A stretch of DNA of 46,678 bases from a virus, in the IMG/VR virus record IMGVR_UViG_3300042540_001044, positions 1-46,678 of that record; one strand, given 5' to 3'. Positions 1 through 46,678 of this stretch are shown here, in pieces. The notes beneath the pieces were generated by a model. That model was not told the DNA's origin. It saw only the letters and a list, made by a program, of their open reading frames with translations, and searched no databases. Position 1 is the stretch's first letter; each line of letters starts with the position of its first letter. The translations under genes were made by a program, and so were the position numbers.

Positions 1-345
1 CCTCGTGCAGCGAAGGGGTTGGTGCTCGCCGCCCGAGACTGCCCAGACCCGCAGGACGTGGATTTCATCCTGGACCTGCTCGGAATCAGCCCTGACGGGT
101 TGACCATCCGACACAACCGTTACCTCGACATCCTGCGAGACAGCAGCACTGGCAAGGCAGGAGTCAAGACGCTTGCTTCTGGCATCGGTATGCCCGAAGA
201 TAGTGTCGCTGAGATGGAGCAAGTGCTCGTCAATCTCAACTTCGTGGAGCGCACCTCAGGAGGGCGTGCGCTCAAGCCCCTCGGTTACAAGTACGTCAAC
301 ACCATGCGAGCTGCCACGGCAGCAACAGACAAGGAGACCATCTGA
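1..345 (+). CDS. RuvB-like Holliday-junction helicase, C-terminal end (cut by window edge)
   Basis: The reading frame is open from base 1, so the 5' part lies outside the window. The visible 114 residues match the end of the AAA+ small domain (PRAAKGLVLAARD) followed by the RuvB-type winged helix: a GV.TLA..IG segment, a long helix, then NFVERTSGGRALKPLGYKYV, which parallels the GF.QRTPRGR...Y motif of RuvB. RuvB drives branch migration of Holliday junctions. The stop overlaps the Ku start as TGATG, so the two are probably co-translated in a DNA-repair operon. The ATPase part is not visible, so another AAA+ protein with a RuvB-like tail remains possible. Confidence 0.65.
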   Translation, partial: PRAAKGLVLAARDCPDPQDVDFILDLLGISPDGLTIRHNRYLDILRDSSTGKAGVKTLASGIGMPEDSVAEMEQVLVNLNFVERTSGGRALKPLGYKYVNTMRAATAATDKETI

Positions 346-1148
346 TGAAGAACTACGTGTCCAACTTCACCATCCACCTCGGCCCCGTCAGCACGACCGG
401 CAAGCTCATCGCCGTCCGGCTCCCGAAGGCCAAGTCCACCTACTCGAAGCCGCAGCTCAAGTACGTGTCCCCCAACGGGAACCCCGTCGAGCAGCGCTAC
501 CGTGACATGAGCACGGGCGAGATCTTCGAGGTCGCAGCGCTCTCCAAGGCCAGCATCGACACCGACACCGGTGCCGCAACGGTCGTTGACGAGGAGCTGC
601 TGAAGGAGGCCAACACCTCCCAGCTGCCGAAGGACGTGATGAACGTGACCGTCCACCGGATCAAGGAGGTCGAGGATTCGATCTTCCCGGCAGACAGCAA
701 CGCCTACGTGTTCTACCCGAAGGAGGAGGACCCCACCAACAAGGGTTGGGCCGACTTCATCACCGCAGCGCTCAACGAGGCCGGTGACGAGTTCGCGTTC
801 CTCGGCAACATGAACCTGCGCAACAGCGAGGGCCTGTTCCGGCTCTCCACATGGCGTGGGCACCTCATCGTGCAGAAGCAGCTGTACCCCGGTGAGCTGA
901 ACGAGCACGACGTGCAGGGCGACCGGCTCCCCGAGTCCACCGTCGCCAAGGCGGTCGCAGCGGTCAACTCGCTGGTGCAGCCGTTCAACCCCGACACTTA
1001 CACCAACGACGTGGCCGCACGCCTCGCACGGCTCGTGGCTGAGACCGAGGCCAACGGTGGTGTGGCACCCAAGCCCGCTGGCGCTGCCAGTGTCGCCAAG
1101 GTCCCCGAGTTCGACCTGGACTCCGCACTGGACGAGCTGTTTCAGTGA
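345..1148 (+). CDS. ku: Ku-like DNA end-binding protein
   Basis: The protein has 267 aa, close to bacterial and phage Ku (about 250-300 aa). The pattern follows the Ku core barrel: an N-terminal strand pair, a central segment containing SNAYVFYPKE where bacterial Ku has the YFLEP-like stretch, then helices leading to NLRNSEGLFRL.TWRGHLIVQKQLYPGEL, which parallels the Ku block with FTLRNKTRLAALR...MMVHTLLWPDEI. The C-terminal tail is short and acidic (FDLDSALDELFQ). Bacterial Ku dimers ring broken DNA ends and recruit a ligase. An ATP-dependent ligase gene lies 1.2 kb downstream, which supports a phage end-joining function. The start ATG overlaps the upstream stop. The family is recognised by pattern only. 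Confidence 0.78.
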   Translation: MKNYVSNFTIHLGPVSTTGKLIAVRLPKAKSTYSKPQLKYVSPNGNPVEQRYRDMSTGEIFEVAALSKASIDTDTGAATVVDEELLKEANTSQLPKDVMNVTVHRIKEVEDSIFPADSNAYVFYPKEEDPTNKGWADFITAALNEAGDEFAFLGNMNLRNSEGLFRLSTWRGHLIVQKQLYPGELNEHDVQGDRLPESTVAKAVAAVNSLVQPFNPDTYTNDVAARLARLVAETEANGGVAPKPAGAASVAKVPEFDLDSALDELFQ

Positions 1149-1357
1149 GCACGGTTCTCCCACGACCGGAGAAGATGCCGCACCGGCTGGAGGACTACTA
1201 CCAAGCCCCTTCGGGCAAGGGTCCTCTGGCCGGTGAGTGGGCAGACAAGCCACACAGGTTGCTCTACGACCTGATCAAGCACATCGAATGGCTGGACGGC
1301 GGCGCGGTCGAGGACCCGCCGCCTCCGGCATGGCTGAAGGAGATCAATGATGACTGA
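1145..1357 (+). CDS. Hypothetical 70-aa protein
   Basis: A small soluble protein I do not recognise. It starts at GTG overlapping the Ku stop (GTGA) and ends overlapping the next start, so it is coupled into the Ku-ligase operon. It has an aromatic and Pro-rich C-terminus (DPPPPAWLKEI) and no membrane segment or cysteines. Its position suggests an accessory role in the repair operon but gives no specific function. Confidence 0.7.
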   Translation: MSTVLPRPEKMPHRLEDYYQAPSGKGPLAGEWADKPHRLLYDLIKHIEWLDGGAVEDPPPPAWLKEINDD

Positions 1358-1655
1358 CCCACTCGAAATGGTGAAGCTGCTCAAGGCACGCTTCGAACAG
1401 GAACTCGACGGCACCGGCCTCGAACTGCACGGCTTCGCAATCTCACCCACCGAGGAGGGCGGAGTGCTGGAGGTGGCCATCAGGGTCACCCCGGCAGCAC
1501 TGCAGACAGCAGAGGCACGGGAGCAGGCGAAGATCGACGCCGACTTCGAAGCGTTGATGAGCGGGGTGCCGCTCCGCGAGACAGACGACGAAGAGCCTGA
1601 GGTTCCGAAGGCCGAAGCTGAGCTGGACGAACTGATGCGAGACTGGGAATTGTGA
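1347..1655 (+). CDS. Hypothetical acidic 102-aa protein
   Basis: Starts with tandem ATG codons (1347 or 1350) that overlap the previous gene. The N-terminal half has a mixed alpha/beta look, with a strand LEVAIRVTP. The C-terminal half is a very acidic predicted helix (TDDEEPEVPKAEAELDEL). The gene ends GAATTGTGA, and that GTG also starts the next mini-ORF. Family not recognised. Confidence 0.72.
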   Translation: MMTDPLEMVKLLKARFEQELDGTGLELHGFAISPTEEGGVLEVAIRVTPAALQTAEAREQAKIDADFEALMSGVPLRETDDEEPEVPKAEAELDELMRDWEL

Positions 1656-1702
1656 AAAACTCAGATCCGAAATTCCCCAACCGCCGCGCGGCGATTGCGT
1701 GA
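1652..1702 (+). pseudogene. 16-codon remnant of the small membrane-protein gene seen at 7288
   Basis: This GTG-initiated mini-ORF reads VKNSDPKFPNRRAAIA. It shares the VKN.D.K.PN.R.AI pattern and the upstream context GAATTGTGAAAAAC with the start of the 40-aa membrane protein gene at 7288. Here the frame stops after AIA, exactly where the membrane helix begins in the intact copy. It overlaps the upstream stop and the downstream GTG start by 4 nt each, so it may still act as a coupling leader. The identity of the pattern is visible; the remnant interpretation is inference. Confidence 0.5.
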
Positions 1703-1932
1703 TCGAATGGGATGAGTACGGATGTGCCTCCGGCGAGCGTTGGGATGCCCAGCTGCTCGCCGGGGAGGCACGTCTGACGATCGACGGCAAAGTGTGGCGC
1801 TGGCAGCCACACAAGCGGGAGAAGAACCCGTGGATGGCATGCAGACGCTGGGTCTATCGCACACTCGCGATGGCCAAGCTGATCGTGCCCGACGAACCAG
1901 TGGAGGAGGACGATGAGGAGACTCAAATTTGA
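1699..1932 (+). CDS. Hypothetical 77-aa Trp-rich protein
   Basis: The GTG start at 1699 overlaps the stop of the 16-codon mini-ORF. The product has several tryptophans (IEWDEYG, KVWRWQPHK, NPWMACRRWVY) and an acidic tail (EPVEEDDEE). It resembles small actinophage proteins that adopt a compact beta fold, but I cannot name a family. Its last 20 bases overlap the HNH gene, whose Shine-Dalgarno lies inside it. Confidence 0.65.
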   Translation: MIEWDEYGCASGERWDAQLLAGEARLTIDGKVWRWQPHKREKNPWMACRRWVYRTLAMAKLIVPDEPVEEDDEETQI

Positions 1933-2356
1933 TTCTGAAGAATCGATCAATCGCTTCTTCGAGAAGGTCGAGAAAAAAAGCGACGGGTGCTGGTTGTGGT
2001 TGGGTGCATCCGACAAGCAGGGCTATGGAAAAGTGAGACGCGAAGGCAAAACTCTCCTTGCGCATCGAATGTCGTTCCAGCTCACGCATGGCGAGATCCC
2101 AGATGACCTCCAACTTGATCACTTGTGCCGAGTCACGAGTTGCGTGAACCCAGAACACCTTGAACCCGTGTCGCAAGCCGAGAACTTTCGCCGAGGCGAA
2201 AGCGGAGAGGCCAACCGCGCCAAGACGCACTGCGCACAAGGTCACCCGTTCAACGAAGAGAACACCTACATCAATCCGGTCAGTGGGTGGAGAGCCTGTC
2301 GCACATGCCGGAGAGAGTGGGACAGAAAGAGCAAGAAGAAAAGGAGGCAAGGATGA
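1913..2356 (+). CDS. HNH endonuclease with zinc-binding C-terminus
   Basis: A 147-aa protein. Near residue 16 is the NRFFEKVE...CWLWLGA motif typical of phage HNH homing endonucleases. The HNH core follows: LAHRMSFQL around residues 48-56, LDHLCR with the first metal-site Asp-His, and CVNPEHLEPV. The C-terminal part has CAQGHPF and CRTCRRE, a Cys/His zinc-binding tail common in this family. Start ATG 1913 has GGAGGA immediately upstream, and the gene stop overlaps the ligase ATG. It sits between Ku and ligase, so it looks like a mobile gene dropped into the repair operon. Confidence 0.88.
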   Translation: MRRLKFDSEESINRFFEKVEKKSDGCWLWLGASDKQGYGKVRREGKTLLAHRMSFQLTHGEIPDDLQLDHLCRVTSCVNPEHLEPVSQAENFRRGESGEANRAKTHCAQGHPFNEENTYINPVSGWRACRTCRREWDRKSKKKRRQG

Positions 2357-3186
2357 GCCTAGAGGTAGCACAGCTCGCCGCCCCAGGCGGCACCGAAACA
2401 CCAGCACATCTGCTCGATGACCCGAACTACGCGGTCGAGCAGAAGCTCGACGGACATCGAGTCATGATGATCGTCGAGGACGGCAAGGTCAGTGTGCAGA
2501 ATAGAAACGGGGAGCCCAAGGAAAACTTCCCATCTCAGCTGCGAACGATCATTGAGAGCGCCCCGGCCATCCAGTCGGGGCGCTGGGTGTTCGACGGCGA
2601 ACTCATCAAGAACACCTACTGGGTGTTCGACCTGCTGGAAATGCCACAAGGCAGGGTCAGCGGGCAGCCATGGATGAAGCGCAGGCTGCTGCTCGACAAG
2701 CTGTTCGCACTGCTCGCCAAGGCAGGCTTCAGCCCCGACGAGTTCCAGACCACCATCTGGGAAGTCGAGGACAAGTGGTCGCTCTACAACCGATGCCTCG
2801 CCGAGCACAAGGAAGGTGTGATCTTCAAGAGGATCGACACCGGCTACCGCAAAGGCAGGCACGATAGCTGGGTGAAGCACAAGTTCCAGAAGAGCTGCGA
2901 AGTTGTGGTCACCGAGCTCGACCGCAAGGGCAAAGAGGAGTCAATCTCCATTGGGCTCTACGACGAGCACGGTGTGCTGCACAACGCAGGTGGCTGCAGG
3001 CTGCTCCCCAAGTTCGCTGGCAAGGTGAACGTCGGAGATGTAGTAGAAATGCGCTACCTCTACTCGATGGCCGAATCAAAGAAGCTGTACCAGCCACACA
3101 TGATGCACATTCGCACCGACAAACAGCCACACGAATGCACACAAGATCAACTGATCTTCACCGACAAGGAGGTGATCCGTGCCTGA
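2353..3186 (+). CDS. lig: ATP-dependent DNA ligase
   Basis: The start is ATG 2353, preceded by AAGGAGG at 2341-2347. The 277-aa product has the nucleotidyltransferase motifs in order: motif I EQKLDGHR with the lysine that takes AMP, motif III WVFDGEL, motif IV EGVIFKR and motif V WVKHKF. A C-terminal region after about residue 185 fits an OB fold. The size fits a minimal ligase like the ligase domain of LigD or LigC. Together with the Ku gene upstream it probably forms a phage NHEJ or end-closing system. No polymerase or nuclease domains are fused to it. Confidence 0.9.
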   Translation: MSLEVAQLAAPGGTETPAHLLDDPNYAVEQKLDGHRVMMIVEDGKVSVQNRNGEPKENFPSQLRTIIESAPAIQSGRWVFDGELIKNTYWVFDLLEMPQGRVSGQPWMKRRLLLDKLFALLAKAGFSPDEFQTTIWEVEDKWSLYNRCLAEHKEGVIFKRIDTGYRKGRHDSWVKHKFQKSCEVVVTELDRKGKEESISIGLYDEHGVLHNAGGCRLLPKFAGKVNVGDVVEMRYLYSMAESKKLYQPHMMHIRTDKQPHECTQDQLIFTDKEVIRA

Positions 3187-3436
3187 CAGCGAAACTGAGC
3201 AGGCACGAGCAGAACTTGTGATGCTGCTAGCAGACATGCTGGCAGATCACGAGAGCGATGCTCGCGACCGAGCGAACCAGATCGCAGACACACTCAAAGC
3301 CCTGTACGGTATCGACGCAACAACCGTCAAGCTCAACGTGTACAACGGGCTGACACACCAGAGGGATCTGGCGATCGCCATCCCAGAATCATCATGGAAC
3401 AATCTGCTTTCCATGATCCGAAAAGCTTTCTCTTGA
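3179..3436 (+). CDS. Hypothetical 85-aa helical protein
   Basis: Starts at GTG 3179, overlapping the ligase end by 8 bases. AAGGAGG at 3167-3173 is a good ribosome site. The first half is a charged helix (ARAELVMLLADMLADHESDARDRANQIADTL) and the rest is probably a short alpha/beta unit. No family recognised. Its last codons overlap the -35 element of the promoter that drives the RavA/ViaA-like pair. Confidence 0.68.
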   Translation: MPDSETEQARAELVMLLADMLADHESDARDRANQIADTLKALYGIDATTVKLNVYNGLTHQRDLAIAIPESSWNNLLSMIRKAFS

Positions 3437-3461
3437 CACACGACATGAACACCGCAAAGAT
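3433..3461 (+). promoter_or_regulatory. Sigma70-like promoter before the RavA/ViaA-like pair
   Basis: TTGACA at 3433-3438, a 17-base spacer, then AAAGAT at 3456-3461. The -35 is a perfect consensus. The -10 is weak but keeps the two most important bases (A2 and T6). It overlaps the end of the upstream gene and sits about 40 bases before the ATG at 3502, leaving a short leader with AAAGGAG as ribosome site. Confidence 0.5.
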
Positions 3462-3501
3462 GACCGAAGAACGCAACGAAGTCCTCTCAAAGGAGACCAC
3501 C

Positions 3502-4677
3502 ATGAACGCAACCAACACCCTTTCCGCCAAGTTCCAGAACCTCGAAGCCGACCTGCGCACCGTCCTGCTGGAGCGCAACGAGGAGACCCACACCGCAATG
3601 CTCGCCCTCATCGGACGGCAGCACCACTTCACGCTGGGTCAGCCCGGCATCGGCAAGTCGCTCCTGGTCGACCAGCTCGTCAAGCGCATCGCCGATGTCA
3701 ACTACTTCGACATCCTCCTCATGAAGCACTCGCAGCCCGACGAGGTCTTCGGTGGCCCCGATGTCAAGAAGCTGTCCGAGACGGGCGCCTTCGAGCGTGT
3801 CATCACCGGCATGCTTCCCGAGGCCGACATCGCGATGCTCGATGAGATCTTCAAGGCCAACGCCGCCATCCTGAACGCCATGCTGCGTGCGATGAACGAG
3901 CGTCGGTTCAGCATGGGAGCGGGACGGGTCATCGACATCCCGCTGCACACCATCTTCGCAGCTTCCAACGAGCTGGCTGACACCGAGGAACTGGCCGCGA
4001 TGTGGGACCGTCTCCACTTCCGCCACTTCTCCAACCCGCTGCAGGAGACGAGCAACTTCGTCAAGATGATCAGCAGCGACATCCCCGACGACCCCGAGCA
4101 TTTCCTCACGATGCTCGACATCAAGGCTGCACGACGGGCAGCGAACGAGGTGGAGATCCCCGACGAGGTGCTGGAAGCAACGGTCCTGCTCAAGGATCAG
4201 CTGCTGCAGGAGAGCATCGAGGTGTCCGATCGTCGCTGGCGTGAGGCCATGAAGGCGATCCGTTCCGAGGCGTTCTACAACGGCCATTCGGTCGCTGAGA
4301 TCCACGACATGCGTCCCCTGATGCACTTCCTGTGGAGCAACCCGGACCACATCAAGACGGTGCGCCGTCTCGTGCTGGAGCTGGCGAACCCACTGGAGCG
4401 TGAGGCAGCAGAGCTGCTGGACGACCTGACCGAGAGCTACGCTCAGTACGAGAACCAGTTCAAGGACGCCGAGAACAAGCAGCAGAAGGCGGCGCACGGC
4501 GTCGAGATGTTCCGCAAGCTCAACAAGGCGAAGGACTCCTACAAGGACCTGCGCAAGCGCCAGGGCAAGACCGGACGCCAGTCCGATGTCATGGACGAGC
4601 TGGGTGCGAAGATCCAGTCGAGTGGCAAGCAGCTTCTCAAGGCGCTCGGTCACGACGACGACGACAACGAGGTCTGA
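3502..4677 (+). CDS. RavA/MoxR-type AAA+ ATPase
   Basis: A 391-aa protein. I place the start at ATG 3502 because AAAGGAG lies 8 bases upstream and the family begins near this point; the frame is open further upstream but that part is not conserved. Walker A is GQPGIGKS near residue 45. SQPDEVFG, then a Walker B of IAMLDEIFKA and LNAMLRAMNERRF, give the MoxR/RavA signature, and AASNELAD is the sensor region. The C-terminal third is helical and rich in charged residues. RavA works as a hexamer with the VWA protein ViaA, and the next gene encodes just such a partner. CobS-like ATPases are a more distant alternative. Confidence 0.85.
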   Translation: MNATNTLSAKFQNLEADLRTVLLERNEETHTAMLALIGRQHHFTLGQPGIGKSLLVDQLVKRIADVNYFDILLMKHSQPDEVFGGPDVKKLSETGAFERVITGMLPEADIAMLDEIFKANAAILNAMLRAMNERRFSMGAGRVIDIPLHTIFAASNELADTEELAAMWDRLHFRHFSNPLQETSNFVKMISSDIPDDPEHFLTMLDIKAARRAANEVEIPDEVLEATVLLKDQLLQESIEVSDRRWREAMKAIRSEAFYNGHSVAEIHDMRPLMHFLWSNPDHIKTVRRLVLELANPLEREAAELLDDLTESYAQYENQFKDAENKQQKAAHGVEMFRKLNKAKDSYKDLRKRQGKTGRQSDVMDELGAKIQSSGKQLLKALGHDDDDNEV

Positions 4678-4693
4678 GAACAAGATGTGTGAG

Positions 4694-4723
4694 ACACTGG
4701 CGGGGAGCGATCCCCGCCAGTGT
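4694..4723 (+). terminator. Perfect 13-bp hairpin between the ATPase and VWA genes
   Basis: ACACTGGCGGGGA (4694-4706), loop GCGA, then the exact reverse complement at 4711-4723. The stem is strong, but only TATCTC follows, not a U-run. It may be an attenuating terminator or an mRNA-stabilising hairpin that sets the ratio of ATPase to VWA partner. The ribosome site GGAGG of the next gene lies 11 bases beyond it. Confidence 0.65.
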
Positions 4724-4743
4724 TATCTCAACGGAGGTACAAG

Positions 4744-6393
4744 ATGAAGCGCAACAGGAACAGCAACGACGATTTCCTCAAGGACTTCTTCGCAGGCAAG
4801 GCCCGCAAGGGCAGCGACCGTTCAGTCAACAGCAAGTACACGATCGTTCACGACAAGTGGGACGGTGACGACTACACACGCATCCACGCCGAGGTCAAGG
4901 ACTTCGGTGTCGCAGAGAAGGCACTGAAGCAGGTTGCTGGTGACCCCGCGACCGCAGCGATGGCCGATGAGTTCTTCTCGCTGGTCAAGGCGGTGCCGGT
5001 CCTCAAGGACCCCAAGACGATCCGCCCGTCGCACATGGTGAACGCTGCTGTGATGGCCGAGCAGATGAAGCTCGCCGAGTACGAGTCGCTGCGCTCCACG
5101 GCAGTTGGTGACCCGATCGGCACGGCGCTCGCAGCCATCGCCATGGAACCCCAGCTCGAAATCCTCTACGACAAGCTCAAGGAAGAGCAGAAGCTCGCCG
5201 ACGAGATGGAACAGAAGATGCAGGAGCACGAGGGTCTGCAGGAAGAGCAGGAATCCGTCGAAGAGATGATGGAGAAGGCTCAGCAGGAGGGCGACGAGCA
5301 GAAGGCTCAGAACTACCAGGAGCAGGCAGAGCTGATCCAGGCAGCGATGGACAAGCTGCAGGAAGAGATCGAGGGTGCGGGAGAGCAGCTCGATGAGCAG
5401 CTCGACGGCAAGGCCCAGCAGATCCGGCAGGGGCTCAACAAGGCGCTGGCCGAAGCCAACAAGGATGCCGACCAGCAATCAGCGTTGAGCACAGCGTGGG
5501 GTCTCGATCGGGGCACCCTGCAGCGCATGGATGCGAAGAAGCGCATCGAGCTGTCGAAGAAGATGAAGAACGAGAAGTTCCAGCGGCTCGCTGATCTGAT
5601 CGGCCCGATGATGCGCATGGCGTGGGCTGCACAGAACCGCAAGGTCAACTACACGCCCGAGGAGATCTACGACGTGGGAATCGGCAACGATCTCCCGCAC
5701 ATGCTCCCCAGCGAGTACCTGTACCTGAACCATCCGGTCCTGAAGATGGACTGGATGCGGCGCTACACCAACCACGCCCTCCTCCAGTACGAGCTTCGCG
5801 GTTCGGACAAGGTGGCGAAGGGCGGCATCATCTTCTGTGAGGATGGCTCGGGTTCGATGAGCGGCAGCAACGAGGTGTGGGCCAAGGCTGTCGGCCTCGC
5901 TCTACTCCACGTCGCGAAGATGCAGAAGCGTCCGTTCACCGGCATCCACTTCGGTGGCCCCGGCGAAATCAAGACGTTCGAGTTCACCACGACCGACAAG
6001 GAGTTCAAGTCGCACACCGAGTACGGTCACACGCACGAGGAGTTGACGGGTGTCGAGTCGGTCATCGACTTCGCCGAGATCTTCTTCGGTGGCGGCACGG
6101 ACTTCGTGACGCCGCTGTCCCGGGCGCTCGACCAGCTGCGCAAGGAGCACGAGAAGTACGGTGCTGTCAAGGGCGACATCGTGTTCGTCACTGACGGTGC
6201 GTGCGGCGTGCCTGACAAGTGGCTGGAAGAGTTCAAGGCTGAGCAGGCTCGCTTGGGGTTCCGGGTCTTCGGAATCGTGATTGGTGGACACTCCTCGTCG
6301 GAGCCGCTGAACACGATCGCTGACGGCAAGGTGGTGGAGATCAAGGATCTGATGTCGGGCGGCGACATCGGACACATCTTCGAGGCCATCTGA
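4744..6393 (+). CDS. VWA-domain protein, ViaA-like partner of the AAA+ ATPase
   Basis: A 549-aa protein. ATG 4744 is chosen for ACGGAGGT just upstream. Residues 1-135 are mixed helical. About 145-240 is a long coiled coil very rich in Glu and Gln (EEQKLADEMEQKMQEHEG and following). The C-terminal 180 residues are a von Willebrand factor A domain with the MIDAS motif DGSGSMS near residue 370, the Thr/Asp loop FFGGGTDF and the second Asp in FVTDGACG. ViaA-type proteins place the VWA domain at the C-terminus and act with RavA as a metal-dependent chaperone pair. The phage role is unknown; such pairs may remodel host or phage complexes. Confidence 0.85.
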   Translation: MKRNRNSNDDFLKDFFAGKARKGSDRSVNSKYTIVHDKWDGDDYTRIHAEVKDFGVAEKALKQVAGDPATAAMADEFFSLVKAVPVLKDPKTIRPSHMVNAAVMAEQMKLAEYESLRSTAVGDPIGTALAAIAMEPQLEILYDKLKEEQKLADEMEQKMQEHEGLQEEQESVEEMMEKAQQEGDEQKAQNYQEQAELIQAAMDKLQEEIEGAGEQLDEQLDGKAQQIRQGLNKALAEANKDADQQSALSTAWGLDRGTLQRMDAKKRIELSKKMKNEKFQRLADLIGPMMRMAWAAQNRKVNYTPEEIYDVGIGNDLPHMLPSEYLYLNHPVLKMDWMRRYTNHALLQYELRGSDKVAKGGIIFCEDGSGSMSGSNEVWAKAVGLALLHVAKMQKRPFTGIHFGGPGEIKTFEFTTTDKEFKSHTEYGHTHEELTGVESVIDFAEIFFGGGTDFVTPLSRALDQLRKEHEKYGAVKGDIVFVTDGACGVPDKWLEEFKAEQARLGFRVFGIVIGGHSSSEPLNTIADGKVVEIKDLMSGGDIGHIFEAI

Positions 6394-6533
6394 TGGACAT
6401 GAAGAACGTGCTCGTGATCGCCCTGTTCATCGTGATCGCTGGTCTTGTCTCGGGGTTCTCCCGTGCCTGTACCGCTGACATGCTGAATGACACACCGGTT
6501 ACCGTGTACTACTACCCGCAAGGTGGTGACTGA
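6393..6533 (+). CDS. Small membrane protein, 46 aa
   Basis: ATG 6393 overlaps the last base of the VWA gene stop. The protein opens with MDMKNV and a hydrophobic helix (LVIALFIVIAGLVSGF), then SRAC and a short polar tail with YYYPQGGD. This is the form of a signal-anchored protein with an outside tail. SRAC is a poor match to a lipobox, so lipid attachment is only possible. The stop overlaps the next ATG. Confidence 0.6.
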   Translation: MDMKNVLVIALFIVIAGLVSGFSRACTADMLNDTPVTVYYYPQGGD

Positions 6534-6748
6534 TGGCCGAGGAGTTCACCGATGGGGAAGTCGAGAAAATGAGCTATTTCGACGAGGAGGAAATCGAGAA
6601 CGGCCTAGGAATAAGAAGATTGTTCTTGGATCGCGGAGTCAACACAAGCCTCGTCAACATCGAAGACCCCAGCTACAGTGGCGTCGCCGTTGCCATCCCG
6701 GCAGACCAGTACGACAAGGTGAAGGCACTCTTCGATGAAGCCAGTTGA
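6533..6748 (+). CDS. Hypothetical acidic 71-aa protein
   Basis: Starts ATG 6533 in a TGATG overlap. The N-terminus is highly acidic (EEFTDGEVEKMSYFDEEEIENG), followed by a compact alpha/beta-looking C-terminus (GVAVAIPADQYDKVKALFDEA). Family not recognised. Its 3' end overlaps the following small gene. Confidence 0.65.
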   Translation: MAEEFTDGEVEKMSYFDEEEIENGLGIRRLFLDRGVNTSLVNIEDPSYSGVAVAIPADQYDKVKALFDEAS

Positions 6749-6911
6749 AGAGTTCCTGAGAGACCATGACCTGATCGTTCGCGAGTTGTTCGATCAGGTC
6801 ATGGCTCTCCAAAGGAGCGAATACGAACGCACAGGTGAACACGTGTTGCTGACGAACGAACAGATCGATGAGCTGACACGCAAGAAGCTCAGAGAATGGG
6901 AGGCACGCTAA
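6735..6911 (+). CDS. Hypothetical 58-aa helical protein
   Basis: An ATG-initiated frame inside the last 14 bases of the previous gene. It encodes MKPVEEFLRDHDLIV and a fully helical, charged sequence ending KKLREWEAR. No cysteines or membrane segment. It is kept because of tight overlap and a coding-like codon pattern. The Shine-Dalgarno GGGAGG of the next gene lies in its last codons. Confidence 0.6.
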   Translation: MKPVEEFLRDHDLIVRELFDQVMALQRSEYERTGEHVLLTNEQIDELTRKKLREWEAR

Positions 6912-6913
6912 CG

Positions 6914-7291
6914 ATGGGCATGTTCGACTATTTGACCTTCGAAGACCCGCTGCCCGACCTGCCTATCAAGATCGTTCGAACAGGGACAGGCCGACCCCAA
7001 ACCAAGACCCTCGACTGCCTCCTCGATGACTACATCGTGCGCGACGGCAAACTGTACCTGCACAAGAAGGAATACAGGGGCACTGGTGAGATCGAGGAGG
7101 TCATTCTCGCCGGGCGCCGCATGTGGGAACGGGAAGTGCAGGTGCTGGTACGTGAATGGGACGAACAGATCCTCTTCCACGGCGACCTGTACCTCACATG
7201 CTGTGCCGCAAATGACGGAGGTTGGGTGAGGCTGGTCGCACGCTTCACTGAAGGCAACCTCGTGTGGGTCAAGAAGGAGGACGAATTGTGA
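6914..7291 (+). CDS. Hypothetical 125-aa protein, MGMFDYL family
   Basis: ATG 6914 follows GGGAGG at 6898-6903. The N-terminus MGMFDYLTFEDPLPD is a pattern seen in small phage proteins of unknown function. The body alternates short strands and charged turns (LYLHKKEYRGTGEIEEVIL) and ends WVKKEDEL, with one CC pair (LTCCAAND). It is probably a small cytoplasmic beta-rich protein. It ends GAATTGTGA, so its stop overlaps the GTG of the next gene. Confidence 0.7.
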   Translation: MGMFDYLTFEDPLPDLPIKIVRTGTGRPQTKTLDCLLDDYIVRDGKLYLHKKEYRGTGEIEEVILAGRRMWEREVQVLVREWDEQILFHGDLYLTCCAANDGGWVRLVARFTEGNLVWVKKEDEL

Positions 7292-7410
7292 AAAACGTGG
7301 ATTCAAAATCTCCCAACCCCCGCTCGGCGATTGTGTTCGAGACTGTGTGTGTTGCATTAATGGTGCTCACCACTCTCAGCCTCATCGCACTGGTGGTGTT
7401 GAGCGCATGA
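7288..7410 (+). CDS. Small membrane protein, 40 aa
   Basis: GTG 7288 with AAGGAGG at 7274-7280. The N-terminus VKNVDSKSPNPRSAIVFE is polar. The C-terminus is one hydrophobic helix (CVALMVLTTLSLIALVVL). A single-pass peptide of unknown role. A truncated relative of its first 16 codons is at 1652-1702. The stop overlaps the next gene as ATGA. Confidence 0.62.
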   Translation: MKNVDSKSPNPRSAIVFETVCVALMVLTTLSLIALVVLSA

Positions 7411-7619
7411 CATGGACACGACCCTACCCTGGCGTGCAGTGCATCGTCAGTGGCAAATGGAAGATCGTCAAGGTGAAAGGCTTCAGCCGCGGGCAACGAG
7501 AAGTGAAACCAGAGGACTTGGCGGGCTGGCAGTTGCGCTATGATCGCCAGTTCATCAACGTCTACCCGACACAGATAGCAGCGAAGCAAGCAGCAGAGGA
7601 GATGCGCAGCAATGAGTAA
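7407..7619 (+). CDS. Hypothetical basic 70-aa protein
   Basis: ATG 7407 in an ATGA overlap with the membrane peptide gene. The protein begins MTWTRPYPGVQC and has a KWKIVKVKGFSRGQREV segment. It is basic and beta-strand-like, then ends in an Ala-rich helix (TQIAAKQAAEEM). It may bind nucleic acid, but no family is recognised. Confidence 0.65.
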   Translation: MTWTRPYPGVQCIVSGKWKIVKVKGFSRGQREVKPEDLAGWQLRYDRQFINVYPTQIAAKQAAEEMRSNE

Positions 7620-8214
7620 CGAAGAAATCACACCAGAAGTTCGCGACATGATCGACAAGAAGCCCCAGCTATCCAACGTCATCTCGGTCCTCGGCCCCGA
7701 AGCAATGGTGATGCTGGAACTGTACGGCGACGACAAGAAAGAAGGAGTGCAGCTCGACCTCACCGACGACGCCGCATGGCTCGCCGGGTACGGAGTCCTG
7801 CTCCCCGGAGAAACGATCGCATCCGCCGAAGAGATCTCCGGTGTCCTCGCTGTGGATCTCGGCGACAACGACCGGATCATGTGGGTCGACGGTGGACGCG
7901 ACCTCAACGAGCACGAGTTCGGACAGGCGGTCTACTCAGGGCTTATGTGCGTGCTCCGAGACCCCGACCTCAGTGCAGAGTGGAAAGCCCGAGCCAACAA
8001 GCGTGTGCTGGCAAAGCGTGACGTGAACATGCAAGCGGTCATGGCTCTCGGGCTCATCAGCGACAAGAAACTGGACAAGAAGCGCAAGGAGTTCGGCCGC
8101 AGATCAGCCAGGGATCTGATGTCGTCAACCTCCGTTGAGGATAGCGACCTGCTCGCCGCTTGGGTTCTGAAGCAGCTGGACCCGCAGAGTATCTGGAGGG
8201 ACACACCGCTGTGA
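7612..8214 (+). CDS. Hypothetical 200-aa protein
   Basis: Overlaps the previous gene by 8 bases. No motif I can name. Residues 1-110 are acidic alpha/beta with MVMLELYGDD and DDAAWLAGYGVLLPGETI. Residues 110-200 are mainly charged helices (KARANKRVLAKRDVN, DKKLDKKRKEFGRR). No membrane segment and no cysteine cluster. The downstream zinc-ribbon gene begins within its stop codon. Confidence 0.72.
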   Translation: MSNEEITPEVRDMIDKKPQLSNVISVLGPEAMVMLELYGDDKKEGVQLDLTDDAAWLAGYGVLLPGETIASAEEISGVLAVDLGDNDRIMWVDGGRDLNEHEFGQAVYSGLMCVLRDPDLSAEWKARANKRVLAKRDVNMQAVMALGLISDKKLDKKRKEFGRRSARDLMSSTSVEDSDLLAAWVLKQLDPQSIWRDTPL

Positions 8215-8423
8215 TTTGTGTGGACTGCGGGCAGGACAAGCCCGACGAACGATTCAGAGCACGGCGCAAGGACTGCCGGGACTGCGAGAACGAGAAGTCC
8301 TCGGTGCGTAAGCATCGTGAACGCAGGCAGAAGAACGAGGCCCGACGGGCAGCCGAACTGGCTGAACGTGAACGCAGGCATCAGGCACGACGAGACATGG
8401 CAGCCCAAGGAATGGGTTACTAG
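8211..8423 (+). CDS. Small zinc-ribbon protein, 70 aa
   Basis: GTG 8211 overlaps the previous stop (GTGA). The N-terminus has two Cys pairs: CVDCG at residues 3-7 and CRDCE about 17 residues later, giving a four-Cys zinc ribbon. A long basic helix follows (KHRERRQKNEARRAAELAERERRHQ). This fits a small nucleic-acid-binding protein, like the zinc-ribbon part of phage endonuclease VII-type proteins but without their catalytic part. Confidence 0.72.
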   Translation: MICVDCGQDKPDERFRARRKDCRDCENEKSSVRKHRERRQKNEARRAAELAERERRHQARRDMAAQGMGY

Positions 8424-8438
8424 AAAGGCCACAAGCTA

Positions 8439-8975
8439 GTGGGAAAGAAGCGCAAGAAGAAGTTCGCAGCTCTCTCGGTAGGGATGCCGTATCTTCCACG
8501 GACATTCTACTACCAAGCAGAGATGGAGACGGTGAAGACCGGCCCAACGAAGCGCCGAGTGCGAGGCACCTACGTGGAGACCAAGCCCAAGAAGGTGCCC
8601 GCTGAAGAAGCGAACCTTGTGTCGTCCATCTTGGAGCTGCCCGAAGACTTCACGCCTCTTCAAGAGGACGACTGGGCCACCGAGACGCGTCATGGCATCT
8701 GTCTGGACATCGACTTGCCGTGCGCTCTCGTGGAGTCCAGCCCCGGGCACTACCACCTCTACATCGAGCGTGACATCCCGTGGACAGCGTACCAGCGGCT
8801 TCTTCGTGCGCTCAGTGACGCAGGTGTGATCGAACAGGGTTACTACCAGGCGTCGGTCGAGAAAGAAGGCACGTTCCTGCGCAAGCATGTCTATGACCGC
8901 TTCTTTTCCGAGACAGGCAAGGACTATGAGCAGCTCGCAGCTGCAACACGAGAAGTATTGAAGGAGGTTGAATGA
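8439..8975 (+). CDS. Hypothetical 178-aa protein, weakly primase-polymerase-like
   Basis: GTG 8439 with GAAAGG upstream. The first 60 residues are Lys-rich (GKKRKKKFAA). The middle has RHGICLDIDLPCALVESSPGHYHLYIE, where an hDhD pair is followed by a strand with GHYHLY. This order recalls archaeo-eukaryotic primase folds, but no further catalytic residue is clear, so I keep it unassigned. The next gene starts before its stop (ATGA). Confidence 0.68.
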   Translation: MGKKRKKKFAALSVGMPYLPRTFYYQAEMETVKTGPTKRRVRGTYVETKPKKVPAEEANLVSSILELPEDFTPLQEDDWATETRHGICLDIDLPCALVESSPGHYHLYIERDIPWTAYQRLLRALSDAGVIEQGYYQASVEKEGTFLRKHVYDRFFSETGKDYEQLAAATREVLKEVE

Positions 8976-9292
8976 TCTCAACGATCGTTTTCATCCTGTA
9001 CGTCGGGTTCTTCACACTGATCTGCGGGATCGTGTTCCGAGGTTGGCCGGTCAACAAGACGCTCAGGCGAGACACCTACACCACGAACAGCAACGTGATA
9101 CCGGAAATGCAAACCCGGTACATGGTGGTGATGGAGAGCAGACTCACCGGTGACGTGCAGATGGGTGAACACCCAACCAAGTACGGCGCAGTGTTTGATG
9201 CTAACATCGAGCTCACCAAGGGCAACTTGCTCTACTTGAAGGGCCTGAAGAACAGACGTTCCCTGAAGAAAATGAGCAAAGGGAGGTTCTAA
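8972..9292 (+). CDS. Membrane-anchored hypothetical protein, 106 aa
   Basis: ATG 8972 overlaps the previous stop, with AAGGAGG at 8961-8967. Residues 3-22 form one hydrophobic helix (STIVFILYVGFFTLICGIVF). The rest is a basic soluble domain ending LKKMSKGRF. Probably an inner-membrane anchor with a cytoplasmic basic tail. No family known to me. Confidence 0.66.
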   Translation: MISTIVFILYVGFFTLICGIVFRGWPVNKTLRRDTYTTNSNVIPEMQTRYMVVMESRLTGDVQMGEHPTKYGAVFDANIELTKGNLLYLKGLKNRRSLKKMSKGRF

Positions 9293-9544
9293 ATGACCAT
9301 GGACGATCCATCAGAAGACATCTTCGCACAACTCGAAGAAGAGATGGGTGAAGTTGACACCAGCGACGTGATCGACATGACAAAGCTCAGCATCCCTGAG
9401 CTGCTCGTCATCTACGGAGAAGAAACCGAAGACCTCATGGATGAGGGGCAAGCAATGAACCCCCGCACCCAGGAGGCACGCGACAAGCACTCGCTGCGCT
9501 ACGCAGCACGCATCGAACTGCAACGCAGGCAGAACCTGCTATGA
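9293..9544 (+). CDS. Hypothetical acidic 83-aa protein
   Basis: The start ATG directly follows the upstream TAA; a second ATG lies 6 bases later. The N-terminal half is strongly acidic (DDPSEDIFAQLEEEMGEVD). A helix with LSIPELLVIYGEETEDLMDE follows, and the C-terminus is basic (ARIELQRRQNLL). The IPELL...L helix could be a protein-binding element. Not recognised. Confidence 0.65.
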   Translation: MTMDDPSEDIFAQLEEEMGEVDTSDVIDMTKLSIPELLVIYGEETEDLMDEGQAMNPRTQEARDKHSLRYAARIELQRRQNLL

Positions 9545-9816
9545 GGGACCATGAACGACTGATGGCGGCGCTGGACCAAGAGATACAAGAGCTGCACGAC
9601 GCCATCGTCATGTGGAAGTTCGGGGCAGCTCGGTCCATCGTGCTCGTGTCAGCCATCGTGTCGATCACTGTGATCGCGTTGCTCACCAACTGGTGGTGGA
9701 CACCGTTCGTGTCATGGCCCATCACCATCTACGCATTCGCTGACCTGTTCTTCTTCACTCCGAAGAAGCGCAGGTACTACAAGGCGCGACTGGATCAAAT
9801 CAAGGAGCAAGAATGA
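9541..9816 (+). CDS. Small membrane protein with two helices, 91 aa
   Basis: Starts in an ATGA overlap. Residues 1-27 form an amphipathic charged helix. Then come two hydrophobic helices: SIVLVSAIVSITVIALLTNW and, after a WWTPFV turn, ITIYAFADLFFF. The tail is basic (TPKKRRYYKARLDQIKEQE). Both ends are likely cytoplasmic. It is unlike the holin at 18.7 kb and its role is unknown. Confidence 0.66.
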   Translation: MRDHERLMAALDQEIQELHDAIVMWKFGAARSIVLVSAIVSITVIALLTNWWWTPFVSWPITIYAFADLFFFTPKKRRYYKARLDQIKEQE

Positions 9817-10271
9817 AGGCAAGTGATCTCATCCCAGGTGAGACCTATCAGATCAACGCACGCACCAAGCTGACCAGGAAGCCGAGGAACCGCTACTCGT
9901 ACTCGACGCCCGGTTTCAAGGAGAAGGCATTCCTCACGACCGGCAAGTACGTCGGCAAGCACGGCAAGCAGCCCGGCTTTCACCGCTTCCAAGAGTCGGA
10001 CGGTCGCTTCGTGTACGCCAACATCCAGTCGGTCACGGAGTATGTGCCGGTCATCGAGGTGGACAGCGAAGAGCTGGAGAGGCTGCGTGAACGTGGAGCT
10101 GACGGCAAGACCCGCACCGAAGAGTTCGCGACAGCCCAGCAGCTACTCATGTCATTCGGGATCAGGACCGAGGTCAACCCGGAGAAGACGGCGTTGACCC
10201 TCACCTTCTTCGAGGTGCAGAAGCTGCAAAGCCTCGTTGTCAAGATGCTCGCAGCGCAGCTGGAGGAATGA
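9813..10271 (+). CDS. Hypothetical 152-aa protein
   Basis: Overlaps the upstream stop (ATGA). The N-terminal 75 residues look like a small beta barrel (PGETYQINARTKLTRKPRN, TGKYVGKHGKQPGFHRF). A charged linker and an alpha-helical C-terminal part follow (EFATAQQLLMSFGI, FFEVQKLQSLVVKMLAAQ). No catalytic motif seen. Its ribosome site supports co-translation with the preceding membrane gene. Confidence 0.68.
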   Translation: MKASDLIPGETYQINARTKLTRKPRNRYSYSTPGFKEKAFLTTGKYVGKHGKQPGFHRFQESDGRFVYANIQSVTEYVPVIEVDSEELERLRERGADGKTRTEEFATAQQLLMSFGIRTEVNPEKTALTLTFFEVQKLQSLVVKMLAAQLEE

Positions 10272-10274
10272 GAG

Positions 10275-10790
10275 TTGACGATCCCCGAAGAGAAGCAATG
10301 CCCTACCTGTAAGGAGGTGAAGCCAGCATCAGAGTTCTTTCGTGACAAGTCACGCAAGGATGGCTTGAAGTATTACTGCAAGCCGTGCTCCACCAAGTCC
10401 ATCGAACCGAAGTACAAGAAGCGATCGTTCAGCGCCTACAAGAAGCAGTGTCGGATCTGTAAACGCTCATTGAGTGCCAGCTCTTTCGTGTATTCCAACA
10501 CGCACGAGGACGGCCTTGAGCTGCAATGCAGAACCTGTCGCTCGTGGCGCAGCCGAAGCACCACACCTTCGGTGGACGAGTCCCTCGCTTACGAGACACA
10601 GATTGACAACATCATTCAAGCTGCTACAATGAAACTCTTGTCGACATATGTTGACGAAGGTTCTCGGTGGGAGGTGATCAACGACCACCGCTCAGAATTT
10701 GAGCAGCTATGTGTGCTGGGGTTCCAGCATACCGACCTGGGAGGTAAGTGGAAAATGCCCATCTGGATCCACTCCTCGTCGATCCCGTGA
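10275..10790 (+). CDS. Double zinc-ribbon protein, 171 aa
   Basis: Starts at TTG 10275, four bases after the upstream stop, with GGAGG in place. It carries two zinc ribbons in tandem: CPTCKEVKPASEFF with a CKPC pair, and CRICKRSLSASSFV with a CRTC pair. Such ribbons occur at the N-terminus of phage endonuclease VII-like and HNH proteins, but no nuclease core follows. The C-terminal 70 residues are helical. It probably binds DNA or RNA. The end overlaps the next gene by 43 bases. Confidence 0.7.
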   Translation: MTIPEEKQCPTCKEVKPASEFFRDKSRKDGLKYYCKPCSTKSIEPKYKKRSFSAYKKQCRICKRSLSASSFVYSNTHEDGLELQCRTCRSWRSRSTTPSVDESLAYETQIDNIIQAATMKLLSTYVDEGSRWEVINDHRSEFEQLCVLGFQHTDLGGKWKMPIWIHSSSIP

Positions 10791-11137
10791 TTGACGAGGA
10801 CACCATCATCAAAGACGCTCTCCATGCGTTGGAGAAGCACATCCTGAACACCAAGGACATCGACAACCCGAACGTCGTTGAGTACAGGCAGTCTCTCGAA
10901 CGGGTCTGCATGAATCGATACGGCAAGTACAGCATCAGTACCTGGGACACATTCGAGCACATGCTCGCCGCACGACGTGGCAGATCCATCAGCCAGAGCG
11001 GGTTCACCTGCGGCTGGTGCAAGGAACGCATCATCGGAGAGGACATGCAGAAGCACATCAACAGGTGTGCCAAGGTGTCCCCCGAGCATCCGGCAAACAT
11101 GGTCAAAGCACTAAGGAGAATCATCAGTGAAGAGTGA
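10748..11137 (+). CDS. Zinc-finger protein, 129 aa
   Basis: GTG 10748 preceded by GGGAGGT. A helical N-terminal two thirds (KDALHALEKHILNTKDI, YRQSLERVCMNRYG) is followed by a CGWCKERIIGEDMQKHINRC module. This is a Cys-Cys-His-Cys finger like those that bind nucleic acid or protein partners. The family is not named. The next gene starts at GTG inside its 3' end. Confidence 0.66.
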   Translation: MENAHLDPLLVDPVIDEDTIIKDALHALEKHILNTKDIDNPNVVEYRQSLERVCMNRYGKYSISTWDTFEHMLAARRGRSISQSGFTCGWCKERIIGEDMQKHINRCAKVSPEHPANMVKALRRIISEE

Positions 11138-11543
11138 GATCAACCCGTCAACATGGGAAGCACAACACCAGACCGCCATGTTCTTCGAAGGCGGGGTCAG
11201 CGACAACAGCTTCGAGAGAATGGGGAGGATGAAGGAGTCGCTCAACGGCGACAACATCAAGGCCGACCTCTTCACCGTCATCAACAACAAGGTGTACAAG
11301 GGGCTCTGTTCAGGAGATGGAGCCGGGGAACACTTCGAAGATGTGGCCCGTCACTTCGCTGCGGAGACCGGGTACAACGTGTACACAGTGATGCGGCAGT
11401 GCGCCCCGAAGGGTTCCACTGCCAACCCCACTCCCCCAATCCCTGTTGGTGAGATGGTGGACGGACTCAAAGCTCTCATCGAAAGCGGTGAAATGGACCC
11501 AAGCTGGTCCTATCTGGCCGACAAGGAGTCAAATGGGGATTGA
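11127..11543 (+). CDS. Hypothetical 138-aa protein
   Basis: GTG 11127 with AAGGAG at 11112-11117. Contains NPSTWEAQHQTAMFFEGG and a Cys-containing VYKGLCSGDGAGEHFEDVARHF. It seems an alpha/beta protein and lacks membrane segments. I do not recognise it. It is the last gene of reasonable size before recA. Confidence 0.68.
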   Translation: MKSEINPSTWEAQHQTAMFFEGGVSDNSFERMGRMKESLNGDNIKADLFTVINNKVYKGLCSGDGAGEHFEDVARHFAAETGYNVYTVMRQCAPKGSTANPTPPIPVGEMVDGLKALIESGEMDPSWSYLADKESNGD

Positions 11544-11610
11544 GATAGAAGAGCCAGAACTTGTCATGACCATCACCCGACGGCCAAGGCGACAGGTTCT
11601 GAACTTGTGA
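11533..11610 (+). CDS. Possible 25-aa peptide upstream of recA
   Basis: ATG 11533 overlaps the previous gene and reads a 25-aa peptide, IEIEEPELVMTITRRPRRQV in its centre. It ends TTGTGA just before the recA promoter. It also contains both copies of a 13-base direct repeat, so it may be regulatory DNA rather than a gene. Confidence 0.3.
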   Translation: MGIEIEEPELVMTITRRPRRQVLNL

Positions 11611-11613
11611 TGA
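11557..11613 (+). repeat. 13-base direct repeat pair upstream of recA
   Basis: GAACTTGTCATGA at 11557-11569 and GAACTTGTGATGA at 11601-11613 differ by one base and are 44 bases apart, about four helical turns. The spacing and location right before the recA -10 suggest a possible operator. They do not match the GAACN4GTTC LexA box of mycobacteria. Confidence 0.45.
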
Positions 11614-11628
11614 GTTCGCCATCCCGCG

Positions 11629-11643
11629 TGGTACAATTACGGG
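11629..11643 (+). promoter_or_regulatory. Extended -10 promoter giving a leaderless recA transcript
   Basis: TGGTACAAT at 11629-11637 is a TGN-extended -10 element. Transcription would start 6-8 bases later, at the ATG of recA (11644) itself. No good -35 lies at 17 bases and no Shine-Dalgarno precedes the ATG. This is the pattern of actinobacterial leaderless mRNAs. Confidence 0.55.
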
Positions 11644-12648
11644 ATGGCATCCAAGAAAACGACACCAAACCCTCTGGATGCTGCCAGGGCCGAGATCGAA
11701 AAGGATTTCGGCGCTGGCAGCATCTTCATGCTCGGGGACGACCCCAGCATGGACGTTGAACGTATCCCCTCAGGTAACTTTGCGCTCGACCGTGCGCTCG
11801 GAGGTGGCTACGCCAAAGGCTCCATCGTGGAGCTGTTCGGCCCGCCCGGAGCGGGCAAGTCCTCCCTCGCACTGACGCTCGTCGGACAGGTGCAAGCTGC
11901 CGGAGGCAACTGCGTCTACATCGACGCAGAGCACGGCATGAACAAGGATCTCGCGTACAAGTGCGGAGTCGATGTCGACTCCCTTCTGTTCTCCCAGCCG
12001 AGCTGCGGAGAAGAAGGTCTGGAGATTGTCCAGCGCATGTGCAAGATCCCCGGGGTAGATGTGATCATCGTGGACTCTGTCGCCGCGCTGACCCCTCGTG
12101 CAGAGATCGCTGGCGACATCGGCGACTCCCACATGGGTTTGCAGGCGCGCATGATGTCCCAGGCGCTCCGCATCATCACCGCTTCGATGAACGACACCAA
12201 GTCGCAGACGATCATCGTCTTCATCAACCAGATCCGTGAGAAGATCGGCGGCATGGCGTTCGGCCCGCAGACCACCACCTCCGGTGGTCGTGCTCTCGTC
12301 TTTTATGCTTCGCTGCGCGCTGAGGTGATCAAGATGAAGCAGATTAAGAAGGGCGAGGATGTTGTCGGCCACGAGCTGAAGGTGAAGGTTCTGAAGAACC
12401 GTTACGCCCCACCGATGCGCACCGCAGAGTTCGAAATGCTGTACGACACTGGTATTTCGAATGTGTCCGGTGTGTTGAAGATCGCCGAGGACATGGGTCT
12501 CGTGGTTAAGAACGGCTCTTGGTATGCCGATGCTACCACCGGAGAAAAGCTCGGTCAGGGCTATCTGGGGGCGCTCGGTTACCTTGAGGACAACCCGGAA
12601 ACCTTGGCCGACCTGATGGACAGGATCACCAATGAGGATTCTCGATAG
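11644..12648 (+). CDS. recA: RecA recombinase
   Basis: A 334-aa protein, the usual RecA length. Residues near 60 hold the Walker A GPPGAGKSS. DVIIVDSVAALTP is Walker B. GDSHMGLQARMMSQALR follows, then the FINQIREKIGG loop and TTTSGGRAL, all standard RecA motifs, before a short C-terminal domain. RecA forms filaments on ssDNA, promotes strand exchange and triggers LexA cleavage. It is distinct from the Sak4-like ATPase at 32-33 kb, so the phage has two recombination ATPases. The ATG has no ribosome site and sits at the predicted transcript start. Confidence 0.95.
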   Translation: MASKKTTPNPLDAARAEIEKDFGAGSIFMLGDDPSMDVERIPSGNFALDRALGGGYAKGSIVELFGPPGAGKSSLALTLVGQVQAAGGNCVYIDAEHGMNKDLAYKCGVDVDSLLFSQPSCGEEGLEIVQRMCKIPGVDVIIVDSVAALTPRAEIAGDIGDSHMGLQARMMSQALRIITASMNDTKSQTIIVFINQIREKIGGMAFGPQTTTSGGRALVFYASLRAEVIKMKQIKKGEDVVGHELKVKVLKNRYAPPMRTAEFEMLYDTGISNVSGVLKIAEDMGLVVKNGSWYADATTGEKLGQGYLGALGYLEDNPETLADLMDRITNEDSR

Positions 12649-12961
12649 ACTTCGCAAGAGGCAGGTTGAGAAGACCCTGGCTGAACGCCGAGCCCAAGAG
12701 CCCGAACAAGAGCCCGAACATGAGCCGGAACCTGCTGCCTATGAGCTGTGGGTGATCGAAGTGTTCGACCCAGAACACAGAGACATCCACAACTTCTTTG
12801 AGATGATGACAGTAGGTCCACCTACACTGACCGGCCCTTATGTGAACGCGTTGGAAGCGATGGCGCTGCTGGAACAAGCGCTCGACATTCTGAACGCAAA
12901 CCGGTTGCCTGACGAGCAGTTCACTGGTAGGCTGAGGCCCATCCTCTCACACATTGTGTGA
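12632..12961 (+). CDS. Hypothetical 109-aa protein with Glu-Pro repeat
   Basis: ATG 12632 lies inside the recA 3' end. A basic N-terminal helix (LDRLRKRQVEKTLAERR) is followed by an EP repeat (QEPEQEPEHEPEPA) that forms a rigid linker, then an alpha/beta domain with ELWVIEVFDPEHRDIHNFF. Probably a two-part adaptor of unknown partner. It is followed at once by tRNA-Asn. Confidence 0.66.
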   Translation: MRILDRLRKRQVEKTLAERRAQEPEQEPEHEPEPAAYELWVIEVFDPEHRDIHNFFEMMTVGPPTLTGPYVNALEAMALLEQALDILNANRLPDEQFTGRLRPILSHIV

Positions 12962-12965
12962 TCTT

Positions 12966-13041
12966 TCTGGGGTAGCTCAATCGGCAGAGCAACGCACTGT
13001 TAATGCGCAGGTTGGAGGTTCAAGTCCTCCCCCCAGAGCCA
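12966..13041 (+). tRNA. tRNA-Asn (GTT), CCA encoded
   Basis: Acceptor TCTGGGG pairs with CCCCAGA at 13031-13037. D-arm GCTC/GAGC, anticodon loop CTGTTAA with anticodon GTT, T-arm GGAGG TTCAAGT CCTCC, discriminator G and encoded CCA (13039-13041). All arms are canonical except an A-C pair at the top of the anticodon stem. Confidence 0.93.
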
Positions 13042-13042
13042 C

Positions 13043-13127
13043 GGTACGGTTGAACAGGTGGTGAGTTCCGCAGACTGTAAATCTGTCGCCTTCGGCTTTG
13101 TAGGTTCGATTCCTACCCGTACCACCA
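13043..13127 (+). tRNA. tRNA-Tyr (GTA), CCA encoded
   Basis: Acceptor GGTACGG pairs with CCGTACC. Anticodon loop CTGTAAA gives GTA. The long variable arm (CGCCTTCGGC region) is normal for bacterial tRNA-Tyr. T-arm GTAGG TTCGATT CCTAC, discriminator A, CCA at 13125-13127. It begins one base after tRNA-Asn. The last A of CCA is also the A of the ATG of the next gene. Confidence 0.93.
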
Positions 13128-13324
13128 TGATTGAAGTAACGCAATACCTGCACGGCCCGTCCCATCAAAGGTACGCAAGGTTTGTGGTTGAAGCACCCTT
13201 CTGGACAAAAGACGACTACGACCCAGACTGGTCGTGGTTCATCATCGCTCCAATCCTCAAGATGACAGAAGCTGACGAATCCTTTGACTGCGTCACACTA
13301 AAGCACTATCATCCTGTGCTATGA
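13127..13324 (+). CDS. Hypothetical 65-aa protein starting at the tRNA-Tyr 3' end
   Basis: The ATG at 13127 shares its A with the CCA end of tRNA-Tyr, so there is no leader or Shine-Dalgarno. The protein is aromatic (APFWTKDDYDPDWSWFII) and ends KHYHPVL. Function unknown. Translation must use a leaderless or processed transcript, or readthrough from upstream genes. The stop overlaps the next ATG. Confidence 0.6.
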   Translation: MIEVTQYLHGPSHQRYARFVVEAPFWTKDDYDPDWSWFIIAPILKMTEADESFDCVTLKHYHPVL

Positions 13325-13500
13325 GCAGGGAACAAGCAATGCATGACAAGAACTGGGTGGTGGTGTTCACGCATGACGTGGACGTGCCGCTCCACGAACG
13401 GACATTCAAGGACAAGGAATCTGCTGCTGCTTTCAAGGCAGAGCATGAGCACGGCAAGTTCGCCACCGTGCTCCCCATGAAGGGGACGTTCACTGAGTGA
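13321..13500 (+). CDS. Hypothetical 59-aa protein
   Basis: The ATG overlaps the previous stop (ATGA). Sequence includes NWVVVFTHDVDVPLHERTF and a Lys/Glu helix. This looks like a small alpha/beta domain. It is kept because of tight coupling and coding-like sequence. No family known. Confidence 0.6.
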   Translation: MSREQAMHDKNWVVVFTHDVDVPLHERTFKDKESAAAFKAEHEHGKFATVLPMKGTFTE

Positions 13501-13522
13501 AGAGCGGTTTGAATCCGAGTTC

Positions 13523-13726
13523 GTGATCACCGAACTCTTCGACCTGACCCGGGATGCACACGACTACAACATCAACTTCCGTGCGAACGGTCGCGGCTAC
13601 AAACTGGTGAGGTATGCTCCATTCAACAACAACCTGCACCTCTACTTTGGTAGCACCTACCTGATCCACGGTTGGTACCGCATGCAAAACTGGCGAATTC
13701 TGACAACAACCCAAGGAGAACAATGA
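13523..13726 (+). CDS. Hypothetical 67-aa protein
   Basis: GTG 13523 is the only usable start in frame after the preceding gene. No strong ribosome site is seen. The protein has ITELFDLTRDAHDYNINF and several aromatic residues (YLIHGWYRMQNW). Not recognised. Its last codons contain AAGGAG for the next gene. Confidence 0.55.
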   Translation: MITELFDLTRDAHDYNINFRANGRGYKLVRYAPFNNNLHLYFGSTYLIHGWYRMQNWRILTTTQGEQ

Positions 13727-14052
13727 ACAAGAAGATGCTACTCGCAAGCGCAACAGCAGGAACACTGTTCCTCGCTCTCGTGATGCTGATCACCGTGACG
13801 GTGGTCGACAACGCAGGGGCCTGGGGTTGCGGCCCGAACCGCAAGCCGCCGTGCGAAACCACGACGACTGTGCCGACAACGGTGCCCGAGACCACAACGA
13901 TCCCCACAACGACCGTGCCTGACACCACGACAACGACCAGCACGACCGTTCCTGAGACCACGACAACGACCACCACGACGATGCCGCCCGAGGTGTCCCT
14001 GAACCCGCCGTCGATCGAACGTCCGCCTGCCGATCTGGAGCTGGCCGGATGA
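13723..14052 (+). CDS. Secreted or anchored Thr/Pro-rich mucin-like protein, 109 aa
   Basis: ATG 13723 with AAGGAGA upstream. The first 35 residues form a signal sequence: MNKK, then a hydrophobic run (LFLALVMLITVTVV), then DNAGAW. After a Cys-containing segment (CGPNRKPPC), about 45 residues are almost only Thr, Pro, Val and Glu in VPETTT/VPTT units. Such stretches are extended and are often O-glycosylated in actinobacteria. The C-terminus is PPSIERPPADLELAG. Probably exported through the membrane; it might alter the cell surface. Confidence 0.7.
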   Translation: MNKKMLLASATAGTLFLALVMLITVTVVDNAGAWGCGPNRKPPCETTTTVPTTVPETTTIPTTTVPDTTTTTSTTVPETTTTTTTTMPPEVSLNPPSIERPPADLELAG

Positions 14053-14285
14053 TTCAGCCAGAGTGCGAGCTGGGCTACACCACAGAACAGCTCAAGGAAA
14101 TCATCGACAACATGCTTGAGTTCGACAGGTGGATGAACGGGCAGACGCGTGCCATCTGCGAAGGCAGAAAGTACAACCACGACACACGCGAATGGGAGGT
14201 CGCCTGCGACGGTGTTGCCCACGGCTTGGTCACATACCAAAGCGACGTGGAGCGCTACCTTGCAGGGGCCGAAGTCATCGACTAA
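14049..14285 (+). CDS. Hypothetical 78-aa protein
   Basis: ATGA overlap with the Thr/Pro-rich gene. Has three cysteines (residues 6, 37 and 53) and a helical segment TTEQLKEIIDNMLEFDRWM. No signal peptide is visible, so it is probably cytoplasmic. No known family. Confidence 0.62.
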   Translation: MIQPECELGYTTEQLKEIIDNMLEFDRWMNGQTRAICEGRKYNHDTREWEVACDGVAHGLVTYQSDVERYLAGAEVID

Positions 14286-14301
14286 AAATCCCAGAAAGGT
14301 G

Positions 14302-14330
14302 TTGACATGACTCAAACGGCTTGCTATTCT
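14302..14330 (+). promoter_or_regulatory. Strong sigma70-like promoter
   Basis: TTGACA at 14302-14307, a 17-base spacer, and TATTCT at 14325-14330. Transcription would begin about 14337 and cover the small membrane gene at 14355, the 14474 gene and then the structured non-coding region up to 15.1 kb. Confidence 0.65.
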
Positions 14331-14354
14331 TCTAGTCCCAAACAGGAGGTAGCA

Positions 14355-14477
14355 ATGCCGCAAGAGTATTACGTCAACCATCCCCTGCACATCATCCTCT
14401 GCCTGCTCACAGGTGGGCTGTGGCTGATCGTGTACATCCCTCTCCTGCTCAAGCAGGGCGCAATGAGGAAGTCGTGA
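14355..14477 (+). CDS. Small membrane protein, 40 aa
   Basis: ATG 14355 with AGGAGGT just upstream. The peptide begins MPQEYYVNHP and has one hydrophobic helix (LHIILCLLTGGLWLIVYIPL), ending KQGAMRKS. A single-pass peptide. It is the first gene after a strong promoter and its stop overlaps the next GTG. Confidence 0.62.
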   Translation: MPQEYYVNHPLHIILCLLTGGLWLIVYIPLLLKQGAMRKS

Positions 14478-14650
14478 AGAAGTTCTGGGCTGAGATCGAA
14501 GTCAACGACGACGAGATCCACGAGACCGAAGACCCCATGCTGTTCGATGTGGATGCCGGTGCGTTGCCGACGCTCACGAACGGCGCAACGAAGATCAGAT
14601 TCAAGGTACTGCGGTTCGTTGAAGGCGAACCGCGAGAGGAGAGCAAGTGA
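14474..14650 (+). CDS. Hypothetical 58-aa acidic protein
   Basis: GTG 14474 overlaps the previous stop. The protein is acidic (EIEVNDDEIHETEDPM) and looks like a short beta sheet (TKIRFKVLRFVEGE). Family unknown. It is the last gene before about 500 bases without a clear protein gene. Confidence 0.6.
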   Translation: MKKFWAEIEVNDDEIHETEDPMLFDVDAGALPTLTNGATKIRFKVLRFVEGEPREESK

Positions 14651-14691
14651 CCACAAGATACCAGATCCATCTTCCCTGACGCCTGAGTTCT

Positions 14692-14735
14692 GGGCACGTC
14701 GCAGCCTCTCCTCCCCACCTCCCTGCGGCGTGCCC
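14692..14735 (+). ncRNA. Hairpin with C-rich, anti-Shine-Dalgarno-like loop
   Basis: GGGCACGTCGCAG (14692-14704) pairs with CTGCGGCGTGCCC (14723-14735) through 13 pairs including one U-G. The 18-base loop is pyrimidine-rich with repeated CTCC/CCTCC units, the complement of GGAGG. ATCTTCTCCTT follows, so it could be a terminator for the 14302 promoter, or an sRNA-like element that pairs with ribosome sites. Confidence 0.5.
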
Positions 14736-14759
14736 ATCTTCTCCTTCGGAATGAGTCCC

Positions 14760-14974
14760 GAGGGCGACTAAAAAGCTGAAGCTTATCAAGAAGCTCAGCC
14801 CATCGCGTTACACAGTGCAGGTTCGAATCCTGCCCTCCCAACACTGATTCTCCGACCAAGCTCCTTAGGGCAGTCGGGTGTTCAGCAAACCAACCGACAT
14901 TCGGGGGGTCAGTGTTGGGAGGTAGCCGATGAAAGCGTGTCGATCCAACTCAGCACTGCTCACCGACAAGATCG
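14760..14974 (+). ncRNA. Structured RNA with tRNA T-arm and permuted acceptor-like stem
   Basis: Base pairing is seen at several places. A bulged 9-bp hairpin with a 6-base loop spans about 14774-14799. GCAGG TTCGAAT CCTGC at 14817-14833 is an ideal tRNA T-arm. The next 14 bases (14834-14847) are exactly complementary to 14909-14922, and TA follows, as after a tRNA 5' acceptor strand. Between them lie CCGAC/GTCGG and CCGA/TCGG stems. A 6-bp GAGGGC/GCCCTC pairing is an alternative. This order (T-arm, 3' acceptor, spacer, 5' acceptor) is that of permuted tRNA or tmRNA genes, but no anticodon or tag reading frame is found. Confidence 0.45.
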
Positions 14975-14991
14975 TAACGTCAGCAAATGGC

Positions 14992-15065
14992 CTCCCGGGT
15001 TGTTATTCCTTCCTGTCCTGGGAGCTGATGTCTGCGCCAAAGATGTTTGATGGTGTCGTCTTTGG
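14992..15065 (+). ncRNA. Two further hairpins before the tRNA-like element
   Basis: CTCCCGGG (14992-14999) pairs with CCTGGGAG (15017-15024) with one wobble. CCAAAGA (15037-15043) pairs with TCTTTGG (15059-15065). The stretch 14651-15078 has no convincing protein gene. An open frame runs through part of it, but this frame also crosses the tRNA-like element, which argues against coding. Confidence 0.4.
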
Positions 15066-15078
15066 CCCGGCGAAGGCC

Positions 15079-15150
15079 AGCGGTGTAGCTCAAATGGAAG
15101 AGCGCCTCCTAATCTTGGGGGAGACTGGGGTTCGATTCCCTGCGCCGCAC
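15079..15150 (+). tRNA. tRNA-like element with non-functional anticodon loop
   Basis: A 72-nt cloverleaf: acceptor GCGGTG/CGCCGC with an A-A mismatch at the first pair, TA at positions 8-9, D-arm GCTC/GAGC with GG in the loop, anticodon stem CCTCC/GGGGG, 4-nt variable loop, T-arm TGGGG TTCGATT CCCTG. The anticodon loop is TAATCTT, with A instead of the invariant U33 and a pyrimidine at 37, so decoding is doubtful. No CCA is encoded. Two bases after the discriminator an ATG begins. It could be a decayed tRNA or a processing signal. Confidence 0.6.
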
Positions 15151-15152
15151 AA

Positions 15153-15278
15153 ATGTACACCTACAAGTTCTCGTTCCACTGGACTGGTCGACCTTCGTTC
15201 ATCAGTCGCCGGTTCAACCCTCTCGGCCACGTGTCGGGGCCTGTCTGCTACGCCCCCAAGAACTGGTGGGTCATGTAA
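15153..15278 (+). CDS. Hypothetical 41-aa basic aromatic protein next to tRNA-like element
   Basis: ATG 15153 lies two bases after the tRNA-like discriminator and has no Shine-Dalgarno. The product begins MYTYKFSFHWTGRPSF and ends CYAPKNWWVM. It is basic and aromatic with no known family. Its stop is one base from the start of the ParB-like gene. Confidence 0.5.
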   Translation: MYTYKFSFHWTGRPSFISRRFNPLGHVSGPVCYAPKNWWVM

Positions 15279-15279
15279 A

Positions 15280-15666
15280 ATGGGATGCGAGTTCCTGTAC
15301 GACGAGAGCCACGGTAGAGTCCCGCCGCTGGAACGTCTCCTCGTCTACCAAATCCCCGTTTGGATAGCTAGATGGCTTGCCAACCCCGCCCGCCTTGATG
15401 AGGTAGGGCACGAAGGGGAGTATCTTGCTGTCCTGGCAGACGACATCGCTGCCCGAGGGATCGTAGAGCCACTGGAACTGATCGCTGACCCCACCCACAT
15501 TCGCCTTCAGGAGGGCCACCATCGCGTTCTCGCGGCCGAAAGCCTTGAGCTGGCCCATGTACCCGTCAGGGTGGCTGCGCAGCGTACACGGGCAATGAAG
15601 GGCCATAGAAGGCAACTCCCTCCCGGTGGCGCCCACCTTTGGCTACGATTGATGGAGCAGCTATGA
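15280..15666 (+). CDS. ParB/Srx-like domain protein, 128 aa
   Basis: ATG 15280 is chosen because upstream sequence is tRNA-like and because the ParB-like part starts here. Residues 20-60 have an IPV..ARWLANP segment and a helix leading to ADDIAARGIVEPLELI. Then LQEGHHRVLAAESLELAHVP gives the G-H-R motif of ParB/Srx-fold nucleotide-binding domains. ParB-like phage proteins may bind CTP or act as nucleases. There is no HTH domain, so plasmid-type partition is unlikely. The stop overlaps the next ATG. Confidence 0.75.
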   Translation: MGCEFLYDESHGRVPPLERLLVYQIPVWIARWLANPARLDEVGHEGEYLAVLADDIAARGIVEPLELIADPTHIRLQEGHHRVLAAESLELAHVPVRVAAQRTRAMKGHRRQLPPGGAHLWLRLMEQL

Positions 15667-15833
15667 TCGAACTGTACCCGCAAGTCGGGATCTTCGTCTG
15701 GAAAGAGAACGACGATCAAGTTCTTGAACCCAGAGAAACAACCAGCGAAGCGATCTTCGCTGACCGAAGAACTGGACCAGAGTGTGTCAGCGGTGGCTAC
15801 TGGATGCTCAACTACCGTGTGATAGTGCTATGA
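15663..15833 (+). CDS. Hypothetical 56-aa protein
   Basis: ATG 15663 in an ATGA overlap with the ParB-like gene. Has IELYPQVGIFVWKENDDQVL and ends GGYWMLNYRVIVL, probably a small beta-rich domain. It is followed by another ATGA overlap. Not recognised. Confidence 0.6.
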   Translation: MIELYPQVGIFVWKENDDQVLEPRETTSEAIFADRRTGPECVSGGYWMLNYRVIVL

Positions 15834-16126
15834 ACACCGACCTAGATCTGATTCTCGCACCATTTGGGCTGCACCCATCCCAAATGACCGAAGCGTTGGT
15901 GCGTTCTGGCGGTTATGACTTGCTCAACTATCAGATCACGTTCCGGCGACCACCCGTGGTGTCACAGGGCTTTGCCCAAGACCTTCCCCCATGGATACTC
16001 GGGGTTGAATGGACGTACCACTACAGCATAGATGGCCTCGAAACCCTTGACTTGAGCTTCTCCTACGCATACAAGCTGCACGAGAAACTCTACTTCCCAT
16101 CAGGAAGAAACTGGTTCAAGGCATGA
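15830..16126 (+). CDS. Hypothetical 98-aa protein
   Basis: ATG 15830 overlaps the previous stop. Contains LILAPFGLHPSQMTEAL and an aromatic beta-like half (WILGVEWTYHYSIDG, LSFSYAYKLHEKLYF). No motif for an enzyme. Stop overlaps the next start. Confidence 0.62.
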   Translation: MNTDLDLILAPFGLHPSQMTEALVRSGGYDLLNYQITFRRPPVVSQGFAQDLPPWILGVEWTYHYSIDGLETLDLSFSYAYKLHEKLYFPSGRNWFKA

Positions 16127-16317
16127 GCAACCACATCATGATCGTCAGCCGCACCGAACGAATCTGGTTCAGGAATTACGACGGCACAAGCCCTCTCGTC
16201 ATCCACAGACCGCTAGTGGCAGAGGAGTTCATGTCACCCGCGTTGCGTTGTCCAGAAAAAAGCCGTTTCGTCATGAGGTTACCCATCAACTGGCTAGCAG
16301 TAGCTCAGGCTGCGTAA
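16123..16317 (+). CDS. Hypothetical 64-aa protein, last rightward gene
   Basis: Begins in an ATGA overlap. SNHIMIVSRTERIWFRNY and IHRPLVAEEFM suggest a small alpha/beta protein. Its last 13 bases overlap the end of the leftward gene at 16305, making a tail-to-tail junction with no visible bidirectional terminator. Confidence 0.55.
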   Translation: MSNHIMIVSRTERIWFRNYDGTSPLVIHRPLVAEEFMSPALRCPEKSRFVMRLPINWLAVAQAA

Positions 16318-17177
16318 ACGAAATCGCTGAGCTTCACCTGGAACTTGGCGATATTAGTGGTCTGCCACTGCGACCCAGGCTGCACAGCGAACCCGTTGCT
16401 GCCACCACGGTCAATCACTACCGCGCCATAGGTAGCGAGAGCCTTCGCGATGACTTCGCATTCCCCTCCGAGCGCCACCATCTGCTGATAGGACTGGGAG
16501 GTGACAGGCAGGGTGACCAGAGAACCAGCCTTGATGCCGATCCCCTCCAGGTCACCGTCAGCGCCGTCATAGTTGGTGACGGTAATGCTCATGCGATGAG
16601 GGTTTTCCTTAGACCAAGGGGTCCACACATAAACGTGAGCCACATTATCTGTGGCCGTAGTCTCTCGACCGCTCACCAGAACACCATCTTCGAACCTGCC
16701 CCAACCCAAAGCGTTGTTCGTCAAATTGCTGTTGGGGTCAACGGTTTCGTCAAGCTGAATCGTCTCGTGGAAAACCTTCTTCGTAGCGTCAGGGAACCGG
16801 ACGATACAATGCCGGTCGTACATGGGGACCGGATGCCCAGTCTTCCAGTACCAACCAGACTTTGGTGCAGGTAGCTTCGCAAAGTTCTTCTGACCATACT
16901 TCAGATAGCCCCACGAAATGGAACGCATCGTCGTGGTGCCCCACTGCATGGGGCGGCCAGTCATCACGCCGTCATCCTGAGGCTTGCCACGATGAGCGTC
17001 AACCAGCTGATCCTTCTGGAAATCAGGAAGCGTGATAGAAGCCCCCGGCTGAACCTTGTCCAAGATACGTGGGGGATCCACGTTCTCAGCTGGCGGCACC
17101 GTCCAATACTGATAGTTGGTCATCCTGTCGGCAGTCTTCGTGCCAAACAAACTCTTCAAAAACTTGTACCAAGCCAT
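16305..17177 (-). CDS. Probable tail or surface-associated protein, 290 aa
   Basis: ATG 17177 is taken as start (GGTGG six bases upstream); TTG 17189 would add four residues. The protein is soluble, with beta-rich segments (NVAHVYVWTPWSKENPHRMS, TVTNYDGADGDLEG) and a C-terminal piece ALATYGAVVIDRGGSNGF that resembles parts of actinophage minor tail or carbohydrate-active proteins. It follows a glycoside hydrolase gene by overlap, so it may act on or bind surface glycans. No catalytic residues can be assigned. Confidence 0.6.
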   Translation of the reverse strand: MAWYKFLKSLFGTKTADRMTNYQYWTVPPAENVDPPRILDKVQPGASITLPDFQKDQLVDAHRGKPQDDGVMTGRPMQWGTTTMRSISWGYLKYGQKNFAKLPAPKSGWYWKTGHPVPMYDRHCIVRFPDATKKVFHETIQLDETVDPNSNLTNNALGWGRFEDGVLVSGRETTATDNVAHVYVWTPWSKENPHRMSITVTNYDGADGDLEGIGIKAGSLVTLPVTSQSYQQMVALGGECEVIAKALATYGAVVIDRGGSNGFAVQPGSQWQTTNIAKFQVKLSDFVYAA

Positions 17178-17178
17178 A

Positions 17179-18219
17179 TCAGCCACCAATTCTGATTGAA
17201 GTCGGGGCCTTCATGAGCTCATGGAACTTCGTGAGAACAGCCCCCGACAAAGGCACCCCACCGTTCAAACTCGTATCGAAATAGCAGGCACCGATCACGC
17301 TCTCGCTGCGCAGATGGTCATACCATGCCTGCATCTCAGCAGCCCCAGTGCTCGTGTGATCCTTGTTGCCCCACTCGCCGAGCGCGATCTTCAGATTCTT
17401 CGACTTGTAGAACGCCAAAGTGTTCTTCCACATCGGGGTCATCAACTCGGTCGAGGACGCCTCCACATAGTGGTCGATCCCAGCGAAATCCCAGGTGTTC
17501 GGCACCCACCAGTCAGCCGGGTTGCGACCCGAACGACTATCCCACGTCCACGCCATCAGACATGATGCGAACGCCACATTCGCATTCGCGCCAGTGCCAT
17601 TGAGCAGCGTCCTAACCCGAACCTGCATGGCACGCCAATCACCTTCAGTGTCCTGACCCTCATCAGGGAACGCTGTACCATTGCCGCCCTCAGGCTCATG
17701 ATGAGCCGTAAACCACACGGTCTTCCCAGTCGCCTTCAAGTTGTTAAACAACGCGGTCAGCTGCGTGTCCAGACTGCCAGCTGCAGTGTTCTTCCAACTA
17801 TCAGACAACTTGATCGACACCCACGGGACGCGCCCAGCAGCATGATCAGCCTTCACCGTGGACAGCAACGAAGACGCCTGACCGAGCTGCCAGAACGTGC
17901 GACGCACACCAACCGGAACTCCAGCCGCCGTCTCATGCGGAGTCGGCACACCATTCGAGTTGTAGGAGCAGCCCCAACGGATCTTCCCAGGCTGTGTATC
18001 GCCCGGGAACTTCGGAGTCCAAGTGCCCGTCGGCGGAGTCACCACAGGCGGTGGGGTCACAGGCTTATTAGCAAGCTCCGTGATGCGAACACCGAGCTGC
18101 TCAACGGCAATTGTCAGCTCAGAAAGCTTCTTTGAGTGGCCAGCCAGGCCATCTGCCAGATCAGAGTCAGCCTGCTTCAAGTCAGCGATAATCGGTTCAA
18201 GATCAGGATCAATTCCCAT
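17179..18219 (-). CDS. Glycoside hydrolase, GH26-like TIM barrel, probable tail-associated
   Basis: 346 aa, with ATG 18219 chosen for AGAGGAAA upstream. Residues 1-55 form a coiled coil (LKQADSDLADGLAGHSKKL), then a Pro-rich linker (TPPPVVTPPTGTW). The rest looks like a TIM-barrel hydrolase: WVSIKLSDSW, then VWFTAHHEPEGG with a likely acid/base Glu, FAGIDHYV, and KIALGEWGN with a likely nucleophile Glu. This two-Glu layout matches clan GH-A, nearest to mannanase-like GH26 enzymes. A coiled-coil stalk fits a fibre that degrades cell-envelope glycan. Confidence 0.75.
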   Translation of the reverse strand: MGIDPDLEPIIADLKQADSDLADGLAGHSKKLSELTIAVEQLGVRITELANKPVTPPPVVTPPTGTWTPKFPGDTQPGKIRWGCSYNSNGVPTPHETAAGVPVGVRRTFWQLGQASSLLSTVKADHAAGRVPWVSIKLSDSWKNTAAGSLDTQLTALFNNLKATGKTVWFTAHHEPEGGNGTAFPDEGQDTEGDWRAMQVRVRTLLNGTGANANVAFASCLMAWTWDSRSGRNPADWWVPNTWDFAGIDHYVEASSTELMTPMWKNTLAFYKSKNLKIALGEWGNKDHTSTGAAEMQAWYDHLRSESVIGACYFDTSLNGGVPLSGAVLTKFHELMKAPTSIRIGG

Positions 18220-18238
18220 GGTTTCCTCTTTCGTTCCC

Positions 18239-18457
18239 TTAGGGTATCGGCCTCGGGCCACCAACTAATGAATGCACACAGTCTACCGCCTCAGCAGCCG
18301 CGCTGTTCCTATTCAAAGCACGCCGACGCTTCACCATCGTCATGTCCGGGAGACTGACAACACACCACTCCCAGTAAAGCCACCGCTTCGAGACCACAGC
18401 CACCAGCCTGTGGCCAGTGCCTGTATTCGCAGCCAAGACAACAAACGGAGTCGTCAT
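18239..18457 (-). CDS. Hypothetical basic 72-aa protein
   Basis: ATG 18457 overlaps the upstream stop (ATGA). The sequence has TPFVVLAANTGTGHRLVAVV, then KRWLYWEWCVVSLPDM and a basic run KRRRALNRN. It might fold as a small beta domain. No family recognised. Lies between the Cys-rich gene and the hydrolase. Confidence 0.55.
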   Translation of the reverse strand: MTTPFVVLAANTGTGHRLVAVVSKRWLYWEWCVVSLPDMTMVKRRRALNRNSAAAEAVDCVHSLVGGPRPIP

Positions 18458-18693
18458 CGTTCCACCCAGAACGTGACATGAAAATTCCTTGGGATGAGAC
18501 CGTGCTTCCACAGTCCACCCCAAGGATTCTTCATCGTCGGATAGTCTTTCCAGACTTGGCACGACCAAGAATGGGTGTTCTTGTGCTTGAAAGGAACGAT
18601 CTCTATGTTCCTGACAAGGTACTCCGGTATCCCACAATCACACGACTTGCACGCCCCGTCGCACTCAGGCTCAGGGGCGCACTCGTCGTCCAC
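18454..18693 (-). CDS. Cys-rich hypothetical protein, 79 aa
   Basis: GTG 18693. The N-terminus has a tight Cys cluster (CAPEPECDGACKSCDCG), which suggests metal binding or disulphides. The rest is aromatic with WSCQVWKDYP and NPWGGLWKHG. It lies between the holin and surface-protein genes. No known family. Confidence 0.6.
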   Translation of the reverse strand: MDDECAPEPECDGACKSCDCGIPEYLVRNIEIVPFKHKNTHSWSCQVWKDYPTMKNPWGGLWKHGLIPRNFHVTFWVER

Positions 18694-18698
18694 CGTGA

Positions 18699-18992
18699 TC
18701 AGCCCTCTGGATCGTAACTGGCGTCAGGTCCAACGTACCGAGGTGCATGCGCGTAACCGAGCAGCCAGCCCCACTTGGGAGAGACATGCTCTTCCAGGAG
18801 TCGGACACCTGCGTAGTACAGCGTGACGACCACCGCGGTAACCACCTCGGTAGCCAGATCCTCAGAGATATCGAGGTTAGCCTTCGCCAAGGCCGCCAAG
18901 ACAGCTCCGACAATCAGCGGCACAACGGTACGGACGACAGAAGCGCCGATACCTGCGGTCAACACGTTAGATTCATTGTCAAATTCACTCAT
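18699..18992 (-). CDS. Holin
   Basis: 97 aa; start ATG 18992 follows CAGGAGA. It has two hydrophobic helices, TVVPLIVGAVLAALA and ATEVVTAVVVTLYYAGVRLL, separated by an acidic loop (NLDISEDL), and a C-terminus with HAPRYVGPDASYDPEG. Size, two helices and location next to the endolysin fit a holin that opens the membrane for lysis. Confidence 0.8.
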   Translation of the reverse strand: MSEFDNESNVLTAGIGASVVRTVVPLIVGAVLAALAKANLDISEDLATEVVTAVVVTLYYAGVRLLEEHVSPKWGWLLGYAHAPRYVGPDASYDPEG

Positions 18993-19179
18993 TGTTTTCT
19001 CCTGTGAGCACTTGGATAATCCCATCTGGGTACGCTTGCTTAGCCTTGCGAATAGTCCAACGCTTCGAGCGGTAACCCTGCTCTGAAGCGCCCACTACAC
19101 GGTGATTGCCAGCGATGGAACGCCAACGCCAACGACCAGATCCGTCCTTGTAAATAACCAGTCGATGTGGATCCATCAT
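18985..19179 (-). CDS. DUF1508/YegP-like small protein, 64 aa
   Basis: Tandem ATG codons at 19179 and 19176. The sequence IYKDGSGRWRWRSIAGN and EQGYRSKRWTIRKAKQAYP has the W-R-W and GY.SK layout of the DUF1508 (UPF0339) fold. This domain is common in bacteria and some phages; its function is not well defined. It sits directly between endolysin and holin. Confidence 0.68.
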   Translation of the reverse strand: MMDPHRLVIYKDGSGRWRWRSIAGNHRVVGASEQGYRSKRWTIRKAKQAYPDGIIQVLTGENNE

Positions 19180-19956
19180 TTACCCCTTGCCGTCCCGGAT
19201 CTTTCCGAGAGCAGTCGCAAGCATCCAGCGCGTCCCGTCATGTGCAGCACCAGGGAAATCCTTGATGGTGCCGGGCGCAAGCTTGTTCACATCCTGCTGG
19301 AAAGCGAGAACATGCAGCGTCGTCAGGCCGCCGTAATCGCCATCGACCTTGAGGCCAGCGTTACGCACGATATTCAGGGCGTTCTGGAGGACTCCGACCT
19401 GCATGCTCTTCGGCGAGCTGCCGTCAAGATTAGGAAGCTTGATCAGATCGTTGTAAACCAAGCCAGCATTCCAGCGGCGGATAGCCTGCCAATCAGGAGC
19501 GGGTGCCGGGGCTGGAGCAGGAGCGCCGCCACCACCAACGATCTGGCGGACACGGTTACGCGTCAACCCTCGTGCAGCATTCCACGTCAGCTCGATGTGC
19601 AAATGATCTGTATGAGGGACAGCACCCGTGTAGCGGGCGCCAGTTGGGTAGCGCGCAGAGTAGATCCTGCGGTTCCAGATGATCATCTGGATACCAAGGG
19701 CCCCAACGTGAGGCAGAAGCGTGTTCAGAAGGCGCGTTCCTGCAGGGTTAGCCACCCCGGAGAAACCAACGTCAACGGCACGACCTTCGCCATGCACCGA
19801 ACGGTTAGTCGATCCGCGCACTGAACGGCAATTGTAGATACCCAGGTTGCGCGCACCCTGACCGAAATCCTTAGTCGCCCACTCCATGAACGCGACAGAA
19901 CCAGGGGGAGTTGACCCAGTGCAGCGGCCAGCTGGCTGATACGACGGCCAGCCCAT
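19180..19956 (-). CDS. Endolysin: M15-like peptidase with peptidoglycan-binding domain
   Basis: 258 aa from ATG 19956 (GTG 19959 is an alternative). The N-terminal domain has SVHGEGRAVDVGF and, near residue 117, HTDHLHIEL: the His/Asp/His zinc site of VanY/D-Ala-D-Ala carboxypeptidase-like M15 enzymes. An Ala-Pro linker follows (GGGGAPAPAPAPAPDW). The last 100 residues resemble a peptidoglycan-binding domain (MQVGVLQNALNIVRNAGLKVDGDYG). It would cut peptide cross-links in the host wall and act with the holin. Confidence 0.85.
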   Translation of the reverse strand: MGWPSYQPAGRCTGSTPPGSVAFMEWATKDFGQGARNLGIYNCRSVRGSTNRSVHGEGRAVDVGFSGVANPAGTRLLNTLLPHVGALGIQMIIWNRRIYSARYPTGARYTGAVPHTDHLHIELTWNAARGLTRNRVRQIVGGGGAPAPAPAPAPDWQAIRRWNAGLVYNDLIKLPNLDGSSPKSMQVGVLQNALNIVRNAGLKVDGDYGGLTTLHVLAFQQDVNKLAPGTIKDFPGAAHDGTRWMLATALGKIRDGKG

Positions 19957-20156
19957 CACTGATCACCATCTTCATCGTCGTCCTTGTCCCAGCCCTCGGG
20001 CGGGGTCGGACAACCAGAATCAACATCCTTCTTCGGTGCGTACCGCTTCGAAGGGAACAGGGAGTTAAGCGCCTCACCAATTGCGCTGTCGCCAAGTGCC
20101 ATCTCAATCTCCATACTCTTAGGCATGTGAGAGATATCGGCACTTGGTTTAGCCAC
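19956..20156 (-). CDS. Hypothetical acidic 66-aa protein
   Basis: GTG 20156. It begins MAKPSADISHMPKSM and ends with an acidic tail (EGWDKDDDEDGD). The middle has LGDSAIGEALNSLFPSK. The stop overlaps the endolysin start (TGATG), so it may be part of the lysis operon. No transmembrane segment. Confidence 0.58.
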   Translation of the reverse strand: MAKPSADISHMPKSMEIEMALGDSAIGEALNSLFPSKRYAPKKDVDSGCPTPPEGWDKDDDEDGDQ

Positions 20157-20261
20157 TTACACCCAAATCGCGCACCTTGAAGCCCAGCCCAGCAACAGAC
20201 TAGCGACCCCAAAGCACGCCACCCGCCCAACACGGGCGGTGTGGACCACCCTGTTCGGCAC
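20157..20261 (-). CDS. Possible 34-aa hydrophobic peptide
   Basis: GTG 20261 reads to TAA immediately before the next GTG. The C-terminal half is hydrophobic (VACFGVASLLLGWASRC). It could be a lysis-related membrane peptide, but the frame also contains a GC-rich hairpin, so this may be non-coding. Confidence 0.3.
   Translation of the reverse strand: MPNRVVHTARVGRVACFGVASLLLGWASRCAIWV
20223..20239 (-). terminator. GC-rich hairpin after the 20271 gene
   Basis: CCGCCC and GGGCGG pair with a 5-base loop. It lies about 30 bases downstream of the stop at 20271 and upstream of the lysis genes. No U-run follows, so termination, if any, would be partial. Confidence 0.4.
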
Positions 20262-20270
20262 GGATGTTAA

Positions 20271-20732
20271 CTACTTGTCGGACAGCTGCCACGCGAGATA
20301 AATGCACTGCTGCCGCACATACTCCAGGTCCCGATAGGTGTCGGTTTCAAGACGAGAGGGCAGCACGTTGATCACAGTGGGAGTCAAGTCCCCATAGTGG
20401 GCGCAGTCGAACCCCAAGAACCAATGCTCGTGGCTACCCTCTTCGTGGCTAGAGTAGGTCAACCCGCCATGAATAGTAACATCCACATCGTCGTACTCCA
20501 GCTGCCAGTACTGGCTACTGGAGTCAACTCCAACATACCCGCAGAGAGCGCCAACAGGGTTACGCCTGATACGACACGGGTAGCCGGTGGCTTCGTCTCG
20601 CCACTCGAAGTAGTCAGGCTCATGATCCCACGGACCCTCAGGAACAAGGTCTTGCTTCCACCACGGGTTTCTGACTATTACGAAGGAGCCGAACTGTGGG
20701 ACGCCGATGTAATGCCAGTTGCGCTGAAGCAT
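20271..20732 (-). CDS. Hypothetical 153-aa protein with aromatic beta-rich fold
   Basis: ATG 20732 lies inside the dnaE 3' end (55-base overlap). Contains RNPWWKQDLVPEGPW, a central GYVGVDSSSQYWQLEYDD and SHEHWFLGFDCAHYGD. This style of Trp/His-rich sequence is common in actinophage proteins of unknown function. A possible metal site is formed by His and Cys residues near 100-112. Confidence 0.66.
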   Translation of the reverse strand: MLQRNWHYIGVPQFGSFVIVRNPWWKQDLVPEGPWDHEPDYFEWRDEATGYPCRIRRNPVGALCGYVGVDSSSQYWQLEYDDVDVTIHGGLTYSSHEEGSHEHWFLGFDCAHYGDLTPTVINVLPSRLETDTYRDLEYVRQQCIYLAWQLSDK

Positions 20733-23242
20733 AGCTTGCGTAGTTCCTCGATCAAGGCATCGCTGCCGTCCACTGCGTAGTCGTTCGGTAGGGCCATCAC
20801 TGATGAGCCTCCGAGGTGCAGTCTAACAGGGAGCGAGCCTCGATGCGAGAGAAGAATCCCTTTGAGCTTTGAGACTTCGGCTGTGTCTTTGATGAGCCCA
20901 TCGGGGAGACGGATCTTAAACTCTTCTGTCTCATCGATTGCGACACTAACATTCATTTCAGGGCACAGCTCCAAGTCAATCAAAATGTAGTCGCGCTCAC
21001 TATGACTACTCGTAGCAGGACGCAACCTCAACCGGGCAACCGTATCCTCCTCCAAAGAACCACGCACCCTCTCATCCCACACCTTCGGGAACGCAATCAC
21101 GTTCACCGAAATCTCATGGTTCGAGATCAAGAAGTGAGCCATCTCCGCACCACCACGAGTGGTCCGCACATTGAAATCAGAGACCAAACCAGCAACCCAC
21201 TTCGACTGGCCATCCTCCAAGTCAGCAAGATCAGTCAGATCCACCTCTGAATTCTCAAACACCCACGACTCCAACCCGTCCATAGGATGCCCAGACACAT
21301 ACACGCCCATGACCTTGCGCTCCAAGTTCAGACGCTGACGCTCCGAATACTCCACCTTCGGAACATTGAAGAACCTGTCCTCGTCATCCTCGAACAGGCT
21401 CACCAACCCCTTCTCCCGCTGCTTCTTCGCCTTGCGAGCCGACGCGAGGATCTCCTCCACCACCCCGATCAAACCCAGACGAGAGTAACCGAACTCGTCC
21501 ATTGCGCCAGCCTCAACCAGCGGAACAAACACCCTCTTGTTCATAGCGTCACGAATCATCATTCGCAGCACAAAATCGTACATGTCCTTGAAGGGCCCGC
21601 CCTGGTTGCGCTCGTCGACCACCTGATCACCGAAGCCCTCACCCACCTGAGCGATCGACGACAAACCCACCCGGATCTCATCAGCGCTCGCAGTGAACGC
21701 CACCTCAGACTTGTTCATCGAAGGCAGACGAACAGGAATACCCATCCGTCGAGCCTCAGCCAAGAAGATCGACGCCTTCTCCAAAGCAACACCCCTACAC
21801 AGGGCCGCCATGTAGAACGTCGGATAGTTCGCCTTCAGATACGCCGTCTGATACGCCGTCATCGCGTACCCATACGCATGCGATTTGTTGAAGCCATAAT
21901 CTGCGAAGTCGGCGATCATCCCAAACAGCTTCTCGGAGAACTCGTTGCTGTAACCGTTCGCCACACAACCCTTGATGAAGCCGTCCTTCTCGGCTGCCAT
22001 CTTCTCCTTTATCTTCTTCCCCATAGCCTTACGGAGGTTGTCCGCCTCTGCGAGCGAGTACCCGGCGAACTTCTGCGCGATCTGCATCACCTGTTCCTGA
22101 TAGATGCACAGGCCCTGAGTGTCAGCCAGGATCTCTCGTGCATCATCGTGGAAGTATTCTACAGGCTTGCGTAGATTCTTGCGGTCGGCGTAGTCGTTGT
22201 GCATGTTCGCCGCCATCGGTCCCGGCCGGTACAGCGCGACAAGCGCAGCGATATGGTCGAACGTCTCCGGGTTGAGACGCACCACCAGCTCACGCATCGC
22301 CTTCGACTCCAACTGGAACACACCGATCGTCTCGCCATGACGCAACAGCTCGAACGTCTTCGGGTCATCCAGCGGGATCGAATCGATATCGACCACACCC
22401 AAACCCTGGCCCTCGATCAGACGCAGACACTCAGTGATCACATCCAGGTTCCGCAACCCCAAGAAGTCCATCTTGAGCAGACCCAGAGCCTCCACCCCAT
22501 GCATGTCATACTGGGTGGCAACAGGAGCGTCCTTGCCCTTCTTCTGCACAGGGACAATGTCCATGAGCGGCACATCAGAGATCACCACAGCCGCAGCGTG
22601 GATAGAGTCGGCGCGCTTCAACCCCTCCAAACTCTTCGCTGCATCAATGATCTGCTTAGCCTCGGGGTCATTCGCATAGATGTCCCTGAACTTCTGAGAC
22701 TGAGCGAACTGTGCCTCATACCCCTCGGTACGCTCCAGGCAGGCAGCCAGAGGAGCGTCACGCCCCATCAGAGCAGGCGGCAACGTCTTCGAGATCTTGT
22801 CGCCGACGATGAACGGATGGCCGAGCACCCTTGCAGCGTCACGCACCGCGGCACGAGCCTTGATCGTGAAGAACGTGACGATCTGAGACACATGGTCCTC
22901 ACCGAACCGCTGCGACGTGTAAGCAATCATTGCTTCACGCCCGCTCGCCTCCATATCCAAATCGATATCCGCCATTGACATCCCCTTGCCAAGCTGCAGG
23001 CTCAACCCAATGGGATAGCTGGTCGGCTTCTCATTGGTGATGCCAATTACGTAGGCAACCGAGGATTGCTGCGGGTTAGCTACGGTAACGCCTCTGTCAA
23101 ATACATCCAGATACACGCGCTCGATACCCAGGTGCTCGATGGCCTTCAGTTCATCCTTTAGCCATCCCTTATCGACTTCGTCCCGACGAGGGGAGAACAT
23201 TACGAGCCCGGCGATTGTCGAGCACCTCTTGGTATCGTTCAT
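20678..23242 (-). CDS. dnaE: DNA polymerase III alpha (DnaE), C-terminal part
   Basis: 854 aa if begun at ATG 23242 (ATAGGAA upstream); ATG 23200 is an alternative. The first 90 residues are poorly conserved. From SMADIDLDM (about 22980) the match is full: the catalytic Asp pair, then GREAMIAY, IVTFFTIKARAAVRDAARVL, and KMDFLGLRNLDVI with the third catalytic Asp. Fingers and a C-terminal OB-like region follow (VKLEY..GHPMDGLESW style). If the sequence from 22969 is joined to the upstream part ending at 24034, the active site reads SMPDIDLD and the total length is about 1170 aa, normal for DnaE. It is therefore either spliced or a two-piece polymerase. Confidence 0.85.
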   Translation of the reverse strand: MNDTKRCSTIAGLVMFSPRRDEVDKGWLKDELKAIEHLGIERVYLDVFDRGVTVANPQQSSVAYVIGITNEKPTSYPIGLSLQLGKGMSMADIDLDMEASGREAMIAYTSQRFGEDHVSQIVTFFTIKARAAVRDAARVLGHPFIVGDKISKTLPPALMGRDAPLAACLERTEGYEAQFAQSQKFRDIYANDPEAKQIIDAAKSLEGLKRADSIHAAAVVISDVPLMDIVPVQKKGKDAPVATQYDMHGVEALGLLKMDFLGLRNLDVITECLRLIEGQGLGVVDIDSIPLDDPKTFELLRHGETIGVFQLESKAMRELVVRLNPETFDHIAALVALYRPGPMAANMHNDYADRKNLRKPVEYFHDDAREILADTQGLCIYQEQVMQIAQKFAGYSLAEADNLRKAMGKKIKEKMAAEKDGFIKGCVANGYSNEFSEKLFGMIADFADYGFNKSHAYGYAMTAYQTAYLKANYPTFYMAALCRGVALEKASIFLAEARRMGIPVRLPSMNKSEVAFTASADEIRVGLSSIAQVGEGFGDQVVDERNQGGPFKDMYDFVLRMMIRDAMNKRVFVPLVEAGAMDEFGYSRLGLIGVVEEILASARKAKKQREKGLVSLFEDDEDRFFNVPKVEYSERQRLNLERKVMGVYVSGHPMDGLESWVFENSEVDLTDLADLEDGQSKWVAGLVSDFNVRTTRGGAEMAHFLISNHEISVNVIAFPKVWDERVRGSLEEDTVARLRLRPATSSHSERDYILIDLELCPEMNVSVAIDETEEFKIRLPDGLIKDTAEVSKLKGILLSHRGSLPVRLHLGGSSVMALPNDYAVDGSDALIEELRKLCFSATGITSASHSSAPS

Positions 23243-23972
23243 GTTTCCTATCCAGGTATCGCGTGGCTGAATCATACAACCAGATGATGTTATCGGCGTG
23301 AGACTCCAGAGAGAAGACATTGCCCGTCGGGTAGATGCCTCCAGCGCGGGGGAGGTTGATGTTCATCCACTCCAAGAGCGCCTTCGGTCCAGTAATCTTG
23401 AGCCGGTAGCCATCAGGAACAGCCGACTTGGCAATCGACCCATCTCCGTCAACGAAGCCACGGATGAAGCTCCTAATGAACTCTGGCTCACTGATCGCAG
23501 GCGGCGACAAGGAGAATGTCTTCCTCTCTGTGCAGCCCAAGTTGATCAAGTCATCCACCAGAAGATCAGAGGTGATCTGGAGACGCGCCACGGGACAAAC
23601 CCCATAGGTGGTCTGCTGATCGAAGCAGCCGATCTTGTAGGTCGCTTGTAGATCATCCCTGAGCTTCTCTAAGTGGTGCATGTCCTTCTGGTTGAGGTCA
23701 ACCTTCAGGACAGACTGCCCATTGAACTTGACGATAGCCCCATCAGCATACAGGAACCCTAACCAGTAAGCCTTTTCTGGTGTATCGAGCACCGAAAAAT
23801 AGGCATCATCCAAGAAGTACTTGCGCGAGTTGGTCTTGTTCGATCTTCGCCGTGTGCCGCTCTTCTTTAGGATGTAGTAGACCCTGTCGGTGCCAAGGCC
23901 AAGCTCTCGACCCACCTTAGCGGCCGACAATCCACTCTGATACAAGCTGACCACCTGTTCGATCGTATCCAT
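23169..23972 (-). CDS. LAGLIDADG homing endonuclease inside dnaE
   Basis: 267 aa, ATG 23972 with AGGGAG eight bases upstream. An N-terminal helix-turn-helix (IEQVVSLYQSGLSAAKVGREL, read in two halves) is followed by two LAGLIDADG helices: YWLGFLYADGAI near residue 70 and SFIRGFVDGDGSI near residue 190. The acidic residues needed for cutting are present. The gene lies exactly between the two parts of dnaE, at the coding position of the catalytic Asp motif. Its last codons overlap the start of the dnaE C-terminal frame. Confidence 0.9.
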   Translation of the reverse strand: MDTIEQVVSLYQSGLSAAKVGRELGLGTDRVYYILKKSGTRRRSNKTNSRKYFLDDAYFSVLDTPEKAYWLGFLYADGAIVKFNGQSVLKVDLNQKDMHHLEKLRDDLQATYKIGCFDQQTTYGVCPVARLQITSDLLVDDLINLGCTERKTFSLSPPAISEPEFIRSFIRGFVDGDGSIAKSAVPDGYRLKITGPKALLEWMNINLPRAGGIYPTGNVFSLESHADNIIWLYDSATRYLDRKHERYQEVLDNRRARNVLPSSGRSR

Positions 23973-25279
23973 AGAACAACTCCCTTGTGTTGCTATGGAT
24001 ATCGTCAAACGAAATGTCAAAATCAACCTGATCAGGCATCGAGATGCGAGACGGGTTCAGGAACCGTTCGAACAGCAGGTCGTACTTGATCGGGTCCACG
24101 TCAGTGATCCCCAGGCAGTACGAGACAGCGCAACCAGCAGCCGAACCACGTCCGGCTCCGGTACGGATACCGACGGACTTGGCGTGGCTCACGATGTCCC
24201 ACATGATCAAGAAGTACGAACTGAAGCCCATGTCAATGATCGTTCGCAGCTCGAATGCGAGCCTTGAAACAACCTCGTCAGGCATGTCCGGCCACCGACG
24301 GTCCGCACCCTTAAACACCAGATCGGTCAAGAACGCATCCACATCCCCATCGAACCAGTCGGGCACCGGGAACACCGGCAAGTGAGGCTTGTCGAAATCC
24401 AGCTTCACGTTCGCACGCTCAGCGATCAACAACGTGTTGTCACACGAAGAAGGCACCTCGCTGAACAGCGAACGCATCTCCTCGGCGGTCTTCAAGTAGT
24501 GCTGGTCAGACTCGAACTTGAACCGTTCAGTGTCCGACATGAGCGACTTCGTCTGCGAACACAGCAGAATGTCATGCCCGAACGCGTCCTCTTGATGCAC
24601 ATAGTGGCTGTCGTTCGTAGCCAGCAGCGGGGCCTGGAGCTTCGCTGCCACATCAAGCAGCGCACTCATCGTGTTTCTCTGCGCGCTGATCCCATGATTC
24701 TGGATCTCGACAAAGAAGTTGTCCTTGCCAAAGATGTCCTGCAGACGTGCAGCAATCTTCAAAGCCTCAGCAGGCGACTCGTTCAACAGGGCCTGGAGCA
24801 CCTGACCGCCAAGGCAACCGCTCGTAGCGATCACACCTTCGCTGTGCTCCTCCAACAGCTCCCAATCGAGACGCGGCTTGTAGTAGTACCCTTCAAGGTA
24901 GGCACGGGACGACAGCTTGACGAGGTTCTTGTAGCCCTCGTTGTTCTCTGCCAGCAACGTCAAATGGTAGTTGACCTTGTGGCCCTCCTCGGTGGTGCCA
25001 CCAGAGTCGTCCTCACGGGAACGCCGCGTCGGTCGCTCTGTGCGATGCTCCTTCGCCATGTACGCCTCGAACCCGATGACCGGGTTGACATCATGGGCTA
25101 GGCAAGCGAGATAGAAGTCGACCACCCCGCTCATCGTCCCGTGGTCGGTGATACCGAGAGCTTTCTGACCGTCAGCTACGGCAGCTTCCACGAAGGGTTC
25201 GATCTTCGCTGCGCCATCAAGGATGCTGTGCTCTGTGTGGCAGTTAACAATGAAGATGAGTAAAGCTACTCTTCTTCAT
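23917..25279 (-). CDS. dnaE: DNA polymerase III alpha (DnaE), N-terminal PHP part; start unclear
   Basis: From CHTEHSILDGAAKI at about 25242 the frame is a clear PHP domain (TDHGTMSGVVDFY, IGFEAYM, HYV) followed by palm motifs GAGRGSAAG, YCLGITDVDP and FERFLNPSRISMPD. After SMPD (24034) it reads on into non-DnaE sequence until a stop at 23917. No ATG, GTG or TTG lies in this frame before the first PHP motif. An ATG at 25279 starts MKKSSFTHLHC and stops at TAA 25246, one base out of frame; a +1 shift at TGT-T-AAC would join it to the PHP frame. GTG 25191 is the first normal start but would remove a metal-site His. Confidence 0.8.
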
Positions 25280-25286
25280 TATGGAA

Positions 25287-25502
25287 TCACGAGACATTGT
25301 CCCACACCTTCCTGCGCACGATGGCGCCGACTAGGGTCTGGCTCACTCCATAGAGTGCGCCAAGCTTCGATTGAGAAATTCCCCCAGCGGCATAGAGTTC
25401 TCTGATCTCTCTGACCTGGGATTCATCAAGTTTGGCAGTGAACTCGACCTTCTCCCAGAAGCGCGAATCCTCGAAAGGAAGGTGGGTAAACGAGTCAGTC
25501 AT
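25287..25502 (-). CDS. HNH endonuclease remnant lacking its catalytic core, at the dnaE start
   Basis: 71 aa from ATG 25502 (ATGA overlap). The first eight residues, MTDSFTHL, look like a DnaE N-terminus. Then comes the HNH-family opening FEDSRFWEKVEF, but the Cys/His catalytic core is absent. The sequence jumps to the family's C-terminal helix-turn-helix (KLDESQVREIRELYAAGG, LYGVSQTLVGAIVRRKVW). This is a deletion derivative of a mobile gene. It may act as a DNA-binding protein or be inert. Confidence 0.7.
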   Translation of the reverse strand: MTDSFTHLPFEDSRFWEKVEFTAKLDESQVREIRELYAAGGISQSKLGALYGVSQTLVGAIVRRKVWDNVS

Positions 25503-25855
25503 TTCCACTCCATTCGCGTTGGGATCCCGACCCCACCTGAGATCGTCCTGCCTTCTCTCAGCTCCATGTTGTGGCAATAGTAGTTGCTCCTGCCTTCTCT
25601 CAGCTCCATGTTGTGGCAATAGTAGTTGCCGGGCAGACGCTCGGCCTCACGCTCTATGAACATCTCATTGTTGAGCGCGATCCCCTTCTCCACCACAAGG
25701 GACCCCAGCCTGGACCTCACCCTGAACGAATACCCGGCGCTCCGTCTTGGGAACGTCCGTCTTGGCCGATGCGACCGCCTGCTCAGCAAGACCACAAAGA
25801 AAGGCACAAAGAAAGCCATCGCCGTCGCCACCAAAAGAACCCGCGGGTCAGACAT
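25499..25855 (-). CDS. Membrane-anchored hypothetical protein with duplicated 14-aa unit
   Basis: 118 aa from ATG 25855. One N-terminal hydrophobic helix (VLLVATAMAFFVPFFVVLL) is followed by a basic stretch (RRSHRPRRTFPRR). Near the C-terminus a 14-residue unit, NYYCHNMELREGRS, is repeated at once as NYYCHNMELREGRT. Function unknown. It overlaps the next upstream gene by 8 bases and the HNH remnant by 4. Confidence 0.6.
   Translation of the reverse strand: MSDPRVLLVATAMAFFVPFFVVLLSRRSHRPRRTFPRRSAGYSFRVRSRLGSLVVEKGIALNNEMFIEREAERLPGNYYCHNMELREGRSNYYCHNMELREGRTISGGVGIPTRMEWK
25546..25629 (-). repeat. Tandem duplication of 42 bp
   Basis: Two nearly identical 42-base copies, 25546-25587 and 25588-25629. 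The unit is 14 codons, so the reading frame is kept. A recent slippage or recombination event is likely. Confidence 0.85.
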
Positions 25856-26159
25856 CAACCATCCTGTAGTTACTGAGAATCACCGGGATACACCTATCGA
25901 TTAGCGGATTCCCGTCACTGTCATAGATGTACTCGCCACCGATCGCACACAGCCAGTTAGGACGCGCTGCAAGAGGGGAGATCATCACTGCGCTTGGCGG
26001 AGAATCCCAGACTCTCCGATCTGACGTGAGCTTGAAAGGCAGCCACCTATCAGGGAAACTGTCTCGCTCAACAGCTTTGTGATGAGCAGCTATTTCGAGC
26101 CTGTTGTCCTGCGGCAGAGCGTCCTTGGACCTGCCAAGGATCCAGTCCAAAAACTTCAA
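25848..26159 (-). CDS. Hypothetical 103-aa protein
   Basis: TTG 26159 with GGAGGGG upstream, overlapping the HNH stop (TTGA). It begins MKFLDWILGRSKDALPQ, has FPDRWLPFKLTSDRRVW and ends IPVILSNYRMVDV. Probably a soluble alpha/beta protein. Not recognised. Confidence 0.62.
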   Translation of the reverse strand: MKFLDWILGRSKDALPQDNRLEIAAHHKAVERDSFPDRWLPFKLTSDRRVWDSPPSAVMISPLAARPNWLCAIGGEYIYDSDGNPLIDRCIPVILSNYRMVDV

Positions 26160-26596
26160 CGCCCCTCCAACATCGGGATCGTGAGCAGCATGTCGCCACT
26201 CAACTCGCGCTCCATGATAACACGAAGTACCAAAGGTTGGAAGCGTTTCTTGTCAGAATGCACCAGCGCATGGTGCTCGTCACACAGCATGATCAGGTTC
26301 TCCCTGACGTGCTTGCCGCCTTCACTTCGATATAACGCGTGATGAGCATGAAGAAAAGATGTGCCTCCGCAGTAACGGCATCGTCCTCCGTCCGCTGCGA
26401 CAACCTCAGCTCGCAAACCCTCGGGGACACCTCGTTCACGGCGACGCCCTTGGGTTGTAGTGCGAGCCGCCCCCTGCTTCTTGCGGATCTGACGAGCAGC
26501 GCCCTGGCAAGCCTCGCTGCAGAAACTGACAACTCCAACACGGATAGCCTCATCCTTCTCAACGTAGGTTCGACAGACCGTGCAGCGAAGTTTCAC
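26156..26596 (-). CDS. HNH nuclease with zinc-finger N-terminus
   Basis: 146 aa from GTG 26596 (overlaps the WhiB stop). The first 35 residues have CTVCRTYV and FCSEAC, a four-Cys treble-clef finger. The HNH core is CRYCG, LHAHHALYRSEGG, ENLIMLCDEHHALVH. The last part is LVLRVIMERELSGDM. A phage HNH endonuclease, probably independent of an intron. It could be a homing enzyme or a restriction-type nuclease. Confidence 0.82.
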   Translation of the reverse strand: MKLRCTVCRTYVEKDEAIRVGVVSFCSEACQGAARQIRKKQGAARTTTQGRRRERGVPEGLRAEVVAADGGRCRYCGGTSFLHAHHALYRSEGGKHVRENLIMLCDEHHALVHSDKKRFQPLVLRVIMERELSGDMLLTIPMLEGR

Positions 26597-26901
26597 GCAG
26601 CGAAAGCCCGCTCCAGGTCGGCCTCAAAAGCCGAACGATGACGCTTGCGATGAAGTCGCACACCCACACGGTCAGCAAGACCGCCCCGCACACAGTCATC
26701 ATCATCGTTCCTGATCGCGTCGTCCAGGCATTCGATACGCACCGCACAGGTTTCGCAGATCGCCTTGGCTTCATCGACACGATCAGAATCAAACCACAAA
26801 TCGATAGGCGTGTCAACGCATGCAGCGTACGCCCGCCACTCATCGTCAGCCATAGCAGACAGCTTCGCGATGAACTCGTTCAACTCTGCGTCGAGACTCA
26901 A
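26593..26901 (-). CDS. WhiB-family iron-sulfur regulator
   Basis: 102 aa from TTG 26901. Four cysteines in WhiB order: AACVDT near residue 28, then the CETC pair in AKAICETCAV, then ECLDDAI. The turn motif is VRGGLAD in place of GVWGG, followed by the basic R-H-R-K-R-H tail. WhiB proteins bind a 4Fe-4S cluster and sigma factor SigA, and phage versions can block host gene control. This family is limited to actinobacteria and their phages, which fixes the host group. Confidence 0.88.
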   Translation of the reverse strand: MSLDAELNEFIAKLSAMADDEWRAYAACVDTPIDLWFDSDRVDEAKAICETCAVRIECLDDAIRNDDDDCVRGGLADRVGVRLHRKRHRSAFEADLERAFAA

Positions 26902-27272
26902 ATGAGGCTCCTGACAACCATCTCCGGCTTGGGCTTCTCGATGTCAGCCGGGGTCTCATCAGGGCCCTCAGCTGCCGCAGCCTCAGCTGCCGCCCGACGA
27001 GCCAACATCTGCTCACGGATCGTCCCAGACTGCCCCTCGTTACGGAGACTGAAGTAGCCTTCGTCAACGACATACTGGAGCATCTCCTGGAGATCCCTGA
27101 ATGCCTGCTGCAAACGAGGATTCTTCTCCAAGCTGAGCATCATGGACCGCATGATCGCCACGTCCTCAGCCTGCTCGCGGTTCTCCAAGAACGTCAGCTC
27201 CATGCTGGCCTCAGAGAACTGGACTGACGTGATGAACACGTCTGCTTCAACGATGTCCTGCATCATGCTCAT
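26898..27272 (-). CDS. Hypothetical 124-aa protein
   Basis: ATG 27272 overlaps the previous stop. N-terminal half: ADVFITSVQFSEASMELTF, a strand pair; middle helical (LSLEKNPRLQQAFRDLQEML); C-terminus an Ala-rich helix (RRAAAEAAAAEGPDE) and a PKPEMVV tail. No enzyme motif. The gene lies in the replication operon between WhiB and the primase. Confidence 0.65.
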   Translation of the reverse strand: MSMMQDIVEADVFITSVQFSEASMELTFLENREQAEDVAIMRSMMLSLEKNPRLQQAFRDLQEMLQYVVDEGYFSLRNEGQSGTIREQMLARRAAAEAAAAEGPDETPADIEKPKPEMVVRSLI

Positions 27273-27712
27273 GACGCCACCCCGCTGCTCAGCTTCACGT
27301 CGAGGAACATGGGCTTGTTGTTGACCCCATTAGTAGAGGGACTCACCGGGAGACTGAACAACGACTCCTGGTTCTCATCAACCACAGGGATCTTTGTCTC
27401 GATCATCTCGGTCACACCAGTGACCACCTTGCCGAGCTGGTCGTACAACCACTTAGCCTTGTCCAGATCGAGAACCTCAACATCCTCCACGGTGAACGTG
27501 TTCGCGCGGGACAGCAGACCTGTGGTCTTGCCCACCGAGAACTTTGCATCGGCGACACGAGCGGTCACGAAGAACCCATACAGGTCATCGTTTGCCATCT
27601 GCGCGCCCTTCTCGACATCCACATCGAATGCCCCGGAGAAGCGGCCCGCATAGCTGACCACCTCCTTGCCGTCGAATACCTCAACGCCAGCCTTGAGCTC
27701 CTTTGACATCAT
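27269..27712 (-). CDS. Hypothetical 147-aa protein
   Basis: Tandem ATG codons at 27712 and 27709. The sequence is beta-rich with KAGVEVFDGKEVVSYAGRF and DDLYGFFVTARVADAKF, and a helix DKAKWLYDQLGKVVTGV. It may be a DNA-associated accessory protein given its neighbours, but no family is recognised. It overlaps the next gene in an ATGA. Confidence 0.65.
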   Translation of the reverse strand: MMSKELKAGVEVFDGKEVVSYAGRFSGAFDVDVEKGAQMANDDLYGFFVTARVADAKFSVGKTTGLLSRANTFTVEDVEVLDLDKAKWLYDQLGKVVTGVTEMIETKIPVVDENQESLFSLPVSPSTNGVNNKPMFLDVKLSSGVAS

Positions 27713-28005
27713 TCCACCTCGCTGGGGTACGCGTAAGCCCAGGTGCCAGGAGCGAACAACGCAATGTCCTTCTCTCCTGCGTCACGAATCAAGAGAATGC
27801 CATTCTCGATACCGAACGACTCGCCAGCTGCGACAACCACCTCGGTAACCGGAGGGGCCGCCACCGTTGCAGCATCGGTGAGCTGTGCGGCAGCATCAGC
27901 GATCGGGTTGAAGGAGGGCGTGGGAGCGCCCATGATGCCACTCAGAGAGGGCTGAGGTCGGGGAGGGATAGGGGACGAATTGTCTCTCAACACTACAGTA
28001 ATCAC
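27709..28005 (-). CDS. Hypothetical 98-aa protein
   Basis: GTG 28005 with AAGGAGA upstream. A Pro/Ala-rich N-terminal half (SPIPPRPQPSLSGIMG, AAAQLTDAATVAAPPV) precedes a compact C-terminal strand region (GIENGILLIRDAGEKDIALF). Possibly an unstructured tail plus a small domain. Not recognised. Confidence 0.6.
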   Translation of the reverse strand: MITVVLRDNSSPIPPRPQPSLSGIMGAPTPSFNPIADAAAQLTDAATVAAPPVTEVVVAAGESFGIENGILLIRDAGEKDIALFAPGTWAYAYPSEVE

Positions 28006-28015
28006 TTGCTTCTCC

Positions 28016-30931
28016 TTATGGTCTGGGTGTGTTCAACACCCGGCGTACATCTTCGTCAGATGGGAACATCTGATCTTCATCACCTGTCCGATATCGGTAG
28101 ATGACTTGCTCCCATGAATGGGAGTTGCGGGCATACACCCGCTCCCTCATCACCCTCGACACGTCCGAGTCGGAGTTCGGGATGATCGCCAGGGTCTTGG
28201 GTGCGAACTGGTACATGATCTCTGCACCCGTAGCACCGTCCCTGGACTTGAGGATCTTCATGTGGATCTCGCCGGACTGCTCATCCACTGGGCGTCCTGG
28301 CTGCTGATCCGGCTTCCAGATCGCGAGCATCATGTCGCTCGTCTCCTCGATGGCACCGGAGGACTTCGCCATGTCAGCAGACAGCTCCTTGCCGAACGAG
28401 CCGGTCCTATTGACCTGATGCGGCGCGTAGATGACGATCTGCTTGCGCTTCGCGATGCCCTTAAGGCCCATGATCGCCGAGGTAGTGCGGTCATACTCGT
28501 CACCAGTGAACCCGCGCGCATAGTAGCCAAGATAGTCGATGCACACGAAGTCAGGCAAACTGCCCGTCTCGTATTCGTACTGCTCGATGCACGCCTCAAG
28601 GTCATCTTCAGTGATCTTGTTCTTGTCAACGAGGAAGAACTTGTCGGACCAGTAGCGGATCGTGTCCTCGTTGGTAGCCCAAGGGTCGTAGAACGAATGG
28701 ATACGGCGGGCACGCTCGAACCACTCGTTACGCGTCTGCTCAAGTGAGACAAAAAGAATCTTGATGTCCGGCTTCAGCATCGACATACGGTGAAACAAGT
28801 TGAGACTAATCAAAGTCTTGCCGACGTTCGTCTTCGCGATCAGCGTCACCACCTGGCCCGGCAACATCCCGTGACGCATCTGCGAGTCGATCTCACGCAC
28901 GTTCCAACGCAAACCCACAAGGTTCGGGTTGCCTTCGATCTCCGTCCAACGCTCATACGCCTCAGACACCGAGACCAACAGGCCGCCTACCGACTTGCGA
29001 AACAACCAGTCGAAATCGTCCTTGTTCTTGCCGTAGTCAACGATCCAATCGCTGACATCGATCTTCTTCCCCTTGTTCTCATCCGGGATCTCCACGATCC
29101 TCGACCGAGGACCCAGCTTCGACGCCAACTTCTCTGCCCCAGCGCGCCCAGCCTGATCGTTATCGAAACAGATGTGGACACGCTTCGCCTCAGAGATATG
29201 CTTGCCCCACGAATCCTGCCACGACGACACCCCCGGCAAACCCATCGCCGAGAACCCGAGCTGATCGAGCGCCATCGCATCGAACTCGCCCTCAGTCAAC
29301 ACAATGCTGTCGTCGTAGATCCCTGCATCAGAGTTGAAAAGCCGCGCCGACTGCCCATGAGGCGTCAGATACTTGCCCTTCATGTCCTTGCCACGGATCT
29401 GGATCGTCTGCCCCATCAACAGATACGGGATCGTGATCTTATCCTTGAAGAAATCGTTGCCCCACTTGTCGACGAGACCAGTGCGGATCATGTCCTCAAC
29501 ACTGTGCCCCGCGTTCACCAGATGGGTGACGAGCCCACCCTCTGCCGGAGCCCAACCCAGCCTGAACTTCTCGATCGTCTCATTGGTGAGACCACGCTTC
29601 TCGCGCAGATACTGGTAGGCGGCAGGAGCGTTGCTCAGCTGCTCGTAGTAGAACCTGGAAGCCGTGTTGTAGATCCCCAGCAGCACATCATCAGGGAGAT
29701 CATCGTCCTTCGCCTCCGGGTTGGCGAACTTGATGGGCGCGTCACCGAAATGCTTGCGGATCTTGTTGAAGCCACCGGTCTCGCCGCACACGAAACAATT
29801 GCCTGTCAAAATGTTGTCTTCGAGCGCGAAGTTGCCGTACCCGTCCACGACCGCACAGAACACCTCCTCGACGCGGTCGGTCGACTGGATAGACTCAACA
29901 ACCCAGCCCTTGCGGTTGTACTTCGCGCCTCGATTGAATCGCTCCCTGTGCTCTTCAATCAGGAAGAAGTCCTCACTCAAATCCTCGGAAGCGAGCCGCA
30001 CACCAAAGATTGAGGAAGGCCCATCACTGTAACCCGTCCGCACCTGCTCAAAGATGCCGTAGGTGACAATGCCGAGCACATTGCACAGGTCACGCACGTA
30101 CTCCAAGACTGCACGATCACAGCAATGGAGAACCGGAGAGTCAGCGGTAGATGAGTAGCAACCATCTGCCGCGAAGTAGCCAGCGAGCCAGCCGAACAGA
30201 TAGGACCGCGACTCAGAAAGGGATGGAAGCTCCGTCTTATAGAAGCCTGGGAACCCACCCATCCTCAGCACTGGCTTGCCGGTTGACGACTCCCTGGTTG
30301 AGCTTGGATGATCGGGGAAGTATCTCAGCAGCGCATCGTCCTTGGGGGCATTGAAGTATGCCACCGAAGAACCGTGAGCCAATGTCCCGTCGCCGAAGAT
30401 GAAGCCTCGCACAATGCCGTGATGACTTACCAAGGGGTGAGAATGAGCAACGGACTGGACCTGAGCGCCGACGAGGCGCATTCCAGGCTTTAGGTCAGAG
30501 GTAAGAACCTCTCTGCGCCTGTCACGATCCTTGCCAGACTTCACGAACCAGCGATGCGCTGGGGTTGCATGAATGGTCTTCTTGACGCCATTTCGAGTCA
30601 ACGTAATAGCGTCAAGCTTCTGTTCACCGAAGGACAAGACCGGGGCCTCGCGCCAAGTACATACCCCGTTTGGAGCAGCGACCAAGAGTTCGGCGGTCGT
30701 GCCAGCGAGTGAGCCGATCTCTTTGATGCCGCCCCTAGTAATGATCCGAGTGCCAGCAGCCAGGCAGTTGAAGACTCCGAGCGCGCCGCTTGACTCATCG
30801 ATGTTGATGTAGAGCCGACCCCGATCACTCGGGTCTTCCCCATGGAACCAGCAGGTCGTGTGGACGTTGCTCTCGTTGGCTGGCTTGAGCTGGATGTCCT
30901 TGGACTCCAGATAGTCGATGATGTCGTTCAA
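28016..30931 (-). CDS. Primase-helicase (DnaG/DnaB-like), interrupted by an intein
   Basis: 971 aa as coded and about 648 aa after splicing. TTG 30931 overlaps the previous stop. Zinc finger: CWFH and, after the intein, CFVCGE. TOPRIM: VLTEGEFDAMAL and HICFDNDQAGRAGAEKL. Helicase: Walker A LIAKTNVGKT and Walker B DFVCIDYLGYY, then IYAPHQVNRTG with a helicase arginine/glutamine region. This is a T7 gp4-like two-function protein that unwinds DNA and makes primers. It feeds the DnaE polymerase encoded downstream in the same direction. The intein splits the zinc finger between its two Cys pairs. Confidence 0.92.
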   Translation of the reverse strand: MNDIIDYLESKDIQLKPANESNVHTTCWFHGEDPSDRGRLYINIDESSGALGVFNCLAAGTRIITRGGIKEIGSLAGTTAELLVAAPNGVCTWREAPVLSFGEQKLDAITLTRNGVKKTIHATPAHRWFVKSGKDRDRRREVLTSDLKPGMRLVGAQVQSVAHSHPLVSHHGIVRGFIFGDGTLAHGSSVAYFNAPKDDALLRYFPDHPSSTRESSTGKPVLRMGGFPGFYKTELPSLSESRSYLFGWLAGYFAADGCYSSTADSPVLHCCDRAVLEYVRDLCNVLGIVTYGIFEQVRTGYSDGPSSIFGVRLASEDLSEDFFLIEEHRERFNRGAKYNRKGWVVESIQSTDRVEEVFCAVVDGYGNFALEDNILTGNCFVCGETGGFNKIRKHFGDAPIKFANPEAKDDDLPDDVLLGIYNTASRFYYEQLSNAPAAYQYLREKRGLTNETIEKFRLGWAPAEGGLVTHLVNAGHSVEDMIRTGLVDKWGNDFFKDKITIPYLLMGQTIQIRGKDMKGKYLTPHGQSARLFNSDAGIYDDSIVLTEGEFDAMALDQLGFSAMGLPGVSSWQDSWGKHISEAKRVHICFDNDQAGRAGAEKLASKLGPRSRIVEIPDENKGKKIDVSDWIVDYGKNKDDFDWLFRKSVGGLLVSVSEAYERWTEIEGNPNLVGLRWNVREIDSQMRHGMLPGQVVTLIAKTNVGKTLISLNLFHRMSMLKPDIKILFVSLEQTRNEWFERARRIHSFYDPWATNEDTIRYWSDKFFLVDKNKITEDDLEACIEQYEYETGSLPDFVCIDYLGYYARGFTGDEYDRTTSAIMGLKGIAKRKQIVIYAPHQVNRTGSFGKELSADMAKSSGAIEETSDMMLAIWKPDQQPGRPVDEQSGEIHMKILKSRDGATGAEIMYQFAPKTLAIIPNSDSDVSRVMRERVYARNSHSWEQVIYRYRTGDEDQMFPSDEDVRRVLNTPRP
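29798..30766 (-). mobile_element. Intein in the primase zinc finger, 323 aa
   Basis: Residues 56-378 of the precursor. It starts CLAAGTRIITRGG (block A), has TPAHRWFV with the block B Thr-x-x-His, and carries two LAGLIDADG-type helices, VRGFIFGDGTL and FGWLAGYFAADGC. It ends FALEDNILTGN followed by Cys+1 of CFVCGE. The residue before the last Asn is Gly rather than the usual His. Flanking residues: VFN|C...N|CFVC. Confidence 0.9.
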
Positions 30932-31188
30932 AGTGGGTTCGCGTCCCTGTTGATAGCAATGGCCCGATAGTTGCTCGGCAAGCGCTGAGGCTCCTGGAAC
31001 ACGTCAAAGCTCTCCAGCTTGAACGTGATCTCTGGGATGTCATGGATCGTGCTGATCGACTGGGAGTTACCCAGGTCGTAGATCTTCTCGGTCGGGATGT
31101 TGAGATGCCCCGGCTCGTTCGACTGGATCCGGTCAATGGACCAGTCCCCGTCAGCATCCATGAAGATTTTGCCTGATCTAATTGTCAT
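30928..31188 (-). CDS. Hypothetical 86-aa protein next to tRNA-like element
   Basis: ATG 31188 lies one base after the discriminator of the tRNA-like element and has no Shine-Dalgarno. The protein is acidic and beta-rich (FMDADGDWSIDRIQSNE, IPEITFKLESFDVFQE). It ends in a TTGA overlap with the primase. So the replication operon starts at this tRNA-like boundary unless transcripts read through from upstream. Confidence 0.62.
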   Translation of the reverse strand: MTIRSGKIFMDADGDWSIDRIQSNEPGHLNIPTEKIYDLGNSQSISTIHDIPEITFKLESFDVFQEPQRLPSNYRAIAINRDANPL

Positions 31189-31189
31189 A

Positions 31190-31258
31190 GCGCGCAGACG
31201 GGATTCGAAACCCGCAACTCCGTCTCGTTCGACGGCGTGATGCTTTCACCACTGCGCT
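31190..31258 (-). tRNA. tRNA-like element before the primase operon
   Basis: Reading leftward, acceptor GCGCAG pairs with CTGCGC (first position mismatched); D-arm GTGA/TCAC with only a 5-base loop and no GG; anticodon stem CCGTC/GACGG with a 6-base loop GAACGA; 4-nt variable region; T-arm GCGGG/CCCGT with 8-base loop TTTCGAAT. No CCA encoded. The anticodon loop cannot decode normally. The ATG of the next gene is at 31188. Decayed tRNA or a processing signal. Confidence 0.5.
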
Positions 31259-31262
31259 GAGA

Positions 31263-31309
31263 CGGGAGGGTTGGATGTCCCAGAGCCTTCCAACCACCCA
31301 ACCCTCCCG
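31263..31309 (-). terminator. 12-bp inverted repeat between SSB-like gene and tRNA-like element
   Basis: CGGGAGGGTTGG (31263-31274) is exactly complementary to CCAACCCTCCCG (31298-31309), with a 23-base loop. It sits right after the stop at 31315 and before the tRNA-like element. No U-run follows in the leftward direction. It may terminate part of the transcripts or protect the 3' end. Confidence 0.5.
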
Positions 31310-31314
31310 AAACC

Positions 31315-31848
31315 TTAGAACGCGTCCTCAACGTCCTGGTAGGTCTTCGCAGGAAACACGTCCTGCACGAAGTGCTTCAGCACACCGGTCGTCTTGTTGC
31401 GACGATTGCCAACGAGGATGCGAGCGTGCTTCCCGGCGAGGTCAGGGAAGATGGTCTTCATCCCACCCTTGCCGTTGTCAACCTGCGCGTCACGCAGATC
31501 GAAGCCTTCGGGCAGCTCGCTGACGCCCATGATGCCCTGGATCCACAGGCGAAGCTTGCACTTCGGACTGTAGTCGAACCATGGCATCGTGTTGCCCCAG
31601 AGGTTGGTCTTCTCGTATGCGCCGTTGATGACGCGGAACCTGAAGGAGACCTCCTTGGTCTCATCATCAGCATTACGGATGGCCCATTCAGGACGGTCCC
31701 GCAGTTCCACCTCAACGACTTCGACCTCAACGATCTCGCCGTCCGGGATAACCGGGTACTCCTTCTTGGCTCCACTGAAGGACTCTGAGCCTCCGGTGTT
31801 CTGACTGCCATCGTTTGCCCCGCGAGGGGGGAGGGTAAACATGCCCAT
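31315..31848 (-). CDS. DUF669-like ssDNA-binding protein
   Basis: 177 aa, ATG 31848. The order of segments matches DUF669-type phage proteins: YPVIPDGEIVEVEVVEVELR, then FRFRVINGAYEKTNLWGN, then GKHARILVGNRRNKTTGV and a C-terminal VFPAKTYQDVEDAF. Those proteins are thought to act like SSB with the neighbouring Sak4-type ATPase in single-strand annealing. Expected to coat ssDNA during replication. Confidence 0.72.
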   Translation of the reverse strand: MGMFTLPPRGANDGSQNTGGSESFSGAKKEYPVIPDGEIVEVEVVEVELRDRPEWAIRNADDETKEVSFRFRVINGAYEKTNLWGNTMPWFDYSPKCKLRLWIQGIMGVSELPEGFDLRDAQVDNGKGGMKTIFPDLAGKHARILVGNRRNKTTGVLKHFVQDVFPAKTYQDVEDAF

Positions 31849-31871
31849 AACTGTGTCTCTTTTCTAGTGTC

Positions 31872-32963
31872 TCAACTATTGCGACGACTATCGAAACAGC
31901 CAGCACAGAGCGGGGTGCGGTAGCGAATCATGGCCAGATCAATCCGGTCCTGGTTCTCCACCGCCTTGCCGCAATCCGCACAAGCCGTACCTGTCGCCTC
32001 TTCAACGGGGGTTTCCGTCTCAGACAACGCCTCCGCCACCACAGGGGCAGCTTCAGCTCCGAACTGCTTGGCCCGATCCGTCAGACCAGCAATGTAGGTA
32101 TCGACGGGAACACCAGTGGTATTAAGGGCTTCGTCAGCCTGAACCTCAGCCGAATCGTCCTCAAAAATCAGGCTCTCTGGCAGAGATTCAGCCTTCGCAG
32201 AGACCAGCTCATGGAGCGTCCCGAAGTCGTTCTGGAAATCCAACTCCATCTCAGGAGGCAGCACACCAGACAGATCCTTGACCCACTCGTACATGGCCGA
32301 CGGATACGTGATCATCGTCCGCGAATCAAAGTGAACCGCAGTATCCTCCGACATGTAAGGATCGCGACCCATCTCCTCGATGAGCTCCGGGCCGCCAGTC
32401 GAATAGTGGCGCGCAGTGATCAGCAACGCCATGTCCATGTACTGACTGACCTGCTCACAGAAGGAACCCTGCAGGCTGGGCTTGAAGAACAGCTGCCCGG
32501 TGACACCATCAGTGACTTCCTTGAGGTGAGTCACGAAGATGATGTGCATCGGGAGCTTGCACAGGCCCTCAACGATCGTGTGCATGCGCTGGGACAGCCA
32601 GCCCCAGTCACCTGCCGTCGTCTCAGCGCGCTTCTGAGAAGCGAGACGCTCCGTCATCAGGATGCGCTGGAACTCGTCCAGTGTGTCGATCACCAGAGTA
32701 TCGACAGGCCCATGAAAATGCTCCTCAACGCTCATTCCGAAACCGTCGAGCATCAGCTTCATCTGCAGCATCTCTGCTTCGGAACCGATGTTAACGTAGC
32801 GAACGCCACGGTCGGCGATCGACATGAGACCACCGCGCGCATTAGCGAACAGCGGGTTGGGGGCGGTCGCCGAGAAGCGGGTCTTGCCCGCTCCCGGCTG
32901 ACCGGCGACAAGCAGCCGCAAGTGCTGCCCGTAATCGTCTTGTCCTGTGGTGTGGACCTTCAC
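31872..32963 (-). CDS. Sak4/RecA-like ATPase with C-terminal zinc ribbon
   Basis: 363 aa, ATG 32963 (overlaps the upstream TGA). Walker A VAGQPGAGKTRF near residue 20, Walker B VDTLVIDTLDEF, and IIFVTHLKEVTDG as sensor. The core is an AAA_24/Sak4-type RecA-fold ATPase found in phage recombination. An acidic linker (EDDSAEVQADEALN) leads to a zinc ribbon, CADCGK and CAGC, unusual at this place. It probably cooperates with the DUF669-like protein just downstream and is separate from RecA. Confidence 0.85.
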   Translation of the reverse strand: MKVHTTGQDDYGQHLRLLVAGQPGAGKTRFSATAPNPLFANARGGLMSIADRGVRYVNIGSEAEMLQMKLMLDGFGMSVEEHFHGPVDTLVIDTLDEFQRILMTERLASQKRAETTAGDWGWLSQRMHTIVEGLCKLPMHIIFVTHLKEVTDGVTGQLFFKPSLQGSFCEQVSQYMDMALLITARHYSTGGPELIEEMGRDPYMSEDTAVHFDSRTMITYPSAMYEWVKDLSGVLPPEMELDFQNDFGTLHELVSAKAESLPESLIFEDDSAEVQADEALNTTGVPVDTYIAGLTDRAKQFGAEAAPVVAEALSETETPVEEATGTACADCGKAVENQDRIDLAMIRYRTPLCAGCFDSRRNS

Positions 32964-33229
32964 TTAGTGGCCTTCCGGGGGGTGATGCGGTACTGGCGCG
33001 TCGTGCCCTTGGCCGACACACGCATGTCGATCTGGTAGCCGTCCTGACGCAGCTCACGCAGACGGCGCAGCCCCTCGGAACCACCCAGGCTGGGGTGGGT
33101 CAGCAGCCAGCCGTCGATCCAGCCACCCGAAGTCTTGTAGGTGTTGCCGTCGATCACGACGCGGCCACGGCGGCGAGCCGTAGTCAGAGTTTCCAGCACC
33201 AGCTGCTTACGAGTCTTGGTCTTGGTCAT
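32960..33229 (-). CDS. Small winged-helix-like protein, 89 aa
   Basis: ATG 33229 with AAGGAAA upstream. Basic, with KQLVLETLTTARRRGRV, a helix-turn (EGLRRLRELRQDGYQIDM) and a strand TTRQYRITP. The last part fits a winged helix seen in phage regulators of recombination operons. It lies between the nuclease and the Sak4-like gene. Start and stop overlap neighbours. Confidence 0.62.
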   Translation of the reverse strand: MTKTKTRKQLVLETLTTARRRGRVVIDGNTYKTSGGWIDGWLLTHPSLGGSEGLRRLRELRQDGYQIDMRVSAKGTTRQYRITPRKATK

Positions 33230-33243
33230 TTCTCATTTTCCTT

Positions 33244-35124
33244 TCAGAAGCCAGGATCAACTGGCGGTACATACGCCTTGCACTGTTCGGTGTAAGGACA
33301 AAAGGTGCAAGCATCCCCGCTGATACTAGGGACATACACATCGTACTTCATGGCTTTCTCGATCTCATCACAACACCGGAGCAGCCTCAAGAAATCGCCG
33401 TCGTCGCGGGGACCGCAGTCCAGCTCCTTGTTTTGACGCAAGTGATACCAGATCACCTTGCGGTCAGCGTCCTTGAACCGCTCGTACAGCTCCTGCCCGT
33501 TCTCCATCGGTGGGTACCGCGGCGAGCCGTCATCGTTCTGTGTCATCGACGTGCCGTCATCGAACCCCAGCCAGAACTCGGGCTGCATCGACGCGTAGTA
33601 GTAGATCGTGTTGCCCGTGAAGTACACCTGACCGTTTCGACGAGCGAACCATGTCCCGTTTGCGGTACGCGGACACCACACGGTCCCGGTGTATTGAACC
33701 TCAGACCTCACACTCTTCACAGGAGCGAAGAGTGGACGGCGATCCTTGATGCTCAGGATCCAGAACTCTCGGCCAGCGTAGGCCCCCGACCCTCCAACGG
33801 CAGTCTTCCTAAGGGAAGTTCTCATACCGAGGAGCGAACAAGCCATCTGGAAAGGGTCAAGACGCTCACGAACAGACTGAGTAATCACTCGACATCCATT
33901 CTGTTCTGACCCATCAGCCATGAGTGATACATCAATGAAGAGCTGCAACTGATCCAGAGTGAGCGAGGCCACGAACTGTGGATCCACGACCTTGACTGAG
34001 GGATCTACGAACACTTGGAGCAGCTCCAAAGAAGCGGTGCGATTCAAGTAGAACCGCGTCACATCAGAATCGACAGACTCACGCCAAGCTGGCTGAGGGA
34101 GAGACTGACCGCCATTCCTGAGGGAGGCGAGTGGAGCTCCATACAGATCGGTTAGCGCTCCGCGGATACGGGCAACATAATCCGGGTTGACGGAATCAGA
34201 TTGAGAGATCGAGACAGATCCACCTTCCATGAGGTGGCCCTCGGTCCAGAACCAAGACACAAGCTCAACGAACGAAGACTGGTACTTGGCTGCATTGGGC
34301 AGGTTGGCCACGTCAGCAGCACAAATCACTCTGTCAGAGCCCGTGAGATCCTCGGACAGAACAACTCTCTTCTCGATGCGGGAACTAGAGCTGCTCGTCA
34401 CTCGATGCTGGACCGGCCAACGATGATTCAGAGTAGTGAGAGACGAATGAGCCTTGCCCTCCATCGAGAGGAGGGTCTGATCGGTTGCCTGGAAGGTGTG
34501 AACATCAAGAGCTGGCTGCCATTCCGCCATGTCGGTGTCGTGATTCAATGTCATGACATCCTCGCCCACCAAGACCTGATCGAACCGCTTCCAGCCACGA
34601 CGGGTCAGGATTTCGGTCTCCTCGTCAGCGCAGAACTGCAGATCCAAGTACAGGGAATCAAAGTTGGGCTTCGATCCGCTTGTCTTGTAGTCGCACACCC
34701 GCAGCTCTTCACCGCTGTTACGGGTCGCTTCGATCATATCCACGATACCGGAGAGGTGGTGGTGACCGAACGGGACGCAGAACTTGTGCTCTGCGGCGAT
34801 CATCTCACGGTTCGCCCACGCAGCCGACTCGTGGTACTCAAGGATGCACTTGACCCCGGTTTCCTGCAAACCACCGTAAGTCACTCGGCGGTGCCAGAAG
34901 TCTGGCTCGACGCCGAGAGCAGAAGGGTTCTCCCAGGTGTAGAGGAAGCGCGCTACCGCCTTGTCCACGTCGTGGTGCTCGTTGTACTGCTCTAGTGCTT
35001 CGTGGACGCAGGTGCCGAAGGTGGCGCTCGCTGACTGCTTGTCGGGGAGCCGCTCGATGTAGTTGAACTTCGCCATCTGCTGGCACTTGCTGTACGTCTT
35101 GATCATCGAGGCGCTGAACTTCAT
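33244..35124 (-). CDS. Cas4/RecB-like PD-(D/E)XK nuclease, interrupted by an intein
   Basis: 626 aa coded, about 285 after splicing. N-terminal SKCQQMAKFNYIERL with Cys14; GTCVHEALEQY with motif His; LSGIVDMIEATRN and CDYKTSG giving the D...DxK nuclease core near residue 145; a C-terminal CTFCPYTEQC cluster. With Cys14 this makes a Cas4-like 4Fe-4S site. Such nucleases cut 5' or 3' single-stranded ends in phage recombination. The intein sits in the RecB QxxxY motif (LQF|TIYYYA). Neighbours are Sak4 and SSB-like genes. Confidence 0.85.
   Translation of the reverse strand: MKFSASMIKTYSKCQQMAKFNYIERLPDKQSASATFGTCVHEALEQYNEHHDVDKAVARFLYTWENPSALGVEPDFWHRRVTYGGLQETGVKCILEYHESAAWANREMIAAEHKFCVPFGHHHLSGIVDMIEATRNSGEELRVCDYKTSGSKPNFDSLYLDLQFCADEETEILTRRGWKRFDQVLVGEDVMTLNHDTDMAEWQPALDVHTFQATDQTLLSMEGKAHSSLTTLNHRWPVQHRVTSSSSSRIEKRVVLSEDLTGSDRVICAADVANLPNAAKYQSSFVELVSWFWTEGHLMEGGSVSISQSDSVNPDYVARIRGALTDLYGAPLASLRNGGQSLPQPAWRESVDSDVTRFYLNRTASLELLQVFVDPSVKVVDPQFVASLTLDQLQLFIDVSLMADGSEQNGCRVITQSVRERLDPFQMACSLLGMRTSLRKTAVGGSGAYAGREFWILSIKDRRPLFAPVKSVRSEVQYTGTVWCPRTANGTWFARRNGQVYFTGNTIYYYASMQPEFWLGFDDGTSMTQNDDGSPRYPPMENGQELYERFKDADRKVIWYHLRQNKELDCGPRDDGDFLRLLRCCDEIEKAMKYDVYVPSISGDACTFCPYTEQCKAYVPPVDPGF
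33610..34632 (-). mobile_element. Intein in the nuclease QxxxY motif, 341 aa
   Basis: Residues 165-505 of the precursor. It begins CADEETEILTRRGWKRF (block A), with a block B TLNHRW. Two helices at WFWTEGHLMEGG and FIDVSLMADGSEQ hold the place of LAGLIDADG motifs but are degenerate. It ends NGQVYFTGN, with Thr+1 of TIYYYA. The residue before the last Asn is Gly, as in the primase intein. Confidence 0.87.
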
Positions 35125-35165
35125 GCGCCCAACATATCATGAGTTCCGCGGACCTCATCACAGAA

Positions 35166-35423
35166 CTACCGGAGGCTGGGCGCACCTGGGTTCTGCGGGA
35201 TACGGCGGAGCAAGCCTCTGGGTTTGGCTCGCTTTACCGTGAAGTAGTTCGCAGGACCGTGGAACGTCAGCGCTTTCGGACTGCGGTTGCGCCAGAGCAA
35301 CAGATGCCAGTTCCTAGAGCGATCGACAGCACCGCGGTTCGACGAACTGGGGTTTGTCCTCCAGTCCTTGGCCCGACTGACGCCAGGGTAGTCCTGCACG
35401 AACTTGTAGTCATACTCATTCAT
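35166..35423 (-). CDS. Hypothetical basic 85-aa protein
   Basis: ATG 35423 in an ATGA overlap with the XRE gene. The N-terminus has MNEYDYKFVQDYPG; the rest is rich in Arg, Asn and Trp (GAVDRSRNWHLLLWRNRSP), perhaps a nucleic-acid-binding segment. No family known. It is kept for position and overlap, with less certainty about its full length. Confidence 0.5.
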   Translation of the reverse strand: MNEYDYKFVQDYPGVSRAKDWRTNPSSSNRGAVDRSRNWHLLLWRNRSPKALTFHGPANYFTVKRAKPRGLLRRIPQNPGAPSLR

Positions 35424-35650
35424 CGCAGCGACCTGATCAAGAACAACACCTCAGCATCCGAGCAGTCCAGCTCGTGGACCAGCCTCGCGAACGTGTCGAC
35501 CGTCGGGACGAACTCGCCACGTTCCATCTTCGACACGTAGCTCTGCGACTTGCCAGCGGCGATCGACAGGGCACGAGCCGACTTGCCGGATCGCACCCGC
35601 AGCTTCGTCATCAGCTGGGAGAACTCCACTCCCGGAGCAGCAAGCTTCAT
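35420..35650 (-). CDS. XRE/Cro-type helix-turn-helix regulator
   Basis: 76 aa from ATG 35650, which overlaps the upstream stop. A typical XRE fold: FSQLMTKLRVRSGKSARAL, then AAGKSQSYVSKMERGEFVP (helix 2-turn-helix 3, recognition helix YVSKMERG), and TVDTFARLVHELDC. It may control the recombination/replication operon just downstream. No dimerisation or effector domain is fused. Confidence 0.85.
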   Translation of the reverse strand: MKLAAPGVEFSQLMTKLRVRSGKSARALSIAAGKSQSYVSKMERGEFVPTVDTFARLVHELDCSDAEVLFLIRSLR

Positions 35651-35808
35651 CGTGTCCTCACCATCAGATAGTTGAGGAACCATGCACCTGACTCGGTATC
35701 CTCTTTAGTTGTACGGTCATTTTTGATCGCACTGAAGTCCGCCTCACATGACACGATGAGATCTTCTTCGCTCTTTGGGGGGTAACAGAAGATGCCAAGG
35801 CCCCTCAT
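35647..35808 (-). CDS. Hypothetical 53-aa protein
   Basis: ATG 35808 overlaps the upstream stop and its own stop overlaps the XRE start, so it is a coupled gene. The product begins MRGLGIFCYPPKSEEDLIVS and ends WFLNYLMVRTR. Two cysteines and an acidic centre are visible. Function unknown. Confidence 0.62.
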   Translation of the reverse strand: MRGLGIFCYPPKSEEDLIVSCEADFSAIKNDRTTKEDTESGAWFLNYLMVRTR

Positions 35809-36290
35809 CGTGACCTCACAAGATGCTCACCACAACCGAAGCACTCCCACACCTCATCCATATTCAGCCACACGCCACCGTACACGGCCATGTGAGGGCA
35901 TGCCTGAGCGAAATCGAACTCGGTCGGCATCTGATGCACCGACTTCGGACCCACCACAAAAATGTCAGGGTCAACTTCGGACACCTCGCTGCGAGTGATC
36001 CACCCGAGTGTCATCGGGCCATCAGCGAGCACCAGAACGTCCGTGTACACGCTGCGCTCGCAGCGGATCGAACCGTCGATGACAGCCACCGGGTACAAGC
36101 CGACGCTGCGACCTGCCCGGTCGATGATCTGCACACCGCGGTCGTCCTTGAACGAGTCGAAGTTCAGGTCGGCGTCGTACTTGAAGATCAGCCGGGCGAG
36201 GGCACCGGAGAACTCAGAGGTATCGTTCCGTCCCCGGTCCAGTGCTCGGGAGTGCAGCTCTTCGGTGAGTTGCTCGACTGACAAATCCAC
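35805..36290 (-). CDS. Hypothetical 161-aa protein with C-terminal zinc-binding motif
   Basis: GTG 36290 is preferred because GGAAGGA lies seven bases upstream; the frame is open further up. The N-terminal 60 residues are helical (SVEQLTEELHSRALDRG), the middle is beta-rich (GLYPVAVIDGSIRCERSVY), and the end has CPHMAVYGG and ECFGCGEH, a likely zinc site. Seen in a similar form in other actinophages but not named. Confidence 0.66.
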   Translation of the reverse strand: MDLSVEQLTEELHSRALDRGRNDTSEFSGALARLIFKYDADLNFDSFKDDRGVQIIDRAGRSVGLYPVAVIDGSIRCERSVYTDVLVLADGPMTLGWITRSEVSEVDPDIFVVGPKSVHQMPTEFDFAQACPHMAVYGGVWLNMDEVWECFGCGEHLVRSR

Positions 36291-36555
36291 TGATGATCCT
36301 TCCACTGAAGCCGATCGGCTCGTAGGGCCGCAGGTTGCTCGGTAATAGTATAGGGAACAGGTGCAGTGTGACAAGTAGCCAGCTCAGAATAAGCTGCCAC
36401 CTCTTCACAGGATGCTCCAGGGCCGTTTTAAACGCCGTGGACATCGTGCAGTACCCATCTACCCCTTTGGCCTCAGCGGCGATCAGAGCGGCATCAGCGG
36501 CCGTTACATAGCCAACCAGTCCCACCCACGCCCACGTGGCTGGCTTCAGCTTCAC
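36214..36555 (-). CDS. Membrane-associated hypothetical protein, 113 aa
   Basis: GTG 36555 overlaps the tail gene stop (GTGA). Segments: WAWVGLVGYVTAADAALIAA, a long hydrophobic stretch, then TMSTAFKTALEHPVKRW, and a second helix LILSWLLVTLHLFPIL. This layout is common for small phage membrane proteins that follow tail genes. Its C-terminus overlaps the next gene by 77 bases. Confidence 0.66.
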   Translation of the reverse strand: MKLKPATWAWVGLVGYVTAADAALIAAEAKGVDGYCTMSTAFKTALEHPVKRWQLILSWLLVTLHLFPILLPSNLRPYEPIGFSGRIISGFVSRATHRRAALPSTGPGTERYL

Positions 36556-38363
36556 CACTGGACCGTGCCGATCTTCCAACCGCCGCCGCCGAAGTCAAGC
36601 AACTCGACGTGACTGCCATCACAAATCCTGACAGAACAATCAAAGTTTGAAAACTCATGGCTGAATTGCTCAACGTAGAAGCTTTCATCTTCTTGTCTGT
36701 AGTAGGCACAGACGGTCGGTGGTGTGATGATCGTAAAATTGAAAGCAGTGATATCATCGTGATGGATATTCGGCTCAGTGGTCCCGTTGGTGAAGCTACC
36801 TGGAAGAGCGATAACAAACTGCTCCCTGAAGCTAACCTTATCAGAGTTCCCCGCCGCCGTATATCCCGAAGGCTCTACCGGGGCCGGAAACCCCGGAAAC
36901 CATTGAAAACCCGGATAGGTCAGAGAGTAGTAACCCACATCCTCAAGCCAGTAAGGCCGACTATAACCCATGCCCAGCAACTCGGACTCGCTTGTAGCAT
37001 ACAAGTCGCCGTTGAAGAGGCCCTCCGTGATAGAAGGCCGGGCAAGATAATCGTAAGTCGTTTCACGGTCGAAAGACAACGAAGTGGCAAGTCTTCCAGT
37101 CCCCCAGTGACTGGTTGAATACGCAGTATCAAAATTAGTCCAAGCACAAATCTCGTACTGAGGGAACATCGAATAGGGGAGGAAGCCATTATAATAGCCA
37201 TTTGGCGGCAAGGGTATTTTGGGTGGGATGGTCCCCGGGATAAGCGGTGTTGACCTTCGCTTCCAGTGGGCGATTTCAAGGATTCTCCAGTCGAAGCCAA
37301 CCTCCAACACCAGAAATTTGCTGTCCTTGAAGTACGGGTACTCGTAAGTCTGCCCCTGGAACTTGACCTTCCTAGTAGAAGGATTCGTAGGCCCATAATC
37401 ACCCAAAGATTTGCCATCAGGGAGATATTTCCACATCCCAGATGTCGTGATCGCTCGCCTCCTCGATTCGACTACACGCTGAAAGTTATTCTCTATAGGA
37501 TTAGACCAGTAACCACCGTCTGGGTGCGACTCGTCCTCGACCCAGACATTTGGATACTGATACGGAGTCGTATCCCAGAAGCCGGGCGCGTCATCAAGGT
37601 CAGCGTTCTCGATCCAGACACCGTTAGAAGGAGCGGAACGTGCCGTAGCCCAAATCCAGCTCCTGTAATTGTCGGTCATTGCTTCTGTGTCAGGGTAGTA
37701 CGGGTACTGCAAAATGTTAGTCACCGCTGCGCCCATACCGGGTGCAAAGTTGTTCATATCCAGGTTCACCAAAGGATCGGTGTACTTATGGATGTCCTCC
37801 ACCGCATCGCTCTTGTAGCGATTGTAGATGGTCCAAGTCCACGACCACTCCTTCACAACCTTTGCCGTACCTACCTCTTCCAATCTGAGATGGGCATCCA
37901 CCCAGTAACCCCAAATAGGCATCGGCTCAGGATCATCGTATGACCGCGCCCCACCCAAGTAAGGGAACTGCTTGGCAATCTCAAGCTGCACATGACCCGT
38001 GGCTTCACTGAGGTTACCCGGCAAACCATAGGTATAGAAACTACCAGCAGCCAACTCTGCATCAGCATTGACAACCCTGGAGTAGACAGTGTAGTCAAAA
38101 TTGTCGTCCGCAAGTTGGTTGCCGGTTGGCGTTCTTGCGGACGAGGAAAAATAAAAACTGAAGTATTTAGTAGGAAACGATCCTCTGTTGTACGGGTAAC
38201 CCAAGGCTGGCAAATCAACATCAACAGAGTACGTTGCAAGCCCAGGGCGATTCACATAAGCGTTGCAATACCATTCCTCTGGCTTGGGAAGAGGCTCCGC
38301 ATCAGGCTGAGCGGGGGTGTACTGCACGTAAGGGGGCCGATAACCAGGCCAATTGTAGGGCAC
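36552..38363 (-). CDS. Minor tail protein, 603 aa
   Basis: GTG 38363. A long aromatic protein rich in Tyr, Trp, Pro and Asn (PYNWPGYRPPYVQYTPAQPD at the N-terminus, NGYYNGFLPYSMFPQYE in the middle). No catalytic motif seen. A beta-rich structural or receptor-binding protein is likely because it lies in the tail operon downstream of the tape measure gene. Stop overlaps the membrane gene. Confidence 0.7.
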   Translation of the reverse strand: MPYNWPGYRPPYVQYTPAQPDAEPLPKPEEWYCNAYVNRPGLATYSVDVDLPALGYPYNRGSFPTKYFSFYFSSSARTPTGNQLADDNFDYTVYSRVVNADAELAAGSFYTYGLPGNLSEATGHVQLEIAKQFPYLGGARSYDDPEPMPIWGYWVDAHLRLEEVGTAKVVKEWSWTWTIYNRYKSDAVEDIHKYTDPLVNLDMNNFAPGMGAAVTNILQYPYYPDTEAMTDNYRSWIWATARSAPSNGVWIENADLDDAPGFWDTTPYQYPNVWVEDESHPDGGYWSNPIENNFQRVVESRRRAITTSGMWKYLPDGKSLGDYGPTNPSTRKVKFQGQTYEYPYFKDSKFLVLEVGFDWRILEIAHWKRRSTPLIPGTIPPKIPLPPNGYYNGFLPYSMFPQYEICAWTNFDTAYSTSHWGTGRLATSLSFDRETTYDYLARPSITEGLFNGDLYATSESELLGMGYSRPYWLEDVGYYSLTYPGFQWFPGFPAPVEPSGYTAAGNSDKVSFREQFVIALPGSFTNGTTEPNIHHDDITAFNFTIITPPTVCAYYRQEDESFYVEQFSHEFSNFDCSVRICDGSHVELLDFGGGGWKIGTVQW

Positions 38364-38366
38364 GTC

Positions 38367-38804
38367 TTACTCCATCAACTCTGCATAGAAACGAATAGAA
38401 GGGTTCACACACGGGTTCGCCGCCTCGTAACACCCTACAGCAATCCACTCGGACGGCGCGACGTAAATCGGCAACCCCTCATAATTGCTGAAAAGAGTCT
38501 GAGATTTGTAGGCGCTGGTACGAAGCCAGCACGCCACATCGCCACCCAACATGAGCACATCAAAAGGATTGTTGGGGTCAACACTGTTGTTGTTGAACCC
38601 CTTCAGGATAGCGAACGTAGAGATGCCCATAGACAAGCTCATCGACACCTCGATCTTCCTGATAGCAATCTGAGCCGCGGGAGACCACCGACTCGACACC
38701 TGCACCCCGGAATCGTTCGACGAGAACACAGGCACATCAAAAACCGGTGGCCGAGACTGCGACTCGAAAACGTTGGGTGTCTGAACCCTCACATAGTTCG
38801 TCAT
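38367..38804 (-). CDS. Minor tail or structural protein, 145 aa
   Basis: ATG 38804 overlaps the previous stop. Beta-rich sequence with FDVPVFSSNDSGVQVSSRW and IRKIEVSMSLSMGISTF; ends IRFYAELME. Position inside the tail operon suggests a virion component. Family not certain. Confidence 0.65.
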   Translation of the reverse strand: MTNYVRVQTPNVFESQSRPPVFDVPVFSSNDSGVQVSSRWSPAAQIAIRKIEVSMSLSMGISTFAILKGFNNNSVDPNNPFDVLMLGGDVACWLRTSAYKSQTLFSNYEGLPIYVAPSEWIAVGCYEAANPCVNPSIRFYAELME

Positions 38805-39382
38805 CAGATGTCCGTCAACGCAATCGGATTATAGGAAGTCGGACCACCCATAGCCATACCGTCCGCATGCCAATGGATGATAAGTTTCATGTAACTCCAA
38901 CCTGTCACAACACACGCCAACCGTACACCCTTGTACAGCCTCAAGTTGCGACGCGGATCATCTTCCATGATCCAACCAGCGACCATCACATTAGCAGTCG
39001 GGAACTTCGTCTTACGAGCCGCCTGCATCTGGCTATCCCAGTCGCGCATCTCTGAACACGAAGAGATCAGAGGCTTCTCTGTGAACACGACATCCTTAGG
39101 GAAATTGATAACGTTGACAGACTCGCCAGCACCATTGAGCATGAACTCACCAGAGACCCTCATGTGCTGTCCGCCGATAGCCTCAATGTTCTGGGTTTCG
39201 CTCGACTGACGGGCAATCGCTGACTGCACCTGATTCTTTACCGCCTGCAACCCAGACAGAGCATTGTCGACACCCTGGAAACCGGGGGACATGCTCCCCT
39301 GGTTCTCGATAGCAGAACGTGCCCGAGCGAGAGACTCTAGGCTTCTTGAGTGCAGCAAAGCTGCCAATGCTACTTCATCCAT
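38804..39382 (-). CDS. Minor tail or structural protein, 192 aa
   Basis: ATG 39382. N-terminal helical part (ALAALLHSRSLESLARARSA), then GVDNALSGLQAVKNQVQSAI, then a beta part with MRVSGEFMLNGAGESVNVIN. The mix of coiled helices and beta is typical of tail-tip proteins. No enzyme motif. Confidence 0.65.
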   Translation of the reverse strand: MDEVALAALLHSRSLESLARARSAIENQGSMSPGFQGVDNALSGLQAVKNQVQSAIARQSSETQNIEAIGGQHMRVSGEFMLNGAGESVNVINFPKDVVFTEKPLISSCSEMRDWDSQMQAARKTKFPTANVMVAGWIMEDDPRRNLRLYKGVRLACVVTGWSYMKLIIHWHADGMAMGGPTSYNPIALTDI

Positions 39383-39392
39383 TATTATTCCC

Positions 39393-42300
39393 TCACAAAT
39401 TCAAGAGACTCTCGTGGGCGTTCGCCCGAGTCGTGTTAGTTTGCTGCACAAGGCCACCCATACCATCGGCATTAGTAGTAGTATTGGTGCAACCGTCAAC
39501 CTGATACGTGAGATAGAAAGTGTCGATCGTGGCAGGGGTACCAGTGCCATACTCAAAGCCCTCAAAGTTGGACCAGCGCACAGTCACACTCGGATCGCTG
39601 CAACCTGCAAAGATTTCAGACCATACTCCTGCACCATGAATACGATCGCCATAAGCATAGAGGTCACGAATCGTAGTAGTGACGCTGCTTGACAAATTGG
39701 TAACCGTGCAACGCCAACGAGTTGTACCAACAGGCTCGCCACCCTGATTCGCTACCTTGAAAATGCGGAACCGATACTCAGTTCCCTCATTCCAATTGTA
39801 GTTACGAGTGTTATCGTTGCCCAAGGCAGACGGAAGAGCTGACGTTGACCCTGAGAGGATCGAGCCATCGGAGTTCCGGTATCCTCCCCAGTTCACTGCG
39901 TTGTAATTGGGGTAACCGTCCATCCATTGCAGCCCACAGTGGCAACCAGAAAGAACATCACCAGAAGAATCAGTGAAATCAATCTGCATAGCCCAATAGT
40001 AAAGGTCATCTACAGTTGGCTCATCAACCACCTGAAGAGTCACCGAAACCTCTTCGCACTCGGGAAGCTCGTACCACCAAGCATGGAAAGATGAAGCAGT
40101 ACCAGTTCCGGTACCAGGGCTTATCCCCGCTTCCAAATACCCGGGGATAAACATAGGAGGAAAGCTGTCGATCTGCGCCATCGAAGCCGTGTGGCCAGTA
40201 ATCGTTTGCCATTCATCAGTCAACACCCGGGCGCGACCAGAAAAACCACCAGAATCATTTGCTGCCAACTCGGTGAGGCCAGTGCTACTCAAAATGTCAA
40301 GGCCCGGCAAGAAGCGATAATCTGCAGTAGCAGCATCGGGACCAATGACACGAACAGTGAACCACCAAGCAAAGGCAGTGGCAGTTTCAGCCAGGACCTC
40401 CTCTGGCGCAGTAAAACCGAAGGCCCTAATCAACCCCGGAGACCCATCGAAGTTCGTGGTCGTCTGCCCGAACTGGCGACCATTGGTGCCAGTTGACGAC
40501 CACCCATACACGTAAGGAGCGGTAAGCCCCGTAGGGATCTCAGTAGGCGTCAACATGCCAGCCCTGTTCACACCCCACGCCTCGCCGCTGACGCTGAACT
40601 GGGTGTTGTCATAGCTGAACGACACCCACTCGCCAGCGATCAACGCGCCGAAGCCGCCAGCCAACACCTGTACCATCGCCTCCGGGACGTTTGGCGTCGT
40701 AAGATCATCCTCTGCAGAAAGCTGATACCACAGAGCTGCCCCCCACGAACCAGCCGGAACAACCGCAGAACCTGGCTCCTGTGTCTCCAACCCTTCGGTC
40801 AGCTCCTTGATCACAAGATCAGCAAGGTACGTCACACCATCAGCATTACAATGGATGCCATCATGCTGGTACGCGCTCGCGTCCTCCAAGTAGTCACCCA
40901 CCGGGATAAACGAGGCCCCACGATTCTTGGCAGCAGCCTCGGCCGCATTCCTATACAACTGATAGATCCCCTCCGAGGCCGGAACACCATCCACAGCGCT
41001 ATACGACCAGCGCCACGGATACATGACGATCTGTCGCTCCGCTGGATAGTTATCCAGATGCCATTCGATGTTGGACTGGAAATCACTGGGGCTGATGACA
41101 TCCAAACCCAAGACCGCTGCGGTCGTGTTGATGTCGTTCGCGCCGAAGAACACCACCAGAACATCAGTAGACTGAGGCGTTGGAACATAAGGATCGTCAT
41201 CAGGGAGCGATGTGCGACCCATGATCGCGCCATTCTGCTGGGTTGTCACAGCCCCAGAAGCCACAACGGCATCAGACCAGCGATCAGTGCCACTGAGTGC
41301 GCCCAAAGTGAAGCCCAGCGCAGACAGCGAATCACCCAGAACGATCATTTCACCGTAAGGCAGATCCGGGTTGTTCGCTGTCGTGACGTTAGGGGCATAG
41401 GCGTGGCGGTTACCCATGCTGGTGTAGGGGAAGATGCCGCCCTCGTGAGTGAGAGTGATGTCATCCTCAAGCTGAGAGAGAGCAACCGGCGCCATCGTCC
41501 TATCGCCATCATCAACAATAACCCCGCCTTCGCCGCCCCAGTTGGTGCCGGAAGGAAGCGGAGGTAGCGACAGTTGACTACCCGGCTGACCCAGCGGAGT
41601 CCCATCGCTCTGAGTCACCATCATGGACGAACCAGAAACAACCGGATTCACACCCTCGGCCTCGAACCTGAGAGTAAGCGAAACTGAACCGTAGTTGGCT
41701 TCAGATGTCGTTCCCGTGATCTCGATACTGTAGCTGATAGACTCACCCACGATGTCGCCCAACTCCAGGGTGCCACCCTCGTCAGGCAGATTGAACAGAG
41801 AGCCGCCGATATTGATCGACGCTGGCATCAGCCAGTCGGTGGCATGGACAACCGTCAACCTCACATTGCTGAGGCCGGGTGCGCCAATCTCCATTGTTCC
41901 GCTGCACGACCAGTCTTCACCCTGCGAGATGGCACTCTCATCGAAATCGATATCGAAAATGACATGGGGCAGCGAGGTCAGCAAAGCCTCCCCGATCGCT
42001 CCTCTTTCAGTTCGAAGCGCCCAGTTAAGGACATTGTTCGACACCAAAGCGTAGTCGATCGGATTGTAAACGCCACCAGATTCACCCTCTGACATGACCA
42101 CCCAGTTATCCGCGGTACCCAACCAGTTGGTCTCCAACGCCATAGAGTACTTTCCGCTAGGAATGTCAGCGGATGTCCTCATCGACCGGATGTAATGGAT
42201 GTAGGTGTCGTCCGCCTGACGTTCAATCACCCTGATCTGGTCGTTGACCCCCAGGCACGGGTTCGCCGGGGCAGCCAACGAAGCAGTTCTCTGATCAAAC

Positions 42301-45300
42301 CAGCTGTAGAGCATGAGCAGCTCGATCATCGTCTTCTGCTCTTCTTGATTGGTGAACTTGCGGTTCACCAGCATCGATGGGCGATTGATCCCACGAAGCG
42401 CAGTGATATCAGAATCCTCTTCGTACAACGGGGCAGAAGCGGCAGGTGGTTCGTAGATCTGGAAGCCACCGGCGCTGTCTGCGTAGCCGTGAGTCGGGTC
42501 AGCCTGATCCCAGTAGCTCGGCTGGGTTGCACCAACGATGATTTGGGAACGCATCGTAGCGAAATCGGCAGTCACCGAGTAACTCGTGAGGTTCGTGCGT
42601 TCATTCACCTCAGGGATATAGGGGACAGCGGCCTCGTCACCGGGGTCGAAAGTGTAGACAGGCTGCCCACCAGGACCCTTGGTGATCGTTGGGAACACCT
42701 GACGAGGAGACAACGAACCATCAGGGTTCTCGATATCGTAGACCACCCAGAGACGGTTGCCGTTCAAATCAAAGTTGCCAGCACGCCACAGGTTTCTGGA
42801 CTCGAAGTGAGCGCCGCCCTCTTCGTCAATGTAGAAGAGATAATTCGACACCTGACGGAGAAGATTGATGCCATCGAGCAGCGGCTTCTTATCCCACCTG
42901 TCCAGCTTGAGTTCAGTGTCTGACATGATCCCGGTTGTCTCAATGTTGCCGAAAGGTGTGGCCTCGGCAAGCGGAGGATCTGGGTCATACATCCACCAGC
43001 CGCCCCACATCAGCAACTCTTTGACGATATCGCTATAGTCGGTGTAGTTCCCCTCGTTCCAGCGAAGTCCGCCCATACCAGTAGAGCTTGGGCTGCCCCA
43101 GAACTTGGTGTTATACGACCCGACGCTCCCCGCCCCGGTCAGAATCCAGAACCCCGTGCCCTTAGGTTCGCTCGCCCACGCCGCGGTACCCGGAGCGGCA
43201 GTTGCGACACCCGCAGGAGCACGAACGATCTCATATGTCAACGCCTCGTAGAACAAGAACTCGGCAGGCATAGTCGAGTAGCGGCGACCGATACCGCTAG
43301 GAACGACCATTTTGGGGTCGTTTGAGTTGTAGAAACTGACAGGCCCAAGACCCAAAGCGGACCCGAACTGGGCGATATGCCCATCGCCGAACAGCAGCCA
43401 AATACCCTTGCCGTCCTCGGTACACTCCACAGAGGTACAAACACCGCCAGCAACGAAACCGTTACCTTGTCCAGCGTTGAACGTCCTCTGCCACAACCCG
43501 CCATACGGGACCGTGACGCCATCGCCCCAAGTGGGGTGACCTCGCGCATACTCGGGCCTAGTGTGCTGTCTGATATCGTTGAACAGCTTCGAAGCGCCAA
43601 ACGCAAAGTACTCTCCATGAGCATTCGTCACCCAAAAACCGTTGGCGGTTGGGTGAGCACAAATGGCAGTAGCACGAGCCTGAGCCCAATGCGCCCGACC
43701 AGTACGAGGCGAAGTCGCCTGGATCTCGCACCACGTCACCACAGGAGTCCCAGGCAAAAAGACCTTCTGCGTTACCCCTGCGGATAGCTCAGGACCAGAA
43801 GGGGTCAACAGGCCGTACCACTGACCGTCGCCCTGTGTGCCGAAACCTGGAGCCGGATCCAATTCGACATCGCCAAAACCAAGGATGCTGCCATTGGAGT
43901 AGCTCACCCAGTAGCCGGTCCCATTGTAGTTCATAGCGATATCGGTAGCTCTCAACACTGGCTCTTGCCACTCGCCCTGGCTTGGCGGGCCAGGCAAAGA
44001 GAACCCGGCGAGCACATACTGCCCATAATGCTGGGCATCTCCAACAGCATGAACAGTGCCGTCCTCTTCAACAGCGACAAACCCATTGCCCTGCGGGACC
44101 GCAGACATGCCCGAAACCGGGTAATCCACATCCAGATGGGCGTCGAACGCCGACCCGTACCCGTAGACATTGCCGCTGGTATCACAAAGCCAATACCCGT
44201 GGACAGGGTGAGCTGTCATAGCATACGTGAAAGGATCAACAGCCATACCGGAGACGTTAGGGACTATCGGCCTGTTACTCGTCGGCGCAGAGTTAAACAC
44301 CTTGATGTCGCGGATACCTGAACGATACGGGTAGTCGCCAACACCAGAATCCTGCGGCTTAGCAAGCGTAATCCTAACCCCAACAGCGTTATACGCCTGC
44401 GGGAGGTTGAACTTCATTGCCCGCTCTTGGTTCTTTTGGAAAGCAGGAATGTTTACCTTGATCACATAAGGGATGTCAGCGTTGGTGTCGTAAACCGAAT
44501 AATCGTAAGGGATGTTCCCCAGCCCGCCATCGTGCCAAGTACCAAACGCGCTCATCACAGAGATATAGCACTCGTACCCGCCGCCCCAAGTGGTGATCTC
44601 GACTTCGTCGACATCCAACGCGGTAGGAGAACTCGGAGGGGAGGTGCTGTGATTTGTGGGGCTGACAATGTACTCCCAGAAATCAAAAGCCGACGGACTC
44701 GTCGGATACTGGTTACCGATCGACACAGCAAAGGTCGAATCGTTACCGTCAACCGAATAGCTACCTCGGGGACCCTCAAGACCATCAATGACAGTTGGCC
44801 AAGCAACACCCGGTCGGTGCAGCGGGGAGTCATACGCCAAAGAAAGCCCGCTGATTGTCCCAGTCGGAGTCGCATCCCAGCCGCCATACTCAGCCGAAGT
44901 AACCGCGACAATATCCACCGAACTCTGATGATACATGATCGGAACCCTGGCCCGGTGAACCGGACTTGTCTGACTGTTCTTCGCAAACTTGTGCTGAGGC
45001 CCCCACACAGACGCAAACTGAGACGTTCCCGCAGGATAGTAATGAACCGGATAATGCTCCTCTGGCGCGACAGGAGGGAACACAAACTGCTCCTGCAGAA
45101 GACGGCCAATATCGCGACAACGAAGACTCAACAAGCCAGTAGAACCAGTAGTCACAGTGTCGACAAGCCACACGCCAGTCAACAGCAGGTTCCCCGACTC
45201 CACGGCCTCGCTGATCGGCAACAAGTTCCCGCTCTCATCAAAGCCACCGTAACCCTGATAGGTACGGAGAAGAGCATTCGGGATCAGAACATTTTTCCAA

Positions 45301-45740
45301 GAGAAATCAGGTAGATGAACCCCGTCCTTGCGATAGGCGCCCAGTGACTCCGTGTGATCCCAGCGGTCCTCAGCCTGAGGGTTCTTGCCGCGCTCAAACC
45401 AGAAATGGCCGGGGTCGCCCAGCTGCTGAAGATCCTCCGGTGAGACACCCTCGTCGTTCAGCTTGTGCCACTGATTGAAGATCTCGATGTTGCACGTAGA
45501 GATCGGCTGCTGCAAACTCCGGTCGATATCGATCGTCTTGAGGTTCGGCACCTCGATTTCCAGCTGAGAGTTATCGGCGCGCTGCCACCAGCGATACGGA
45601 CCACGAGCAGACGTACCAATAGCATCAGGGGTGGTGTGCAGCTGCCAATACGGCTCCACCGTCACACGGTGATGCGAACGGTTCCCCCCAACAAACACGC
45701 CCTCATCGAAAATCCTGTCGATTTCTGCAGACAGCCTCAT
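39393..45740 (-). CDS. Large minor tail protein with propeller-like repeats and SGNH/GDSL esterase domain
   Basis: 2,115 aa from ATG 45740 (ATGA overlap). The N-terminal 500 residues look like a baseplate hub. Around residues 510-880 are about six repeats of the type GYW..d..G.v..FG.A (GYWLCDTSGNVYGYG, GNGFVAVEEDGTVHAVGDA, GFWVTNAHGEYFAFG, GIWLLFGDGHIAQFG), a pattern expected of a beta-propeller. Residues about 1460-1645 hold an SGNH hydrolase: IVLGDSLSA with nucleophile Ser, FFGANDIN, and DGIHCNADG with Asp and His. The last 450 residues are beta-rich with lectin-like sequence. The esterase may remove acyl groups from the cell envelope during adsorption. Confidence 0.85.
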   Translation of the reverse strand: MRLSAEIDRIFDEGVFVGGNRSHHRVTVEPYWQLHTTPDAIGTSARGPYRWWQRADNSQLEIEVPNLKTIDIDRSLQQPISTCNIEIFNQWHKLNDEGVSPEDLQQLGDPGHFWFERGKNPQAEDRWDHTESLGAYRKDGVHLPDFSWKNVLIPNALLRTYQGYGGFDESGNLLPISEAVESGNLLLTGVWLVDTVTTGSTGLLSLRCRDIGRLLQEQFVFPPVAPEEHYPVHYYPAGTSQFASVWGPQHKFAKNSQTSPVHRARVPIMYHQSSVDIVAVTSAEYGGWDATPTGTISGLSLAYDSPLHRPGVAWPTVIDGLEGPRGSYSVDGNDSTFAVSIGNQYPTSPSAFDFWEYIVSPTNHSTSPPSSPTALDVDEVEITTWGGGYECYISVMSAFGTWHDGGLGNIPYDYSVYDTNADIPYVIKVNIPAFQKNQERAMKFNLPQAYNAVGVRITLAKPQDSGVGDYPYRSGIRDIKVFNSAPTSNRPIVPNVSGMAVDPFTYAMTAHPVHGYWLCDTSGNVYGYGSAFDAHLDVDYPVSGMSAVPQGNGFVAVEEDGTVHAVGDAQHYGQYVLAGFSLPGPPSQGEWQEPVLRATDIAMNYNGTGYWVSYSNGSILGFGDVELDPAPGFGTQGDGQWYGLLTPSGPELSAGVTQKVFLPGTPVVTWCEIQATSPRTGRAHWAQARATAICAHPTANGFWVTNAHGEYFAFGASKLFNDIRQHTRPEYARGHPTWGDGVTVPYGGLWQRTFNAGQGNGFVAGGVCTSVECTEDGKGIWLLFGDGHIAQFGSALGLGPVSFYNSNDPKMVVPSGIGRRYSTMPAEFLFYEALTYEIVRAPAGVATAAPGTAAWASEPKGTGFWILTGAGSVGSYNTKFWGSPSSTGMGGLRWNEGNYTDYSDIVKELLMWGGWWMYDPDPPLAEATPFGNIETTGIMSDTELKLDRWDKKPLLDGINLLRQVSNYLFYIDEEGGAHFESRNLWRAGNFDLNGNRLWVVYDIENPDGSLSPRQVFPTITKGPGGQPVYTFDPGDEAAVPYIPEVNERTNLTSYSVTADFATMRSQIIVGATQPSYWDQADPTHGYADSAGGFQIYEPPAASAPLYEEDSDITALRGINRPSMLVNRKFTNQEEQKTMIELLMLYSWFDQRTASLAAPANPCLGVNDQIRVIERQADDTYIHYIRSMRTSADIPSGKYSMALETNWLGTADNWVVMSEGESGGVYNPIDYALVSNNVLNWALRTERGAIGEALLTSLPHVIFDIDFDESAISQGEDWSCSGTMEIGAPGLSNVRLTVVHATDWLMPASINIGGSLFNLPDEGGTLELGDIVGESISYSIEITGTTSEANYGSVSLTLRFEAEGVNPVVSGSSMMVTQSDGTPLGQPGSQLSLPPLPSGTNWGGEGGVIVDDGDRTMAPVALSQLEDDITLTHEGGIFPYTSMGNRHAYAPNVTTANNPDLPYGEMIVLGDSLSALGFTLGALSGTDRWSDAVVASGAVTTQQNGAIMGRTSLPDDDPYVPTPQSTDVLVVFFGANDINTTAAVLGLDVISPSDFQSNIEWHLDNYPAERQIVMYPWRWSYSAVDGVPASEGIYQLYRNAAEAAAKNRGASFIPVGDYLEDASAYQHDGIHCNADGVTYLADLVIKELTEGLETQEPGSAVVPAGSWGAALWYQLSAEDDLTTPNVPEAMVQVLAGGFGALIAGEWVSFSYDNTQFSVSGEAWGVNRAGMLTPTEIPTGLTAPYVYGWSSTGTNGRQFGQTTTNFDGSPGLIRAFGFTAPEEVLAETATAFAWWFTVRVIGPDAATADYRFLPGLDILSSTGLTELAANDSGGFSGRARVLTDEWQTITGHTASMAQIDSFPPMFIPGYLEAGISPGTGTGTASSFHAWWYELPECEEVSVTLQVVDEPTVDDLYYWAMQIDFTDSSGDVLSGCHCGLQWMDGYPNYNAVNWGGYRNSDGSILSGSTSALPSALGNDNTRNYNWNEGTEYRFRIFKVANQGGEPVGTTRWRCTVTNLSSSVTTTIRDLYAYGDRIHGAGVWSEIFAGCSDPSVTVRWSNFEGFEYGTGTPATIDTFYLTYQVDGCTNTTTNADGMGGLVQQTNTTRANAHESLLNL

Positions 45741-46132
45741 GACACCCAATCCAGGACAAGAGCCTCGCAGGTGTAGCTGTGCTTCCAAGGGTACTGAGAA
45801 GACCGCTCACGCTTCGGCTGGAACGACGTAATGTAGATGGAGAACAGGCGACCCAGGTCATCCTCAAGCTGCAGCTGGTAGCGCTTCGAGAACCAGTAGA
45901 TCATGGCATCATACTGGTCCTCAACGAGGATTGTGCCACTGAAGTTAATCTTCTTGACCTCGTCCTGACCCTCGTAGATGAGAGCCCTGCCGTCTGGGGC
46001 GGTCGTCGTCTCGTACTGAACCGACTTGCGGTAGCCGATATCGAACTCTCGTGGGTTGACCTCCCACGCGTACTCCTCAGGAGTCGTCAAGTTATGAAGA
46101 TCTCTGAAAACCCATGCAACCCTTGCTGCCAT
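45737..46132 (-). CDS. Minor tail protein, distal-tail-like, 131 aa
   Basis: ATG 46132. Sequence AWEVNPREFDIGYRKSVQYET, then LIYEGQDEVKKINFSGTILVE and FSKRYQLQLEDDLGRLFSIYI, is characteristic of the small tail protein that follows the tape measure gene in many actinophages (ends SYTCEALVLDWVS). Likely forms the ring at the tail tip. Confidence 0.75.
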   Translation of the reverse strand: MAARVAWVFRDLHNLTTPEEYAWEVNPREFDIGYRKSVQYETTTAPDGRALIYEGQDEVKKINFSGTILVEDQYDAMIYWFSKRYQLQLEDDLGRLFSIYITSFQPKRERSSQYPWKHSYTCEALVLDWVS

Positions 46133-46186
46133 CTTTGTCTCCTAGTTACAAACCCTTACGGACTCTTCGGCAATTCATCCACCCAG

Positions 46187-46678
46187 TTAGATGATGGCCG
46201 TATAAGCTTGCTGAAGCTGAGTCATCTGGTTGCCAACGAGAGCGGCCACATCAGCGGCGCTGGCCCCAGTGGCAATGATAGTGATGTTGGGTGCGTTAAC
46301 AGTGGTGGCGCCGCCAGCAGTAGCACCGAACCCAGCTGTGTACTGGGCGTACTGATCTCGCCAATACTTCGCTTCGCGATCAATCTGGCCACCCATCCCA
46401 TCGGGGACCATATCCCGAGCGAAAAACTTCGGGTTGAGCGCCGTCTGCTGAGCCTTGAACTGCTCAAGAGTAAGCATCGCCTGAGCGTTCCCCAATGAAC
46501 CTCCGTAAACGCTCCCCAATGAACCTCCGTAAACGCCAGAGCCAGTGCCAGCGAACCCAGCTGTGTACTGGGCGTACTGATCTCGCCAATACTTCGCTTC
46601 GCGATCAATCTGGCCACCCATCCCATCGGGGACCATATCCCGAGCGAAAAACTTCGGGTTGAGCGCCGTCTGCTGAGC
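46187..46678 (-). CDS. Tape measure protein, C-terminal end (cut by window edge)
   Basis: The frame is open to the window edge. The 163 visible residues contain two copies of an approximately 42-residue unit (TALNPKFFARDMVPDGMGGQ, DREAKYWRDQYAQYTAGF), Gly/Ser-rich joiners, and end in GASAADVAALVGNQMTQLQQAY. Position before the distal-tail gene and the repeats fit the tape measure protein, which sets tail length. Upstream part not in view. Confidence 0.65.
   Translation of the reverse strand, partial: AQQTALNPKFFARDMVPDGMGGQIDREAKYWRDQYAQYTAGFAGTGSGVYGGSLGSVYGGSLGNAQAMLTLEQFKAQQTALNPKFFARDMVPDGMGGQIDREAKYWRDQYAQYTAGFGATAGGATTVNAPNITIIATGASAADVAALVGNQMTQLQQAYTAII
46327..46453 (-). repeat. Direct repeat copy 1 in tape measure gene (127 bp)
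   Basis: Identical to 46552-46678 over all 127 visible bases, at a distance of 225 bases (75 codons, frame kept). The second copy may continue beyond the window edge. Confidence 0.9.
46489..46536 (-). repeat. 24-bp tandem repeat (VYGGSLGS/N)
   Basis: Two copies of a 24-base unit, eight codons each, between the two long repeat copies. Encodes VYGGSLGS and VYGGSLGN. Confidence 0.85.
46552..46678 (-). repeat. Direct repeat copy 2 in tape measure gene (127 bp, cut by edge)
   Basis: Second copy of the repeat at 46327-46453. No base differences in the visible part, so the duplication is recent or kept by gene conversion. Confidence 0.9.

Follow-up and report, generated by a model that had tools for sequence, protein, structure and literature searches.

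Start codons abutting tRNAs and tRNA-like elements in phage genomes point to leaderless messages released by tRNA maturation

Background

The tRNA punctuation of animal mitochondrial transcripts was reportedly described by Ojala, Montoya and Attardi in 1981. As at the phage junctions presented here, the tRNAs of animal mitochondria abut open reading frames (ORFs), and their excision yields mRNAs with little or no leader and no Shine-Dalgarno (SD) site. In animal mitochondria this is the general mode of expression of the whole genome, whereas in phages it would concern a minority of genes, through a cleavage that we infer and in a register (after C74) that is borrowed from Actinobacteria. Non-decoding tRNA-shaped RNAs that mark a cut by RNase P or RNase Z are also known, namely the t-elements of plant mitochondria and the mascRNA of MALAT1. 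The tRNA shape is proposed to mark a cut in the same manner at two elements of the phage genome analyzed here; the known RNAs set the 3' ends of transcripts, whereas the phage elements would set the 5' end of the mRNA that follows.

Actinobacteria commonly contain leaderless mRNAs and translate them (PMC4633059), and many appear in 5'-end maps (PMC3848588, PMC4681348). In Mycobacterium, Streptomyces and Propionibacterium they have, like the genes at the phage junctions, an AUG or GUG near the 5' end and no SD (PMC4633059, PMC3848588, PMC4681348). Most of them arise from transcription that starts at the start codon, and a TANNNT box lies some 6 nt before that codon. No such box precedes the tRNA junctions, and their 5' ends would therefore have to come from processing. 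In Propionibacterium acnes and Streptomyces coelicolor, cleavage of tRNA precursors separates the two C's of CCA and leaves processed 5' ends downstream (PMC3848588, PMC4681348). A further route is that of MazF, which makes leaderless mRNAs in E. coli by endonucleolytic cutting, according to work cited in PMC3848588. The proposed phage route would likewise be endonucleolytic; the ends made by MazF, a stress toxin, carry a 5'-hydroxyl, however, whereas a tRNA-maturation enzyme would leave 5'-monophosphate ends.

The DNA studied here (hereafter the window) comprises positions 1 to 46,678 of IMG/VR record IMGVR_UViG_3300042540_001044 (46,678 nt, one strand). Among named phages, the nearest matches to its DnaE belong to Streptomyces phages, at 37-38% identity. 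An earlier note on this DNA had drawn attention to three cloverleafs that abut ATG codons, a tRNA-Tyr and two tRNA-like elements that we name TL1 (15079-15150, + strand) and TL2 (31258-31190, - strand), and had suggested that tRNA 3' processing there gives rise to leaderless mRNAs.

Results and Discussion

Three junctions in the window

ARAGORN and Rfam agree with the earlier note on the three cloverleafs, and the ATGs are found where it had placed them. A tRNA-Asn(GTT) at 12966-13041 on the + strand (ARAGORN and Rfam, 68 bits) is followed after a single base by tRNA-Tyr(GTA) at 13043-13127 on the same strand (ARAGORN and Rfam, 51.6 bits). The discriminator A73 of tRNA-Tyr is base 13124 and its CCA occupies 13125-13127; base 13127 doubles as A76 of the CCA and as the A of an ATG. 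This ATG opens a 65-codon ORF without an SD (13127-13324, +), called from the sequence, for which a tblastn search against known phages found no relatives. A cut between the two C's of the CCA would leave an mRNA with the 5' end CAUG.

TL1 scores 35.3 bits against Rfam RF00005 (cut-off 29) and is called tRNA-Asp(ATC) by ARAGORN. Its acceptor stem has six sound pairs (15080-15085 with 15143-15148) and an unpaired 5'-terminal A, its 3' end is A73-C74 at 15149-15150, and its predicted fold has an energy of -30.6 kcal/mol. The anticodon loop, UAAUCUU, has A and not U at position 33 and thus holds no usable anticodon. The ATG at 15153, 2 nt past C74, opens a 41-codon ORF without an SD (15153-15278, +; called from the sequence), and a ParB-like ORF starts directly after it at 15280. 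A cut after C74 would here give an mRNA beginning AAAUG.

Just upstream of TL1, at 14816-14925 (+), lie a T arm joined to an acceptor-stem 3' half (GCAGGTTCGAATCCTGCCCTCCCA) and a 22-bp inverted repeat, followed by TGGGAGG-TA-GC, the matching acceptor 5' half. This arrangement resembles a tRNA- or tmRNA-like gene in circular permutation. Rfam beta_tmRNA gives just 8.9 bits at 14770-14950, and the alanine G-U pair is missing, so the reading as a permuted tmRNA was rejected. A reading of the elements as integration sites was also rejected: there is no integrase among the scanned proteins, and the T-arm sequence at 14820-14845 has no viral match.

TL2 (31190-31258, -) scores 26.9 bits against Rfam RF00005, below the cut-off of 29, with E = 3.9e-5 for the record. 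Its anticodon loop has 6 nt, its D loop lacks GG and its T loop has 8 nt in the Rfam alignment, which sets it apart from the loops of standard tRNAs. Six acceptor pairs are sound, the 5'-terminal A is unpaired, and the 3' end is G73-C74. By its score and E-value, TL2 is related to tRNAs without being a standard one. The anticodon loops of TL1 and TL2 are both broken, in line with the view of the earlier note that they cannot decode. For each of the two elements, about 0.5% of dinucleotide shuffles fold into the same cloverleaf shape. A strong hairpin without a U-run (31262-31309, -; predicted fold) lies immediately upstream of TL2.

Behind TL2, an 86-codon ORF without an SD (30928-31188, -), identified by homology, begins with an ATG at 31188, 1 nt past C74; a cut after C74 would yield an mRNA beginning UAUG. 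From residue 1 its product aligns at 46-47% identity with the N-terminus of a 405-residue GX15bay protein (E = 3e-12), and over residues 1-62 it shares 64.5% identity with a full-length protein of the syntenic relative G002. Because the alignment with tail-tube-like phage proteins begins at residue 1, this ATG is the true start. By the same homology, the ORF encodes the N-terminal part of a tail-tube-like protein and is a truncated copy. Its GX15bay and G002 homologues are preceded by good SDs (AAGGAGG and AGGAGG, respectively). The ORF is wedged between TL2 and a primase-helicase gene with an intein (28016-30931, -; Pfam), which lies downstream of both and whose TTG start is overlapped by the stop of the ORF.

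Counted from the discriminator, the offsets to the ATG are 3, 4 and 3 for tRNA-Tyr, TL1 and TL2. With an ATG or GTG opening an ORF of at least 40 codons, three allowed offsets and a per-position background of 0.016, the joint chance for the three window junctions is about 1e-4 (1e-5 for ATG only), taking the junctions as they were picked by the earlier note. That note had contrasted the three ATGs, without an SD, with most other genes, and this holds: none of the three has an SD match of at least 4 nt, whereas about four-fifths of the predicted genes do. Codon usage gives clear coding support to the TL2 ORF (score +14.7), slight support to the TL1 ORF (weakly positive) and none to the tRNA-Tyr ORF (about 0). 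A TANNNT -10 box spaced for a leaderless promoter is absent at all three junctions. Elsewhere in the window, recA (11644, +) and a Cas4/RecB-like nuclease gene (35124, -) have no SD, but their ATGs are preceded, at a distance of exactly 6 nt, by TACAAT or TATGTT. The two boxes are likely leaderless promoters, and since both genes combine a TANNNT box with the lack of an SD, leaderless expression seems open to this phage.

Start codons behind tRNAs in other phages

A tRNA survey across DnaE-bearing phage records singled out Streptomyces phage Wofford, NC_048722, in which many starts abut tRNAs. Offsets were examined in seven tRNA-rich Streptomyces phages (Wofford, Karimac, Yaboi, StarPlatinum, Tomas, Sushi23 and the more distant Annadreamy), for ORFs of at least 40 codons, with offset 2 denoting N73-C74-AUG, that is, a start at position 75. 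An ATG or GTG stands at offset exactly 2 behind 32 of 284 tRNAs, against 3.4 expected (p = 4e-21). When related flanks are collapsed to 99 independent contexts, 15 have a start at offset 2 (p = 1.4e-12); offsets 1 and 4 are empty, and starts at offsets 3 and 5 are few. Offsets 4-9 are depleted (8 seen vs 20 expected), and a free SD is frequent among the genes that begin at offset 20 or beyond from these tRNAs. SD-like tetramers occur at 12 of the 32 offset-2 junctions, where they are located within tRNA stems. All 35 junctions with an offset of 2 or 3 in the phage set lack a TANNNT box.

Among tRNAs that do not encode CCA, C74 is kept in 274 of 277 in Streptomyces phages, 54 of 56 in two mycobacteriophages and 2 of 16 in other phages; its retention in actinophages is what a cut that requires or fixes C74 would predict. 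Mycobacteriophage Alice has an ATG at offset 3 in two or three of its 25 tRNAs. In mycobacteriophage Myrna none of 36 tRNAs has a start at offset 2 or 3, and the junction habit is thus not universal among actinophages. None of 74 tRNAs of non-actinophages has a start at offset 2, but this is a weak control, given that 58 of them encode CCA, which forbids that offset; the stretch of KVP40 examined contained no tRNAs.

BLAST sorts the junction genes into 16 families, two of which (StarPlatinum Glu-ttc and Annadreamy Ile) resemble translated neighboring tRNAs and are to be ignored. The 48-codon ORF behind tRNA-Lys(ttt) in Karimac and Yaboi has no alternative in-frame start. In the ORF behind tRNA-Leu(caa), the next start does not come before codon 23-36, and the N-terminus is conserved across four phages. 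A lipoprotein-like gene of Wofford (MKRMRIVAGAAMLLVLVGC, MKRMR..) is annotated with a start 18 nt later than the abutting ATG, and the charged N-region of its signal peptide is kept only from the abutting ATG. The MKRMR.. lipoprotein gene has tRNA-Phe as its fusion partner in Wofford and Sushi23, whereas in Yaboi the partner is tRNA-His. At the tRNA-Leu(gag) of Wofford, the record itself annotates a gene start at the base right after the annotated tRNA end. On the strength of these sequence features, several of the junction start codons must be genuine.

Several small junction proteins look like one KOW- or SH3-like family (..GDKVEFI.GP..GK.G..), so that some junctions may have spread by means of a duplicated tRNA-gene unit. 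In a number of Streptomyces and Mycobacterium phage contigs (L108, L148, L154, L160, L169, L180 and L183), many T-arm elements are present that are uncalled by ARAGORN. Several of them have a common GGGTCGA...CGGTTATC motif and lie directly behind a tRNA, and they recur in phages of both genera.

Syntenic relatives

Single-sequence scans of viral contigs with the primase, the ssb-like protein, RecA and DnaE gave no useful close relatives; syntenic relatives were found with a two-sequence DnaE alignment. L006 (G002) and L005 (G001), then L085 and L087, have the gene order nuclease-primase-DnaE-RecA in common with the window phage, the primase-helicase serving as the synteny anchor. A tRNA-Tyr is present in G001 and G002 and a tRNA-Asn in G001. 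The earlier note had proposed looking in related phages for cloverleafs beside start codons, and the two relatives give opposite answers. In G001 the tRNA-Tyr reads ..CTCCCA-CT-ATG and leads into a 44-aa membrane ORF without an SD, which is the same junction with a different gene. In G002, by contrast, the gene that follows tRNA-Tyr is preceded by an SD and lies at a normal distance, at least 20 nt away; conservation of the junction thus does not extend to every relative.

Among the relatives, a single element might correspond to TL2. At L006:5588-5656, between the ssb-like gene and the primase, lies a cloverleaf with a TL2-like D arm and without a T-loop consensus, a shape that 0.05% of shuffles adopt; behind it come an SD and the start codon of the primase. 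Upstream of the primase in L005, the intergenic element at L005:4236-4316 folds with a closing stem of 7 bp and may form a pseudoknot (GCUGUGC with GCAUAGC); the ATG of an SD-less ORF lies about 9 nt behind it. The regions upstream of the primase in L085 and L087 hold plain hairpins. With a cloverleaf in L006, a different fold in L005 and hairpins in the other two, TL2 was rejected as a conserved pre-primase RNA; it is at best partly conserved.

Proposed mechanism and alternative explanations

We propose that a tRNA or tRNA-shaped RNA would be cotranscribed with the gene behind it, and that the host's tRNA 3'-maturation enzyme, which in Actinobacteria cuts after C74, would free the tRNA. The downstream mRNA would then begin at the start codon or 1-2 nt before it (exactly at AUG for N73-C74-AUG), and this leaderless mRNA would be translated without an SD. 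In the earlier note the cut falls behind the discriminator, whereas the 5'-end maps published for Actinobacteria place it after C74; a C74 cut yields the very ends, AAAUG and UAUG, that the note had predicted at TL1 and TL2. Cotranscription, cutting and translation at the junctions are all deduced from sequence, and the C74 cut is published for host tRNAs only.

We assign a probability of about 0.63 to the reading of the junctions as tRNA-mRNA fusions ('tRNA punctuation') that release leaderless mRNAs. The core of the earlier proposal, that tRNA 3' processing generates leaderless mRNAs, draws strong support from the fixed register in Streptomyces phages and from the repeated tRNA-Tyr junction in a syntenic relative; for the window phage itself, cleavage and translation are predictions. 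As a phage strategy, tRNA punctuation appears well supported, and it is likely to operate at the tRNA-Tyr of the window. That the non-decoding TL1 and TL2 are kept as processing signals is a plausible conjecture. Within the window the model fits best at tRNA-Tyr, with its recurring junction, and at the TL2 gene, with its true start; the evidence is thinnest at TL1. Some observations speak against the model: the window junctions stand at offsets 3, 4 and 3, whereas the Streptomyces phages show offset 2 exactly; the tRNA-Tyr junction is absent from G002; and the tRNA-Tyr ORF lacks both codon-usage support and relatives. A broader version, in which actinophages generally use tRNA maturation to make mRNA 5' ends and the window phage keeps TL1 and TL2 solely for release, is tentative and in our view somewhat doubtful.

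Compactness of the genome and decay could also account for the window: TL1 and TL2 would be dying tRNA genes, their ATGs adjacent by packing or chance, and the genes behind them poorly translated or not translated. The sub-threshold score of TL2, the broken anticodon loops of both elements, the truncated state of the tail-tube-like copy and the lack of codon-usage support for the tRNA-Tyr ORF are all in keeping with this. However, packing cannot explain a peak at a single offset in Streptomyces phages with nothing at offsets 1 and 4, the tRNA-Tyr junction recurs in G001, and TL1 and TL2 are still full cloverleafs with C74, so that we regard this explanation as rather unlikely. Former tRNAs decaying beside an already dependent start would be a natural route to TL1 and TL2, and one that fits both the signal and the decay readings.

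Translation might, on the other hand, proceed without any processing, by coupling or SD-independent initiation inside longer transcripts, in which case the nearness of the tRNA would be irrelevant. Actinobacteria tolerate weak or absent SDs, and the tetramers at the offset-2 junctions could be seen as favoring such initiation, though they sit inside tRNA stems. Initiation of this kind predicts no fixed register, whereas starts at offsets 4-9 are depleted and genes from offset 20 onward often have a free SD; we consider it improbable. Least probable is that TL1 and TL2, despite their unusual form, function as tRNAs and that their adjoining starts are incidental. The Rfam score of TL1 and its ARAGORN call speak for this, but TL1 lacks U33, and TL2 departs from a working tRNA in its anticodon, D and T loops alike.

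Release of messages by tRNAs is already known from mitochondria, and the new part would be its occurrence in bacterial viruses. A literature search, with most subscription journals outside its scope, found leaderless mRNAs made by tRNAs unreported in bacteria or phages, and novelty is accordingly provisional. If correct, tRNA punctuation in phages would extend the mitochondrial principle to viruses of bacteria and account for the many phage tRNAs found right before small genes, as well as for misplaced start annotations behind tRNAs. Clusters of phage tRNAs would then serve a second purpose beyond decoding. It would also open to test how Actinobacteria obtain leaderless mRNAs by routes other than initiating transcription at the start codon, and at which sites the enzyme that cuts within CCA, as yet without a name, is active.

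Other features of the window

Intein-like insertions with LAGLIDADG or splicing motifs are found on the minus strand in the primase-helicase (28016-30931) and between two DnaE parts, with coordinates also at 33244-35124 and 23169-25191; a third such insertion is probable in the nuclease gene. At the contig end (46258-46678), a direct repeat, GCTCAGCAGACGGCGCTCAACCCGAAG..., occurs in two copies about 240 bases apart and may reflect a repeat protein or a feature of the assembly. On the + strand at 3502-6393, a MoxR-like ATPase gene is followed by a ViaA-related gene of the VWA family, a RavA-ViaA-like pair that is kept in L006.

What the first reader, a model, noticed from the sequence alone, without database searches (positions are those of the whole stretch)
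14760..14974. Permuted tRNA-like or other structured RNA with 14-bp perfect long-range stem
A tRNA T-arm (GCAGG TTCGAAT CCTGC) is followed by 14 bases that pair exactly with 14909-14922, after which comes TA. Order: T-arm, 3' acceptor, spacer, 5' acceptor. That is the gene order of permuted tRNAs and two-piece tmRNAs. No anticodon or tag is seen. The T-arm and acceptor strand could also be a copy of a host tRNA 3' end used for integration.
Basis: partly seen in the sequence, partly recalled or inferred. Interest (0 to 1): 0.65.

Follow-up and report, generated by a model that had tools for sequence, protein, structure and literature searches.

The report
Permuted tRNA-mimic RNA in a phage
A phage of unknown host carries, in a non-coding gap near its tRNA genes, an RNA that copies two parts of a tRNA in swapped order, as bacterial Y RNAs do, but with a much longer stem and almost no D-arm, so it is probably a divergent tRNA mimic and not a working tRNA.

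Summary
In detail: a T-arm (14817-14833) abuts a 14-bp perfect helix (14834-14847/14909-14922) followed by TA. With G-U pairs the helix is 22 bp; 3000 shuffles reached at most 14. No reading frame has coding signal there.

It is unlikely to be a tRNA, a permuted tRNA or a two-piece tmRNA: no anticodon or tag is seen, the tmRNA identity pair G3-U70 is absent, and the Rfam permuted-tmRNA model finds nothing in the element. T-arm plus acceptor (24 nt) is identical to bacterial and phage tRNA-Gln, but here the 3' part precedes the 5' part. That is the order of bacterial Y RNAs (YrlA): T-arm, capped acceptor, UA, D-arm. A model built from 17 such RNAs picks this element as the window's best hit (28 bits, full length); tandem-tRNA junctions score almost as high, so the score alone does not prove membership.

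It fails strict YrlA membership: D-arm reduced to GC/GC without GG, no Ro-binding motif in the element, no Ro-like gene in this 46.7-kb fragment. No homologue was found, so its own pairing has no covariation support.

Best reading: a divergent Y-RNA-like tRNA mimic (about 0.5). In passing: un-annotated Y-like RNAs lie beside Ro-like genes in several phages.

The parts
14817..14833 (+). T-arm, 5 bp, loop TTCGAAT
   Evidence: Rfam tRNA model positions 44-63 fit it and Rfam YrlA model positions 31-47
14834..14840 (+). 3' acceptor strand CCTCCCA; with the T-arm identical to tRNA-Gln(TTG)
   Evidence: 24-mer found in tRNA-Gln genes of bacterial contigs L107-L110; 21-mer in phage tRNA-Gln of L101-L103
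14841..14855 (+). 5' strand of the 15-bp extension of the acceptor helix (three G-U pairs)
14856..14900 (+). apical part with two predicted small hairpins (14860-14871, 14873-14898)
   Evidence: minimum-energy fold
14901..14915 (+). 3' strand of the acceptor extension
14916..14922 (+). 5' acceptor strand TGGGAGG; TGGGAGGTAGC equals the 5' end of a phage tRNA-Gln (L101)
14923..14936 (+). TA linker (positions 8-9) and vestigial D-arm GC-CGATGAAA-GC (2 bp, no GG in loop)
   Evidence: alignment to model R2; no D-arm by rule
14801..14811 (+). 5' strand of predicted basal helix (10 bp, one bulged C) with 14922-14931
   Evidence: probability about 0.9 or more in all contexts; shuffle p = 0.017; no comparative support; excludes the vestigial D-arm
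14775..14799 (+). predicted hairpin GCTGAAGCTTATCAAGAAGCTCAGC, possible 5' part of the RNA
14691..14736 (+). predicted 14-bp hairpin with C-rich loop upstream in the same non-coding gap; may be separate
   Evidence: fold of 14651-15079
15080..15150 (+). downstream tRNA-like gene with abnormal anticodon loop (TAATCTT, no U33)

Best explanation
It is a gene for a small structured RNA (about 135 nt, 14801-14936, perhaps with the hairpin at 14775-14799) that mimics the T-arm and acceptor half of a tRNA in circularly permuted order: T-arm, 3' acceptor, capped long arm, 5' acceptor, UA. It works like, and probably derives from, the Y-RNA-like (YrlA) tRNA mimics carried by tRNA-rich phages. Shown: the order, the 22-bp helix, the tRNA-Gln identity of the T-arm/acceptor, the lack of coding signal. 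Inferred: because the acceptor is closed by its apical part it has no free CCA end and cannot be aminoacylated; the T-arm stacked on the acceptor would be a bait or docking site for a tRNA-binding protein (in known Y RNAs the tRNA-like domain binds PNPase and is modified by TruB and DusA), and the basal and long arms would hold a partner or protect the RNA from nucleases. Transcription, processing and partner are unknown.
For: Rfam YrlA consensus has the same order with the T-arm at model positions 31-47 of 114, then capped acceptor, UA, D-arm, and the window T-arm aligns to exactly 31-47. Seventeen T-arm-first RNAs were collected from phages and one planctomycete contig, with two-sided changes in T-arm, acceptor and D-arm pairs (members were chosen by pairing, so this is partly by construction). 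The model built from them gives the window element as the best hit of the whole 46.7 kb, full length, 28.1 bits, E 6.5e-7; conversely the model of the window element finds as its best hit elsewhere a T-arm-first RNA of phage contig G041. L106 (planctomycete contig) has the same 24-nt T-arm/acceptor in permuted order with a D-arm. No coding signal at 14650-14980 in any frame; tRNA genes lie at 12966-13127 and a promoter-like site at 14302-14330.
Against: D-arm reduced to two pairs without GG, so the usual T-loop/D-loop elbow cannot form. No Ro-binding motif GNCGAAN0-1G in the element (one copy 138 nt downstream). No TROVE or DUF2828 protein in the fragment. Model score only 2.7 bits above a tandem-tRNA junction in the same window. 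No homologue in IMG/VR, phage or plasmid collections, so no covariation for this element itself. No expression data.
Confidence: 0.5

Rival explanations
1. Relic: a decayed Y RNA, or the 3' part of one tRNA-Gln copy followed by the 5' part of a tandem copy after a deletion, with no present function.
For: Both halves match tRNA-Gln; tandem tRNA-Gln genes exist in phage contig L101; D-arm nearly gone; neighbouring tRNA at 15080 is also abnormal.
Against: A simple tandem relic would pair over 7 bp, not 22; all three departures from perfect pairing are G-U, which RNA selection would favour; no random decay of the helix.
Confidence: 0.2
2. Cis-acting mRNA element: the helix hides the ribosome site GGGAGG (14917-14922) of the ATG at 14929, or halts transcription or decay, with the T-arm as docking site for a tRNA-binding protein.
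For: GGGAGG lies 6 nt before ATG 14929, which opens a 245-codon frame, and is wholly paired.
Against: No coding signal at 14929-15040 in that frame; the frame runs through the tRNA at 15080 and another small gene; not terminator-like by scan.
Confidence: 0.15
3. Permuted tRNA or two-piece tmRNA precursor, cut and re-paired into a working tRNA or tmRNA.
For: Gene order T-arm, acceptor 3', spacer, acceptor 5'; very weak beta_tmRNA match 14817-14924, 8.9 bits, E 1.5.
Against: No D-arm, anticodon or tag; G3-C70; permuted-tmRNA model RF04321 has no match in the element; the 15-bp extension beyond the acceptor would mask the RNase P and tRNase Z sites (inference).
Confidence: 0.05
4. Phage attachment site copying a host tRNA-Gln 3' end.
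For: 24-nt exact identity to tRNA-Gln 3' parts in several bacteria.
Against: No tyrosine integrase in the fragment (record may be incomplete); the match stops at the acceptor, with A73 then CAC in place of the G73 (and often CCA) seen in the tRNA-Gln genes; does not explain the helix.
Confidence: 0.05

Closest known systems
Bacterial Y RNA, YrlA (Rfam RF02553)
   Same: Order T-arm, capped acceptor helix, UA; 7-bp acceptor start directly after the T-arm; found in tRNA-rich phages
   Different: D-arm vestigial without GG; acceptor helix 22 bp with 45-nt apical part instead of 7-10 bp with a short cap in most; no Ro motif in the element, no Ro-like gene in the fragment; Rfam score only 10.7 bits (gathering 69)
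Circularly permuted tRNA genes (red algae, some archaea; from memory)
   Same: 3' part precedes 5' part
   Different: No anticodon arm or D-arm; acceptor extended and capped
Two-piece (permuted) tmRNA (RF04321, RF01849, RF01850)
   Same: T-arm and acceptor 3' precede acceptor 5'; reduced D-arm
   Different: No G3-U70, tag or significant model match
tRNA-Gln(TTG)
   Same: T-arm and acceptor 3' strand identical over 24 nt; TGGGAGGTAGC of its 5' end
   Different: Order swapped; A73 instead of G73; no anticodon

Membership tests
YrlA (bacterial Y RNA) | T-arm first, followed at once by a capped acceptor helix and UA | tested here: met
YrlA (bacterial Y RNA) | D-arm with GG in the loop | tested here: not met
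   GC-CGATGAAA-GC, 2 bp, no GG; all 17 comparison RNAs have GG, by the search rule
YrlA (bacterial Y RNA) | Basal stem with Ro-binding motif GNCGAAN0-1G (motif from memory) | tested here: not met
   basal stem predicted, motif absent from the element; one copy at 15069
YrlA (bacterial Y RNA) | Score at or above the Rfam gathering threshold | tested here: not met
   10.7 of 69 bits; but the phage candidates taken as comparison also score only 38-45
YrlA (bacterial Y RNA) | Ro60/Rsr (TROVE) gene nearby | tested here: inconclusive
   none in the 46.7-kb fragment; record may be incomplete
YrlA (bacterial Y RNA) | Binds Rsr and PNPase | not testable with these tools
   needs biochemistry
Permuted tRNA | D-arm and anticodon arm completing a cloverleaf | tested here: not met
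   no TTTGA-type (Gln) anticodon loop by motif search; fold
Two-piece tmRNA | G3-U70 alanine identity, tag and model match | tested here: not met
   G3-C70 by sequence; RF04321 no match in the element; beta_tmRNA 8.9 of 84 bits
tRNA-derived att site | Integrase in the phage | tested here: inconclusive
   no PF00589 in the fragment

The most novel reading that the evidence does not exclude
A functional, previously undescribed phage RNA type: a permuted tRNA-Gln mimic without D-arm, whose acceptor is a 22-bp capped rod, able to dock on T-arm/acceptor-reading host proteins (RNase P, TruB, EF-Tu-like or PNPase) without being charged or cut.
Probability: 0.25. Interest if true: 0.6.

Novelty: new variant of a known kind. 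Interest (0 to 1): 0.42.

Why it matters
If real, it shows that the permuted tRNA mimic of bacterial Y RNAs can lose its D-arm and grow a long capped stem, which separates what the T-arm/acceptor part does from what the elbow does. It also draws attention to a set of un-annotated phage Y-like RNAs beside Ro-like genes, whose role in infection can be tested.

Tried and rejected
Close relatives by single-protein search with RecA and DNA polymerase: none useful. A RecA profile gave 80 contigs, none with a T-arm followed by a perfect arm of 9 bp or more. Exact 20-22-mers of the element in IMG/VR: none. Ro60 idea for the 557-aa vWA protein 4720-6393: no TROVE match, low-confidence model with a long coiled coil, next to an AAA ATPase; read as a MoxR-vWA pair as described for jumbo phages (PMC7824862). 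YrlA hits over tandem tRNA arrays (L092-L100) were rejected as junction artefacts, except two free-standing elements in G041. L105, which lacked a predicted tRNA, looks like a tRNA-Leu split by an intron. An alternative basal pairing CGTTAC/GTAACG (14806-14811/14974-14979) has probability near 0. NC_004687 and AY129337 (mycobacteriophage Bxz1) are not held.

Full report
Observation. The T-arm at 14817-14833 and the 14-base arm 14834-14847, exactly complementary to 14909-14922 and followed by TA, are there. The helix goes on through 14855/14901 with three G-U pairs and no mismatch, 22 bp in all. Shuffles of the 250 bases after the T-arm gave at most 10 Watson-Crick or 14 G-U-tolerant pairs in 3000 trials, and whole-window shuffles gave no inverted repeat of 14 bp. 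The region folds with z = -5.7, and T-arm and long helix are stable in seven sequence contexts. A codon-usage score trained on nine window ORFs with family matches is negative in all six frames over about 14650-14980, so the segment is non-coding.

What the halves are. ARAGORN and Rfam at gathering thresholds report no gene at the element. The 24-mer of T-arm plus acceptor occurs in five bacterial contigs: four in normal tRNA-Gln(TTG) genes and one, in a planctomycete contig (L106), in permuted order. The 21-mer core occurs in phage tRNA-Gln genes and two other tRNAs. TGGGAGGTAGC, the second half, equals the 5' end of the tRNA-Gln of L101. So the element looks like tRNA-Gln material with the 3' part placed before the 5' part.

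Which known RNA has that order. The Rfam YrlA consensus runs: basal strand, T-arm, capped acceptor helix, UA, D-arm, basal strand. The T-arm of the window aligns to the YrlA T-arm positions 31-47, but nothing else scores (10.7 bits). YrlA-like RNAs were then found in phage contigs reached through RecA: L089, L090 and L091, below the gathering score, free of predicted tRNAs; the contig of L090 also encodes a TROVE protein. A rule-based scan (T-arm, 7-bp acceptor, T after it) over the held sequences found 13 hits free of predicted tRNAs: 9 with a D-arm by rule, the window element, and chance hits. BLAST from two of them led to un-annotated copies in Streptomyces, Klebsiella, Pseudoalteromonas, Vibrio and Rhodobacter phages.

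A model of the class. Seventeen of these RNAs were aligned. Pairs in T-arm, acceptor and D-arm show many two-sided changes, above every shuffle and every slid version; since members were selected by pairing, this is partly built in. The covariance model R2 gives the window element as the best hit in the window, full length, 28.1 bits, E 6.5e-7, with a 70-nt insertion in the cap and a D-arm reduced to GC/GC. Tandem-tRNA junctions reach 25 bits in the same window and up to about 52 in tRNA arrays, so the score alone does not prove membership; what sets the element apart is that it stands alone and has the 22-bp helix. The reverse search with a model of the window element found as its best outside hit a T-arm-first RNA in phage contig G041 (22 bits, E 0.002).

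Where it departs. No D-arm with GG, a 75-nt stretch between the 7-nt acceptor strands, no Ro motif in the element, and no TROVE, DUF2828 or tyrosine integrase gene in the 46.7-kb record. The energy model prefers a basal helix 14801-14811/14922-14931 that uses up the D-arm residues (shuffle p = 0.017 for that helix). The element therefore cannot be filed as YrlA, although it has the same topology.

Permuted tRNA and tmRNA. No Gln-type anticodon loop by motif search, G3-C70, no permuted-tmRNA match in the element. The method can see such genes: it found a permuted tmRNA in Rhodobacter phage RcXuper (108 bits).

Mechanism. Published work summarised in PMC8394870 states that in YrlA the tRNA-like domain binds PNPase and is modified by DusA and TruB, while the basal stem binds Rsr. 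By analogy, and not shown here, the window RNA would offer a T-arm/acceptor bait with a closed end. The long rod would resist exonucleases and tRNA end-processing. Rivals are a relic and a cis element; both would be separated from it by one RNA-seq experiment.

Limits. No homologue of this exact element was found; the phage has no close relative in the searched collections; the record is a virus contig that may be incomplete; the host is unknown.

Noticed in passing
L177 1140-1567, L178 1297-2566, L179, L180 2506-2879, L181 2493-2570, L182 2502-2699, L149 7206-7436 (-); also L183 2495-2568: T-arm-first, YrlA-like RNAs, mostly un-annotated and often in pairs, within about 2 kb of a Ro-like gene (TROVE in L177, L178 and L149; L179 by its annotation) or of a DUF2828+DUF7788 protein (L180, L181, L182). 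The repeated neighbourhood suggests that DUF2828/DUF7788 proteins are Ro-like partners of Y RNAs; L183 has the RNA but no such match next door.
   Followed up: partly
L116 8802-8877 and 10124-10200 (phage contig G041): Two permuted tRNA-like RNAs set within a dense tRNA array, with a 5-bp pairing where the anticodon stem would be and no TROVE gene found in the contig.
   Followed up: partly
L106 854-928 and 1033-1126: Two adjacent T-arm-first tRNA-like RNAs in a planctomycete contig, one with the same T-arm and acceptor 24-mer as the window element.
   Followed up: partly
L182 2514-2699 (Vibrio phage BUCT194): A T-arm-first RNA whose 128-nt cap contains a normal-order tRNA-like RNA: nested tRNA mimics.
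   Followed up: no
window 15080-15150: tRNA-like gene with anticodon loop TAATCTT: no U33 and an A34 anticodon (ATC); possibly an enlarged 9-nt loop or a degenerate tRNA.
   Followed up: no
window 20678-25191 (-): DNA polymerase III alpha gene split into 25191-23917 and 23320-20678 with an ORF carrying a LAGLIDADG motif (24026-23169) between, in a different frame: intron or homing-endonuclease insertion in the polymerase gene.
   Followed up: partly
window 3394-6393 (+): AAA ATPase followed by a vWA protein with coiled coil, resembling the MoxR-vWA chaperone pairs described for jumbo phages.
   Followed up: partly
window 14691-14736 (+): 14-bp hairpin with loop CCTCTCCTCCCCACCTCC, rich in anti-Shine-Dalgarno-like sequence, in the same non-coding gap.
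   Followed up: no
L183 2030-2446: Rhodobacter phage RcXuper carries a permuted (two-piece) tmRNA gene, Rfam 106-108 bits, not listed in its annotation.
   Followed up: no
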